Assembly: GCA_036362985.1 (NCBI GenBank)
Contig: JAYGXS010000004.1
Location: 4,827,105 to 4,891,104, forward strand
From: Ligula intestinalis
Taxonomy: Eukaryota > Platyhelminthes > Cestoda > Diphyllobothriidea > Diphyllobothriidae
Reading direction: 5' to 3'
DNA: 64,000 nt
The translations under genes and the position numbers were made by a program. The notes beneath the pieces are model-generated. The model was given only the letters and a program-made list of their open reading frames with translations, searched no databases and had not been told where the DNA came from. Numbering within the stretch: position 1 is the first letter of the stretch; each line of letters begins with the position of its first letter. Below, in pieces: positions 1 to 64,000 of the stretch.

Positions 1-60
1 CAGGGTTATGCTTGGCTGATGAAGGCTAATAAGCCCGAAACAGTTCTGTATCAAGTTACC
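1..60 (+). repeat. SINE tail fragment
   Basis: The first 50 bases resemble the 3' body of the tRNA-derived SINE found elsewhere in the window (a GGCTGATGA..GCTAATAAGCC block; compare 22881-22920). The tRNA-like head would lie off the left edge. Confidence 0.35.
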
Positions 61-83
61 CCCAGATGCTGTCATACCCCACT

Positions 84-84
<1 letters not shown>

Positions 85-124
<40 letters not shown>

Positions 125-135
125 TTATATATATA
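85..135. repeat. (AT)n microsatellite
   Basis: Near-perfect AT dinucleotide run with two TTT interruptions. Confidence 0.9.
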
Positions 136-199
136 ACCAGAAAATAGCCGATCCATTTCAAACCACGTAGGAATTAATGGTCAAAATTTAAGCTGCTGG

Positions 200-1360
200 A
201 TAACGGCCCATGTGTAAATTCCACTTATTGCTGAAGAATATTTAAGTTCAGTGGTGGAAATCGGATAGAGCCGAATAGCCAAATATTTGGAAATATATTT
301 CAATGGGAGCCAGACAACATATTTAACGATTGAATTTAATTAATAGTGAGTATAATGTTCTGAGTCCGGCTGGCGTGCACATAGTGCAGCGCGTGGTTGG
401 TCAAGATCAAATTTATTTTCCTACGCATCTCGCCGACGACACCTCATTGAAAGAACCAAAATCACAAAATATGAAGTTAAAAATTCCAATTTTGCCTTAG
501 AGACCCTGATACAATCACCACACCAGACTCGCGGGCCATACGTTCCCAACCACTGAGTAAGGCGCAGGAACTTTCTTAATTAATGCACCATCAGACAAAT
601 ACAATAATATCGGGGAGGGTAAAGTCAACAAAATTTTAAGCAACCAATCAGTTGTAATTAGGGAGAATGGGGTAGAGGTTTTAAGGGATCAAAGGGGTCG
701 AATTCTACTCTAAATTAGGGAATAGAGGAGGGAAAGTGGGCAGGGGATATTCAAGTATAAATTTCACTGAAGGTCTATTTTCAAATGCTATTGTTTGTGC
801 TCGAATTTTGGAATGATTGGGCCTTCCACAATTCACAAATTTAAGTCCATATACTTTAAGCGAAATTTTAACGTTTTTTGAGATGTTTTACTTTTCCGAG
901 GATGCCGACATTTCTGAACAATATAATGCTGCTTTGATATTTTGATTCACTTCACGTCACTCATTATTTCAAAGATCTTGTGCCAGTTTGCGAGTAACCA
1001 GCAATAATTCCTAAATTTCGGTATTTTTAATAAGTCAAATAGTTTATGAAAAAATAATATTTGTAATTTTTTCCGCAAAAGCGTCCTCCATTGATTATGA
1101 ATAAAATCAGACAGACAAATCATGCAACAATAAAAGATCAATAGCGATCCATAATGCCTGAACACTACAGATGAGGAATTGTCCTTTAACACGTCGCAAA
1201 ATGTAAGCATAATTTAAATTCTTTCAACACGGGGCTGGCATTTTGAGGCAACAAAAATGGATTTATACTGGGCGCACAAGACCGGCCAATGCATGTATAA
1301 GACATTTGTGTGTTAATGGAGATTAGAAAAAAATTGGCGGATCTGTTTGAAATGTATGTA
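200..1360. other. AT-rich, no gene seen
   Basis: Only short reading frames without codon bias or recognisable domains. I see no repeat that recurs in the window. Confidence 0.5.
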
Positions 1361-1364
1361 CACT

Positions 1365-2175
1365 AAAAATGGCTACTCGAGTAATATGCACATTTTTTAT
1401 TGCTTTTGACTGCCTTTATTAATTCAGATTTATTTTATAGAAAACATGCTCGGAAAAATTTTTTTACTGGTTTGGTTGCAGAGTATGCCTTCTTAAAATG
1501 TAAGGCTAGAGGAAAGGGTATCTTTCAGTCATTAAAATATTTCTGAATTTCCGAATAATTTTGAGACCTACCAACTGCTACACGCGAATTCAAGGTTTAC
1601 AAACTGCGCGCTCTTTGTATCCTGTTTAAGGAAAAGTACTTTTTGCCTACGGTTTGACGAAGTCATGTATTTCTGATAAAATGTTGCAATGGATACAGAT
1701 CATGCTGTATACATTATAGGCAGCATGGCTAAATTGGCGGATACGACATATTATGAATGAACACCTCACAAACGTAAAAAATCTCATAAGTATATATTTT
1801 TCTAAAACCGGAGGATACTCCTTCTTCAAGCATAAGATTTAACGAAAGCGAATTTGCTAGCAAGTGAGTATGAAAACATAATTTCTTCATGGAACGCTCC
1901 ATAAAATATATTTGAATTTATAAAGGTAATTAAAATCAATGGTAAAAGTGCAAACTAGTGAAGTCAACAGTTTTTACAGTGCATACTTTTGTCAGTGGTC
2001 AAAAAGAAGGTTACTTAAAAGCCGATAGCCTACCGAGACTGAATTAATTTGAGAATATGCTACAATATTATCAGTATTACAACCTTACTCAATGTCATGC
2101 AGCGCGTGAGTATCAACCCTTCGCAAATGTCGGCGTGTTGCACAAATTCAGAGCCAAATTGTATTGCGCCCTCTG
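1365..2175 (+). repeat. dispersed repeat, copy A (internal block inverted)
   Basis: Flanks 1365-1511 and 1825-2175 align collinearly with 39150-39304 and 39620-39945. Shared landmarks are the TTTTGACTGCCT block, ATATTTGAATTTATAAAGG and the GTCGGCGTGTTGCAC region. The middle block 1512-1824 matches 39305-39619 only as its reverse complement. It has no coding capacity and its repeat class is unknown. Confidence 0.75.
1512..1824 (-). repeat. inverted-repeat-bounded block, flipped orientation
   Basis: The left end starts GAAAGGGTATCTTTC. The right end reads, on the minus strand, GAAGGAGTATCC followed by a GGTTTTAGAAAAAT stretch. The ends are imperfect inverted repeats of roughly 30 bp. The block could be a MITE-like element or a segment flipped by recombination between its ends. 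Confidence 0.65.
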
Positions 2176-2461
2176 TGTGCCCATTATCTTTATCCGCAGC
2201 TGTCTCTGAAAGTATGTTGATGCGCAAATCCCAAGCGTCATGCGAGTGAAGCATCTATTTCCAGTGAAAAGGAAGACTTCAACATCACAGCTTTAGAAGT
2301 ATCAAAGTCTTCCATATGCGCTGTAACACAGCAAATGCCTACGTAGTTAATTTATTAATTTATGATAGTTTATGTGGCCCCCTCAATACGACGAGAGAAG
2401 AAAAGAAGAAGAGAACGCCCGCAATAGAGTCTTTGGCGCAAAGACTCAGGTACTAGGTCTA

Positions 2462-2640
2462 TGGTTAGTTTAGGTTAGGATAGAGAGCATCGCACGCTCC
2501 TATTTAGGTTAGCTCTGTAGCAACCTATGGTTAACTTTACCGTTAGGACTAGAGATAATGTTAACTGTACGGTTAAAGACAGGGCTCGTGAGAGCTGTTA
2601 GATTAGGGTTAGGGTTAATATTCAAGCTCCGGTTTGGCTT
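2462..2640 (+). repeat. degenerate TTAGGG/GGTTA-rich tract
   Basis: Scattered GGTTAG, TTTAGG and TTAGGGTTAGGG units, best at 2603-2622. Only about two perfect telomere units occur, so this is interstitial telomere-like sequence, not a chromosome end. Confidence 0.5.
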
Positions 2641-4279
2641 AGTATAATAACATGGGAATTTGTACCCTTCGTGGAATTGTGCGCAGTTACCTTTCTTACA
2701 TTTGGACAGGCATTCCGACTCCCGTGTCCCTTTTAGAGGGTCACATAAGTAATCCTAACCATGTATTATTCCATCTAAGGCAGTTTACCGTTTGGTAGAA
2801 GGTTTTATTGAAATAACACATTCTGAGCTTGAGTGGCTTCCTACTTTTATCATGAAAACCATTATGTCTAAGCCGTGTGATTACACATTTTTGACTTCAG
2901 TCAACTTATTAACGTACTGCCCACCGAGGAACGTTATCATTTTACTGTTAGTCACTGACGCCACTTGCGCATCCACTAATCGACATTTTATTTCATACTC
3001 CAAAGTTAAGTTTAGGTTGCTTTGTCACTTTTTTATTCGCTTTCTTTGTTGATTCTTTTGCACCACTGCACACAATTAACATCTACCCTGTTTCATGTGG
3101 AAAGAAACATCACATCTTTTAATGTTACATGGCCATTGACTCCAACTACCCGAAGAAGTCTTTCTTACAAGTTCATGACAGCATTGCTTGCTTAGTTCCT
3201 TTCCACCACATCTAAATCATGCCTATAGCAACCAGTTTCGTGAGAAGGAACTTTCATTTTCATTTTGCCGGGAAGCCATACGAGACTGGAAATAAGCAGT
3301 TTGGTAATGAATGACCAACGCTGCGATTGACTATCAAACTGGCCACCAACAGAAGTAACAGGAACTAACTTACAGAGTCACAAATCCAGACAATGAATAG
3401 TGCTCGTTTTGTCACTGGTGGTAACCTAAGGGGTATTACGGATAAGGGCTTGCTTCGAAAAAAAATAAGGATTCGCGTCGTATAAAGCTCAAGCTTGGCT
3501 TTTACACAGACCTAGCAGATTGAAAAGAGGGACGTACGCTTTATTTTGAAAAAATTCAACCCCACATTTTTACCAAAACCATCTTCCATTCACCGTTTTT
3601 GACCTATTCTAGAAGCTAACTGAGAGGTCTCGCTATAAATATATGTCAAACTTAGAAAAACTGTATGGATGTCACGGCTGTTGACCTGCGAACCGATCTG
3701 CTAAAATGACCTAATGAATGTTTATTACTGCATGTACTGTAAGTGTGGCATTTTTAGAAAAAATTCTACTTTTGAAAGCATTTTGAGAAGTTATTCAGTT
3801 ATTAGCACCTGTGACTCAGTTCTCGATGCTTTATATGCATTGATTTAATTGACGATAGAATCAAATTCCAGGTTTCACTTTCAGTTAGTCCCCTGGCGTC
3901 CTTATCTTCTTGGTTTACTTACGGACGTACAAACAAGGTTTTCTCTCAGCGATGCAATACAAATGGCGTCTTCTTTTCAAAAGAAGGCTGACTGCTTAAC
4001 ACAGTGTAATTAGCTTTTCAACCAAACTAAAATAGCCTACGTTAAGTACAAACCTACTGATTGCCAGAAAGTGGATCTAGGAGAGCAGGTACTACCAGTT
4101 CAAATGTAAATTAAGATTTCTTGGAATATTGTTGTACGTTTCAGTCGCTTTTGTCCTGTAGATCTATAGGAGCTAAGGCTACGACGGTTATGGCCTTAAC
4201 ACCTACAATCTTCCAGACCCTGGTTCCTTAGGAGATAGGAGAGAAGACGGTGGAAAAGCGAAAGTAGACGGAACAGTGT
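2641..4279. other. no gene seen
   Basis: Unique-looking AT-rich sequence. The 86-codon frame at 2792-3052 has no family signature and no splice context. Confidence 0.45.
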
Positions 4280-4760
4280 ATTGTTTACAGAAAAGTTATG
4301 GGAAAGTTGCCAGTCCATCCGGCATGGCTGTATGGCCGGAGGGTGCATGAGCGCGCGGCCTCCAACCCGTCTGGCTCAGAGCCGATTTCCAAGTCAGGTC
4401 TTTGAGTAGGCGGGCCAGAAGACAGAGAGAGATAGCTTTCGTTGGCTAGGTCGGCCTGGAGATTTTGGGCGGAGAGGCAACTTGCGTCAGGCACGCGTGC
4501 AAGCTCCCATTCGTCACCTGTTTTTTGAGTGTAGATGCGGGGACCGTGATTGGCTGATCGAGGCGTCAAAAACCGCGTCGGCGAGCCATTGGGAAAGTGC
4601 ACTTCGATGCGAGCTAGTCAGCCAGGCACGAGCCGCTACAGACCCCTCGAGACCGCTTACACGAACGGGAAATGCTCGGTTGCCACAAATGGATGGATTT
4701 GGTTTCAGGTCGATGGAAATTCATCGCGGTATACTTCTGAATGGCACAAAAAGTAAATTT
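4280..4760. other. GC-rich island, unassigned
   Basis: Markedly more GC- and CpG-rich than its flanks, with overlapping open frames on both strands, which is expected of GC-rich non-coding DNA. No domain is recognisable. It could be part of an old repeat or a promoter-type island; the sequence does not decide. Confidence 0.3.
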
Positions 4761-5611
4761 GACCATTTAAGATGAAGCCTATTTTACCCATATCAATTTT
4801 AACGGAAAGCATGAGGTTTCACGAACCTATATTGACCTACATGTCTTGAATCTCTAGTCAACGCAAGTCGTCAGTAAAGTCGTAAGCCAAGGCGGTAAGG
4901 CTAAGAATTTTGTGTTCCGAATCCTCCACTGCTTAATCTGAATGGGCGCGGCGGGTGCAGCTGGATCGCAATGACAACCACAGCCAAACAACCCTTCCAC
5001 GCGTTAAAACACACGAACTGGTAGTAAATGTACGTTCCAGGATATTGGAAGGATTTCACCTCAATAAGGGGCCTATAAGAGTTACATTTAGATGGAACCA
5101 TAACAGCCTGTCGCTCAGTTCTAAGAATTGTCCAGTTATTCCGTAAGTTGACAAACTTCTTAACCATGAACCTAAGTGTGTCTTGAGCGTTTCAAATGCG
5201 TCCTAATTATTACAATCAAGGGTATATAAATATGCCATGAGTATCCATTCTCCAGTTTTAGCATCCTTGAACGCAACGTATCTCTTTTGCGCGCGTTTGC
5301 TGTCCGAATTTGCTAATCAACTGCAGATTTTTCACACAAACCGAAGGCATGGAGGCTTCAATCAAAGGAGGGCATCAATAAAAACAGGTAGAGATAGATG
5401 TGCCTGATTTTGAAAATATAATTCTACAGTTTGCGAAAATTCCTTTTTTAAATATCAGAAGATTAAATTGGCGAGTGCACGTTAGCTTTCGATGAATTCG
5501 CTTCAGGCCTGGATATTTATATAGTAATTAAATAAATAAACAATGCTAGTTGGCGGAAAGATGTAACGTTTTTGTTGTCAAGAGCGTCTCCATCCCATTG
5601 GCACACACAAA

Positions 5612-6890
5612 CCTCGATTATATAGGCTACCTACGATTCATAAAGATGGCGTGCTCGTTCATCCGATCGTAGATATGAGAAACTTGCCATACCACGCGAT
5701 AGAAAAATGACTGGTGGACCAACTTAAACTCATACAGAGTCAAATACCAGCAGACAGCCTCCGAAACACCTTTAAATTCGTGGACGGCGTGAAAGACCTC
5801 GACCTGAACGGAGTGATGATGTTTTCACCACATGTCTCGTCCTTTTTTACAGTTGATTATATCAGTGAACTCATTACCTTGGATCCGCAGCACATAGGAA
5901 TGCCGGTAAATGCACTCAAGAAGTTACTCATAAAGTGTAATTTGAATGTACAATTCCTATTTGACAAAAACCTGTACACGCAGTTGGACGGAGTAGCTAT
6001 GGACCTGCTCCTGGGCCCGCTTCTAGCAAATATATTCATGAGCACACTAGAAGCCTCACACCTTTGCCAGCAGATAAATAATCTGCCGTACTACAGACGG
6101 TGCGTAGACGATATATTAACGGTTGCATCTGAACAAGCCAACATTTCAGTTGTACTGAACAGGCACACACGTCCATAAAATTTACGTTTGATGAAGAACA
6201 GTCCCGGTCGCTCCCATTTCTCAATATACTTTTGAGCAAAAGGTCTGACTGGAATATTCAGCGTTGGGTCTATCGTAAGAGGACGTTGTCTGGGCAATAT
6301 ACCATTTTTTGCTAGTTTTGTACCGTTGAACTTCAAACGAAATTCAGTAAGATGTTTGACGTAAAGGGCTAGAATGGTTGTTTCGATCGATAGCATCGAA
6401 GAAGAGCTTAAGATGGTAGAAAGCATTTTTCGACGAAATGGGTACCTTAGTCGATTTATTGCCAAGAACATGGCTGAAAGGCAGCCACGGTAGCAGAGAA
6501 GAAACAAATCTTCACCAGGATCCCATTTTAAGGGGACGTACCAAGCAAACTCCTTAGAAAGCGTCTGAGCCAAACTGCATCGAAAACCTTTCCAGCATCC
6601 AATGCACATAAACTTTTCTCAACTACGCCCATCCTATACGGAGAGGTTAAGGACAAACTATCAGCCCAGACCACATCTATGTGCATCTGCTCATTCACCT
6701 ACTCCTGTGGGGCAGAATATATTGGTCACACGAGGTGGCGTCTCTCCAAGAGAGTACGAGAACACCTTCCGGTATTGTTAGAGAAGGAGCACATAAAAGG
6801 CATTAATATTTCTAGTTAAGCGCACATAGTAGACTCAAACCATCCCGTGGCTGCTAGAGAGGCTTTCTGAGTGGTTTTCATGGTGCCATC
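5612..6890 (+). pseudogene. Penelope-like element, RT + GIY-YIG, decayed (lineage 2)
   Basis: Reverse transcriptase and endonuclease of a PLE. At 5612-5707 the frame reads a GLPKIHKDG-like segment (here RLPTIHKDGVLVHPIVDM), then a TGA stop. The longest open piece (5714-6178, 154 aa) has the fingers/palm region, DGVAMDLLLGPLLANIF (motif B region, residues 92-108, where lineage members usually have GSP after AM) and YRRCVDDIL (motif C, residues 127-135). Motif A is damaged: MMFSPHVSSFFT has His where the catalytic Asp belongs, and the following residues are shortened. After a frameshift, SLPFLNILLS continues the RT, and at about 6640-6890 a GIY-YIG domain appears (CGAEYIGHTRWRLSKRVREHL). Several stops and frameshifts make it non-functional. 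The 3' end is shared with 21036-21410 and 35220-35420. Confidence 0.88.
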
Positions 6891-7330
6891 CAGCTACTCA
6901 AAATGCATTGGACAAGCTTTGTTGGCTGTAGCAGAAGCAGCTACCATGAGGCTACGCAGACCGAGACTGCACGCACGAAAGAACTTTGTAACGGGGCCGC
7001 AGTTACAATGGGTGAAAGTCGCTAATACGACCTCACAGGACCTGCGACTGGCCTTGGGAACGCCCCCTCCCCCCAACTCCTCTCCGCTCCCACCCCCAGA
7101 GACGGACTTGTCCCCAATTCAGCCGCGCACATCTTATCACCTGTCGTGGACACCGGTCGACCTGGACACCGACATTTTGACCTCAATTCCCCCCAGCTCC
7201 GCCCCTGACAACAGCTACACTACAGCTTTCCACCAACAACCATAAGCTATTTATGTCATTGCAATGCAAATGTACAGGTCTGAAGAGAATTTATCGAAAG
7301 CTAACGTATGCTCGCCAATTTATCTTCTGA
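6891..7330 (+). repeat. 3' end/UTR of the lineage-2 PLE
   Basis: Pro-rich, C-rich tail, then a TTTATT..AATGTACAGGTCTGAAGA block and a GCTCGCCAATTTATCTTCTGA end. The same sequence order recurs at 21210-21410 and 35250-35420, which defines the element's 3' terminus. The open frame 6871-7245 is the read-through of this region, not a separate gene. Confidence 0.7.
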
Positions 7331-8140
7331 TATTCTATTATTTTTAGCAAAAACGTCCCTATTCACAGTAATCAAAAGTTGGCACACAAGTCATGTAATA
7401 CCGGAATATCACAAACATTGCATCATGACCGAACACTGCAATTTCCAACATCATGATGCGTTGTCCTTTAAAGGAATCACAAAATTGCGGCAAAGTCGGA
7501 ACTCCTTCAAAATTGTGTCAGCAGCTTATTTTTGCAGGTTGAATAAACAAAGAGGCATACAGTAGGCCAACCGATGTATAAGTACTTTTGAGAGCATTCA
7601 AACTATCAAGGTCCATACTAAGCAGTAGGCTGTTTCAGTATCGCCGTTATAGGACAAAGTAATAACAAATCTGATATGTACATTTTATACCTCAGCAGGT
7701 AGGCGAAAGGAAGGCCGATTTTTGAAGGCAACAACTTCATTCAATGCCGGCAGAAACAGCGAATCCCCTAGTATGTCATCTCTACTTTATTTATAGGGAT
7801 CTGGCCATTTTTGAACAGCCCTGCCGATAAGCGTTCTGGAACGGTGTGCCGCACGCTGATTGGTTGGTTCCCCCAATGTAATGCCTTCGCGCACCCGTGG
7901 GACAGAAGGCGTCACACGTGCTCGAGGCAACAGCGCACGCTAATTGGATGATGGGCTGCCGACGGGTATGACGCAGCTGACCGAGTCGGCTGCGGCGCCG
8001 GCTGTCACGTGTCCGCTGCAGCGTAGGCCGCGAGCTAATTGCGGTTCCCGTCTCCGTGTCATACGCATTCGTATTCAAACACGGTCAGTGGGCGCCCCCT
8101 CTACCAGGACTAATGTATCCAATCGTACATGACATGGCAA
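7331..8140. other. unassigned; GC-rich part 7791-8135
   Basis: Positions 7791-8135 are GC-rich with several CCAAT/ATTGG-type boxes and an AATAAA at about 8141-8146. The layout resembles an LTR or promoter, but I see no terminal repeat partner, primer-binding site or gene beside it. Confidence 0.25.
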
Positions 8141-8159
8141 TAAACTCGTGGCCCAATAG

Positions 8160-8265
8160 TTGAGGCAGGTTTGAGCCTCAGGGCTTGCATTCCTGAGGCG
8201 GGACATGGTTGTCCACTGATGAGCCCGAAATGGCTATTGAAATGTGTCTTGTGTTTGCCAGAAAT
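8160..8265 (+). repeat. SINE fragment
   Basis: A degraded B-box-like GGTTTGAGCCTC is followed by the family's GATGAGCCCGAAATGGC tail. The head is lost. Confidence 0.45.
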
Positions 8266-8339
8266 TTCGATTCATGTTTATTTATAGGAGAATATTACCT
8301 AAAAAAAGAAAGGACAGACTGAAAAGGCAAGTTGTTGCT

Positions 8340-8440
8340 TATTAGTCATCATCAGCCAGCTATACCCGACCCGGAGGTCCAAAGTGGATCGGTGAGCGCC
8401 AGATCACCAATGTCCATGATTTCGATCGAAACCGGTAACA
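8340..8440 (-). repeat. SINE fragment
   Basis: ATTAGTCATCATCAGCCAG..CATACCC-like order is the reverse complement of the SINE body also seen at 22535-22575 and 51225-51260. Confidence 0.5.
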
Positions 8441-8444
8441 AAAG

Positions 8445-8600
8445 GGGCTCGTAACTCAATAGCTTAGAGCGTTGGATATCAAACCAATAGGTTGCGGGTT
8501 CGAGCCTCTGGAAGTGCACAAGCAGAGTTTAGGTATGATTAACTGATGACAGCTGCTAAGCCAGAACTAGCCATTCCGGCCTACCTTGCCCTTGTCGACA
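8445..8600 (+). repeat. tRNA-derived SINE
   Basis: The head looks like a tRNA: A-box region TAACTCAATAGCTTAGAGCG (8452-8471) and a B box GGTTCGAGCC (8497-8506) at tRNA spacing. Next comes the family body with ACTGATGACAGCTGCTAAGCC and a GCCATTCC block. The acceptor stem does not close and no anticodon arm is convincing, so this is a SINE head and not a tRNA gene. Confidence 0.75.
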
Positions 8601-9512
8601 ATGTTCTAAAAGATGACTGCGCCAATCCACCACTATTTCTATATAACATTGTTTTTTGAGATTCTGACAAAGCTGCTAGTTAAAATCTCCTCCCTTTCTG
8701 TTCTGATGTATGACACCGCCGTCAGGAATTTGGTTAGTCCATGAATCCCCAGCGCCCTCTATATGGTTCCTGGTATGTGCAATCTCAAGTTAATAATTTC
8801 GGAGAATTATGTCATGATAATAAGCTTTAAGTGTGAGATGCGAAAGTATAATGCATAGTTTAGTGTTGATCAATAATTACTGTGGAACTTGATATTTTAT
8901 CACAATAAAACTTTTGCAACTTATGTTTGGCAGAAAACTACACTTTTTTATTATTTTCCTGGCAAATTAAAGCACAAATGAATACCAAAGTTAAAGGCAA
9001 GGGTAACTACTGGAATAGGAAATGGCCCGAGTTTAAGGTAACGTGCACTTGCAATTTTATTTGTGAACATTTTGCTGGATAAAAATATTTAGAAACACAC
9101 TCTGTGGAAAAAGAGTTCATTACGAAATGAAATAGGTGAATACATATCGGCACGGGAAGAACCATATTGATTCCCACCATTACATCGCACATACTGTCCA
9201 TCCCTTTCTCCAAGTCGCTCTGTGACTGCCTGCGAGAGCTCTGCAGTAAATATTGGGGCACAACGAGTCATTCATGTCCACTAGCCAGAGCCATGGGTCC
9301 CGTACTATCAACTTGCTGTACATGTCTTTTTATCCGAATCGTACACTTTTCTTTCAAAAAATCTAATTTTAAGCATCGTTCCCTCACCTTCAAGAAGATC
9401 ATGCACGAGTAGATTAGAATGACGACAATGGGATCGCTACTCTCGACTTCATCGCTAAGGCGGTCCCCCAAAAGGTCAAAATCGTAGTTATGCAACGTAC
9501 AGGCTTCAGTTT

Positions 9513-10260
9513 TTGACTCGATATGTCCACGATAATTTTGTCATCTTCAAAGGTGAAATTGTCGGACATCTAAATCCGGGTGGAACCTGAGAGCAACAGA
9601 CATTTGCCGTTCTTGGACGTCCTCCTTCATCTAAAACCCAAGGACCCCTTTGAAACGATTGTGTGTGGAAAGAAAACCAACCCACGTCTACCCCTCAGCT
9701 GCCGCAGTTGCTTTATGCCACAAACACAGTTGTGTGTGCAAACATTCTACAGTTGGACAGAGTTACATTTCAACCGGCCGAATGACGAATGGTCAGAAGT
9801 CCACTACCTTCGGTGCCTCTTCCTTGCCAGTGAGTACTCCACAAGGTTTTCTAGCGGGGCCGGCACTCAATGCCAAGTTGAAATCCGATGGAGAAATCTG
9901 TCAAAAATATAGTGAGCGTTTCTAAGGCAGTATCCGGTGCCTTCAGATCCCTCGGAATCGGCATCGCCAAACGACTGGAGTCTAAATTTCAACAGCTGAT
10001 AGTAAGAAATCATCTGCCGACTTCCTTGTAATTCCTGTGAAATTAACTACATTGGAGAGGCCGAAAAACTAATGCAGATGCGCATCGGAGATTAGATAAT
10101 GGGAATAGGACGGATGGAACATGGCACAGACTCTGGGTACACTTTCGTCTTCCCGCATATCAAAATGCTGGCCCTAACTACAAGGTAGTTAGGCAGACAA
10201 TCAAGGCCTGGCACGTGGATGCGTCCTCCATCAATCCACCAAGCCACTTAGGACAAAGCT
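9513..10260 (+). pseudogene. Penelope-like element fragment (RT C-terminus + GIY-YIG)
   Basis: RT motif C is visible as TRYVHDNFVIFKGE, with His for the first catalytic Asp. After a frameshift comes NRHLPFLDVLLHLK (the conserved LPFLDV thumb-side motif) and the C-terminal RT region (open piece 9580-9912). A degraded GIY-YIG follows: RLPCNSCEINYIGEAEKL near 10020-10075, then a late AWHVDASSINPPSHL segment typical of the domain's end. The 5' part is absent and at least three frame changes or stops are present. It belongs to the lineage of the 14.9- and 17-kb copies. Confidence 0.8.
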
Positions 10261-10383
10261 CGAAGAGAGAAAAGGAAGTATGAAGCTAAGCCAAACGTGA
10301 TTCTCAACACTGGAGAACTTACGACGGATTATACACCTTTTGGCTTTTTCGGCTAAAGCAGATTCAGGCATGCGTGACCTTCA

Positions 10384-10720
10384 TTATTTGTGAGTCATAG
10401 CGCAGTAGTTGGCTAGACAGTCTAGACAGTTGACGTGATATTTGACAACTGACGAGTCTCCAAAGGAGAAGTCACGGCTTGGCTTGCGTGAACCATCTGT
10501 GATAGTGATCTCCGACTGGTGGTCTCGGTGTGCCTTTGTTGCACGCCCTTGCTTAGGAAGCTCTGCGGATATCCACTGGATAGGCAATTCGCTCTCACAG
10601 CTTTATATCTTCTGTGCAGCGGTGTCTGTAAATGCTCCCCTACTCGGGCCGTGTACTGGATGCGCTGGGTCAACGTGGGAGCCAGATCTGGATATAGATT
10701 GAGCAGAAAAAGAAGCCGCA
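10384..10720 (-). pseudogene. Penelope-like element fragment (RT tail + start of GIY-YIG)
   Basis: The minus-strand frames read LHRRYKAVRANCLSSGYPQSFLSK..., matching the PLE region just after the palm (compare LYRRVETH..GYPRNF at 17.6 kb). After one frameshift comes VVKYHVNCLDCLANYCAMT, the Cys-x2-Cys start of the GIY-YIG domain. It ends abruptly there. It lies immediately 3' of another PLE end (10740-11165, same strand), the arrangement expected from tandem, 5'-truncated PLE insertion. Confidence 0.72.
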
Positions 10721-10739
10721 TCGATCACCTGAATCATAG

Positions 10740-11165
10740 TTTTATTAGTCTGACCTTTCGAAATCTTGCGAGAGTCCATCGCCAACGATAAAGTCGTCAA
10801 CGAAAGCAAGTAATATTTATAGGAGGAAGAGGCAGCGGACATACCTGTGCAGGGCATCATTTGCGGGTGCCAGCTCGATGCATCGGTTATCTGAGTTGTC
10901 ATCCGACGCCCAGGCTTCAATCAGCTCTCGGTCCATCTTGCTGCCGGCGCATCTGCGAAGTTTATCTCGTGACCCGCCTCGTAGGTGTGGGCCGACACTT
11001 GCAATAATGCGTCACTCCGTCGAACAGCCAGCTTTTGTTTGTGTATGCGCGAACTCAGCATGCGTCCCGTCTGTTCCGTGTAATTTATGGGGCAGTTTAG
11101 ATACGACACGTGATACACTACGTCAGACTGCTCGCTGGGATTTAATCGATCCTTGATTCTCATGA
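10740..11165 (-). pseudogene. Penelope-like element 3' fragment (GIY-YIG + terminal repeat)
   Basis: The 80-codon frame 10921-11163 reads VVYHVSYLNCPINYTEQTGR, LSSRIHKQKLAVRR and AHTYEAGHEINF: GIY as VVY, YIG as Y-T-E, with the RI(H)EH-type Arg/His pair partly kept. Downstream, at 10750-10785, lies a degenerate copy of the PLE terminal motif (stem arms GGACTC/GATTTC, GAAAG, GTC). The upstream RT is missing. Confidence 0.75.
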
Positions 11166-11469
11166 TCCGGCTGCACGTGGTAGCTCAGGCTAATAAACCG
11201 GTGATTCCGTTTATCGACACGGCTTCTTCGTGAGATGCGTGAGAGGCGAACCTTTGCCTCAGATCAGGGTACGACAGGCGTTATTCAGGTTGCGCGCCGA
11301 TTACAAATGCCGAGCACAAAGGAGGGGGGTACTGGCACGCGTAGGAACGCCTTCGGCCGCGCCAGTCACCCACGCCCGATTCCACTTCCGCCCTTCTTGT
11401 CTCTGCATTGACACCGGGCACGAGTGAATTAGGGAAAGAGTGTGACAGGTGCGGTGCAAGTCTACTATC

Positions 11470-11549
11470 AACTGAAACTAATTCACGCGTGTGGCAAGCG
11501 AAAATCCACGGTCCTTCCTAACAACTGTGGAGTTCTTCAAGGGTCTGTG
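11470..11549 (+). pseudogene. LINE RT piece, motif B region
   Basis: One frame reads STVLPNNCGVLQGSV, the (C)GVPQGS-V motif of CR1/Jockey-group non-LTR reverse transcriptases, and then loses similarity at about 11550. The continuation SILSPHLFFLY appears only at 12008, after ~450 unrelated bases. Confidence 0.5.
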
Positions 11550-12000
11550 GGATACAATGTGGTCCAGCTAGATAATAGACGAGAGAACGTATCCCAACAT
11601 GCATAAGCTAGTGGGATAGGATAAGACGTGAAAGGCCATAGTGTCAGGGAGAATTTACTAAGGTAGGAACGAGCGTAGTATGTAAGCAATAGGAGAAGTG
11701 ACTTCCAGACGAGTGCAGGCCAGCCATGAATGAGCCGGAGTCCAGAGAGTCTGCAACCGAACAGTGAGTCGTCGGCCCTGGAAGTGAATGAGCGTAAACA
11801 AATCGTCCGAATCTCGGGCACTGGTCTAACCTTGAGAAGTGGTTGGCTAGTGATACTAGACTGCCTTGAGAAAGCCAGACAGGAGTGACCTTGAACGGAG
11901 GCCTTGACTATGGTGCCTTGCGGACGTGTGGTGGTCACGCCAGACGTGACCTAGTCCGCGCGGCGTCCGAGGAAAGCATCACTAAGAAAGGGGGTCGCTA
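11550..12000. mobile_element. candidate insertion splitting the LINE RT
   Basis: This segment separates the two halves of the LINE motif. A CAAGGGTCT at the left edge and an ACAGGTCT at the right edge are compatible with a short target duplication. I do not recognise the inserted sequence. The open frame 11537-11938 on the minus strand has no known signature. Confidence 0.35.
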
Positions 12001-12720
12001 CAGGTCTATATTATCCCCTCATCTCTTCTTCCTTTACAATGACGACCTACGATCGCTAAACAGATGGTTGTTTCTTAAATATGCTGATGATATTGTTGTT
12101 GGGCCTCCTCTTAAAAGTCCGACAAATCTCCAAGTACTGAAAGATGGCCTGGATCACGTCTCAACATGGTCGTCTACAAATGGCGTTCCACTTAACGAAC
12201 GGAAGTCAGTCCAGTGTATTTTTTGACTGCGACCCTCTCCCAGTCCTGACACTATTGACATTCTGCCCAACGAGTTATCCTCGTTGTGATACCTTGGTGT
12301 TACTCCAGCGTCCAACCTTACAGTTGCTCTTCAAATAGAAGGCCTTTTTCTTAAAATCCGTAAGCTTTGATATTAAATCCGCTGCTTGCGTTCACATCGC
12401 ACACCACAAGCCCTAATCTGGTGATTTATAGATGCCTGCATTCTCCCCCTCATTCTTTACGGCTCTCCAGTTATTTTTTCCAGCTTAAATTTGAAAAGAC
12501 GTGGTCAGAACAGCGTCACTTTAAAACGGTCAAGCAATTTGATGATCAGATCCTTAGTAAGGTTGCTCACCCTCTACACTGTGAACAAATGGCTGTGAAG
12601 TCTTCCTGTATAATGCGCCCAGATGAATGCCATTTGAGGGGTTTTAAGGAGAAAAACTGTCGCCCGTGGGAGGAGGAGTATATGCAAAAATGGATGACCT
12701 GTTGCTGAGTGCTTGGAGCA
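12000..12720 (+). pseudogene. CR1/Jockey-group LINE reverse transcriptase remnant
   Basis: Open piece 11885-12226 ends with ILSPHLFFLYNDDL, then FLKYADDIV (motif C, catalytic Asp pair intact) and LKDGLDHVSTWSSTNGVPLN (the LxxDLxxVxxWSxxNGLxLN-type thumb motif). In the next frame come YLGVTPASNLT, QIEGLFLKIRKL and FIDACILPLILYGSPVIF, each a standard step of the LINE RT C-terminus, interrupted by stops. The call rests on motif order; the exact clade is not resolved. No endonuclease domain is present, so it is 5'-truncated. Confidence 0.85.
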
Positions 12721-13340
12721 TATCAGGAGGAGCCCATCGCGGTCTTTATCAATTTCCTAAGAGCCACACGAGGAGAGGATTTCAGAGGTCGCGAGAACAT
12801 CGCCGAGTGTCGGAGATGCATCCATCTTTACGTCCTTCTTGATTACCGAGTCTGCTTACCAGTGCTATGTAAGTGAGCATCCTTTACCGATGCTGATCGA
12901 GTATGCATTCAAACATAAATGTGCGTCCACTGATCAGAGTATCGGAATTGCTCGCCCCTTTGCGCCTTGGGGCTCCGTTTAGAGCCCTCGCAAATAATGG
13001 TGGAAAGGTAGGAGTAAAGACAACGACCAGGGATGCTGGGATGGGCATTTGCGAGTTATTGGTCACAGTCAGCCATCCGTGAGTGAATCAGAAGTCTTAG
13101 GCAAATAAAATTTTCATTTTAGCGAATACAGTGTTGCAGGAGAAAGCAATCAGTTGTGCGAAACAATTTATTCGTTACACAGGGCAGGTTGTCCGTGAGA
13201 TGGCTGCTTGCTTGTGTGGCTGAACAAAGCCTCCGTTCGGTAGCGTGTGTTGTTTACGCCTTTACGTATGTCTGGGTCAGCACGGGAGCGTGAGTGTCTG
13301 GGTGTTGGGCCAAGGCCTGAGTCCGGAGCATATGATTGTA
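12721..13340. other. no gene seen
   Basis: No conserved motif in any frame; possibly the decayed 3' end of the LINE. Confidence 0.4.
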
Positions 13341-13343
13341 AGG

Positions 13344-14197
13344 TCACCTGGGCGCAAAAGCAGGCTGACTGACTCTCGTAAGGTAGCCCCAGGTGCGAGG
13401 GCGACCATGACTAAGTTCAGCTGAGGCCTGGGGGGGACTGTCGTGCCTTAGGGCTTTAGGGGTTCGTTTGCTAGTGAACAAGCTTGCCGAGACTCCAGAG
13501 TAAGGGACACTGGAGCGGCTGCTACGATGTTTTCTTGTTCTGGACTTCAGACTGCTCCATGGCAAGTCCTTACGCGTAGCGCCGTCACTGAGAGGCATGC
13601 AATTCCATAGCGGTGACAGTTGTTGCTCCTCTAATGCCTGTGTAGCCACAAATCTACCACAGCTAGCAGTTCTCGTCATTAATTACGGAAATTTCATCAA
13701 GTGCATCGGTAATTGGCATGGTGAGATTACTAAACTGCTTGGCTCGCCCTTAGAAGTAGCACCTGCCCGCATGCCCCGCGCGTGGTTAATTGTTCGACCC
13801 AAGCGAACTTTATCATTTTTACAGCCAGGGGCGATATTCTTGCGCTCAGTAGTGGGATTTGGAATGGTGAGCCTCGACTATGCTCGACTACGTAGTCTAC
13901 GCTGTCTCTCTGCTCGCTAGAAGTTCGTGCATATTCGAGTTTGATGGTGTGATTGGTTGTCACTGACTGTGTCCCCCAAAAGAGGTAGATGCGGTAGACG
14001 AACACAGGGGGCCATAGCAGGGTTACGTTATGATCACAACTGCCGAATATGAGGGTAGGGAGGGGGGGTGTCGTGGTGACACACATCAGGGTCGTGCAAG
14101 CCTCCTGCCCAAGGTGTTCTTGACTTTGTCTTGACATCGAGCATGGGTAGGTGAGGGAAGATAATGTGTGGCAAATGTTTTGAATGGTTAATATCAA
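13344..14197 (-). other. two overlapping open frames, unassigned
   Basis: Frames 13344-13679 (111 aa) and 13730-14197 (155 aa) lie on the minus strand with no recognisable domain, signal peptide or coiled coil. They sit between transposon fragments in a GC-richer stretch and are more likely old repeat sequence than genes. Confidence 0.3.
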
Positions 14198-14198
14198 T

Positions 14199-14441
14199 TT
14201 AAATTAATTCACTACCCTGCCCTGGACATCGTCTAAAACGATAGTAAAACTCTCGGTTGCCGCTGACTGAGCCATGGCTTGACAGTTGGTATTTTGTCTT
14301 CTCAATGCCACTGCAGGTTCGATAACCCGTCTCTATAACAGTCACCAGCGTCTCCGAGTAATTTTGTTTGCCACATCCATACGGGTTACTATAAATAACT
14401 CGAGGCACATCCTGTCGCTGCAGGGCTGTTTTCGACCTCAT
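14199..14441 (-). pseudogene. GIY-YIG remnant of a PLE
   Basis: The frame reads RVIYSNPYGCGKQNYSETL, matching VIYRIPC.CGKQNYVGETG of the PLE endonuclease with the central Gly and neighbouring residues lost. Similarity fades downstream. Confidence 0.5.
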
Positions 14442-14600
14442 GAACTACTCTGTCGGCACAGGGTTTCTGTTTTGCACCGACGAACTGCGGTGGTATGTGA
14501 TCAGCTGAATCGCTGTGAATGACCGCACGACAAAAGGTAGTATATGAGACATAGACTTGCATGAGCACTTCTCACTATGCATACCCAAACTCTACAACAG
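14385..14600. repeat. dispersed repeat, copy 1 of 2
   Basis: ATAAATAACTC..GCGCATCCTG.CGCTGCAG..CCTCATGAACTACTCT and AACTCTACAACAGACTTTT recur in the same order at 15803-15935. Confidence 0.6.
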
Positions 14601-14634
14601 ACTTTTCTGTTGGACTTAAAGTAGAGCCGGTCTT

Positions 14635-14830
14635 ATCTTTCGAGTACCGGGTATACTTTCGTATAAACTGGAAGGCAGGCATCCCAAGAAATGTACTTTC
14701 AAGGAAATGCGTTCTTACTGAAAATAAGGAAATTCATTCAGTAAATTTTGGACACTGGATCCCAAGATCGTCGTCAGACAAGAGAAAGATGTGCAAAGAA
14801 CAGTTATCAGTTCAAAGTCCATATACAGTT
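14635..14830 (+). repeat. single arm of an inverted-repeat (MITE-like) family
   Basis: It contains AAACTGGAAGGCAGGCAT, AAGAAATGTA, GAAATGCGTTCTT, TTCAGTAAATTTTGG and GGATCCCAAG in the same order as 25255-25435 and as both arms of the hairpin at 59745-60110. Confidence 0.65.
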
Positions 14831-14895
14831 ACATATTCGTCTAGTGTGGGCAATAATTGGTAATTGCGATTTGCGTCACATCGCGGTGGTCATAA

Positions 14896-15381
14896 TTAGC
14901 AGTCGCAATGGTGTGGGCGGTTAGCCGGTGTGGGCGCTAATTGCGGTACATGTTGGTCCATAGTGGCCCACTGTAGTTCCTTCCACCTTTCTTTGCAGTG
15001 TTTGTACACTCCAGCTAACTCAATACGCCAGTTGATGCATGGATCATCGGAGTGCGTGGCCTCAAGAAATTCCCGGCCTTTTTTGAGTGCTTTGACGCAT
15101 GCTAATGTGTGTTCTGTGTCAAGGCAATGCATAGCCACTTCGGACAAATGTCTCTTCACTGTCAATTGGTGCTCGTGGATGCGTGTGGAGACGGATCTTC
15201 CTGTTTGGCAACAATATACCCTGTCACAAACTTCGCATGGGATTTTGTAGATGAATTCTTGTTTATCGAGGTAGCCAACCCTATCCACAGGGTGTACTAG
15301 CTGGGTGCGTAAAGTAGCCATCGGTTTCTGCGCCACTTTTATTTGGTGTTTCCGCAAGTATCTTTCAACAAGTTCAGACAC
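14896..15381 (-). pseudogene. Penelope-like element C-terminus with near-complete GIY-YIG
   Basis: The 161-codon open frame contains the linker ERYLRKHQIKVAQKPMATLR (residues 6-25) and the endonuclease domain: FIYKIPC (43-49), C-x2-C (49,52), VYCCQTGR (55-62), STRIHEHQL (65-73), HCLDTEH (85-91) and REFLEA (103-108, with the expected Glu). The GIY tripeptide is FIY and the YIG is YCC, so the Gly of YIG is lost. The frame is open to the domain's end. Upstream (15381-15640) a decayed segment reads RLKNYLSALVGTLGLCISQ, possibly an N-terminal PLE segment joined by deletion. No RT palm is present. Confidence 0.85.
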
Positions 15382-15579
15382 GTTCCTTATATAGGGAATT
15401 TATACTGTATACACATACTCGTTGTTCCTGTGCTGTACATAAAGATCCAGATTTATTGATGAACGAGCGCATTCGCCACGTTTTCCTTTATCTGCTAACT
15501 CGTCGTTCAGTTGACTGATGCAAAGGCCCAGGGTTCCAACTAGAGCGGAAAGATAGTTTTTGAGTCTTGCGTTTACGAT

Positions 15580-15790
15580 TCTGAGCTTGTGTTTGATATC
15601 ATCAACGATGCCCCAACTGCACTGTTGAGATCAGAATAGCTGTCTGGGATGTCAGCTGCTCGTTTTTGTGAGATGTTGTCGTCAGGCGCTCGTGTTGAAT
15701 CCAAAATGCATGTATTTTTTAGCCTTATTTCTCAAGTCTGAATCATCCTGGTGGAGTCTGATAAGTAGCAGACTGAGTCAATAGATTTTC
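15580..15790 (-). repeat. dispersed repeat, copy 2 of 2
   Basis: Shares AAAAAAT.CATG.ATTTTG.ATTCAACAC, CAGCTATT and the flanking ATCATCCTGGTG..GTCTG.TAAGTAG block with 16480-16665, same strand. It probably derives from one PLE/LINE 3' end inserted twice. Confidence 0.6.
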
Positions 15791-15802
15791 CTGATGTACA
15801 TG

Positions 15803-15935
15803 ATGCGATAAATAACTCAAAGCGCATCCTGCCGCTGCAGTGGACTGCGCGACCTCATTAACTACTCTTTCGACAGAGGTCTCTATGCATGCCAAAACTC
15901 TACAACAGACTTTTGTGCCGGAGTTATAAAAGAAC
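15803..15935. repeat. dispersed repeat, copy 2 (partner of 14385-14600)
   Basis: Same block order as 14385-14600, about 80% similar by eye. Confidence 0.55.
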
Positions 15936-16039
15936 TGCTCTAATCTTCCAAGTGCCGGGCACATTCCTTGTTCCCGTGCTGATAATATGGTTCCAGTTTC
16001 ACTGAAGAACGAGCACATTCGCGGTCGTTTATAGAAGCT

Positions 16040-16345
16040 ACTTATTTCTCGTGTGTATGTGTCGTACTTTTTCTTGAACCAACATTCCCCATCGGAGTCC
16101 AAACTGGTTGTAGTTAGAAGACGTAGGAAAGCCGCGAATTTGTCCGGTTTGAGCCATAGGTCCACGGGGGTAAGTTGGGTGCCTGGCCGGGAATTGTAGG
16201 GGAAAAGATGCTGACAGTCATGCGGAAAGACGCCGCAATCTGGACAGCTATTGGATGTGGACGGGTCGAGCCGGTGAAGGTACTGGCGAAGGACCATTGA
16301 GTAGCCACTGCGTAGTTGAACTAAGGTACAGCGAGCGACCCTTGG
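16040..16345 (-). pseudogene. LINE C-terminal zinc-knuckle segment
   Basis: The minus-strand frame reads CTLVQLRSGYSMVLRQYLHR, LDPSTSNSCPDCGVFPHDCQ (CxxC...H...C type) and LTPVDLWLKPDKFAAFLRL. The LRSGY / CPxC..HxxxHLF / LTPxDLWxxP order is the C-terminal hallmark of Jockey-type (RNase H-bearing or related) non-LTR elements. It is fused in frame to the unrelated repeat at 15743-16040. The upstream RT is absent. Confidence 0.75.
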
Positions 16346-16479
16346 GAGCTATGTTTCCGTGGAATGATGTGAAATTTCAGGGCTTTTTCCAGAACGTGAA
16401 TGGCAACGTTCGAGCATTGGGATAGGGATAGCATGTTTTTTTCCGGATGCATATCCCGATATTTCTGTGTTTATGTTTT

Positions 16480-16665
16480 AAAACATCGAATATGCTCCAA
16501 ATACACTGTGTAGATTTTAATAGCTGTGTGCATTGTTAGCTTAGTCTGCCTCTGTAAGATAATCTGGTCAGGTGCTGGTGTTGAATTCAAAATCTATACT
16601 TTTTTATAATTTCTAAAATCTCTGTCATCCTGGTAGCGTCTGGTAAGTAGTAGCATGAGTGAACT
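16480..16665 (-). repeat. dispersed repeat, copy 1 of 2
   Basis: Partner of 15580-15790; see there for shared blocks. Confidence 0.6.
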
Positions 16666-16679
16666 GATTTTTTGAAACT

Positions 16680-17134
16680 AGAAGAAGAAGAAGAAACTTA
16701 TAAGAAGAAGAAGACTCGATCGCTGGGACCATATGTTTATTCACCTGATGTTTCGATATCCGTCGCGGATTCGTCATCAGAGACATGGGTAGCAGAAAGA
16801 GGTTAAGCATGCACAGAAGTTTGCAGTATTTATAGGACACAAGCATACAGCAACAATTAACGTTAATTGCCTTCGTGTGCGTGGATTGCTTGTTGGATGC
16901 CACGCAGGCTCTGATCTGTTGAACTTTCATCACGGGCGGTGAGCTCGGGCGTGATGATTGCTCGGCCGTCTGACTCCCCGGTGTTGGTGTACGATGAGGC
17001 GGTGGCCTGCCCATTCCTCAAGGGTCGACTTGCTTTGGCCAAATTGGATCTCTGGATGGAATATAGATTGGGCAAATCGCTGCACTTGTTTATGGATTGG
17101 GGACCCGTGGACCAGGACTCAAGTAGTTCTCGGC
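16680..17134 (-). mobile_element. PLE 3' region and terminal repeat with hammerhead-like motif
   Basis: Continues the 17.1-18.7 kb PLE on the minus strand. It carries an untranslated stretch with a TATAAATACTGCAAACTTCTG block, then CTGATGA (16774-16780), a stem-loop, GAAAC (16750-16754), ATC, then GGTGAATAAAC and a (TTC)n tract. The same order recurs at 36.9, 54.9 and 55.7 kb. The cleavage triplet here is AUC, not GUC. Confidence 0.75.
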
Positions 17135-18680
17135 TCACCCGATTGTCACCTCTTGCGAGAATTTCGGCCTCATTAAATTTGAACGTGTGGCTGGTTCTCG
17201 TCGAATTAGCCGCAACTTGAGAATTGGCATCATTTCACCGCACTGCTGCCGCGTGTTCGGCAATTCGCGTCCTGAGAAGTCTGCCATTTTCTCCGACATA
17301 GTTGCTTTGGCCGCAACTGCACCAGATCCTGTAGACAACCCCAAATGTTTCTTGCCGTGGCAGTGGGTCTTTTGGCTTCATTATCTGATGCCTTATGGTT
17401 GCCTCCGGCCTGTGTGCGACTCCAACTTCAAGTGGTGCGAGAAGATGGCCGACTGCTTCCGATACGTTTTTGACATACGGGATCGAATGCCAAATCTTGG
17501 GGTCGGTGTGCTTTTGTTGGCCAGCTCGTTTGCGCAAGCACCAGTTGACGAAGTTGCGTGGGTAGCCATGCTCTCTGAACACCAGTCGAAGGTATTCTAC
17601 CTCGGCAACTTTGTCTTCTTCTTCGCTGCAGTGCGTCTCAACACGCCGATAGAGTGTTTTTACGCAACTGCGTTTGTGGCTAATGGGGTGGTTGCTGTTG
17701 TAATTCAGTACTTGCATCGTGTTTGTTGCTTTCCTGAATACTTTAGTCTTTAGACCACCACAATCTTTTCGACAAACGAGCACATCAAGAAAGGCCAGCT
17801 GTTTGTGCTCTTCTTCCTCCATCGGAAATTGGATGTCCGGGAAGACGCTGCTGAGACGTTCCTTGAACGTGAGCACCTGATCGCGTTCGATGACGATGAA
17901 GGTGTCATCCACATACCGAGCCCAGAATTTCGGTCTGTGGTGTTGGAAAACCAGCAACTCCAGCCGCTGCAGGTCCACCTCGACTATGAGTCCCGAAATC
18001 GGTGAACCCATCGGTGTCCCCTTCACCTGCTCGTAGATCGTTCCATCAAACGTGAAGTAAGTTCTGAGACAGAACTTCAGGAGCTGTAGGATTTTCGCAT
18101 GTCCAAGGCGATTCTCCGTCTCATTGTATTTGTTTCGTAGGAGTAACTCGACGGTCTCGATTACCAGATCCTGAGGGATTTAAGTAAAAAGAGATTACCC
18201 CTTTAAGTTTCTCCAAGATCTGCGCTGACGAGCAGACCGTGGTCTCCGAATCAGCGGTCAGAAATTTGAGACGCCGAAACAGCTACTTTGCTAGTCCGTA
18301 CGTTGGAGTGCCTTTGAGTGATACGATGGGTCGGAGAGGAGCGCCTTCCTTGCGCACTTTGGGGAGGCCATAGAAACGGGCCAAGGCCGTTTCTTGTGCC
18401 CTCGCAATGCGTCGGTCGGACGGCGTTATTGCACCCGAGTTCTCTAGAGCCAGCAAGGTCGAATTGATTTCGCGTGTCAGCTTTTTCATGGGATTGGTTT
18501 CACAAGGAACATAAAACTGACGATCCTCCAGTAAGTTTTTCACCTTCTGAAGGTAGTCGGTTCTTTCTTATATGACCGCAGAACGTCCCTTGTCGGCTGG
18601 CACGATGACGATGTCCCGATCGGTCTTGAGTGCTCTTAATGCAACGCGTTCGACCTTGGGGAGCAGTCTCCGCGGTAGGG
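17135..18680 (-). pseudogene. Penelope-like element RT + GIY-YIG, best copy in the window
   Basis: Read on the minus strand. DIVIVPADKGRSAVI precedes a TAA stop (18568-18570). ARFYGLPKVRKEGAPLRPIV and SLKGTPTYGLA follow (18283-18543), then a TAG where Trp is expected. A short deletion near 18190-18200 shifts the frame and removes the FDV core of motif A. IPQDLVIETVELLLRNKYNE and the 263-codon frame 17235-18026 come next: KGTPMGSPISGL (motif B, residues 2-13), RYVDDTF (motif C, 37-43), QLAFLDVLV (76-84) and the GIY-YIG domain GVVYRIWCSCGQSNYVGENGR (229-249) with TRIAEH (253-258). A TGA after AAAVR interrupts it; the same frame resumes to the end of the domain, including SRELLESW. The RT is dead, but lesions are few, so it is relatively young. 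The N-terminus is missing. Confidence 0.93.
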
Positions 18681-18699
18681 CCAAAAAATATCAATAATG

Positions 18700-19910
18700 A
18701 CTGTGATGTTGTACTTCATCGCTGGAGGAGGGATGTTCAAAATTGCGCAAAAGTAACAAATTTATAATTGGCGTCTGATGAGTGATCATTTGATTATCAC
18801 AAATTTTCATCAACCTTCTTTTTCGGTGTACAAGCATAAACATTTTTGGGTAGAAATACATCGAAAGGCTGCCTAATGACAAACATCTCCTAGTGCAACT
18901 GTCTGACAGAATTTGTGGTTATAGGTTTAGTGCTTGATTACTGAGCAGTAAATGATCCTGATAAGTACGCAGTGGGGAATCAAGATAAAAAAAATCGCAA
19001 TTGCTCCACGGAACTAAAAACGTAGGTGAAGATTTTGCGAAATGAACTAGAAAGACCAAGAGAAACTCCTATTAGACCAACTCCTATTGCTGTTAGGCGA
19101 CCCTACGATTTCTGACATAAAGAACCGACGTTTTTCTGAAAATAGCTTGAGAAGGGTGTCGGCTGAAGGGGTAAAAGAGGACTCTATAAAATGGAAGCAA
19201 GGCATCTTGTTTTAAGAATCAGTTTGAAACCAGCGACGGCATTGGAAGGCACACCAACGTGAACTTCCAGACAGTACAATTTCCAAGTCAAGAACTGAGG
19301 TCTCTTGCCGGATGTCTGAACGAGAGAATAAAAATGGTTCTTATTTTCCTCTTTTTGAGACCGGAAAAACCTGCACACAGGAATCGCCACCGCTGTAAGC
19401 CATATTCAGACATATTTTTTAGCATAAATACTGACTTATTCCCTCAATAAAAGCCGAATTTCAGATAGAAATTACAAATCAGGTCTACTTCCGCCCTCGT
19501 TATTCGTATAAACGAGCTTTATCCTCTCTTTGGCAGAAATCTGACTGATGTAACCAAAACTAACTCTCCCTCTTTTGGCTGAGACAGCTGGAAGAGAGAA
19601 CCTTGCGGCTAATTTAATGGCAGGTGGAGATCACCCTAATTGTATTGTGAAGCATGCAGACATCAAAATTAATCTTAATGATATCCAGCTTACAAACTGC
19701 AGCTATTGTAGCTTTAGCAGATTGTGGATAGACTAATTACCACCCACTTAGTATTTCCGTACAGGAGACAAATCAGTGCAATTAACGTGATGTCACTCCG
19801 TCTAAATTTTGAAGATCTTTGTCGACAAGCACAGAGCTTTTTCATTTAGCCTGTTCTTCTCACTCCGATTCAGAATGTAAGTTTACATTGCGATTGCCTG
19901 AGTAGAAGCA
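18700..19910. other. no gene seen
   Basis: AT-rich, no motif or repeat partner recognised. Confidence 0.4.
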
Positions 19911-19914
19911 GATG

Positions 19915-20130
19915 CGAACGCCTGGCGTTTCGGATTCCATCGTGAATCCGTCGTCAGAGATAATAGCAGGAACAAGTAACTCATTTTTGCATAGAAAGTT
20001 GGAGTATTTATAGGATATCATCGCTATTCTGCTGCATACCTATGACAATAAACGTCCACTTAGCCTGAACAACCATCACCATAGATATCTACAGATAAGA
20101 GTAATGTACGCGCAAGACATACGGTGCTTC
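19915..20130 (-). mobile_element. PLE terminal repeat fragment with hammerhead-like motif
   Basis: The core 19924-19957 reads CTGACGA, one base, GGATTC/GAATCC arms (perfect 6-bp stem), GAAAC, GCC. The TATTTATAGGATA and AATAAACG blocks typical of these ends follow at 20005-20055. Confidence 0.7.
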
Positions 20131-20214
20131 TAAAACACAGTTAACCTTTATGCACACGCCGATTGTAATAAAAGTGAGAGCGTGGGTCCCATATAGTAAC
20201 TGAGAAAATGCAGA

Positions 20215-20440
20215 CAGGATTGCTAGGATAAGAAGTTTTTGCCTGATGTTTCAAAATCCGTCGTGAATGCATCATCAGAGACAATAGCAGAAACAAGCAG
20301 TTGCCCGCCTGTGCACTAATCGTTAGATAGCCGGCGTGCGGTTCGTGTCCTAAATAACTTTCATCACTCGAGCTCGGCTTGGGCGTGATGATTACTCGGT
20401 CATCTGGCTTTCCGACGCTGGCATTCGAAGACACCAACGG
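20215..20440 (-). mobile_element. PLE terminal repeat fragment with hammerhead-like motif
   Basis: The core 20245-20278 reads CTGATGA, one base, GCATTC/GGATTTT arms, GAAAC, ATC, AGGCA. Further upstream on the minus strand the untranslated block with GTGATGATTACTCGG complement (compare 16950-16975) is present. Confidence 0.7.
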
Positions 20441-20560
20441 CAGTAAGATAGCGATTGTATCCCATAAATGCTGCAAATCCCTGTGTCTCTGATGATGTGT
20501 CTGCGAGTGAATCCAAAACGTCAAACGAATAAAGTTCTCGTTCCAGCCATGGAAATTGTT
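20441..20560 (+). mobile_element. PLE terminal repeat fragment, opposite orientation
   Basis: CTGATGA at 20489-20495 is followed by a stem remnant, AAAAC (instead of GAAAC) and GTC (20520-20522), then ACGAATAAAGTTCTCGTTCC. It forms a head-to-head pair with the minus copy ending at 20440. Confidence 0.65.
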
Positions 20561-21035
20561 CCTCTCAAATGTTGGGATGTTTCAACAAAGCATTGCGAAT
20601 TGATGTTCTTACGACGTTTTAGAACATTAAATCATGCAGAGTTGCAAATCTGGTTTTTTGTAAAATTAAGAAAATATCTATATTTCTGTGAATGGCCTGC
20701 TGGGTTTTACCTTGACTCACCCTATTTACGCGGGGAAAATACTCAATTTTCAAGTGTGGTGAGCACCTTTAAGAAAAACCTTCCAGTTTGCGCGCAGATG
20801 CGCATATGTAGTCTAAGATAGCCATTATCATGGAAAGCTGCCTGAATAAAAGGGAAAGTAGATGCCTGCTCAAATTTGTAAACATTTTGATTGATACATT
20901 TGCAAAAGATAAATTAGCAAGCATACTTTTGCTTCCGATCAATTCTCTTCAAGCCTGTACGATGCAAAACGAGTACAAGAAGCCATTCCAGTATGGCTAA
21001 GGGAGGGTCAAAATAAACTGAATTAACAGTTCCAT

Positions 21036-21410
21036 TCTAGCGCACAGGTCAGACTCAGATCATCACTTTGATTCCGGAGAGGTTTTTCGAGTGATTTATA
21101 AGGTTCCTTAGACAGCTGCGCAAACTGGTCCTGCGCGCCCAAATGAAGTTCGCAATGTCGCTGAAGTTATCGGGATCTAAAGTCATCAAATCCACCGCCT
21201 TTCTCGGCTGCCAGTCCCCTTGACGCTGATCAGATTACAGACCCCAATTTCCCCCAGTCCCCCCTGCGTACCGCCCTGAAAACCGCACTATCTTTATTCT
21301 ACCAATCCCCATTGCTTATTTAGTTAATTACGATATAAATGTACTGGCTTGAAGATAATTTATCTAAAGCAAATATATGCCCGCCAACTTATTCTTCAAA
21401 ACCTCCAACG
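21036..21410 (+). mobile_element. 3' fragment of lineage-2 PLE
   Basis: It starts in the endonuclease tail (SDHHFDSGEVFRVIYKVP) and runs through the C-rich UTR (CCCCCAGTCCCCCCTGCG) to TTTAGTTAATTACGATATAA and the GCCCGCCAACTTATTCTTCA end. It is collinear with 6825-7330. Confidence 0.75.
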
Positions 21411-21975
21411 AAAATGTTCGCAACTTTAAGTGCTACTGTTACTCTCGAACATATTCTGCATACGAATGATATGCTCTGAACTATGCTAGATGAATGCATA
21501 AGCCTTGCAGCACTTTGATTGTCCACGATTGATTTTTTCATCCCCTCCTCTCAAGTTTCGTCAGATAGGTCCCATAATTCAGCTTTCCAGAATGAAAGGC
21601 ATTCCAAAATAGACATAATCGCTGCCTGCGGTAAACTGCGTCAACCAGTTGCGTTTTAGTTAACTTTAGCTCGTATTTGGCGCTGTTCGCGCCCCCCAGG
21701 GTGGGCGCGAACGACTTCGTCCTGCTCTATCCCACTCACTTTTATACCATGTATGATTAATTGACGTCGTTAAAGGGAGCTTTTTTTGGTGTGATGAGCG
21801 CTGTGGATTTTGGGTCCGCTCTTAAACCTCTGAAGAGCCTGAGCACACTGCGTTTTACGACTCACAAAGCTGCCGTATTATGTTTCCTCTGCCAATACCG
21901 CAGATTAAAGCGGTTTACAGTCAGCCAGTTAAAATCCCGCTGCTAAAGTTAGACCAGTGAGAACGCGAACGGTGC

Positions 21976-22386
21976 GTGAAAGTTTTACTACCAAATAAGT
22001 CAGTTGATAGTCTATTTGGGGATACTATTTTTTTTCTTTTTCTTGAAGTCGTTATGCAACACACGTTACGCGAATTAGATAAAATAGAAAGGCAGCCAAA
22101 TGAAGACTATTTTGACCAAGCGTTTCATCAAGCTGACCTAGAAAAGGCCAGTCTTTTTCTTAAAGCTTTGACGCTTCCCAGGAATGTTGACCTTCACATG
22201 TTGCTCCTTGCTCAACTAGATCGGCGAACCCAGATGACAATACGAGAACTAACAGAGGAGTGTGTTCGATTTATGAATATCAAAAGCGACTACAGGCTGA
22301 TCGACGACACAAATAGCCAGCCAGTACACGTCTATGAAGCAAAATCCAGCAAATCGAGGAGAGGAGGAACCAACGATACCCATTAA
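21976..22386 (+). pseudogene. Ty3/gypsy-type gag remnant
   Basis: The 136-codon frame looks like the capsid part of a Ty3/gypsy gag: LLPNKSVDSLFGDTI (residues 4-18), an acidic DYFDQAFHQADLEKASLFLK stretch (44-63), LPRNVDLHMLLLAQL (67-81), then MTIRELTEECVRFMNIKSDY (87-106) ending in a basic tail. The TxxELxEECxRFxNIKxD segment is the C-terminal capsid helix seen in these elements. No CCHC knuckle, protease or RT follows and no LTR was found. The family call is by pattern only; 5' and 3' parts are missing. Confidence 0.6.
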
Positions 22387-22480
22387 TGAACTGTCACTTG
22401 ACTGCTAACGGGACTCATCTGTGCCGTTCTGCTTGAGGTCTCGACAGGGGCTTTGACAGCCGTAGCACCTGGTAGTATAC
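22376..22480 (+). repeat. short dispersed repeat (ACTCATCTGTGC...CTGACAGCCGTAG)
   Basis: The same order of blocks occurs at 33925-34035 (plus) and 22683-22765 (minus). Each copy abuts a SINE or sits beside one, so it may be a SINE-associated module. Confidence 0.55.
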
Positions 22481-22481
22481 G

Positions 22482-22682
22482 TAGATATTATTGCCGGCAA
22501 ATACAAGGTAGATGGAAATGGCCATTCCTAACTTATTAGCTATCGTCAGCCAGTCATACCCAGACCCAAGTGGTTTCACAGCTGAGCCTCGAACTCGCGA
22601 CCTCTTTGGTCAGAGTCACACGCGTCAACCATTGAGCCGCGAGCTACTTATCTTGCCGGGTTAGGTCGACCTAACCCAGCTG
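22482..22682 (-). repeat. tRNA-derived SINE
   Basis: Minus-strand head GCTCGCGGCTCAATGGTTGA (A-box region) and GAGTTCGAGGCTC (B box, 22584-22596), then the body with TGGGTATGACTGGCTGACGA and a TTGCCGGCAATA tail toward 22490. Confidence 0.8.
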
Positions 22683-22765
22683 TTACGGCTCCCAGGGCCT
22701 CTATCGATAACCCAGCACAGATGAGTTCAGTAAGCAGTCGGGTGAACGTTCATCAACGAGTGTCA
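22683..22765 (-). repeat. short dispersed repeat, inverted copy
   Basis: Reverse complement reads GTTGATGAACGTTCACCCGA and GAACTCATCTGTGC, matching 33930-33990 and 22385-22430. Confidence 0.55.
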
Positions 22766-22784
22766 ATATCTCTCGACCTAAGCT

Positions 22785-22965
22785 GGCAAGGCAAACAGCT
22801 CGCGGCTCAATGGCTTTCATTTGAAGAGGTCGAGCGTTCGAGGCTCGGGTGGGACGCCACTTGAGTCTGTGTAGGACTGGCTGATGATGACTTATAAGCC
22901 AGAAATTGCCATTTCAGTCTCCCTTTTATTTGCCGGCAATACTATCTGCCTACAAAACTAAAGAT
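22785..22965 (+). repeat. tRNA-derived SINE, head-to-head with the previous one
   Basis: A-box region GCTCGCGGCTCAATGGCTTT, B box GCGTTCGAGGCTC (22835-22847), body GGACTGGCTGATGATGACTT, tail TTTGCCGGCAATACTATCTG. It is the mirror image of the minus copy at 22482-22682. Confidence 0.8.
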
Positions 22966-25250
22966 AGCCTATTGGCAGGTTGGTGGACGGCATTTTATGT
23001 CAGATTATCCTTTTCGGACTAGGTGTTACAAGTCTCCTCGACTCTGTCACAAAGCCACACATTGTCGCAATCATCCACCCAGAAGGATAACCAGGTGCTA
23101 AGTTGCAAAGGTAGGAAGTATCTCATGGTCGGCATAGAAGGAGAACGTACAGCGTTGCAGGTCGATACAGCCTAAGACCCTCAGATGATTAACAAAAGCA
23201 TGTGGGAGGCCCCTGGGGTGTTAGAACCGAAGCCAACGGCCGTCCGTGTCTGGGCATCAACTAATACCTTAATGCATTTTCAGGCATCATCATTAGAGCC
23301 GTGGGCCCGCAACTCAGTGATAGAATGTTGAATGTCGTGCTCGAACACCGATAAGCCCGGGCTCGCGTTTCAGGTTGCCAGAACTTGGAATTTGATACGC
23401 GCTGGAGCATTATGGCTAACAAATCAGAAGCGGACATCTTCTTTTCCTTGTTGGTATACAGTTAGCACTTTTCATTCAGCTTCTGCACGAAAGTATGCTT
23501 CCTTTCGTCAAGTGTTCACCCAACCATACTAGTACTTTATGTAAGAAAAAATCATCACTTAAATTCTGCATGCGTTTTCCTTGCCTATTAGAGGAAGCAA
23601 CACAACGTTTGGCTGTTGTCACGGAAAATGACCTCCTCTCACAATCTGCTCTGAAGAGTAGGAATAAGTCGCTACCCTAAATTTACTAAGGTCATTGTCG
23701 TTGGAGCGAGTAATTTTGATCGCCTCTTTTAAATTCTAGAATACACATTGGACGCTTTTGACATGGCAAGCTCCACTAAATCTCAAAACATACTGAAGTT
23801 GACTTTGATCACGCTGCAGCCATAAACCTACGTGTGTCCTTTATTTATTTATAGATAGCCAATTTACGGGCAATTTTAAAATTTGGGTTAATGGGCAAAG
23901 CACCTCTTGGGTGCCTTCTAAAACCTCGAAGGCAGGAGAAGACCTTAAAATCTCCCTCCTTTGCAGTCAGTATTGTTTCTGTTTTAGTTTTATGATTGGT
24001 CAATATTGCAAGAAATAGGAAATTTTTTTCAAGTGAAAAACATGAGTTTAAAAGCACGATGCTAACGAAATATATGTGCAGTTATAGGTCGAGTTGACAG
24101 TTTAGCAGAAAAGTAAACTGCAGCTCGTTGACTTAATTTAGTTCGGGACAGGGAGGGTTTATACAGAAACAGAGTGTTCTTGGTCTTCCTTGATTGTAAT
24201 GGTTTCGCGATTCAGCACCAGCGGAATGTTTGTCGGCGAACAGTTGCTCGCTGTTGGCTGAAGAATAAACCGATTGCGGGCCGCAGATTCAGCACCATTA
24301 TCCTCAGCAAGACGCATGGAGGGGTTCAACGTCCACGAACGCTATCAGAGTGAAAGCGAGATTCCAACGTGTCAGTACCCCAAATTCGTGAAAGTTTTCC
24401 TGAATGTACATAACTAGAGACAGCTCTCTTGAACAAAGGATAGCTTTGCTGAGTTTAAATGCCTCTGGGCAGCTTATTCCAGATTGCTATGGCGTTTACT
24501 GAAAAAAATTTGCGGTATTGTGCATGAACCCTCACCCCACTTTTCTAGGCGTGTATTTAATCGCAATTATTAATGCTCCTAGCTATTCGTGCTGCCTTAT
24601 AAAAAAGGGCTTGGTTCCTGAAAAATACGTGCAAAGGAATAAATATTTGCAGATTATTTCTGGAACCTAAAGGGTAGTCCACATAATGGTCAAAAATCAA
24701 AGCAAACAGTTAGCCCTACGCAAGCTCAGTCATTTTCTCCGGGCGAGAAAGCTCCACTACCCAAAAACAAAATTCCCTCAAATATGGTTAAATTTTGGAC
24801 TGAGGCTCCGTGTGGCAGCCTCGTCTTAGTATTTTTTTCCATCGTAAGGACTTTTTTGACAATTTCAGTCCAGATTCAGATATTTCGACGTTTTCTTCTG
24901 CAGCCTACCTCTCGTGATTTTGCTATGGTCCTGTTGTTTACGTAGTCCTGACGCATTAAATGGGGTGTGAACTAGGTCTTGTAGTCACCACTGCATCCAT
25001 AGCCGCGTAAACAGCTGCGGTGAGGTGACTGCCTGCCGAAGACTGTTGTCAGTATCTTTCCTGAGTCGGCCACTATGCGTTTCTAGTTCCCGTACCCGCT
25101 TTCTGGTCGCTTCTAAGCACCTTGATTTTATCCTCATCTGGATGGAAAACTAATATCAGGTTGCGGCAGCAAAATATCATAACTAGCATTCAATGACGGG
25201 GCTAGACCTGACGTCGACTATCAGACGTAGTATCAAAATATCTTGCCTTA
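22966..25250. other. no gene seen
   Basis: Several short frames and one C-rich stretch; nothing recognisable and no repeat partner in the window. Confidence 0.4.
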
Positions 25251-25254
25251 AATG

Positions 25255-25435
25255 TAAACAAAAAATAAACTGGAAAACAGGCATTCAAAGAAATATAAGT
25301 TGAAAAAAAGCAATTTTAATGAGTAAATTTTCTACGCTGGTTCCCCCAGGTCGCAGTCAGACTCCGGCAAATGTGTAAAACGACAGTTGGAATTTCAAAC
25401 GTGTCTAGACACTCCATACTGATTTGGTGTTTGCA
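25255..25435 (+). repeat. single arm of the inverted-repeat family
   Basis: ATAAACTGGAAAACAGGCATTC, AGAAATATAAGTTGAA, GAGTAAATTTTCTACGCTGG and GTCAGACTC recur in the order seen at 14635-14830 and 59745-59880. Confidence 0.6.
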
Positions 25436-28384
25436 CCAATAAACGGTGGCCGATATCTTCGATCGATATTGATTAGTTTTCGTATGTTTCCAAAAAACTT
25501 ACCTGCTTCCAAATAAATAAAGATATCCAATCGATCGAATTTAACTGTTTGTGAATAATAACCGTGTTTTTCAGCTTTTTAGGCCCCTGTTATAAAATAT
25601 CTGCCTTATGCATAGTTGAATTCTTAAAGTACTTCAGAATCATTTTTTTAGATTATCAGAAAGAACTCCTATCTATTCCGCGCTTTTTAGGCAAGACTAG
25701 ACGCTCTTATCCCGTCATCAAATAAAGATAGATAAATGAGCGCCAGTCATCCGCATTATTTGACTGATTTTCATAATGAGGGCGTAATTTATTTGGTAGT
25801 TTGCAGCGTTAAGACACGTTCCACTAAAGGGAATCGTGTGAAGTTCAGACAAAAGGAGAGCGTTGTAGACTAGGTACAAGAGACGAGAAGTTTTCAGCGA
25901 CCTGTACGATGTGTGATGGAAAGGCACAACCGTTCAACTGTCGAGTTATTTCTATCTCAGTTGGAAGGTATTCAGGGTCATTTTGGGCCATGGCAACTGC
26001 GAATATCAGACAAATTTCTAGGTTCGGCAATTCCGAAAGCATTAACTACCTTCGAATCTGATGCTCACAAGGATTTCCGCCGGACATAACTTTTTTTTCG
26101 TCTGACATAATGCTTAGGGAGTTACCCTGCTCCCCGGAGTGTTTAGTTTCAAATCCTGGTGGATGTCATTAGGAAAAATAATATGTACTCTTTCATCGGC
26201 TTTACTTTGCAAACAATGTAGGAATATGTGCTTTCGGTTGGCATCCATGTATGTTGGGAGATTGGGAAAGTCAAATAGGCGCTAAGTGTACTACTAGTTC
26301 TCATTATATGTGCAGTATGCTTTGAGTCGTTTGTGGACAGGCATCCACAGTGTTGACGGAAGCCAGGAAACAAACGCGAACGATTCCTTGACGTTTGCTA
26401 ACTGACCAAAGGCCGGGATAGTGCCTAAAATTGACGAAGTCTTAGGGAAAATTGCCCCCATCGTTCTTGAAGCAATTGTTCATTTCGCCTACTTGAAACC
26501 TGATGTTCGCTCCCCACACTTGACCTACAAACATGGCTCACAGCCCACCCTACTTGCCCCCTCCCACAATCTCAATGACCTCAAAATGCCGATCTCACGA
26601 TGCGGAGACGTGACAACACCGAGTATTAACCACAAAACATAAAGGAAAACTTTCGAATTCTCATATTTTCATTTTCTATGTAAATGTCTAGGCCCGATGA
26701 TGAGTTACTGAAAACATGCGTTTGACAAATTCACTTTTCAAGTTAAACGTGGTAATATTCGCAGAAATTATATGCATATTCGTTTGGCCTCTCCAATTGA
26801 CCTTAAACTAACGGTTGAATATTCAGTGCATATGGATGAAGTGTAAAAGTACAGTTCCTTTCTTACTTTTCTGATCGTAAGTAGCAGCATTAGAAGTTCA
26901 TGCATCAAAGGACGACGTTTAAAATTGAAAGTTTTTCGGGCATGCAGTTTTTGGTTTTGAGCCCTGTCTGCCTCGTACTTGTCGCATCTAATTTCGCTGA
27001 TATAACTTTGTTTCACTCGGACATCCTAGCCAGTGCAAACTAGCAGGCCGACACAGTAGTTCCATTATCTAATGCACTTTTTGGATGTGATATAGGGCAG
27101 CCTTCGCAGCCACATTTAAGGCCTTGCGTGTATGTGCTACTCATAAAGACTGAAAACGCTGGTTACACGGTTAACATGGAGAAAAACGAAATGCTAGGAG
27201 GTCGTTAGTGCTACTATTGTACTGCCTTAAATTAGTAGGTTTAATCATTGCTACTGCGATCTTCAGGTGCGGTTCTGTATGGGAAGAGAAGAATTGAGAT
27301 ATCAAGGGGAAGGAGTAGTGTATTCTGTACAGAAATGGTAGAGAATAGATTTGAGGAAGTTGGCTATCGGAAGAGGGTGCAGCCATCCGCAAAAGTGTTG
27401 CGTCCAAAGTGTGAGCGTGACAGGCGCCACAATAAGGTCCTGTGAGTCAATCACAGAAAGATGATTAGCCAGACTGGATTGGCGTAGACGGGTTAGTGCA
27501 TTCCCACATGCTAATTACCCTGTGATTTTGAGCGTTGGCGCAGTTTGCGACACATTTGATTGGCTGTCGCATAGGCGGGCCGAAAACTTCAATCACGTGA
27601 CCTCATGCGTGGCTTGGTGACGAAGGTGGAAGTTGGCGCAAGCTCATTATAGAGAACTAAGAAACGAAACACATTGTCCGCAGGCAGTTGTGGAATAACC
27701 ATTTGACCTTTTGAGTCGCCGAGCAGTTCTTCGAGAATAAACTGCATCCTGATCACTGTTCATTGCTTTCATGACTGACCTATATCTCTCTGAGTTAAAA
27801 TAGTGAAAGGATCACATAAAACAATATTCACACAAGTGACAGGGAGGTGCGAACCATACGCAGTGGCTCAGCCGGTATTGGCTGGCTACGCCCATGGAAA
27901 GAGAGCTCCGAGCGTGGGCGTGCAGTTTCTGATGAGGGATGGACGACCCAACCACCCCAAAATCTTTCCCGATGACCGCTCTTCCTTCTTCTATAGTTGA
28001 CAGTATTATCCACAATTTCTAAATAACTCCGATTTCAAATAACTGTTATCCTGAAAAGAAAAATCTTCGGAAAATAGAGTTATACTTGTGAATTTTCGAG
28101 CAGGTAGCAGTTGCTCGTCGTCAGACTAAATGAAAGGTGGGGGGCAGGGAACGTCGTACTAGAGGCTTTGGTGGCAGAGGTTACAACGAACGGGGTGGGA
28201 TTTGGCGGGAGGGTTACGGTGACGTGACTCCTGCGGCGATAGGTTGTCCTGATGAGGGGAGGGAGGTGTTAAGGTTTGGATAGTTGGTCACGTGTTCCGG
28301 GGAGGGAGGGGGGGATTCAGAATCAATGAAATCCTACTTGACCGAGCACGGACAGCCTGTTTTTGTTTCAGGCTGGGTGCAGGT
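25436..28384. other. no gene seen
   Basis: Mostly AT-rich. Positions 27450-27780 are GC-richer with ATTGG boxes, a TATAGAGAAC and an AATAAA (27741-27746), an LTR- or promoter-like order, but no partner repeat was found. A Gly/Arg-rich frame at 28141-28281 is not supported by splice sites. Confidence 0.35.
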
Positions 28385-28690
28385 TAGTCGACCATGCGCG
28401 AAAACCGGCACAGTTTGAATCAAGCTCTACGTATCTGTTAATACCAGCCGGGCTCGAGGGCCAAGCTGCGACGAATTCTCTCGCTTGCCTCATATTAACC
28501 ATGGCGATCACCTCAGTACCATCCCAACTGAATCGGTGATCACACTCAAGGTAGTGTGCAAATACGAGTGATGAAGTGTCCCGTCGGCGAATGGCTTACT
28601 CATATTCCTTGATGCGAATCTCAAGACGTCGGCCAGTTTGGCCAATCCAAACACAAGGGCTTGTTCCCGGGTGGACTATGCCGTTTGGCA
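28385..28690 (-). pseudogene. Penelope-like element GIY-YIG fragment
   Basis: On the minus strand one continuous frame reads CVWIGQTGRRLEIRIKEYE, a TAA stop, AIRRRDTSSLVFAHYLE, CDHRFSWDGTEVIAMVN, RQAREFVAAW and INRYVELD. It covers YIG (as WIG), the Arg/Glu-rich helix and the C-terminal part; the conserved Glu of the EFLEAW motif is Ala. The RT and GIY half are missing. Confidence 0.82.
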
Positions 28691-28723
28691 GCAGAACGGT
28701 AAGGGAGGAGGGGTGGGTGAAAT

Positions 28724-29600
28724 GTCATGAGACTAGTGAAAGAAAAACGATTTCACACTCTGGGGGGTCTGTCGTCTGCCAGACACACAGAGAAGAAAAA
28801 TATGACGCCGATTTTGTGCATTTTGTCACTGTCAGCTGCCACAGTCAGTGTAAAAAACCTCCTGCCAGACTTGACAGGTGACCTCAGCTGCACATATGAA
28901 CGGAACTGCCAGACCTGGCGCTCTCGCCTTAGGCTCCCTAGGTGTGCCCACTAAACGCAAATGGTCCAATCGTGCAGGAGGCTATGATGCTCCGTCTTCC
29001 AGCTTAACATCCACCAGACAAATACTGTATTTCACAATTCGAACTTTCAAACGACCCTTTTTCCACCATCAATGGCAGTCTGCCCGAAGGGTGTTTTTTG
29101 CATTTCTTAAAGTGCAAAGCTATCAAACTTGAAAGTGCTGGCGTCATTCGGAATAGACAGCGGTCTTTTGCACGACTATACTTATCGCCAAGGGGCTGAT
29201 ATGAACTTCTGGTCAAAGACTTAATAAAACTCAGGAAGAAGTCCGGTGTTTTGTATGGTATTGTATTTGGCGGTTAACCTGGCCTTGAGATTGTACAGTT
29301 CGGATTGAACGAAATCTGGAATCGTGCACACGAGAGCAGATGCTGGGTGCGCGGTGTTATAGCGCAGCATCGCCAGCGGCCGCGCACACCTTGGAGCTCA
29401 ATTCACCCAGCTGGCGCCCGCATACACGACTCTGCACGGCACCGGTTGTTATTTAGCCACTGACTGCTGTAACTGTCACATTTCTGGCCGCAGCATTTTG
29501 TCGCTCATAATGAACTCCTGGAGGATTTGGTAAGCCCAAAATCATATGGTTCCGATGATTTGTCAGCCGCCTTCTCCTTACTCATAGTCAATCATGGAAA
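28724..29600 (+). repeat. ~0.9-kb dispersed repeat, copy 1
   Basis: Collinear with 30000-30953 over almost its full length: GAGACTAGTGAA, TTTCACACT.TGGGGGG, TTTTGTGCA, CACTGTCAGCTG, CGGCAGTCTGCCCGAA, CAGCCGCCTTCTCCTT. It has no long frame conserved in both copies. Class unknown. Confidence 0.8.
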
Positions 29601-29629
29601 TCGAAATTTAGCTGTCATTTTTCAAACAA

Positions 29630-29950
29630 CTTTCTCAATACAAGCGAACGTGCGAGTTCCAGGATGTCATTAAGAAGAAGATTCGATTGCTGGATTCGAA
29701 TTTCCGTTGCAGAATTTCCATCGCGGATCCAGCCTCAAAGACCATAGTAGAAAATGGCAATTCATTGAAATGAAGTCGCAGTACTTATAAGATACAGTCA
29801 CTATTGCACACTTATAATAATAAACGACTCGTCTATCGAGGATTAATTGCTTGATAGTCCGTGTGCGGGTCATGACTTGCTGAACGTTCATCATCCATGC
29901 TGGACTTTGGCACAAGTGATTGAAATCGAAATGCTTTATAGTGGACAACG
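29630..29950 (-). mobile_element. degenerate PLE terminal repeat
   Basis: On the plus strand: a tail box (CAATACAAGCGAACGTGCGAG), AAGAAGAAGATTCGATTGCTGG, a damaged stem (CAGAATTTCCATCGCGGATCC), ACTTATAAGATACAGTCA and AATAAACGA. The CTGANGA core is destroyed. It lies between the two copies of the 0.9-kb repeat. Confidence 0.6.
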
Positions 29951-29999
29951 GGCGAGTCCTTCTATCGAATAAGCATGTATTCCCATGGCAGGTGAGGGG

Positions 30000-30953
30000 G
30001 GATATGTCACGAGACTAGTGAAGAAAAAACAATTTCACACTTTGGGGGGACTGTCCTGTGCCAGAGAATAAAAAATGACGTTGCTTTTGTGCACGTTGTC
30101 ACTGTCAGCTGTCGTAGTCAGTATAAAAAAGACCCAAACCGACTTGGCTACCTCTGACAGATGTTTTCAGCTGCACATATTAACAGAGCTTCCAGATGTT
30201 ACACTGTCGCCCTCGGCTCCCTTGGTACGCCCACTAAACACAAACGGTCCAATCGTACCTGAGGCCTACGATGTTTCCTCATCGAGCTTAGAACCCACCA
30301 GGTGAATACTGCGTTTCAAAATCCGAAATTCAGAACAGCCTCTTTCCCCCGTCAACGGCAGTCTGCCCGAAAGGTCTTTTTTTGCATTTCTAAAAGTGCG
30401 GAGCTGTCAAGCTCGAATATACTGGCTTCAATTGGAATAGACAGCGACTTTTGTCATCAGTAGAGGTACCAGCAAGGAGTTGATTTGAAATTCTGGTCAA
30501 AGGCTGAATAAACATTAGGGGGAAGACTGGTGGTGTGTGTCGTATTCGGCGCTTTAACTGGCCGTGGAATTGTGCATGTCGAACTGAAGGCGGATTGGAC
30601 TCGCACATACATGAGCAAGAGCTGGATGTGTGGTGCTATGGTGGATCACCATAAGCGGTTGTCCACACCTTCGAACTGGATCCCGCGCTGATCTCCTCAG
30701 CAGTCAGGATAATCACTTATGCCAGAAACAAACCACTCGATCTAGTGATCTGTACTTCACCTACAGGGCCCTGCATGGCATTGGTTTTATTTAGTTGCTG
30801 ACTGCTGTAACTGTCACTTGTCTGGCTACAGCTACTGTTTCACATAATGAACTCCTATATGATTTTGGAAGGCCGAAATTAAAACAAACAAATGGCTCCT
30901 ACATTCTGTCAGTCGCCTTCTCCTTCAGTCATATTCAATCTTGGAAAGACCCA
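30000..30953 (+). repeat. ~0.9-kb dispersed repeat, copy 2
   Basis: Partner of 28724-29600. It ends directly at a PLE GIY-YIG fragment (30965), which copy 1 lacks. Confidence 0.8.
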
Positions 30954-30964
30954 CCGCTGGAGTC

Positions 30965-31670
30965 GTTTAACGGATCTGGTGCAGTGGTGGACAAAGTAAT
31001 TACGTCGGAGAAACCGGGAGATTACTCTGGACGCGAATGTCCGGGCACGCAGCGGCAGTTAGGAAGAAAGACACTAACGCCTAGATTACTGCTCGCTCGA
31101 AGGGACCCGGCCATATTTTCGAGTTGAACGAGGTCGAACTCCTCGCAAGAGGTGACAGCCACGTGAGCCGCTGGCTGCTCAAGTCATGGTTCTCAGGCCC
31201 CAGTCCATCACTAAGCGCAAAGATTTGCCCTTCTCATAATGCGTACTGAGACATATTCTGAACAAAAGATTCAATCACGTGGGAAGGACCGGACACAATG
31301 ACAGCGAGCATGATTGGGACGCAATTATAAAACCCGCATCCGACACGGACAACGAAATCACAGTAATTAATGAGTCGACAGAGAAGTTTCAAGCCATTAC
31401 CGCACCGATTAAGAGCCCAAGCGACGTTACAGGAGCTGATAATTATGGTACCCGTGCCGATTTCCTCTAAGAACTATCAATACTGAGCAACCTTTGCATT
31501 ATCAACCCTGCCTGGGCATGTCTCATATTATACTACAGTTACCTGTGATTAAGGATTCTCGACAGAATCCGAAACGTCAGGAAAATAAAATTCCATTAAC
31601 AGTGATCTATTTTCTTTTTCCTCTTCTAAACTGCTTCCTGGAACTCGCATATGCGCTTATATCGGCAGTA
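30965..31670 (+). pseudogene. Penelope-like element 3' part: GIY-YIG, UTR and hammerhead-like motif
   Basis: The frame starting near 30970 reads WCSGGQSNYVGETGRLLWTR, MSGHAAAVRKKDTNA, a stop, then HIFELNEVELLARGDSHVSR and WLLKSW: the endonuclease of the 17-kb lineage from just after GIY to its end. Downstream, 31543-31578 holds GGATTC/GAATCC arms (perfect 6-bp stem), GAAAC and GTC, followed by AGG and AATAAAATTCC, and at 31625-31670 the tail box (CTGCTTCCTGGAACTCGCAT). The RT is absent. Confidence 0.82.
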
Positions 31671-33920
31671 AACTTTCACGTGCATATTCAGCGCATTCTA
31701 GGCTATGGGTTAGGGTTATGGCTGGGTGATATGTACCCTTACCGGAATTTTGCACGAAAATCTTTATATTATCAGGGGTTTCGTATTTCCATACGTCACC
31801 AAAGCAGGCGTTAGATTTCCACTAATAGAGGTAAGAAGGTTCGATAGATTGCAATTGTTGTTAGGTATAATCAGGCATGTATGAAAAGGCAACCGCGTTT
31901 TGGTCCGTCAATCTACGTTGATACACACTAATGAGTAAGGTATCCAAGCGCTCCCAAATAATTTTGTCGCATTTTCAGCTCCCTAACATTGAAGTTAAAG
32001 TGTGCTCATGCAGGTGGAACGCAGACGACCGTTTCTACTGCTGCATAGCAGAATTTTTTGCGATCCCTGGAACAATAATTTTATTCGCCAGACGGTTCGG
32101 ATTTACGCTCGATCAGAGGTGCGCATTGGGTACAGGATTTATGGTATGCGGTTGTCATGTCCAGCATACATAAATACTAATTAGCAATTCCCGCTTTCAC
32201 AACACTTTGTACGGCAGTTACTTTCCGTAATTTCGTCACCATTGCTGATAAGCAGCATGATAAAGACTTAACAATTGGGCAGTGTTTGACCGTCTCTTCG
32301 AGTGTGGGAAGTCGTTGTGCTCGTTAATGGATCATGACCCAGTTGTCCCCTCTTGCTGATTGTTCAGCTTCCTCAAGCTGGAATGTGTGATCAGATCCTG
32401 CACGGGAGCTGCTAATTGTACAGTGTAGTGACATGGGAACTAAATCCCCAAAAAAACACTGCGCCTGTTATGCGTCCAGAACGCTCACCCGTGACCGTCT
32501 CCGATGGCTGGGTCGAGTGGGAATCGAACAATTTCATGTAAGGAAAATTTTTCTTCGCAGCAAGCCCATCTTTTCCTAAACTGCTTCCTAAGATCCGCCC
32601 TCTTGCTTGTGTGTACAGGTTCTTTTTTTATTCAACCACAGGAATAAGCATTCGGAGAAAACTATCAGCTAGTTTTGCTGAGTTTACAGGCCCTTAACTG
32701 ACACTGGTTTTATTTTTTCGGCAGGCGAGAACCGAATGATCGCATTTACTTTGAAAAGAACCAATGAGAAGTTTTATAAAACCAATGTCACTGGCAACGA
32801 TATGGTGATGACAATCGATTATTGATTCCTCGTTCCCAGGCAACTTTGCATGTGTGTTTAAGCCCGCAAATTTAAGTTGCATCATCAAGTTGATCTTGAA
32901 TCTTTCAATCCAGTTAAATTGGTGAACTTTAATCTCATGGGCGAGTCCTACTCGTTTATAAAGTTTTCACATCTCTTGGATCCTTGAGCGCTACCTCTCG
33001 GGATATCTTGTACACTGCAATGTAATAATACAATCACCTGCTAACTTGATTTCTTATGCAAACATCCCATTCCTCTTAATATTTGATCTTCTGTAAATAT
33101 AAGGCGCCATTTTCAAAATCGAAGGAACTGAGGGGCAGTGTCAGGGACGCTGAACTTCGTTTAAAACCCAGTTAGACTGGTGCCTTAGCATTCTATCCAG
33201 TCAAACTTTCACTTCAGGCATTTGTCGTATTATTTAATGTCTAAAGGGTTGCGTTTCCCTAGGGCTTAAAATTGAACGGTGAAAAACTCTCGGCTTTTCC
33301 ATGCTCCCAGACATATTTATTGCAGACAATGAGAGCCGTCCAGGTTTTTAATTTCCTGAGAAATTAATTTTTGTTCACAGAATATATCCGTATATTTAAG
33401 TTCTATAGGAAAAGGCCGTAATTTTAAGTATATATTTGAGTTGAAACCCGTCAGCCACTACGAAATATGCATTTGCTGTCAACGTATCTGGGCCGTTTAG
33501 CTAGTTCTTAGGCTGTTAGTATGTTAAGCTACAAGATCACTGAGAGCCATCCCATACTGCAGTGACGTGTTGGAGACATTCATGATAATTGCTTCATATG
33601 ACGTCAGTAACTTAACTGATGATGGCCACCTCAACAAGACCAAAATCTCAGATTCTTACAAGTAGTGTACCAGTGATTGCATGATCATCTTCTCTACAAA
33701 ATAAATTCGCTCCATGTGGATGATAACACGGCGCATCAAGCTCTGGTTGTGGGGAAAAGAAAGCAGAGTCAAACTCAGTGCCACAGAGTCTGCAATCAGC
33801 CTTCCACTAATGGCGCAGAAGCCCCAATCATTCGTGGAAGATGACCAAAAGTATGCGAATAAATGCTGTCTACGGGGTCATGTTGATCGATACGATGGTC
33901 TCATCACCTGACGAGCCGGC
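31671..33920. other. no gene seen
   Basis: AT-rich unique sequence with short frames only. A TTAGGGTTATGG at about 31708 is an isolated telomere-like word. Confidence 0.4.
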
Positions 33921-33924
33921 GAAG

Positions 33925-34035
33925 GTTGCTTTTGTTGATGAACGTTCAGCCGACCGCTAGTGTAATTCATCTGTTACGCTCTGCCTAGGGCCTCAACAGA
34001 GGCCCTGACAGCCGTAGCCGCCAGGTAAGTCAGGG
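33925..34035 (+). repeat. short dispersed repeat
   Basis: GTTGATGAACGTTCAGCCGA, TCATCTGTTACGCTCTGCCT, GGCCCTGACAGCCGTAGC; partner of 22376-22480 and 22683-22765. Confidence 0.55.
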
Positions 34036-34639
34036 GGCAGTTGGCACGGTACCAGTCTATTGTGGGTGACACCACGGAAACTAAACCCCCAAAATTCTGC
34101 AATACGAGAGCGGTGGTAACGGGGGTTAGACATTAGAGGCCTAACGGCGGCGGAGGAGAGAAAATAAAATTAATATAAGAAACAATACGGGAAATGAAAG
34201 ATAAAGCTATCATAAAAATTGTTTTCATCATCTTCCAAAGAAGACGAAGAAGAAGGTTGCCGAAGGGCAACTTTCCAGCAGAAGTCTGCCACACTTAACA
34301 GAGCCATAGACCTTCATCCTGCTTACCAGGCGGTACGCATACGGCGCGAGTCAGTTCGAACAAGGCCAGCAGGACGGTGAAGAAGCCACAAGCGTGGAGA
34401 AGAACCGAGATCAGAGGAAGATAGGAGAGGGGTCGGACAGGGGCCAGGTGACCAGCGTGGAACGCTACCTCACCGCTACCGGGCACACGAGGTTGACAGG
34501 ACCTCATGCGGGCAGCAGCAAGTGATTAGTCCGTCGGTGGACGAGGGACAGGCCATTAAGCGCACTGAATTGCCAACAATTATTACAGCCGCAGAGGTGA
34601 CTAAGGTCACACGAGCCCCCCAGCGGTCAATCTCACGGA

Positions 34640-34860
34640 GAGTCAGCAGCAAATAAGCAGGTCAAAGTTGGTGCACTGAGCACGGATATAAGAACAGGCA
34701 TGCAGCAGGGCTGAAACAGTCCCAGCACGCAGGAGCAACCACCACGTTACTCTGAGGATGGAAACAAGCGAAAGTTCGAAACGTCAGTCCCGATATAACT
34801 CGGTCCATATCCTTGAACCTTCTTCTTCGTCTTCGTTGAGAGATGAAGAAAACACTAAAA
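34640..34860 (+). mobile_element. PLE-type terminal repeat, second subfamily, with hammerhead-like motif
   Basis: 34752-34785 reads CTGAGGA, T, GGAAA...GTTC, GAAAC, GTC, then AGTCCCGATATAACTCGGTC. The same order occurs at 58066-58180. The end resembles the first subfamily only in the ribozyme-like core; the flanks differ. Confidence 0.6.
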
Positions 34861-35084
34861 TATCTGGACCTCAAATCTTTGGGCACATTAGCATAAAGAT
34901 TAATACACATCAACTAAATAGTCCAAAATAATTGAAAAATAAATTAAAATAACAAAATAATAAAAATAAATTGATCAAATTAAAGCAAATAAATTTTGCG
35001 GGTTGGTAAAATAAATAGTGCCCTTGTCAGGGCAGCAGGGAGGGGGAGGGGGAATAGGGGTCAATAATCTGAGTAGCTCAAAAG

Positions 35085-35190
35085 ACGAAGATGCGATCAC
35101 TGGAACAAGAGTGATCGCGTCTTCGCATCTTCGTCTTCTGAACTGCTTCCTGGGACTCGAATATTTGCTACTATTGGCAATCTGAGTAGC
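35085..35190. repeat. short palindrome plus PLE tail box
   Basis: AGACGAAGATGCGATCACT and its complement (ending CGCATCTTCGTCT) face each other around GGAACAAG, with a 6-base insertion in the right arm. CTGCTTCCTGGGACTCGAAT follows, the PLE tail box in plus orientation. It looks like two PLE ends joined in opposite orientation and trimmed. Confidence 0.65.
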
Positions 35191-35219
35191 TTTAGGGATT
35201 CAGGCAGCCAAGTGAGGTG

Positions 35220-35420
35220 ATAAGTTGCAGGCTATCGGATTACCGCTGATTAACGCCGATTAACCCCGCTTCCCTTTACCTTGCCCTGAAAACCACAATA
35301 TTTTTTTCTGCCAAGCCGCGTAGTTTATTTAGTTAATTACTATATTCGTGAAAAGGCCTGACAAGAATTTTTAGAAAACAATCGTATGTTTGCCAGTTTA
35401 TTTTCTGAAAGATTCAACGG
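35220..35420 (+). mobile_element. 3' end of lineage-2 PLE
   Basis: CCTGAAAACCACAATATTTT, TTTATTTAGTTAATTACTAT, GCCTGACAAGAATTTTTAGA and GTTTGCCAGTTTATTTTCTG match 21275-21410 and 7210-7330 in order. No coding part remains. Confidence 0.65.
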
Positions 35421-35931
35421 GAATTTTCGGAAATTAAAAAAATTAAGGTAATTTACTTGACTCAATTGATAATTTAATTAATTTTAAAAAATACTAACCA
35501 TTAGCACCGGTTCCGCATTATATGATGCTTGGGTTTTTGTTTTCCGTAGTGATACCTGTAATAGGTCGTTGCCGGCAGGGTAAATGCTGTGCAAATCGGA
35601 CTTCGGCGCAAGTCACTAGTGCTACGCCACTTGTCGGTACGTCCGTCTCAGCAACTAAAACAAATCGGCCTCAATCATCAGGGTTTTCGTTCGTGTTACA
35701 TCAAACTGATGGCAGTAAACGAATCGGAAACCTCAAACAAGGTTCTCTTTTCTCTGGCGACGGTAACAATTACTGAGTATTTAGTTTTCATTGGGTATGA
35801 GTAAGCTCCACTCCTATCCCACCAATACTGTTCCCAACTACACCGTCGCATATTTGATAATCATTTAATTGAAGTTTTGTTAGTCTATTTGCTGTTCAGA
35901 ATTTGCTGTTTTAGCAGTTTCAAAAGAGCCC

Positions 35932-36471
35932 TTGGATAAGAAGGAGTGTTTGCTTCCTTTTTTGTCTTTTTCCTGCTCTCTACCCCGTTTGGTTTTCCTT
36001 CTTCTTCTTCCTCGTCTTCATCTTCTTCCAATTATTTCTGCCGTTTTTTATCGTTATTTTGCACCCGCGGCGAGGCACGCGCGTGTGTGTAAGAGCTCGT
36101 CGGACGTTAAGTGTGTGCGGGGACACACCCACTTTGATTTTACCGGCGCCGGCATGAGTCAGAGAGGCGGGGTTTTAGTACCAGCGCATGCAGATGAACG
36201 GTCAGCGGTGGACAAACCTCCTGTAGTAGTAGTGAACGGCGAGGAAGCACCTGGGACTTGTGTGTGCGCAGGTTTTGAGGGGGGGAGGGGACAGGCCTGG
36301 CCACGCGTGCTGTCGCCCACTGTGAGTGCACACTTCCACTGTCCTCACTGCTGTCAAGGCAGCAACTCCCACGACAAATGGCCTACGCCCTACGACCCAC
36401 TTTCTCCCCCCCCTTCCCCTCCCCGCGAGACCGCAGTTGGACACTTCCGACCTGCGAACGAAATGTGTTAG
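35932..36471 (+). other. 179-codon open frame, unassigned
   Basis: The longest repeat-free frame of the window. Its first 45 residues are hydrophobic/Leu-rich (from a T/C-rich tract), the rest is Gly/Pro/Val-rich from a GC-rich stretch (36060-36470). The minus strand is open too. No domain is recognised and codon use looks composition-driven. It could be an island at a promoter or the 5' end of a retroelement. I do not call it a gene. Confidence 0.25.
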
Positions 36472-36789
36472 TCGCCCTGAAACCTATTTATGAGGACCAC
36501 AGTCACCCTGCTGGCTACTGCTAAGTACTGTAGGCAAGTCAGCTGTATTACACTCGAAAGTCAATGGACACATCCCCTCCATGTGTAGCCTACAAGAGTA
36601 CGAATATTCATCTCTTTACTTGACACTCTGTCCTTTAGAATCGCTGAACGCAGTGGAGCTACTGTGCCTGGAAGCATTTAAAACACACTGTACCGGATTC
36701 AATAGTTTGTAGACCAAGTGATCTCGCCCCTTAATGCAACAGAAGATTATTAGTAGTTGTCGGAGCAGAAACAGAAGTGGGAGTATAAG

Positions 36790-36791
36790 TG

Positions 36792-36862
<71 letters not shown>
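36790..36862. repeat. (TAG)n microsatellite
   Basis: About 24 near-perfect GTA/TAG units, placed exactly where PLE ends carry their short (AAG)n tract. Confidence 0.95.
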
Positions 36863-36874
36863 CTTAGTGCTTGA

Positions 36875-37110
36875 GAAGAAGAAGAAGACTCGATCGCTGG
36901 GACAATATGTTTATTTCCCTGACGTTTCGATATCCGTTGTGGATTCGTCATCAGAGACATGGGTAGCAGAAAGGTTAAGCATGCACAGAAGTTTGCAGTA
37001 TTTATAGGACACAGTCATTGCTGCAAGCATACAGCGACAATTAACATTAATTGCCTTCTTGTGCGTGGACTGCTTGTTGGAATCTTGGTGTCTTCTTCTT
37101 CTTCTTCTCA
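36875..37110 (-). mobile_element. PLE terminal repeat with hammerhead-like motif
   Basis: Minus-strand core 36921-36954: CTGATGA, C, GAATCC, ACAAC, GGATATC, GAAAC, GTC, then AGGGAAATAAACATATTGTC. Very similar to 16740-16870 including TATTTATAGGACACA and AACATTAATTGCC. Confidence 0.85.
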
Positions 37111-37509
37111 ATTGCTTCCTGGGACACGGATGTTCGCTTGTATTGGCAGTCTTAGTGCTGTTAATATTAGTATTAATAGTATTGTTAGTGGTAATAGAAG
37201 TAGAAGTGGTAGTGGAAGTGGTATTAGTCGTAGTAGTAGGAGCAGCAGCAGTACTTCTGGTAGTAGTATTACTATCAGTAGCAGTAGTATTATTAGTACT
37301 AGTAATAGTGGTAATATTAGAAGCAGGTGTGGTGGTAGTGGTAGCAGAATTGGAAGTGTCAGTATAAGTGGTAGTTTTGTATTAGTAGTACTAACAGTAG
37401 TAATAATAATAGCTGTAGGAATATTAGTAGTGGTAGCAGAGTTAGAAGGGCCAGTAGAAGCGGTAGCATTAGTAACAGCAATAGTTGTATGAGTAGTAGT
37501 AGTAGTAGC

Positions 37510-37550
<41 letters not shown>

Positions 37551-37925
37551 CATTACTGTTGTAAGCAGAAGCAGTAGTGGTAATAGAAACTGTAGGATTT
37601 GTTGTAGTAGTAGTCGTAGTAGCGGCAAATTTAGTAATGGGAGCAGAATTAGAAGTGCCAGTAAAATCGGTAGCATTAGTATTAGTTGATATTATTAGCG
37701 TTAGCGGAAGCAGAAATGTAAGTAGAAGCGGGAGTATTAGTAGTAATAATAATGGTAGCCGTAGAAACGGTAGTATTAGTAGTAGTGGTACTATTCTTAG
37801 TTATAGTGGGAGCAGGATTAAAAGTGGTAGTAGAAGCGGTGATGGTAGTAGGAGTAGTATTCGTTGTAGCAGCATTACTATTAGTGTTAATAGTGGTGAT
37901 AATAGTAGTAGTATCAAGCCAGAAC
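37085..37925. repeat. PLE tail box (plus) followed by long degenerate TAG/AGT array
   Basis: TTCTTCTTCTTCTCAATTGC and CTTCCTGGGACACGGATGTT (tail box), then ~780 bp of imperfect TAG/AGT triplets. The long poly-Ser, poly-Val and poly-Leu frames here are read-throughs of the array, not genes. Confidence 0.9.
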
Positions 37926-37979
37926 TCCACCCAGGCTGGTTATCACACTGCTGCCAATTCAGTGTTGGATCTTTTATGA

Positions 37980-38830
37980 ATTGATTCAACTGTACTGAGT
38001 CCATGATTCTTCTTCACGTATTTAGTCAATTGCAGGCTGTTCGCTTTACGCTTTATTCAAAGGGTTTAGTGGAAGTGAGAATTCGAGCGATTAAACAACG
38101 TTTAAAATACGTCGGATTTATTGTTAGCAAACCCTGTACTATAAGTCTACCCCTCAACTAATTTATATTTGTGTTTTCAGTGTTCCGAGCGTCAGTAAAA
38201 AGATCACGTTATCTGTCCTGCAGACGTTGAGTTTAAGAAAATCTTGTTGAGCAGAAGAGGTGTCGACCGTAAGGACCCCCTAAGGTCTCTGACTGGGTGA
38301 ATGAGGAAGCTGTAGGTACTCGTTGATGCGTGTTAACCGATCGCTAACTGTACTCTCTCCCCGCGTTCAGCCTTAGGGGTTGAATAAGCTTCGTTGGGGC
38401 GCAGATTTAGGAATGATTTGCGGTGCGCTACTTGCAAAAATCAATTTATGCAAAACTATAAAAATGTTCTGGCAAACTCTATACATGAGAAAAGGATCAG
38501 TCTAGGGCAGAGAATCTTAGAACGACATGAATCATCTGTAAATATCAGGTAAAAAGATGGCAAACCGGCAAGAAACAATCGGGAGAACCGTTGTAGCATT
38601 TATTTGAGTTCTCAAGCTCATGCAGAAGAAGCATAGTTAGAAACGTGAATGGGCACGGCCTCACGTCAGTGGGTGAGAATGCGTGCTGAACGATGGAAAA
38701 TGAATGTGTCTGCTTCGACCTGTAGACTGGTTATGGGTCTGTTTCTTTATTGGTATGCCACCTAAATTAACAGCAGAGAGGGAGAGCAGTCTTGGGAACT
38801 GCTGATAGAAGCAGAGACGTGAGTTTTAGG
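37980..38830. other. no gene seen
   Basis: A weak GTTGATGCGTGTTAACCGAT at 38320 hints at the short dispersed repeat seen at 33930; otherwise unassigned. Confidence 0.35.
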
Positions 38831-38859
38831 AAACATTCGTTTAGAAAGAGAGACCCGAT

Positions 38860-38960
38860 CGGTGGAACAAGAAATTCGTTAGCATGACGTTTCGGACATT
38901 CACTCAAATCCATCATCAGATAAAGAGGCAGAGAAGGGTATAGGATTGCTCAGGTGTTGT
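38860..38960 (-). mobile_element. PLE terminal repeat fragment with hammerhead-like motif
   Basis: Core 38886-38919 on minus: CTGATGA, T, GGA...TCC arms, GAAAC, GTC, ATGC. AGACCCGATCGGTGGAACAA on the plus strand is the usual GATCG/GGAACA boundary. Confidence 0.75.
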
Positions 38961-39169
38961 CGCATCTACAGTACGCGCCAGGATTCGTGCAACATGCCAA
39001 AATGTGCAAAAAATTGATACCTTCCGCTAATCGGCATTGATTCAGATTGTGATATCAATTATCGCGGAGCCTATTCTGAAATTATTTCAGACCTAATAGA
39101 ATGCGGCTTTTTTAAGGAGCTTCGTTCAGACCACTAGCAAAACGCATATACTGTAAAAAGAAACTGCTT

Positions 39170-39945
39170 TAATAGTATGTGTTTTATCATTGATTTTGAC
39201 TGCCTCTATACAATCAGATATATTTTATCGAAAACATGCACGGAAAATTATTTTTTGTACTCGTTTGGCAGAAAATTACGTCTTCTTCAAATTTTATGTT
39301 TAAAGAAAGGGTATCTTTCGGTTTTAGAAAAATGTCTGATTATGAGCTTTTGTACGATTGTGAGGTGCTCATTCATAATACATCGTATCTGTCAATTTAT
39401 TTAAGCTGCCGATACTGTATAAAGCATGCTTCACATCTTTTGCAACATTTCATGAGCACTATGTGACTCCTTCCTCAAACTGTTAGCGAAAATGTACTTT
39501 TCCTTAAACAGGATGTACACAGTGCTTGGTTTGTAAACTCTGAATTCTAGTGTAGCAGTCAGTAGGGTTCAAGATTATTCGGCAATTTGGAAACATTTTT
39601 AAAACCAAGGGTACCCTTCCTTTAAGTATACACTTTAAAGAAGCCATATTGCGCTACCAAATGAATCCACGAAATAATTTTTCGTGCCTGTTTTCAAGAA
39701 AACATATTTGAATTTATAAAGGCTGTACAAATCACTGATAACAACACATACTCTTTAATTGGTTACTTTTTTGTCAGAATGAAGCTTTTTAAAAAGCCGG
39801 CATCATATCATGACTAAATTGACGTCAGAATAGACTACATGATAATCAATATCACAACCTGAGTCAATTTGGATTAGCGATAGAATATCAATCTTTCGCA
39901 TAGGTCGGCATGTTGCACGAATTCTGGCGCGTACTGTGTGTAGAA
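39170..39945 (+). repeat. dispersed repeat, copy B
   Basis: Partner of 1365-2175; flanks in the same orientation, internal block 39305-39619 opposite. Ends near GGCATGTTGCACGAATTCTG. Confidence 0.75.
39305..39619 (+). repeat. inverted-repeat-bounded block
   Basis: Left end GAAAGGGTATCTTTCGGTTT; right end, reversed, GAAGGGTACCCTTGGTTTTA. The ends are imperfect ~30-bp inverted repeats and each is itself nearly palindromic. Confidence 0.65.
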
Positions 39946-40284
39946 TGTAGTGACTAGGCCATTACGAGCCTGTCACAATTGGTGGCCCCCGAATGTGACG
40001 TGGACACCTGCAAGTGAAGTTATAATCGTCCGACCAGACAACATCCTTATCTCTTAGTATTCCGACAAAGACAGGCAACGGGCTGTTGGCTAACTCTAGC
40101 GTAGCCGCTGAAATTGCCGCGTCTGGCCGGTTAGGGGCAGACGTCTTAACCAGTGAGCCATTGAGTTCGATGGTTTGCCGGTTGTTGATCGGGAGTATAT
40201 AATATTTGTTTGTACACTGATCTATTTCTCAGGATTAGCCCATCCTGGGTTGATGCTTTTGCAAATTGGATCAACCCTATCCTT

Positions 40285-40385
40285 TCCTCTACTTACGGAT
40301 AAGAATGAGGATATGAAACATCAGCCTAAGAAATCTCCTGTTCCAGCGATCTTGCCACCTTCTTCGCAAATGCTAATGTGTTCGT
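40285..40385 (+). mobile_element. degenerate PLE terminal repeat
   Basis: GGATAAGAATGAGGATATGA AAC-ATC-AG then CTCCTGTTCCAGCGATCTTG, as at 45430-45465. The CTGANGA core is not preserved. Confidence 0.45.
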
Positions 40386-41435
40386 AATTACGAACACTAG
40401 CAGCTGTGCGGTTGTTGACAGAGACGCACTAGGGCAGAGGGTCCTTGTAGTAAGGCTGGAGAATAAGGTCATGGTCAAGCAGGTCTTCAAAAGAGCGACG
40501 ACATTCTCTTCAGTTCGCTACTTGACATTTCCTAGCCACCTCGCTCAATTTACCGGGCCTTCCGCAACAATTTCATTCGTGATGATGGTACCGGCCAATG
40601 ATAAGTTCGCAACTAGCGAGTTCACACGAAGACAATAAAGGTGGTTCGAAATATTCGTACCGTTTAGCCATATGATTGTATGGTTTATCGAAAAGGTGAA
40701 TGTTAGTTTAATTACTTGAAGGTTTTCCTGAAAAATAAATTACTGTAGAACCCTGGGAGGGCTAGAAACTCACCAGTTCAAGAAGCAAAAGATTTGCAGA
40801 TAAATTACTTTACTAACTCATCTGGAATGCCTAATCACCTCAATAATCAACTAGCTCCCGTCGAAAACTCAGGCAATCTTCTACCTACCTACGGTTTATC
40901 TGATTGCTATTCACACTTAACAGCTAGACGTTGATAGCAGGCATTCAATGACGAGAGCATATCGATATAAACGCTGAAAAGTTTTGAGAATTCCGGCCCG
41001 CATCTAAGCTTTTTAAACCAAACCCTTTCGTGTCGTTAAGGTGATCTGATGTGTATGAGGCAAACCACTGACATCGGAACATTTAATGGCATCCAGAAAA
41101 AATGGTTATAGCTGATAAAATGGCAAACAATGCGGGTTCGGAACTGTCAGCAGAAACTATTTATTTTAAGCCCTTGCCCGTTTTATTCAGGTTTACATAT
41201 CCAAATAAGATTTTAGGGTTATTTGTTGACACTCTACTGAAATGAAGAAGTTCAGCACAAGGTTAACCGCAGATTGAATGCAATATCGGTGACTTTCGTT
41301 TCAATTCTGTATGCTGTAGTGCTAACAGAAGGTTCAACTCGGACTTGGAAGTCAGGCCACTTTGCGCTTTGTAGAATGGTCTACTAATAAATTGGGTCTC
41401 ATGTTGAAATGGCTCCTCTCTAGCCAATATTCGCA

Positions 41436-41754
41436 GCCTATATACTGCGGTCAAAACCAGACCTATGTAAACGGTTGGAGCATGTAGTTAACCTAACTTC
41501 GCCTTGGTAATATCCGGCTCCTGGATTTACACAGTCCCCTCTCATTTTTTTCGCCTTAGCTCCATTTTTCCTGTTTTTTACCTTGTTTTAACTCTCTCAC
41601 CTTACTAACTAGCCTTTGTGACCATGCCCTATGACCTATTTGACCTTGCTGTGCCAATTTGATTCTGTATTTTTCACATTCGTTGATCTAATGATGTATT
41701 GAGAGGAAGCAGCTGAAAAGTCCTCCTGAAATTTCACAGATCGAATCAATCCTG
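41436..41754 (+). repeat. dispersed repeat, 5' part (interrupted copy)
   Basis: Collinear with 60672-60990: GCAGCCTATATACTGCGGTC, TATGTAAACGGTTGGA, TTACTAACTAGCCT, GACCTTGCTGTGCCAAT. It resumes at 42378-42450 after the TIR insertion. Confidence 0.75.
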
Positions 41755-42377
41755 GGCAGGAGCCTCCTTGGTAGTGGACTTGCATACAACAAGCCGTAGG
41801 TTTTTGTCATACGGCAAACGTGAGAAGGGGACTTTTATGAGTTGGTAAAACTGATTTACCAAAAAAGGATTTTGTGAAAAATGGTAAAAAAAGTCGTTTA
41901 AGTTTGTTCAAATAATTTAAGGTGGTGGCTATATGTCGACAGCGTTGGGCGCATAAATCAAAAAAAAACAAATCGAGCTCGAATTGAGCTCGAATCGAGC
42001 TCGGAGCGCTGTCGACAAAGCTAGAAATGTTGAGTTTTATTCCAAAAAATTACTTTGCCAAAAACCCAGTAACAAAGGGCTTTTTTGAAGACTTTTTGTA
42101 ACATTAAACAGAAATATAGGGCTGTTTGCATACAATATAACTATCCCAACCCGAACCTAACCATTATTCTTACCCTAACTCCTAACTCTCACCCTAAACC
42201 TTACCCTAACCCTTAACCTAACACTTTCTCTTACCCTAACCTTTACCCTTACCCTAACCTCTAACCCTTACCCTAACTTTAATCGTGCTCGATTCGAGCT
42301 CGAATCGAATTCGAATCGCTGTCGACAAACCTGGAAACATGGAGTTTAATTCTGCCACTACCAAGGAAACTCCTGCC
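41755..42377. mobile_element. non-autonomous TIR element, 623 bp
   Basis: Terminal inverted repeats 41755-41777 and 42355-42377 match at 21 of 23 bases (GGCAGGAGNNTCCTTGGTAG core). The flanks CAATCCTG and AAATCCTG suggest an 8-bp target duplication with one mismatch, hAT-like in length. Inside are two related ~60-bp subterminal blocks (about 41985-42045 and 42289-42352) with AATCGAGCTCGAATCG-type palindromes and CGCTGTCGACAAA, and a CCCTAA-rich centre. No transposase frame is present. It interrupts a repeat whose uninterrupted copy is at 60.7 kb. Confidence 0.75.
42140..42285 (-). repeat. degenerate CCCTAA (telomere-like) array
   Basis: About 15 CCCTAA/CCTAAC-like units with irregular spacing inside the TIR element, so interstitial. 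Confidence 0.8.
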
Positions 42378-42450
42378 AAATCCTGCTGTTTTTGCTATTC
42401 ATAAATTTGCACCGGGGAAACTTTGCTTTAAATATTGCGTGTTTTGTTAA
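42378..42450 (+). repeat. dispersed repeat, 3' part (interrupted copy)
   Basis: TGCTGTTTTTGCTATTCATA AATTTGCA and GGGGAAACTTTGCTTTAAAT match 61000-61045. Confidence 0.6.
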
Positions 42451-43309
42451 GCTTCTCCCGGTCTCATTTAATTGAGCTACATTTTGTTGAACATATTTAA
42501 TGATACTGTCAAAGCGAGCGTATTTTCCCCCTTCTCTCCCTCCCAACTGTAGGTCTTCTTTCTGCCCCGCCTGTAATGGAGACTGAAGAAGAAGAAGAAG
42601 AATGCTAGATTAAGGATTTTACGAACCTGAATTTTCAGCAAAAATGGCTCCATTCACGGAGAGCAGATGGTAAGGTAAATAAAGGGTCATTTTAAAAGGT
42701 CAAAGGTAAAAGGTCATGTAATACTCACAAGTCAAGTTTTTCACGACATTCACATCAACTATGGAGACAGATCGGCTTTCAACTTCTCCATTTCCCCCTC
42801 TTTACACGCGTTTTCTTCGTGTTGTCATCCTACTGAGAATTGTCGATGTTTTGTGTTGTTGGTGAATTTCATATGCGAGAAATTGGCCGCATTTGACAAA
42901 TATTGGGTTGGTGGTATGTTGTAGATAAAATAACTTGTTTTCCTGCATTTAAAAAGGTTGCAGTGTACTGTAAATATGACCTCATGATCACAAAGGCATA
43001 AAAACAAAGCAGAGGATTAGAGAGGATGATAAAGGATAATAAATTCCCCCGTGAATGGAGAACAAAGTCATGGGTGGCTCAAATTCGAAAGCCGTGACTG
43101 TGTTGATGAACATCCCACTGGCAGCTTTATCTCCTCCTTCTTGTCCTCTACTAGTCCGCGCTTATTTATTATTATTAATTTATTACTTCTTTGCGTTTTC
43201 CCTTTGCTTTTTTATGATTGCTTTTTGACAAATAAATTGTTTTTTTGGTTTTGTTGAATCCATTTTTGTTATTGCATGCAAGGTGCATATCTAGTAAGCC
43301 TACTTTCGT
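42451..43309. other. no gene seen
   Basis: AT-rich, with a short (GAA)n at 42585-42601. Confidence 0.4.
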
Positions 43310-43680
43310 CCATCTTCAAGGAAGAACTACAATGATTTGCCGTGGCAACGGAGTCCCTAGTTTCGGCCTCATCGCTTCTACCCCGCGCCTATTCCAAAAT
43401 CTGATTTCCAAGCTTCCACGCCAACTGGCGATGAGATGAGGGGCGGGGGACATGGCTGATGCAGCCGCTACACTAACTCCCCCCCCCCAATATACGGTAG
43501 AATTTATGCGCTGACCAGTCGGAATTCTATTTTGCTTCATTGCATATACAATACAGTCTGGTCTGGTCTGGGGGACACGGAAGTGTACGACCACTCAGTA
43601 GTTAGGTGGGAAGAACTGGAGTATACCAAATGAATGATTGAAACGGCGTTGAACTGTACAGAGATCTGCGCGCAACCATT
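43310..43680 (+). repeat. composite repeat, copy 1, 5' module
   Basis: Collinear with 44525-44915: GATTTGCCGTGGCAAC, AACTGGCGATGAGATG, TAGAATTTATG.GCTGACC, GGTCTGGGGGACA.GGAAG, GAATGATTGAAACGG. Class unknown; both copies run into a PLE GIY-YIG fragment at the same point. Confidence 0.75.
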
Positions 43681-43945
43681 AGGCATCAGGTTTTGCGCCT
43701 AAAGGACCCATTGCTTCTGCACGAAACATCTGGAGTCGCTTCTCACATGTGGTGCAGTCGCGGGCGAAGCAAATGGAAACTGGAAGATAGCTATGGATGC
43801 AAATTGCTGAACACGCGACAGTAGTGCAGAGACCTGACGTGAATTCGTGGCTCCTTCGACGGGACCCAGTCACGCCTTCAAGTTCGATTAGGTTGGAATT
43901 CTCACGAGAGGTGCCAATTGCGTATGCCGCGGGTCACTTGAGTCA
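43681..43945 (+). pseudogene. PLE GIY-YIG remnant (composite copy 1)
   Basis: With frame changes it reads LKDPLLLHETSGVASHMWCS, then an EDSYGCKLLNTRQ-like stretch and an RLGWNSHER.. continuation, a heavily mutated version of the KDPLPRQET..GVVYRIWCSCG segment at 17.3 kb. Confidence 0.6.
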
Positions 43946-44524
43946 TGGCTGATTATGATATTTGACCATCGATTTCGATTATGTCCACCATATGTCCAAG
44001 AGCAGGGATGCTGACTAGAGACAGAGACGAGATTTGAGTGAAATAGACGCTCAACTGTCCACGTCACTCTAAACCCTTATCTGTTTGAACCGGTGACAAG
44101 ACAGAGTCAAGATGACCGAACGGGTTTGGACGTAGGCCACTTTCGACGATGCAGGCCAGAACACTGCCTAACGTTGTCTTCAAAGACTGTAGTTTTTTGC
44201 GCTAATGCTACCACACTATTTACCCTCACCCACCTTCAGTGGGTGTCAAGGCAGACTCAGGGAAACCGAGGCTGGTACTGCTACTGCTATTTTGACTACT
44301 ACCAACTAGGAGTTTAGCTAAGTATTAGCAATACAGGCCCTTTTTCTGACATTCGTATTTTTCAGAGTTTACGCTGATCATAGTCAACGCTGGGTTTCAT
44401 CTCCCCTTGATCTCGCTGAGGAGGGTGAATCCGGGTTTAAGCTATTCCGAGTAAATGCATGTTTGATGTCCGGTATTGCGTTAAAGCATGTAAAGTGCAG
44501 TTACATTAAACCCACTTACTGTCC

Positions 44525-44915
44525 ATCTCGCAGTGAGAAGTACGCTGATATGCCGTGGGAACATAATCCGTAGTTCGGCCCCATCACTGCTCTCACCCCC
44601 CATACCCAAATCTACTATTCAAGCCTCTACGCCAAATGGCGATGAGATGGGAGCAATGACTGACGCGACAACCGCACCAACGCCCCTCCCTTGTAGGGTA
44701 GAATTTATGAGCTGACCGCTAGCCAATCTAAATTATGTTTTTGGTTCAGCGCATATACAGTGCAGACTAGTCTGGGGGACATGGAAGCGGATGACAACTC
44801 CTTAGTTAGATGGGAAGAGCTGGAGTATATCAAATAAATGATTGAAACGGACGTTGAATTGTACAGAACTCTGCATGCAGACTGGAGGCGACCATCAGGC
44901 GTCAGGTAATGGAAA
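44525..44915 (+). repeat. composite repeat, copy 2, 5' module
   Basis: Partner of 43310-43680. Confidence 0.75.
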
Positions 44916-45520
44916 GAAAGGACCCACTGCCGCGGCAAGAAACATCTGGCGTCGCTTAACCCATGTGGTGTAGTTGCGGGCTGGGAACAGGAAGACTGCG
45001 CTCCATGCGAATTGCCGAACACGCGGCAGCAGTGCGGCGAAATGACGCGAATTCGCGGCTTCTTCGATGTGACCTAGCCCAACCTTCAAGTGCGATTAGG
45101 TTGGAATTCTCACGAGAGAATTGACAATCGCGTTAGCCACGAGTTACTTGAGTTTTAGTGGTTTACAGTGCTCCCAGTCTAAAAACTATTGTAATGATCG
45201 CCTCCACGTAGTTTTCGGTACTGAAACTTGGTTTGGCCAAAGTAAGCAGCCACTCGGGGAGCGCGCAAGTGGACACGCTTTACAAAACAAGGGCCGGTGG
45301 CCGAGCACTAATCACGCCAACCTCCAACGCGGGTGATTACATTTCAGCAGATAGCGACCCGCATGACGGCCATCAAGCCCACTCTGTGGTTATCTCTGAT
45401 GAGGGAGCCAAACGAGAACCCGAAACGTCCTGCCAATAAACTTCCTGTTCCAGCGATCTTATCTTCCACTTCTCACCATCAAGCAGTTAGCGCACCAGAG
45501 GACAGTCACACTCGATGAAG
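44916..45520 (+). pseudogene. PLE GIY-YIG remnant, UTR and hammerhead-like motif (composite copy 2)
   Basis: The frame reads ERKDPLPRQETSGVA, a stop, MWCSCG, then SMRIAEHAAAVRRNDANSRL. The YIG segment is lost. Downstream UTR blocks match 16950-17110, and the terminal core lies at 45396-45429: CTGATGA, GGG...CCC arms, GAAAC, GTC, with CCAATAAACTTCCTGTTCCA next. Confidence 0.75.
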
Positions 45521-45599
45521 GTGGAACAAACTCCTACAAAGAATGGGGATTCGTTGGTTATCAGTATAGCGACTGCAACACCCTAGATAGGCATCACTC

Positions 45600-45690
45600 G
45601 TATGCGATGCTGCCTCTGAAAATGACTTCGGGCTGGAGTCCAAAACGTCAGGCAAATACGGTTCTCATCGCAGCGATTGCGTCTAATTTC
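45600..45690 (+). mobile_element. additional PLE terminal-repeat fragment
   Basis: 45615-45649: CTGAAAA, T, GACT...GGAGTC arms, CAAAAC, GTC, AGGCAAATACGGTTCTC. Two core positions are mutated. Confidence 0.5.
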
Positions 45691-46850
45691 TCCTGCACGC
45701 TGTTGTATTATGAGTGACTCCGAGTCTCTGCCTTATACGTTGCCTTGGAAACTGTAACAGTCTTGGTGATCTACTCCGGAAGGTGGTGTTTATAGTTTGC
45801 TTAACGCTAAAGTACATTCAAGCGGGGTTTAAGTGGTCAGCAAAAGTTATTCCAACAGAGTGCCAAGCCAGCAACCGCGTGACTGGGTCAGATATGGTCG
45901 AAGGCAAATGGATTTGACATTATTGCCGAACACATAAAAACTCATCCTGATAGCCATTTTAGCCGCACGACCTTCTGACCCAGGCCTACTTAAAGTACAA
46001 TTTGATAGCTCTCTCGCGATATATTTGCAATTGCGAGTAAGTAAAATTAACGGAATAATTTGGCAAGTTACCTAACAATCAGAATCGAAAAATCGGAACA
46101 ATCGAACAAAAAATCGAACAATCGGAAAAAATATCTTAAAAGTCAATATTTAAAAAAGTATTTAACAGGTTGGCTTTGAAGAACGGGAAAAAATGAAAAG
46201 CTTGTTAATCGAATGAATAGTACACTTAGGAAGATAACACGAAATGAGGATCAAATCCGAATTAACTCTACCAACCTTGTGAGTACTCATCAGGGCCGCC
46301 ATTACCATGCCTACTAGCCGTGCGAATAAGTCAATATTCCCCCTCATCTGCCTTGAAGTGTGAGCGAATTGAGCGAAATTTTCCAAAGCGACCACAATTT
46401 ATACGATCATAGGTCAGTCGTTTGCCCTACTAGCAAGAGTGAATTATAACCATCCCGCCAATCAACTCCATGCTCAAAAGGTTAAGTAATAGTCTATTCA
46501 AAGTACCACTACGGAAACTAGTTTTTTTAATACGGAAACGGTGGTAATTTATTCATATTCTAAATTTATTTAATCTATTAAATTAAGTTAAGTAAATAGA
46601 TTATGAATCAACTATTACTTTACTTCGTTTTCAGTGATCGCATTCTTTTTCGTTGCTACATATTAGCTTTTTTAATGATAATTTTATCCATTATTTCCTG
46701 TTTTTGTTTGATGTATACATCTCTCACCTGCATCCCCATTAACTTTGGTTACTACTGTTACCGCACTAAGAATTCTAGGGCTTTTGATTTCTGTTGTGCT
46801 ATATATAATAATTTGTTATCAATGGTTACTAAGTACTTACCTTAAATTGA
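45691..46850. other. no gene seen
   Basis: AT-rich; a short AATCGGAACA/AATCGAACAA tandem at 46082-46125. Confidence 0.4.
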
Positions 46851-46989
46851 CTTCTCAACTTTTTTTATCTGCTTCTGAACCGACCCTATCTGCAATATAC
46901 GCGTCATGTTTTTCTTTGGGCAAGGCAAGTGTACGTCATTCACTGGGTAAAATGGTGTTAAGTACAACTTCAATGGCAACGTGTTATGC

Positions 46990-47185
46990 ATAATTCTAGC
47001 CTCCCACCCTAAACCTTTTAGAATAATGCAAACCAAACCTGAATCCCAAAACCCTAATCCTCAATAAAAAGCCTCAAATCTAGCTCCGCCCCTAATCCAA
47101 ATTATAAAACAAGCTTACGAATAAGCCCACATTTAAAAGCAAACCTAGGCCTAACCATAGTCCTAACCCTAACTTTGAGTCAGAT
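46990..47185 (-). repeat. degenerate CCTAA/ACCCTAA tract
   Basis: Irregular CCCTAA, AACCCT and CCTAACC words, best at 47150-47175. Not a telomere. Confidence 0.5.
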
Positions 47186-47189
47186 ACAA

Positions 47190-48540
47190 CCAAATTTAAC
47201 GCCAATCGCGCTATTCAAACCCAAAACGCCCGTATCACATATCTCCTTTCGTGGCCTATTGCTCGGCAAACTATGATGAACTACTATAACCCAAGTAAAG
47301 TAAGAAGTTAGCATTTTGAACAACCGCCCATTGGGGTACATAGCACAACCTCAACATTCTTTGAGATACCTTCATTTCAGTGATGGCGATAGGAGGTGTG
47401 TGCACTCAGGCTGAGTTGGTTTCCGGCCAAGGGAGCTTTATTGCTTGCATAAACGCCTTATACATGCGCAAAATCGCATGACTTAGGCGTATGACGACCA
47501 CCTCTGCCTTCGAAAGTATCCGCTGACGAAGGAACTTTGGGTGTTTCGGTGGTTTTTTTATCAATGACTCGGAACGCTTGCTTGACGTTTACCAGATGAC
47601 CACTGTGAACAAAAATCATGCTAGATATGGACGTTTCCACGTCTCGGTTTCGTTAGGCAGAATTCCGTTCGCGCATGCGCTTGGATAGCCACCAATATCG
47701 AGCAATATACTCTGCTCCACTAGAGCAAGTAAAGGCGTAGATGCACATTGGAGAGGTCTCTCCTTGCCGTCAATGTGAAGACGTGGAGTGTTTAAAAAGG
47801 CTGGTTATACCTCAGCTGCTGGATACGTGTGCGCGACTGCAGTGTTTACGCGAAGATGTAGAAGTTCGCTTACTGGATTACCTCGAAAAGATAATGTGAG
47901 AAATAAAGCTTTCTTCTCAGCCGTCGGCACGTCTGACTTTGGGGAGGTTCTACCATCAGTTTATTTATGATCTTCTCGGGAAAGCCGTTTTCTCATAGAA
48001 TGTTTGCTTTTAGTGACGGCTCGTTATTTATCCCCTAAAATGAGCCACTCAAATGTATGCTCATCTTATTTATTTACCCGATGGCAGAGTATGTTATAAA
48101 ATCCACAGACTAAGGAAGTTTGTCCACCTTATAAAGTATCATAATAGGGCTTTGTTTTTAGGACTTTGGTGCAAAATTTAATCGCAGTAATGTACGCTTT
48201 TACAAGCAAGTTTCTGCAACTAAGCTTCTCATGACCTACAATGAAATCCATTAGTTATAAATGGCGTGTTAATTTGGTATGGTATTATCGGAGGTTGGCT
48301 CTCATAGACCTTAATAATGAGATTCAACAAGGACGTCGGTAGTAATGTTGAATGGGTTCGCAAGTTAAGTTGCAATGCTGAGCCTTGATTTTGGAAGGGG
48401 TAAGCGGGATATTGGTTGCATTTCAGTTTAACCGATTTTCTTTCTAATTTTCAAAGCCAACTACCAAAAGCAAGAAAACTGTGTCAAGTAATACTACATA
48501 TACGATTTGCCTTCGCTGATTGAAACAAATATAGCGTTAT
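47190..48540. other. no gene seen
   Basis: No recognisable motif. Confidence 0.4.
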
Positions 48541-49094
48541 TCACGGGATTACACAGACAAACCGTGCTTGAAAGGATTTCAAGGTATCACGGTGGCTTAA
48601 GTTAGTAACCCTGCCACTGCCACCGTGTGGAAAGTGAAGCAATGGGATGCCAGATGAAAGGGATAGTATATTCTGTACATAGTTGCGCCTATGCCACCTC
48701 AGGTGGCCAACAGCTAGGCGCTTGCCTGTTGCTGGCGGTGGGGGGAAGACTGAAGTCGACCCTCGGCGCGTTTCCTTCCTCACTATAATTAATGCGACGC
48801 GCTTTAATCTATGGCGGTGCGCTAAAAGCCGTGGCTTAGAGGGTTGCCAGCTGGTGGGTTAACTGGGACACTGCAGTCGGTCCAGCGTACCTTGTTGTAT
48901 GGTGTGGCTGTCTGCGGGCTGAGAGTCAGATGCAATGGCTTCTTCTTAATGTGGTGTTTATAGCACTCTCTCTCTCTCGGGAGCATACATAGTGAGAAGA
49001 GATGTTTGGTACGCCTTCTTGACTCCGTCTTGACACCGGTTTCCGGCGCGAGAATGGTCAGCGAATTAGATAGACCCGGTGGGTTTGCCTTCAT
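48541..49094 (-). other. two linked open frames, unassigned
   Basis: Minus-strand frames of 90 codons (48822-49094) and 80 codons (48541-48783) lie end to end in a GC-richer block. No domain is recognised. The sequence feels like a retroelement 5' region, but I have no motif to prove it. Confidence 0.3.
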
Positions 49095-50080
49095 ATAACC
49101 AGCCGCAGTTACCGCGTGCTTTATCGTCGGATATCGTCGAAATCGTCGCTCAAAATATCAAGTGGATAGTAGATCGGAGGAAGTTGACTATCGGACGAGC
49201 ATGCGTCCACAGCCGTGGGGACCGGCGTTTGACGCGGAATAGCGCGGAGGTAATCGCAATGCCTCTAGCAAGGTCATGTGCGAGTCATCTTCAAGGAGAG
49301 GAGTGGTCAGGCCGGCTTCAGGTCGGCAGACACTGCTGCCTACGTGCCAACAGGCGCGAGAGGCCAGAAGTTGAGCGTTGCACTGGGAGTTAGACCAATA
49401 CAGACCTCACAGACGTTGTTGTACCTTATTTCCCGGATTCTGTATGGGAACAATTCGCTATATATAGAGAGAAAATTACCCACTGAGCAGAGGGGCTAGT
49501 GAACCGCCCTGCATCCTCTCCCTCTCTGCCGAGCATCTTTCGGTCTACATAATTTGTCGCCAACAGAAGTGACCTCATTTGTGAAAACAGAACTTTGATC
49601 AAAAGTGGGGACGGCGAAATTTACCTAACGCAGGTCAACGAATTAGTCAGCTCGACTGACTACCGACCAACTTCCAGCAAAAAATTGCTACATCAACTAG
49701 CCTGAATGCGTACTTTAGGCAGAAAACCTTCCGGAACCTTCCAGCAGACTGGGCTTTTATCCTGGGTCAGCTGTCCGGAAAGTGTGCGTATTTGGCGTGA
49801 ATTAGGGACTGTACTTGGTTATCGTGGGTGGCCTTCCGTGGGAGCACCATCTCAATAGATTCGGGCATAAAATGCGCTGGGGACCTGTCTGTCAGCTAGG
49901 TCGGTACGAACAGACCCTTTGAAGCCATGAAAGTTGCGCAGCTGTTTTTCCCTGCCTAGGCTGGACATAAAGGGGACTGTCTGCATTCCGTTCGACAATT
50001 GGCCTACCTCAGCGTGTACGCAAGCAGTTTGTACCCCGAAGACCCCCCAGGCGGAGTCCATAGCGTCCTGGTTCATAACC
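49095..50080. other. no gene seen
   Basis: A CTATATATAGAG (about 49459) beside a CpG-richer stretch could be a promoter-like element; unsupported. Confidence 0.3.
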
Positions 50081-50084
50081 TAAT

Positions 50085-50345
50085 GCACCTTAGACCAAGT
50101 GGTTTCGAGTTTGCATCCAGAATAATTCCAACCAGATATAAATGCAGTTGTTCACCGATACAATTATACTTGTCATGCCTCCTCTGAACCCTTCACATTG
50201 AATTCCTTATCAAGGAAAGAAGGGGTTTTTTCCTTTCTCTCATTCTTTTCCTTCTATCTCCTTCTTCTACTTGGGTTCTGTATCATTTGGCAGTTTTCCC
50301 GAGAAAGCCCTGGACTAGGGACCCGTCCATCATCATACAGGCAGA
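50085..50345 (-). repeat. repeat copy 1 (LINE-associated tail)
   Basis: ACCAAGTGGTTTCGAGTTTG, AGAATAATTCCAACC, GAACCCTTCA, CTCCTTCTTCTAC and TTTTCCCGAGAAAGCCC recur in order at 50838-51070. Both have a pyrimidine-rich centre. Confidence 0.7.
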
Positions 50346-50529
50346 ATTGCCCATATTCCAATCTCCTGACCCTAACTCAAATGATTATGACTTGTATGGC
50401 CGCCTAGCATGAAGAAGAAAGCCCCACCCACTTAAAATAATTGGCCTCATGATAAATTCCAGGTGCGGACTGTATTCCGGTGCGTTAGCCCCAACACCAA
50501 ATTACTTACTTATGCTTTTTGGGGCCGCG

Positions 50530-50874
50530 ATAATGACCCATTTAGCCGGCCTCGATGATGTCCTGGACGGTACTTCTCCACGCGTTACGATCCCTGGTGG
50601 CAGACCTGGACAATCCAATATATTCTGTCCGCCGGCAGTAGAGACCGAAAACCGAAGGTCCAAGAACCACTTCCATGTCCAGAGGGACTGCGTCGAGCCA
50701 GGTTTTGAGCTGATTCCCACATCTACGTTTCCAATTAGGTAACGGTTTCGGGTCAAGTGCAGTAACCCTGAGCTCATGAAGTTGACGACGAGGAAAGTGT
50801 CCAAACCACCCCAGTCGCCTGACTTGTGGACCCTCGACCAAGTGAATTTGAGTTTTCACCCAGAAGAATTCCAA
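50530..50874 (-). pseudogene. RTE-type LINE C-terminal domain
   Basis: The minus frame reads VRRLGWFGHFPRRQLHELRV, LDPKPLPNWKRRCGNQLKTW, LDAVPLDMEVVLGPSVFGLY and RDRNAWRSTVQDIIEAG. This RRLGWFGHV..R / RRRGGQLKTW / DRxAWR pattern is the C-terminal end of RTE/BovB-like non-LTR elements as annotated in many flatworms. The frame is open for 110 codons. The preceding RT part lies beyond 51390, separated by a tail repeat and a SINE. Confidence 0.75.
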
Positions 50875-51125
50875 CCGGGCATTGGACTCCGCCTGGCCAT
50901 TATTCTTGCCAAGCCGCTACTGAACCCTTCATTTTTAACTTATTTTCACTGAATGAATTGGTTTTACCTTCTTCTTCTTTTTCTTTAACCTCCTTCTGCT
51001 TAATTTTAGTATCACCTGAAAATGTTCGTGAGAAAACCCGGGAATAGGGACGAGGGCAGTAACACTGCGCTTGTGAGGTTGAAGAGGAAAAACGTGTCCA
51101 AATCACCTCAGTCGTCCTTTTGAAT
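50815..51125 (-). repeat. repeat copy 2 (LINE-associated tail) with a second WFGHV fragment
   Basis: Partner of 50085-50345. Its far end (51065-51125) again encodes, on the minus strand, LRWFGHVF and TALVPIPGF, a short second copy of the LINE segment at 50770-50830. Confidence 0.65.
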
Positions 51126-51164
51126 GGCCTGGAATATATTTGCAATGTTATCACAACGAGTGCG

Positions 51165-51358
51165 GACAGTAGGCAGGTAGTATTACCAGCAAAGACAAAG
51201 GAGACTAGAATGGCCATTTCTGGCTTATTAACCGTCGTCAGCCGGTCATACCTAGACCCAAGTTGCGTCCCACCCGATCTTCGAATTCGCGACCTCATTG
51301 ATCAGAGTCAAATGCCTTAACCATTGAGCCACGAACTCGTTGTCTTGCCGAGTTAGGT
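51165..51358 (-). repeat. tRNA-derived SINE inserted in LINE remnant
   Basis: Minus strand: GTGGCTCAATGGTTAAGGCA (A-box region), GCGAATTCGAAGATC (B box, one change), TAGGTATGACCGGCTGACGA, GCCAGAAATGGCCATTC, ATACTACCTGCCTACTG tail. Same family as 22482-22682. Confidence 0.85.
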
Positions 51359-51389
51359 CGTACATCAAGGAGTTCGAACACTCATTTGA

Positions 51390-51569
51390 GACGGACTTCC
51401 TTCGAAAGATGATTTTTAGGCAGTAGTGTTCGAATACATCCACTTTCCGTTCACCTTGCACACGCATAGCCCAGCATTCGCAGTCGTATAGAAGAACAGA
51501 CTGCACAGATGCTGGGTAGATGTGGATATTTTTCGCATCGGTTTCATAAGCCCTTTCAAGGTCTAACAT
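51390..51569 (-). pseudogene. RTE-type LINE RT fragment
   Basis: The minus frame reads LERAYETDAKNIHIYPASVQ, SVLLYDCECWAMRVQGERKV and DVFEHYCLKIIFRRK. The ASVxSVLLYGCECWALRxxDERKLxVFDHxCLR block is standard for RTE-like elements. It ends where SINE sequence begins, so the reported frame's last ~45 residues are SINE read-through. Confidence 0.8.
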
Positions 51570-51589
51570 AAAACTACACCTTCACATAA

Positions 51590-51860
51590 GTTTTTAATCC
51601 TGGCTCTACCCTAAAACTAAACCCTACAGTTAAAACGAACCCTAATCTTAACCCGCGACTTAATCTTGACATTATGCTAATCCTCCGGTCGGGTCTCGTT
51701 CGAAAAAAACCAGAGATCTATTTAAGTTCGATGAGAGCTAAATTCCGGCGAGAGGTGACAATCGTTTAGGCCGCGAATTACTTGAGTTCTGGCTCCCACC
51801 TTAAACCTACCGTTACACCTAGACCTAAAATTGAAGTTAATCTTAAATCTAATGTCCCTG
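51590..51860 (-). repeat. degenerate CCCTAA/CCTAAA tracts
   Basis: Loose ACCCTA, AACCCTAATC and CCTAAAC words at 51605-51655 and 51798-51855. Confidence 0.4.
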
Positions 51861-53310
51861 GAGTTTGGTGCAAAGCCGCATTTATTGTGAATGGTGCCTG
51901 TTCCCGTATCATGTTTAGGTGACCGTACAAATCATCCCCATCAGACATGGTCCTAGAAAAGGTGGTAAAGGTCACGAACATGCTGAGAAAATACGCTACC
52001 GAATCGGCGATATCGGCGGCAGGCACCGTTAAGCGCTACCTCAAGACTTTAGGTACCATTGTTAAAGTCTGCTGGTTGTCAAGGCGAAAACTGCGGTCCT
52101 GCCCACCAACTGAGTCAAATGTTTTGCCGGTGGGGTCACAGAGTCGACGCCCTGTCCCTCCAATCGGGACTATTTAAAGCCACGTGAGAGCGGTATTCAC
52201 TGGCCTTGTCTGATTACAGGAAGGGGATACAGGCGAACGTCGGTTGGAACCATTTTAGGATGTACAACTCAGTCTTCACACCGCAAATTACTTCCATTAA
52301 AATGGAGCTTTCTTGTCAGGTGACAGTTTACCGTTCCCTGCCTTTCAGCCTTCCACATCAACTGCACCCGCATGCCCAACTAATGCGCTCTCTGGTATGC
52401 GGGCGAAGTACAAAGCCTTAGGTTTCCGCGGCGGTGGCGTCGTCGGCTAGAAATCGTCCGAGGCCTTTTGAAGGTGTCGTCGGCTTGGCTACCTTCCGTT
52501 TTCCTTCCGGCACATCTCTTGGCGCCCGGCTTCAGCAGACCTGTACGGAAGTTGGATGCACCAGCCTGCCGCAGTAACCAGGGTCGCGGGGGTTGGGGGG
52601 GGGGGGTAGGAAAACCACAGCCCCCTTACGCGTCCTGGGCCCGGCCAACAGACGTGACAGCCACGCGGTGATGACGGTAGGATGAGTAATTAGCACAGAG
52701 GACAAACGCTCGCTCGCGGTCGAGCCAGCCCCCTCCCCCGTCCTACCTGGGGCGGCGCTCTGCTCTCCCTCCCCCGCTATAGGGGGGGGGGGAAGCATCA
52801 CAAACTCCCCTCGTGGGGTTGGGGGAAGTGGAGGCAGCCTCCGTGGGCTTGCTTACAAGGTTGGCTAAAGGGAGGAAGAGCATACACAGCAGCGCCCTCA
52901 GAAATCTTGTTGCTAGGTCGAAGCCCATAACTGACAAATTTTGCGGTTGTCAGTTGACACGACTCGGTGATGAGGGCCACGGACTAACAAAGTCTGTGAT
53001 TTGAAAACACAGCAAAGTCTCATAGTGTGTGAGGAATGCGGTGAACAAGAGTGGAGAGTAGCGGGAGTAGTGGGCTGAATCACCAAAGGAAGTGGCTACG
53101 GATGTAAAATGGGGGAGAGTAGAACCAAGTCCTAGATAGCATTGAAGAAATTATCTATACACAAACATCGAAGCGCGCAGAACAACCTGGCGTGGAGAGG
53201 AAGTCAAGAAACACAGCGGGCTTTCGAAAATGAGGCGCCACTTATTATTCTGTTCTCCATATCCGTAATAATTTTCTTGTATGTGTACACCGGTTGGCCA
53301 ATTTTCTTAG
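51861..53310. other. no gene seen; G-runs
   Basis: GC-rich part 52430-52870 with long homopurine G runs (52590-52606, 52782-52791) and open frames on both strands caused by composition. No domain is recognised. Confidence 0.35.
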
Positions 53311-53312
53311 TA

Positions 53313-53894
53313 CAGAAGTCACCGGCTATTAAGCCCACCTCGGGCCCAGACCAAATTGGGCTTAATACGCGGCGGGCGCATTAACTGGAGAGTCCTAGTT
53401 CTTGATTAGCAAACGCAGGATAGGCACTATACGTTACATACGTACTGTAGTATGTGAAGAGCTTGGTTATGTACAAGAAAAGAATGCTGTTTGTCTGTGT
53501 TTTTCGAGACCTAGGGAGGCTAACCAGACGACCTTGGTATGCTTTGGGGTCACGCCTGTTGGCATCGTCTAGCGTGAGCCTGAACGCGTTGTTCCCTTTT
53601 TGTGTGTACGTCCTCAGCGCTGCGGTTCAGGTGCGTTAGCCTTTTGCGCCTGCGGCTTTCTCGTGTTACGGATTTGTCCTTTTCACGCCTCATGTCTGCT
53701 GCCATCTGAAAAGGGTGTCGCCAAATTTAACTTGAAAACTGAAAACAAATCACATCCGGTAAAGTGGGCTTTGTAGCCGGCGACTGGGCTTATTAACCGG
53801 CAGATTTTGCTGTGTAAAATTCCGTCCCAAGCTAATGTGGGCTTAATACGCGGCTGGGCTTATTAACCGTAGGCTTAATAGCCGGCGACTACTG
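53313..53894. mobile_element. pogo/Tigger-like TIR element, non-autonomous, 582 bp
   Basis: Left end CAGAAGTCACCGGCTATTAA (53313-53332) and right end, reversed, CAGTAGTCGCCGGCTATTAA: 18 of 20 identical. TA dinucleotides flank both sides (53311-53312, 53895-53896), the Tc1/mariner/pogo target duplication, and CAGTAGTC starts are typical of the pogo/Tigger group. Several GGGCTTAATACGCGG / GGGCTTATTAACCGG motifs crowd both ends (about 53358, 53786, 53840, 53857), in subterminal positions expected of transposase sites. No transposase frame. Confidence 0.85.
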
Positions 53895-54167
53895 TACATA
53901 CCGGTTTTGCCCCGCCATCTCCCCTATTTGTTTATTTTAACCACAAAAATGGGGTCGTTTGCGCATGGTGCTAGCACAATTTAGAAGGATGTAAAGTCTC
54001 GCATAAATTTGCCCTCTCGTTCGCCGAAGATTCCTTATGATGTCGACAGGTGGCGTTTTAGGTCGGGATGACAAGTTCTGAATAAAAAAATAAACATAAG
54101 AACATTACCAATACAAGCAAACATGCAATTCCTAGGGCGTAAGTGAGAAGAAGAAGAAGAAGAAGAA

Positions 54168-54168
<1 letters not shown>

Positions 54169-54199
<31 letters not shown>

Positions 54200-54201
54200 G
54201 G

Positions 54202-54247
<46 letters not shown>

Positions 54248-54288
54248 GGATGATGATGATGATGATGAGGACGATGATGATGATGATG

Positions 54289-54355
<67 letters not shown>

Positions 54356-54791
54356 GGATGATGATGATGAGGATGAGGATGATGATGATGANNNNNNNNN
54401 NNNNNNNNNNNNNNNNNNNNNNNNNNNNNNNNNNNNNNNNNNNNNNNNNNNNNNNNNNNNNNNNNNNNNNNNNNNNNNNNNNNNNNNNNNNNNNNNNNNN
54501 NNNNNNNNNNNNNNNNNNNNNNNNNNNNNNNNNNNNNNNNNNNNNNNNNNNNNNNNNNNNNNNNNNNNNNNNNNNNNNNNNNNNNNNNNNNNNNNNNNNN
54601 NNNNNNNNNNNNNNNNNNNNNNNNNNNNNNNNNNNNNNNNNNNNNNNNNNNNNNNNNNNNNNNNNNNNNNNNNNNNNNNNNNNNNNNNNNNNNNNNNNNN
54701 NNNNNNNNNNNNNNNNNNNNNNNNNNNNNNNNNNNNNNNNNNNNNNNNNNNNNNNNNNNNNNNNNNNNNNNNNNNNNNNNNNNNNNNNNNN

Positions 54792-54838
<47 letters not shown>
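54169..54838. repeat. (GAT)n microsatellite with assembly gap
   Basis: GAT/GAG triplets on both sides of 400 Ns (54392-54791). The poly-Met, poly-Ser and poly-Ile frames across it are artefacts. True length unknown. Confidence 0.97.
54392..54791. other. assembly gap (400 N)
   Basis: A run of exactly 400 N, probably a placeholder or estimated gap in the repeat. Confidence 1.
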
Positions 54839-55038
54839 CAAGACTTGTGTTTGCCTGATGTTTCGACGCCCGTGGCGTATTATTCATCACAGACATCAGC
54901 AGAAAATATTGGCAGAAATGGGTGATACGTGTACAGGAGGTTGTAGTGTCAATAGGACTCAGTCATTACTGCACACGTATGACAAATAACGACAAGTAAC
55001 GCTAATTGCCCCCTTGGTCGTGGATTGCTTAATGAACT

Positions 55039-55151
55039 GCATAAGGACCGTGACCTGTTGATGATGATGATGATGATGATGATGAGGATGATGAGGATGA
55101 TGATGATGATGAGGATGATGAGGATGATGCATAAGGACCGTGACCTGCTGA
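55039..55151. repeat. (GAT)n array between 23-bp direct repeats
   Basis: GCATAAGGACCGTGACCTG followed by T/C-TGA occurs at 55039-55061 and 55129-55151, with a GAT/GAG array between. The array is either an insertion with duplication or a slipped duplicate of the flanking UTR. Confidence 0.85.
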
Positions 55152-55157
55152 AGCGGC

Positions 55158-55307
55158 ATCACGCGTGGTGGAATTGGACGTGATGATTGCTGGGCCATCT
55201 GGTTCTCCGGTGTTTGCGTAATACGTAAGGCCACCGCGTCGTCTTACGTCAACACTGGGGAATCAGATGGCCGAGCAAACATCATGTCCAATTCTGCCAC
55301 GCGTGAT
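55158..55307. repeat. inverted repeat, ~60-bp arms
   Basis: Left arm 55158-55219 and right arm 55251-55307 are reverse complements with a few mismatches (ATCACGCGTGG ... CCACGCGTGAT). It arises where a minus PLE 3' region meets a plus one. Confidence 0.8.
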
Positions 55308-55600
55308 AGCGTGAAAATTATGGCTGTTCAGGAAAGCGACAAGATGCACGTACCAAAATTTAACAGGAACCAGCCAAACAGCCACAAAATGCAATTGGGG
55401 AAAGACGCTTTATCGGCGTGTTGAGACGCATTGTAATGAGCCCGAAGACAAAGTTGCCGAAACGCAATATCTCCGACGGGTTTCCAAACGAAATGGTTAT
55501 CCGCGCAATTTTGTCAACCAATGCATGTGCGAACGAGATGGGCAACAAAATCGCACCGACCCTTAATTTTGGCGGAATATTATGGATGAATCTGAATCAG
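55251..55600 (+). pseudogene. Penelope-like element RT C-terminal fragment
   Basis: After the shared UTR block, the frame reads RRVETHCNEPEDKVAETQYL, RRVSKRNGYPRNFVNQCMCE and DGQQNRTDP then a stop: residue-for-residue related to the 17.5-kb PLE (RRVETHCSEEEDKVAEVEYL, GYPRNFVNWC). It lacks motifs A-C and the endonuclease. Confidence 0.85.
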
Positions 55601-55634
55601 TCGTGGCCTCTTCTCATTGATACAAAAGTTATTG

Positions 55635-55870
55635 TCACTACAAGCGAACATGCGAGTCCCAGTAAGCAATTGAGAAGAAGACTCAATCGCTGGGACAATA
55701 CATTTATTCGCCTGACGTTTCGATATCCCTCACAGATTCATCATCAGAGACACGACCGTTTCTGCTACTGCTTCCTTCTCATGTCTCTGATTATGAATCC
55801 GCGATGGATGTCGAAACATCATGCGAATAAACGTATTGTCCCAGTGATCGAGTCTTCTTCTTCTTCTTCT
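55635..55870. repeat. large palindrome of two opposed PLE ends with two hammerhead-like cores
   Basis: The minus core 55714-55747 (CTGATGA, T, GAATC..GGATATC, GAAAC, GTC, AGGCG) and the plus core 55787-55820 (CTGATTA, damaged) face each other. The arms (about 55677-55747 and 55785-55862) extend through the AATAAA, GGGACAAT and GATCGAGTCTTCTTC blocks to (TTC)n. Confidence 0.88.
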
Positions 55871-55949
55871 TCTTCTAAGTCATTGTCACCTTAGCTAAAT
55901 GTTGTTTATGTGTCCAAGATTGCAAACGTAACGCAATAACACAGGTCAC

Positions 55950-56115
55950 TGTGCCTTGAGGCGATCAGGTTTGTGAGCGAGGAACGCCAGCATTATCTAT
56001 TCTTAGCCAACCTGCCGAGCCCTGCGGCAGTTGCCCTAAGGATTTTACCCGTCTGATGACCATACATTTCCCCACAGCCCCGCGAGACCTTTGTGGACAT
56101 ACGCAATATCCAACT
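55950..56115. repeat. dispersed repeat, copy 1
   Basis: GTGAGCGAGGAACGCCAGCA, TATCTATTCTTAGCCAACC and CTGCGGCAGTTGCCC recur at 57370-57435. Confidence 0.55.
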
Positions 56116-57100
56116 TTTGAGAGGCGCACATGCAGGACATGTGGGAATTTCGATCGCAGGGGCAACTTTAGACCTTACAGTTCATGTTTTGCTCACCGGA
56201 ATAAAGTTGTTGGTTTGTTGACGCGTCTGACGTGAGTGGCTATGTGAAACATTTAGCGGATAAACGAGCAGCCAATAAAAATGCTGGATGAACGACCAAC
56301 GGACTAGCAGGCGTTTCAGCGTCTTTATGTATTTTATCATTATAATATGATTTAAGATTGTTTTTTAAATTATTCAATGAGAAAAATGATGGTTATAAGG
56401 TCGTCTACTTAAAATTAAACGTGGTCAACCGTACCGTTCTGGAATTAGTTTTGTACCTCAGTGACCTCGCCCAAGGTCAGCGAACACTCCCCAACGTACG
56501 TGCGCCCGTTGTTAGATCACATGCGCAATGACTAACATGAACCTTCATATATGTTTTCTTCCAGTTTTCGGGACCTATTCACGACAAAAAACATTCAATC
56601 ACCCGTTAATATATTGGACGGTCATGCTGCACGTTTATTTGGTAATTCCTCCGCTAAGTTTTGTACTATTTAGTTCATCTAGCAACCCAATGAATTTATT
56701 CCGGTGAGCAAAATATGAATCGGAATTCTTATCCCAGAATTCTGACTTTTTCAAATTTTAGATGGAGGTCACCCTCCATCTCGGCCGCGTATATCATTAG
56801 GCTGATTTTGATTCTTACCCAGCTAATTCACAGCAGTTGCCATGGAAAGACAAATGTTACTATATTGCCGTCTGCTTAGTCCCACCGCCCCAGAACCCAT
56901 TCGAATTTACCAGAAACACCGGACTAGCTGCTGACACGCACCATTAAACAATGTCCCGCGCAGGTCCATTTCGAGCTGGCTAGCTGTCTGAACCAGCAAC
57001 ATCCTCACACTTCGACGAGCGTCACTCGTATCCCCCTACCCCCCCCCTCCCACCTCTGTCACCTCCCACACACATATATATGAGCAAATGAACGTTATGG
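56116..57100. other. no gene seen
   Basis: AT-rich, then a C-run (57027-57050) and ACACATATATAT. No motif recognised. Confidence 0.4.
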
Positions 57101-57104
57101 ACAA

Positions 57105-57265
57105 AGCCCAGGGAGACTAGAATGGCCATTTATGGCTCAATATAATGATCAACCCGCCCTACTCAATCCGAGGTGTTACAGTTCCTGGGAATTGTAGCCG
57201 TGACCAGTTGGCCGGAAGTTCAACGCTCTAACCATTGAACCATGGACACCTTTTCCAATGGGTTT
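57105..57265 (-). repeat. degraded tRNA-derived SINE
   Basis: The minus head CATGGTTCAATGGTTAGAGC keeps the A-box region; the B box is mutated. GACTAGAATGGCCATTTATG marks the tail as at 51207. Confidence 0.65.
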
Positions 57266-57354
57266 CGATCTAGACCATTAAGAATTGTAGATTGACGCAC
57301 ACCCAAGTAAGCTGATGTTGACGAGCCCAAAACCGGAGACTTTGTGCTCTGGAA

Positions 57355-57540
57355 CAGTCAACTCGCCTGGTGAGCGAACAACGCCAGCTTTATATATCCT
57401 TAGTCAGGTCGCCAAACCATGCTGTGGTTGCCCTCTGTGTTTCATCATCACTGATCTGTGCATGTGATTAAACTCCAGCCCCATAGGCCGGTGAGGGTTT
57501 AGTGGATCTACGCAACTACCGACAGGGCAGCGTTATTCAT
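57355..57540. repeat. dispersed repeat, copy 2
   Basis: Partner of 55950-56115. Confidence 0.5.
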
Positions 57541-57959
57541 TTTAACCCATGAGTTAATTGCGCTTACGTGATGACCGACCATTTAGACCAGCCTCTGTGA
57601 GCATTTTTTCGTCGGCATGGTTCATCGCTTCTCATGTTTTGCTGCCTCACCTCAAAAGTTGGCCACAATTTCGACAAAATCGCCGTCGAACCTATCGTAT
57701 TTGATAATATCCAACATTCTCTCCATTTCAGGAAGAGTTTATCGTGTGAACTTTTACCTGCCCGTTCGTTACTGACCACATTTGGTTTCCCGGAGGTTGG
57801 CTGCTGGTGGGCTGGCGTGATCTTCGTCCCTACTGCGGTCAGCGCAGTTGTAGGCGAGTCAGTATGCTTGCTGGCCTCCCCCACGTCACTCGGCCGGCTG
57901 ATCACTCGCTGCTGTTCACTTGAGTTGTTCTTTGTTTCACGGCTGCGACGTTGAGGCCG

Positions 57960-58180
57960 TGTTTGCTGTTGGTCGCGTGACCTTTAATGCCCAACACCGG
58001 TATAATTTGAGGCAAACGGCAAGGCGTACTGACTCAAGACCACCAGACTCAACTAACACTCAACTCTGAAGATGGAAGCGAGAAGGTTTTTGAAACGTCA
58101 GTTCAAATATAATCTGGTCCATGAGCCCGCCTCCCCTTGTTCTTCCTTTCCTTTGGGAGATGATGAACGCAACTTCTACT
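57960..58180 (+). mobile_element. PLE-type terminal repeat, second subfamily, with hammerhead-like motif
   Basis: 58066-58099: CTGAAGA, T, GGAA...TTTTT arms, GAAAC, GTC, then AGTTCAAATATAATCTGGTC. Stem I (AACT/AGTT) is four Watson-Crick pairs. Flanks match 34700-34860. Confidence 0.65.
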
Positions 58181-59284
58181 TGTTTACCAAAAAACTGCAA
58201 AATAAGATATCTCTCAAAAGCATTTACTTAAGTAGTGTGTTTTTGACATTCGTTCTTATGCAGTTTTCTAATCGGGTCGTGGCTTAAGAATAGCCCAAAC
58301 ATGTCAAGTCATTCCGGAGAAACAGAGAAGTCGTAAATTTATGTGCCTTAGATAAATTATAGAATTTAATAGCAATTTACCTTTTAACAAGCGCTATAAT
58401 TAGATATTTCTTCATCGAATTTCTGCATAGTTTACCATTTTTTAACGTTAAGACAAGAGGAAAAAAGGGAAGATGTGACTGATTTTTTGATTCCACTGAG
58501 CATGAAGATAAAAACTTACGATGAATATGAAAGGATGCACTTTTCTGTGCATACCGGAGCAGCTTTCAATGCAATTCGTTCTTTTTAGGCTTCGTTATAA
58601 TATATAATAAAGTTTTGCAAAAATTTAAAAGCTTCTGCACATTGCGGTTAGAGTCCTTAAATTAATTGATTCTCCTCTACAAATGAAAAAATTTTGACAG
58701 GGTTCTTTCACGATATATCAGAGAAAAGTACTGGCATTTCGCGAGTGTTCATATAAATATGCAAAAGTTTATGACTTTATATCATGGCAAAAAACATACG
58801 ATATTCGCAAAAAATAATTTTCTAAACTGAATTCACTCTTGTTTTCCTGAAGATGAAACCGCTTGATATATATGCATGTATCTGATTTTATTGGTGCCAA
58901 AACAATATTTTTTCCCTGAAAAATATATTTGAAAGTTTTGTTGTTTAGATTAATTTGCATTTCTAGTACAACACACATAAGTAATACGTGATGTTCTGCA
59001 GCATCTACGCATTTTGCGCTTCAAGTCAACTCAGTGAACAAACCTTAAACCTACAATATCTGTCAAACCACCAATTTCGACCTTTACACTGTAAAACTTA
59101 CTGAAATACCCCGTTTATGCGAAATATAATTTAATATCTCAATTATTAATATTAATTACTTTTAATAGTAAAGATAGAAAGTAATGCCCGAAGATTTGCG
59201 CATACTTGCTCTTTATCAATTTATTTTGTTGTCAGGCTTACAGCAAAACTGAACATTTTTGTTCATTTTTCCTTTTTTAACAAG
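58181..59284. other. no gene seen
   Basis: AT-rich; could be intron if the following exon is real. Confidence 0.4.
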
Positions 59285-59450
59285 TACAAATGCTGAATTA
59301 GATCTAGCCGAAAGGAGTTTGGAAGACCTCGTTGGTCCGCTACGTGGTGTAGTGGGATCACGATTACAAATAAACTCAAAATTAGCTGCTGACCTACTGC
59401 TGGTCTTTGATGTTGCCGCGAAATCATCCATCAGCAGAGGAATACATTGT
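59285..59450 (+). CDS. candidate internal exon, function unknown
   Basis: A 166-base open segment with a splice-site pair around it: pyrimidine tract and AG at 59266-59284, and CATTGT|GTAAGT at 59450/59451, a perfect donor. One frame is open throughout, giving about 55 residues: TNAELDLAERSLEDLVGPLR, GVVGSRLQINSKLAADLLLV, FDVAAKSSISRGIHC, with balanced amphipathic-helix composition unlike nearby AT-rich frames. I do not recognise the protein. No flanking exon was found within 2 kb, and the opposite strand is also open, so this is tentative. Confidence 0.38.
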
Positions 59451-59744
59451 GTAAGTTTTATTTGATTTTTCTTATGGGTGACACAGATGACTGGACAGCC
59501 AACATATTATCGCTCAGTAAGTAATATGCTCTCATACTGCTTGCTTACTTGAATTAGAACTTAAACTGAGCGAACCGCATCCTTAACTGCGTAATTTAAA
59601 GTTGCAGTTTATGTTTCTTGGATTATAACGCCTGATTTATGTGTGGTCCGGACTTCAAGCTGCTGCCTAGGTCACCATGCAAAATCATCCAGCATCTGTT
59701 TCTAGTGCTTTATTATTTGAGATTAATATAACAAAAAATTCATA

Positions 59745-60110
59745 AAAATTTGAAGACAGACGTTCCAAGAAATGCAAATGGAAGGAAATACGTCCTTTGG
59801 AAAAAGTCACGTTTATTCAGTAAATTTTTGAAACCGGATCCCCATATCCTTGTCAGACTTAAGAAAATGTGCAACGAACAATTAAAATTTCAAGCGTGCG
59901 GAAAAATCAAAAGTCTTTATGTGTGAGCGCTCATTGACAGTTGTCATTGGGGTCAGTCTGCATCGAGCGGCAAATTTTTTCGAGTAGACGACTTGGGGAT
60001 CCAGCTCCAAAATCTACTATATAAACTTAACTTTTCTCAAAAGGACGTATTTTCTTCAAATTGTATTTCTTGTGATGCCTGCCTTCCAGTTTAAAAATTG
60101 CAAAAACCGC
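59745..60110. mobile_element. inverted-repeat (MITE-like) element, ~365 bp
   Basis: The left arm 59745-59880 and the reverse complement of the right arm 59975-60110 share GACAGACG/GGCAGGCAT..AAGAAAT, GAAATACGTCCTTT, TTTATTCAGTAAATTTT and GGATCCCCA. The spacer is ~95 bp. Single arms occur at 14635 and 25255. No coding capacity. Confidence 0.72.
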
Positions 60111-60671
60111 AAGATTTATTGGATCCATGAAATTTCGAGAGAGCTCTTAGGTTGCTGCCTCTCATTGCGTAGTAAGAATAACCAATGAGTAAATATGAAA
60201 ATGACTAGATAGAGGACGATCAGAGATGTCAAGGGGCATGGTCACTAGGACTGGTTAATGAAGTTATTTCAAACAATGTGGAAGGAAAAGAGGCAAAGGG
60301 TGTTAGGGTGAATCTATGCACGCAGGACTGTATGAATCAGAAAGAAGATATTATGCTCCTGAACTCATTTTTTGCTTCCCAACTAAGCCCTTACCAACTC
60401 CTTTTGCTAAGGATGCCTTATTACTACATGCCACCTCCAATTGAACTTATGAATTTACAAGCACTTGCGGATCCAGGTTTAGAGAACGAATGCAAAGGCA
60501 ATTGGCAACTTGAGCCAAGGAGCACTTGCCTAGTTGGTTATTTAAAATGGGAAACTCAAACACCCGGTCTTCCATTACCGAACACTTAATAGATACGAGT
60601 CATTCTATGGACCCTAAAAGTCCCTACTGAGTACATGTTCGGGCACGAATAACTCGTATCTTGTGCTACCT

Positions 60672-61045
60672 GGAGGCAGCCTGTATACGGCGGTCAAAAC
60701 CTGATTTATGTAAACAGTTGGACCATGTGGTCAAGCTAGCTTTGCCTTGATAACATCTGGCTCCCTGATTTATACAGTCCCGTGTGTTTCTTTTCGCCTA
60801 AACGCCTTTTTCCTATGATTCTTTCACATTTTTTTAACTCACTTACTTTATTAATTAGCCTAAATGACCGTGCCTTTGACCTTTCTGACCTTCCCGTACC
60901 AATAAAATTTCGTATTTACTCATTCGTTTCGATTACAACGCAAGGAGAGGCAGCAACTGAAGAGCTCTCTCAAAATGGCATGAATCCAATACATTTTGCT
61001 GTTTTGCCATCTTTAAATTTGCATCTGGAAAAGGTTGCTTTAAAT
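60672..61045 (+). repeat. dispersed repeat, uninterrupted copy
   Basis: Collinear with 41436-41754 joined to 42378-42450, so it preserves the empty site of the TIR insertion. The 89-codon frame 60782-61051 is not open in the other copy and is not a gene. Confidence 0.75.
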
Positions 61046-64000
61046 TACTGAATTAACATTCATTGTTTCCAAAAAAGTCATTTCCTAAACTAATAAACTC
61101 AGGATCTCGATGTTGGTTTTTCAAAGAAGCAATGATGACCTTTTGAAGCTTTTTGGTGGCAGAGGTTTACTTTTAACAAATTTTTATCAGGCCAACTTAT
61201 CTATGTGGTACCGGAGTCAATTTTAAATTTTGGGCAGTAAAAGAAAACCAAAATCAGGGGAGTGATAATTAAAAACAGTCTAGTTAGTCAGTATGAAAAA
61301 GGAGATGGCTGGACGAAAGAGAATGCAAGCTGTGCTATGCGAAATGGGTTACAATAAGATCGTTCCTCTCCGAAGATACTACATCCAAGACTCAATGTTA
61401 CTCTCAGTAATATTCCACACGGTGTTTATTTGCAGTATCTACATACCGAGATGCTTTTTTATATGAAAAAACACAAAAAAAGGTTCACAGTACAATGTTT
61501 ATATAATGACATTTTAGTTATTTTTCTTTCAAAGAGGAAACTCAGGACTAAAAAATATTTTTTTATAAAAATTGGCAGGAGAATAATACACTTCAATTGG
61601 GAAGTAGCAGTCAAATTTCAGAAAAAAATGGCTCCATTCACTAAAAAAAGGCTTTCATCAAATGCACATCTATTAAGGCAACAGTTATAATATCAGTTTC
61701 GTTTTCTAAATCTCTTTACACGTGAGGTAGCCTGCTGGAAATGACAACACAGAATGTTGATATGCCGGTGTACGGCAAGAGATTTATTGGGAGCCTCGCT
61801 TCATGGCACGAGAAGACTTTGCTACAGTTGGCGTTCGTAAATTTCAAAGGGAGAACTGAGCGTAAGAAATTATTAGGTACGATAATTCCCTTAAGCAGAC
61901 ACCTTTACGCAGATATAAATCACAAAATTATTCCTAGCATACTATTCAGCCTCCGCGAGTTTTGGCAGATTATATGTAAAGATTCCTGAGTGGACGTTTG
62001 TATCTTATAGGCAAAAAAAAACAGGCAATAAAGGCGTTCTTCGATAGGGTGAGCGCAGAACAACCGAACTAATGGGGAACACAATGGACTGACTTTAACT
62101 CACCCCAAACTCGAGCTGACATATAAGTACTAACATCTAGTTGCTCTTGGCGTTTTAAAGAAAATTACACGTATATACAGCAGAGGAAGCCGATCAAATG
62201 TATGGCACAGGATAAACGAGCAAACGTGGCTAGTCTTGCTTGTTCGTTACAATAAAAAGAAAATGTTTTTATAACTTTTCCCGTCACTTCTGAAGAAATG
62301 ACAACCTAATTATCGATAAATTCGCGGCATCTCACCAGAACCGGATAGGCAACAAATTAGCCTTATCAATACCCAGTTTAAGACACTACTGAGCTCTTCA
62401 TTGAAGCACCGTTACATTTACATGGTAAGAATTCCTTACAACAACACTGCCGCTTACCATGGATGCATAACTATTTATTGCGTTGTCATCATCTTTTTTT
62501 GTTTTATTCTTTCAAACGACCCTGGATTGCAGTGCTTTTCATATATTATGTTTCTATGATTTTATTGTGTACGTAGTCAGCATTTAGAACGCTATTGCAC
62601 TTTCTAGGTGGAAAGCCTCAGTGATATGCGATTGCTTAACGCGCTAAATTATCGGTCCAAATTCAGTCAGGCCTTTTGACTTTTCTGTTTCAATATGCTT
62701 CACTGCAATCAGCTTTTCGGATTATCGTACTACAATATACAGTGGATTGCATATCTGATGAAATGTAAAAGTCAAAATCTAAGCGGGGGAGATAGCACAT
62801 ATTGGAGGTTGTTGATTTTGTTCATTAAGTTGACTTGAGGGGTAAAATGCTGTATATAAGAAGATACTTAACTTCTGATTAGTATACTGGGGGCAAATAT
62901 GGGCAGAATTGGGCCGAGTTAAATCTTTGTTGATGCCTGAGAAATCTCCTAAGGTATTTAGCGCTGCGGACCAAAACTATTCTTTGTGGGCGTGTTGTAC
63001 TATAGAAAAACATTAATATACACAAGGCAATGCTTAATTATATATATTCAAAGAACAAAAAATTTTGTTTTCCTTTCACAAAATTGAGAAAAGTGTCCGT
63101 CAGAGATAAAAGATTATTGTCGGAAAACGAAAGCTGATGACAGTTGACAAAATGGTATCTCGCAAAGCTGTTAAGTTTTGTGCCACAAAGATACGAAATA
63201 AACTCATAAGACCATGAGTTGTTTTACTGTGCCGAAATAAGAACCCCTATTTAACTATTATATGAGGTGTCGCGAAATGTCATCAGTTTTCTCTGCAAAG
63301 TAGTGAACGAACACCGTTTAACTATTTTCAATATAACGAAGAGAATCAATGATTTAAAAACTCGAAATGGAACAGGCAGAAGGTTATGAGTTTTGATCGA
63401 ATCGAAGCATGTATTATGCCCCTCTGGCATGCTTTTGAAATAAAAAAACGGGGCCTATAGGTAACGAAATATACACAACGTCGCTCCGGTTTACATAGAT
63501 AAGTTGGTTTCTTTTTCATTTTCAGCAGAATTTACATCTTTAATTTTGAGGAAATGGAAAAATTGGTCAACATATTCCATTTTGATCTTGACTGTATGTC
63601 CAAAAACGATAAAATGCACAGGCATTCGACGGCGAAGTAACAAATAAAAAGCGTCTTTTTCAACAGTTTACGTTTTAAAGGAAGTTTTTAATTAATCTTA
63701 GGTGCAATCCTTTGCTACTTTTGGTGCGGACGTTCATGTTCCTCTGCAGTGAGTTGACATGCTTGGGTTATTCCAAAACCGTGACCCAAACAGACAGTTG
63801 CTGAAGAAGTAATGTTAAAAAACTAATTTTTCAGGTTAATAACTTTAAACAATACTGTGTTTTTGCAAAACAGGTAAAGCAATATTGGTATATAGGAACA
63901 AGTGAACAAAAACACTGAAATCAGTAAATTGTTAAGCAGAATTTCAGGAGCAATTTCAAGCTCGTCGCATTGGAACTCTCGAAATAATTAAGAAGTACTG
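61046..64000. other. AT-rich, no gene supported
   Basis: An 82-codon ATG frame at 61741-61989 (RFIGSLASWHEKTLLQLAFV...) has reasonable composition but no splice or domain evidence. The rest is AT-rich with poly-A/T runs and no repeat partner seen. Confidence 0.35.

What the first reader, a model, noticed from the sequence alone, without database searches (positions are those of the whole stretch)
16740..58099. Hammerhead-ribozyme-like core in about 17 PLE terminal repeats
Seen: copies at 16750-16780(-), 19924-19957(-), 20245-20278(-), 20489-20522(+), 31543-31578(+), 34752-34785(+), 36921-36954(-), 38886-38919(-), 45396-45429(+), 55714-55747(-), 55787-55820(+) and 58066-58099(+), plus damaged ones near 10750, 29700, 40300, 45615 and 54857. 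Nearly all have the same ~34-base layout: CTGANGA, one base, a stem-loop of ~18 bases, GAAAC, GTC (sometimes ATC/GCC). All four bases occur at the N of CTGANGA (T in most, C at 19.9 kb, G at 34.7 kb, A at 58.1 kb), exactly the unconstrained position 7 of the hammerhead. Known: PLE terminal repeats in several animals carry hammerhead motifs. Inference: these are hammerheads or recent relics.
Basis: partly seen in the sequence, partly recalled or inferred. Interest (0 to 1): 0.86.

Follow-up and report, generated by a model that had tools for sequence, protein, structure and literature searches.

The report
Stemless hammerhead ribozymes in tapeworm retrotransposons
Many scattered copies of a retrotransposon in a tapeworm genome carry a tiny RNA motif that looks like a self-cutting ribozyme and overlaps the start of the element's own gene; this kind is known, but one large subfamily has an unusual base pair in its core.

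Summary
In detail: the 12 listed copies are at the stated places (4 of the 12 carry core lesions), as are the five damaged ones (one by eye only). They are minimal type I hammerheads with no stem III (GAAAC joined directly to GUC) in Penelope-like elements (PLEs) of a Spirometra-type tapeworm. This class is known from PLE terminal repeats, so most of the finding is a new member of a known kind. Rfam misses the copies; identity rests on stem covariation, a held-out covariance model and copy number: 6,892 strict cores genome-wide against 19 for the reversed pattern. Three points go further. (1) The motif overlaps the predicted start of the PLE gene, so cleavage would cut the start codons off; this geometry is published for one lizard PLE. 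(2) A degenerate codon position that the ribozyme needs is held, while hammerhead position 7 is free. (3) 3,646 exact copies carry A3-U8 in place of the core pair C3-G8; window copy 31.5 kb looks like their relic. Natural U3-A8 is published; I saw no A3-U8 report in what I could read, but the primary PLE papers were not held. Cleavage was not tested, and monomer fold predictions disfavour the hammerhead.

The parts
16741..16786 (-). HHR copy, core CTGATGA..GAAAC, NUH = ATC; TATAAA 54 nt upstream; 3' of PLE RT/EN coding
19918..19963 (-). HHR copy, C7, NUH lost (GCC); 6-bp stem II; TATAAA 55 nt upstream
20239..20284 (-). HHR copy, NUH = ATC, 6-bp stem I, weak stem II; directly 3' of PLE EN tail
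20483..20528 (+). HHR relic, G12 to A
31539..31584 (+). HHR relic GTGATTA with strong stem II: by its sequence a window member of the A3-U8 subfamily (now G3.U8)
34746..34791 (+). HHR copy, G7, family B (METSESSKRQ frame), 65 nt 3' of family B C-terminal coding
36915..36960 (-). HHR copy, exact core and GTC; TATAAA 52 nt upstream
38880..38925 (-). HHR copy, exact core and GTC, compensated stem I pair (A-T)
45390..45435 (+). HHR copy, exact core, stem I mismatched at the junction; overlaps end of PLE match
45610..45655 (+). HHR relic, 5-bp stem I, second copy 220 nt from the one before
54851..54896 (-). HHR relic, C3 to G, NUH = ATC
55708..55753 (-). HHR copy, exact core and GTC, 5-bp stem I; best model score
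55781..55826 (+). HHR copy, G8 to T, NUH = ATC; head-to-head with the one before
58060..58105 (+). HHR copy, A7, family B, 4-bp stem I
10746..10791 (-). HHR relic 3' of PLE EN coding; TATAAA 36 nt upstream
40283..40328 (+). HHR relic (CTACTTA..GAAACATC)
29640..29820 (-). heavily degraded terminal-repeat relic, recognised by eye
16866..18714 (-). PLE RT plus GIY-YIG coding, broken; piece 17235-18179 is 85% identical to a Spirometra protein (P0002)
20300..20431 (-). PLE C-terminal coding
30893..31443 (+). PLE endonuclease coding, 5' of HHR 31545
34285..34686 (+). family B PLE C-terminal coding, 5' of HHR 34752
44858..45418 (+). PLE coding, running into HHR 45396
55315..55611 (+). PLE coding, 5' of HHR 55787
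10832..11184 (-). PLE coding, 5' of HHR relic 10752
1..70 (+). separate complete type I hammerhead with its own stem III (cut after GUA by my reading); not a PLE copy

Best explanation
The motifs are minimal type I hammerhead ribozymes without stem III, encoded at the junction of terminal repeat and reading frame of Penelope-like elements in a Spirometra-type tapeworm; many of the copies are relics. Shown here by sequence: the conserved core, covarying stems I and II, a fixed 19-base spacing, one unpaired extra base between A9 and stem II, and overlap with the predicted start of the PLE protein. Inferred from the published class: two motifs in one multimeric transcript pair through the palindrome ACGU to make a shared stem III, and cut after GUC to release a unit-length RNA. 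Inferred here: because the predicted start codons lie 5' of the cut and the next methionine of the predicted protein is residue 104 (P0169), cleavage would turn a translatable RNA into one that cannot be translated from its normal start, that is, into template. Also inferred, by eye: many copies are probably 3' ends of 5'-truncated insertions, since similarity fades shortly 3' of the motif; in the lizard element reverse transcription starts 111-118 bp into the frame.
For: Window excess over shuffles. Stems I+II on 16 copies: 8 of 10 pairs change on both sides, 0 of 500 shuffles reach this, all slid registers lower; on 62 non-redundant copies covariation 0.340 against 0.205 shuffled, 0 of 500. 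Held-out model: 7 of 8 at E below 0.01. Genome: 6,892 strict cores against 19 reversed. Position 7 differs from T in 2,365 copies, U16.1 in only 479, although U16.1 is the third base of an arginine codon CGT and free for the protein. Flank-only search, with the core not scored: 19 hits at E below 0.05 show A13, A14, U16.1 and C17 in 19 of 19, position 7 as T12 C5 A2. Of the 21 PLE N-termini printed, from 30 hits, 17, several of them nearly identical, carry M..KRQ or KCQ near their start, and P0228 has the same spacing with KRL. Published class: passages in PMC6155905, PMC7761336, PMC8490949; PMC11167929 main text.
Against: No cleavage data. Rfam finds none of the copies (two stretches alone). 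Of 9 copies folded as monomers, 6 put the core box into the rival hairpin and none forms the full hammerhead stem I. In the same flank-only set other core positions are less steady: C3 12, U4 16, G5 15, A6 15 and G8 only 11 of 19, with 7 T. On 62 copies one measure, the number of pairs with both-side change, is not above shuffles (55 of 500; for stem I alone 81 of 500). In 23 of 62 copies stem I is 2 bp or less. 19924 has lost the cut site. PMC11167929 reports that the lizard ribozyme cut only with protein present, that cutting was not needed for insertion in vitro, and that RNA-seq showed no ends at the cut site. The start codons are gene predictions. The 62-copy set was found with the model and partly chosen by core pattern, so only its stems count as evidence.
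Confidence: 0.88

Rival explanations
1. The conserved boxes form an ordinary RNA hairpin (CTGANG pairing with CGTCAG), for example a protein-binding stem-loop, and the hammerhead resemblance is a by-product.
For: The two boxes are complementary: 84.7% of cells pair in 62 copies, and 6 of 9 minimum-energy monomer folds use this hairpin.
Against: Covariation is not clearly above shuffles: paired cells 178 of 500, covariation score 42 of 500, two cells with a change on both sides in 62 copies; on the 16 window copies that helix has none. It does not explain the constant GAAA box and A9, the covarying stem I, or the free position 7, which it would pair.
Confidence: 0.05
2. The motif is kept only because it encodes the first residues of the PLE protein (MM..PKRQANK).
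For: The motif is read in one frame: lysine at the same codon in 16 of 16 window copies, followed by R in 10, H in 5, G in 1; predicted PLE proteins begin there; the fixed spacing keeps the frame.
Against: G12, A15.1 and U16.1 are third codon positions, yet are constant in 14, 16 and 15 of 16 window copies, which were partly chosen by core, and in 17, 17 and 19 of 19 flank-only hits. U16.1 differs about 5 times less often than position 7 genome-wide. Stem I lies partly in the leader and covaries.
Confidence: 0.05
3. All copies are dead fossils: once ribozymes in an ancestor, with no cleavage in the present animal.
For: 4 of 12 listed copies have core lesions; the PLE frame at 16.9-18.7 kb contains a stop.
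Against: Identical exact cores recur at many loci in the 100 places listed, and predicted PLE proteins of 786 aa start in the motif in a related worm, which points to recent spread of some lineages.
Confidence: 0.3

Closest known systems
Minimal / variant type I hammerheads of Penelope-like elements (Cervera and de la Pena 2014; Lunse, Weinberg and Breaker 2017; primary papers not held, known through passages of PMC6155905, PMC7761336, PMC8490949)
   Same: Location in PLE terminal repeats, missing helix III, type I order of parts, expected dimeric action.
   Different: Host is a tapeworm; overlap with the gene start and the A3-U8 subfamily are added here. Whether those papers already contain such variants could not be checked.
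Poseidon PAc element of Anolis carolinensis (PMC11167929, main text read)
   Same: [quoted passage not shown] here 28 nucleotides run from A9, the first base of the second AUG, through the cut base.
   Different: Different host phylum, and at least a different element; PAc has experimental cleavage, assisted by its protein; nothing was tested here.
Natural hammerheads with U3-A8 (Perreault 2011, PMC3088659, section 8 read, other passages seen)
   Same: The core pair 3-8 is replaced by another Watson-Crick pair.
   Different: Here the replacement is A3-U8, in thousands of copies of one element family.
Metazoan retrozymes with complete type I hammerheads (PMC7229834, passages)
   Same: Same core; one complete hammerhead lies at window 1-70.
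   Different: The PLE copies lack stem III and several sit beside RT/EN genes.

Membership tests
Hammerhead ribozyme (type I) | Core CUGANGA and GAAA at the junction | tested here: met
   Exact with NUH in 8 of the 12 listed copies, one more with GCC; 6,892 genome copies
Hammerhead ribozyme (type I) | Covarying stems I and II | tested here: met
Hammerhead ribozyme (type I) | Stem III with A15.1-U16.1 | tested here: not met
   No loop between GAAAC and GUC, so it cannot close within one motif; possible only in a dimer. Absence of helix III is the trait of the PLE minimal class
Hammerhead ribozyme (type I) | Rfam covariance model above gathering score | tested here: not met
Hammerhead ribozyme (type I) | Hammerhead is the predicted minimum-energy fold of a monomer | tested here: not met
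   0 of 9 copies folded form full stem I
Hammerhead ribozyme (type I) | Loop contacts between stems I and II | not tested
   -
Hammerhead ribozyme (type I) | Self-cleavage after NUH | not testable with these tools
   -
PLE minimal hammerhead (stem-III-less) | Type I core without helix III in PLE repeats | tested here: met
PLE minimal hammerhead (stem-III-less) | Cleavage as dimers | not testable with these tools
   ACGU palindrome present; G16.2 is A in 5 of 16 window copies
Penelope-like element | RT plus GIY-YIG endonuclease in one frame | tested here: met
   Pfam RVT_1 and GIY-YIG in one frame, both below the curated cut-off; the 120 listed of 1,049 homologues are named Spirometra or Sparganum, most with PLE-type RT domains
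Penelope-like element | Terminal repeats on both sides of one copy | tested here: inconclusive
   Same-strand motifs at 19.9/20.2 and 16.7 kb flank the RT/EN, but the N-terminal coding between them was not found

The most novel reading that the evidence does not exclude
Thousands of these elements carry a working hammerhead whose core pair is A3-U8 instead of C3-G8. The C3 to A change placed a start codon on the catalytic strand (A3-U4-G5), and G8 to U kept the pair. In both core classes the ribozyme then acts as a switch: an uncut RNA is messenger, a cut RNA is template without a start codon.
Probability: 0.33. Interest if true: 0.68.

Novelty: new variant of a known kind. Interest (0 to 1): 0.48.

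Why it matters
The role of PLE hammerheads is described as unknown (PMC7761336, passage). The overlap of ribozyme and gene start, now seen in a tapeworm as well as a lizard, makes a concrete and testable idea: cleavage decides between messenger and template. The A3-U8 subfamily offers a natural test of how far the catalytic core can change, with C3-G8 relatives in the same genome as controls. A practical point: the Rfam models missed the copies tried here.

Tried and rejected
Rfam with relaxed thresholds on the window and on two short stretches, and at gathering score on seven genome stretches, recognised no PLE copy. One miRNA-like match at 55.7 kb (E 0.0078, below its gathering score) reflects the head-to-head inverted repeat. 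CpG decay as the reason for ATC variants: CpG is only mildly depleted (0.89), so it is not claimed. 49001(-) was rejected (E 0.18; no flank-profile hit). An upstream-flank profile printed no hits, and the downstream one found 13 of 16 copies at E up to 10, 11 of them below 0.05. Searches for related PLE DNA in the viral and prokaryotic collections gave nothing. My first stem I register was wrong by one column and was replaced. RNAcofold did not single out the hammerhead dimer. Paper searches that paired hammerhead with tapeworm, Platyhelminthes or start codon, and Spirometra with Penelope, listed no report of PLE hammerheads in tapeworms; only the listings were seen for most of these.

Counts not obtained because the machine was busy: C3 with U8, U3-A8, changes at U4 and at G12. 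So the argument for compensation at 3-8 is one-sided: A3 with U8 is 3,646 (control 6), A3 with G8 260 (control 12), A3 with A8 or C8 318 (control 25), but C3 with U8 is unknown. A3-U8 may be one founder event; thousands of copies are not thousands of events. The tool calls its counts of repeats lower bounds.
Full report
OBSERVATION. The pattern CTGANGA-N10..30-GAAAC occurs 10 times in the window against 0.84 expected in shuffles, nine of them with exactly 19 bases between the boxes. Of the five damaged places four are matched by pattern and by the model built with them; the one near 29700 is recognised only by eye. One further relic lies at 32091(-).

HOST AND ELEMENT. A 314-residue frame at 17235-18179(-) matches RVT_1 and GIY-YIG, both below the curated cut-offs, and is 85% identical to a Spirometra erinaceieuropaei protein (P0002). 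Penelope elements make up about 10% of two such genomes (PMC8166898, passages). PLE coding lies upstream on the same strand, ending at most 176 nt away, in 6 of 16 copies, and family B coding ends 65 nt upstream of 34752.

IDENTITY. The layout is type I without stem III: GAAAC is joined to GUC. On 16 copies (29700, 32091 and 33616 left out) stems I and II change on both sides in 8 of 10 pairs; 0 of 500 shuffles reach this and every slid register is lower. A register without the bulge is weaker. On 62 copies the covariation score is 0.340 against 0.205, 0 of 500, but the number of pairs with both-side change is reached by 55 of 500 shuffles; for stem I alone these are 0 of 500 and 81 of 500. 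The 62 come from 77 rows: 61 of 68 model matches in fetched loci (one palindromic duplicate, three repeats of the same places and three gapped matches left out) plus 16 window copies, thinned to 63, less one palindromic row. A model from 8 copies finds 7 of 8 held-out copies at E below 0.01 and misses 40289; these copies are related, so this shows family membership, not independent discovery. An extra unpaired base sits between A9 and stem II: the base after it pairs with the last base before GAAA in 57 of 62 copies, the extra base itself in 5 of 62. The rival hairpin between the two boxes does not covary above shuffles, but 6 of 9 monomer minimum-energy folds use it and none forms the full hammerhead stem I; this is the strongest computed result against the reading. 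A dimer could behave otherwise, but the dimer folds did not single out the hammerhead either.

RIBOZYME OR PROTEIN CONSTRAINT. In one frame 16 of 16 window copies have lysine at the same codon, followed by R in 10, H in 5, G in 1, and 13 of 16 have a methionine codon within the core box or at A9. Predicted Spirometra/Sparganum PLE proteins start there, for instance P0169 with MMDSSRNPKRQANK: 17 of the 21 N-termini printed (of 30 hits; several nearly identical) carry the motif near their start, and P0228, from an unnamed organism, has the same spacing. Some predictions start a few residues further upstream (P0226, P0231). In the whole genome position 7 differs from T in 2,365 copies and U16.1 in 479, against 6,892 with both as T at spacings 15-25. 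U16.1 is the third base of an arginine codon, so protein constraint alone would leave it free. In a search that used only the downstream flank, 19 hits at E below 0.05 (10 in the window, 9 in 20 stretches taken at even steps) show U16.1 and C17 in 19 of 19, G12 and A15.1 in 17, U4 in 16, G5 and A6 in 15, C3 in 12, G8 in 11 (7 T), and position 7 as T12 C5 A2; of the 9 outside the window, 6 have both boxes recognisable, 2 (one palindrome) only the second, 1 neither. The profile was built from window copies.

A3-U8 SUBFAMILY. Five of the 62 copies have A3 and U8, and 3,646 exact copies exist in the genome (control 6). A3 with G8 occurs 260 times (control 12) and A3 with A8 or C8 318 times (control 25). 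Of the 37 rows whose letters were shown, by my reading 8 look like members of this subfamily and the rest like C3 to A changes in other copies. In the listed rows position 7 is C 45, T 50, G 3, A 2 (hand count of 100). In the five fetched copies the frame reads M(T/I/S)K followed by a residue pattern ending NPKRQ or NPKRH, so the start codon sits on positions 3-5. Position 8 is then a third codon position and position 7 a second one; position 7 departs from T in half of the listed rows, while A3 copies without U8 are at most 578 against 3,646. This fits a ribozyme better than a protein constraint, though subfamily history could also produce it. C3 with U8 could not be counted. Natural U3-A8 is published (PMC3088659 section 8); library searches for the pair names with hammerhead found nothing for any pair, so they say little. 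The window copy 31545 (GTGATTA, strong stem II) looks like a relic of this subfamily.

DENSITY. Twenty 10-kb stretches of contig C1 hold 15 distinct places at E below 0.01 (16 rows, one palindromic duplicate), against 16 in the 64-kb window, so the window is about three times denser. Scaled up, this suggests tens of thousands of places in the genome; it is a rough figure from one contig.

MECHANISM. Reviews describe this class as minimal hammerheads in PLE repeats that may act as dimers, with unknown role. In the Anolis PLE the frame also begins at stem II, the cut needs protein in vitro, and insertion does not need the cut. I infer that the predicted start codons, 5' of the cut, are lost on cleavage (next methionine of P0169 at residue 104), and that a cut RNA is template rather than messenger. 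A TATAAA lies 36-55 nt upstream in 4 of 16 copies, so the motif could be near the 5' end of a transcript. None of this was tested.

VERDICT. The class is known; the gene-start overlap repeats a published geometry in another phylum; the A3-U8 subfamily is the part that may be new.

Noticed in passing
window 1-70 (+): A separate, complete type I hammerhead with its own stem III (best Rfam match HH9, 24.6 bits, E 0.095, below gathering score), retrozyme-like, at the very edge of the window. Its flank could not be fetched.
   Followed up: partly
window 55673-55861: Two motif-bearing repeats head to head with 23 bases between the arms, 87% complementary; pairs in the same arrangement occur in L010, L029 and L030.
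   Followed up: partly
window 42172-42277: Degenerate telomere-like CCCTAA array of about 17 units inside the window.
   Followed up: no
window 28715-30546 and 43551-45118: Two tandem duplications with periods near 1.28 kb and 1.2 kb, overlapping or next to PLE fragments.
   Followed up: no
window 36788-36862 and 54168-54838: Trinucleotide arrays beginning shortly 3' of motif copies 36921(-) and 54857(-), perhaps at the ends of PLE insertions; the second contains a 400-base gap.
   Followed up: no
window 5591-6906, 9179-10242, 14899-15432, 28290-28706: Fragments of more distant PLE families in which I found no clear hammerhead downstream by eye.
   Followed up: partly
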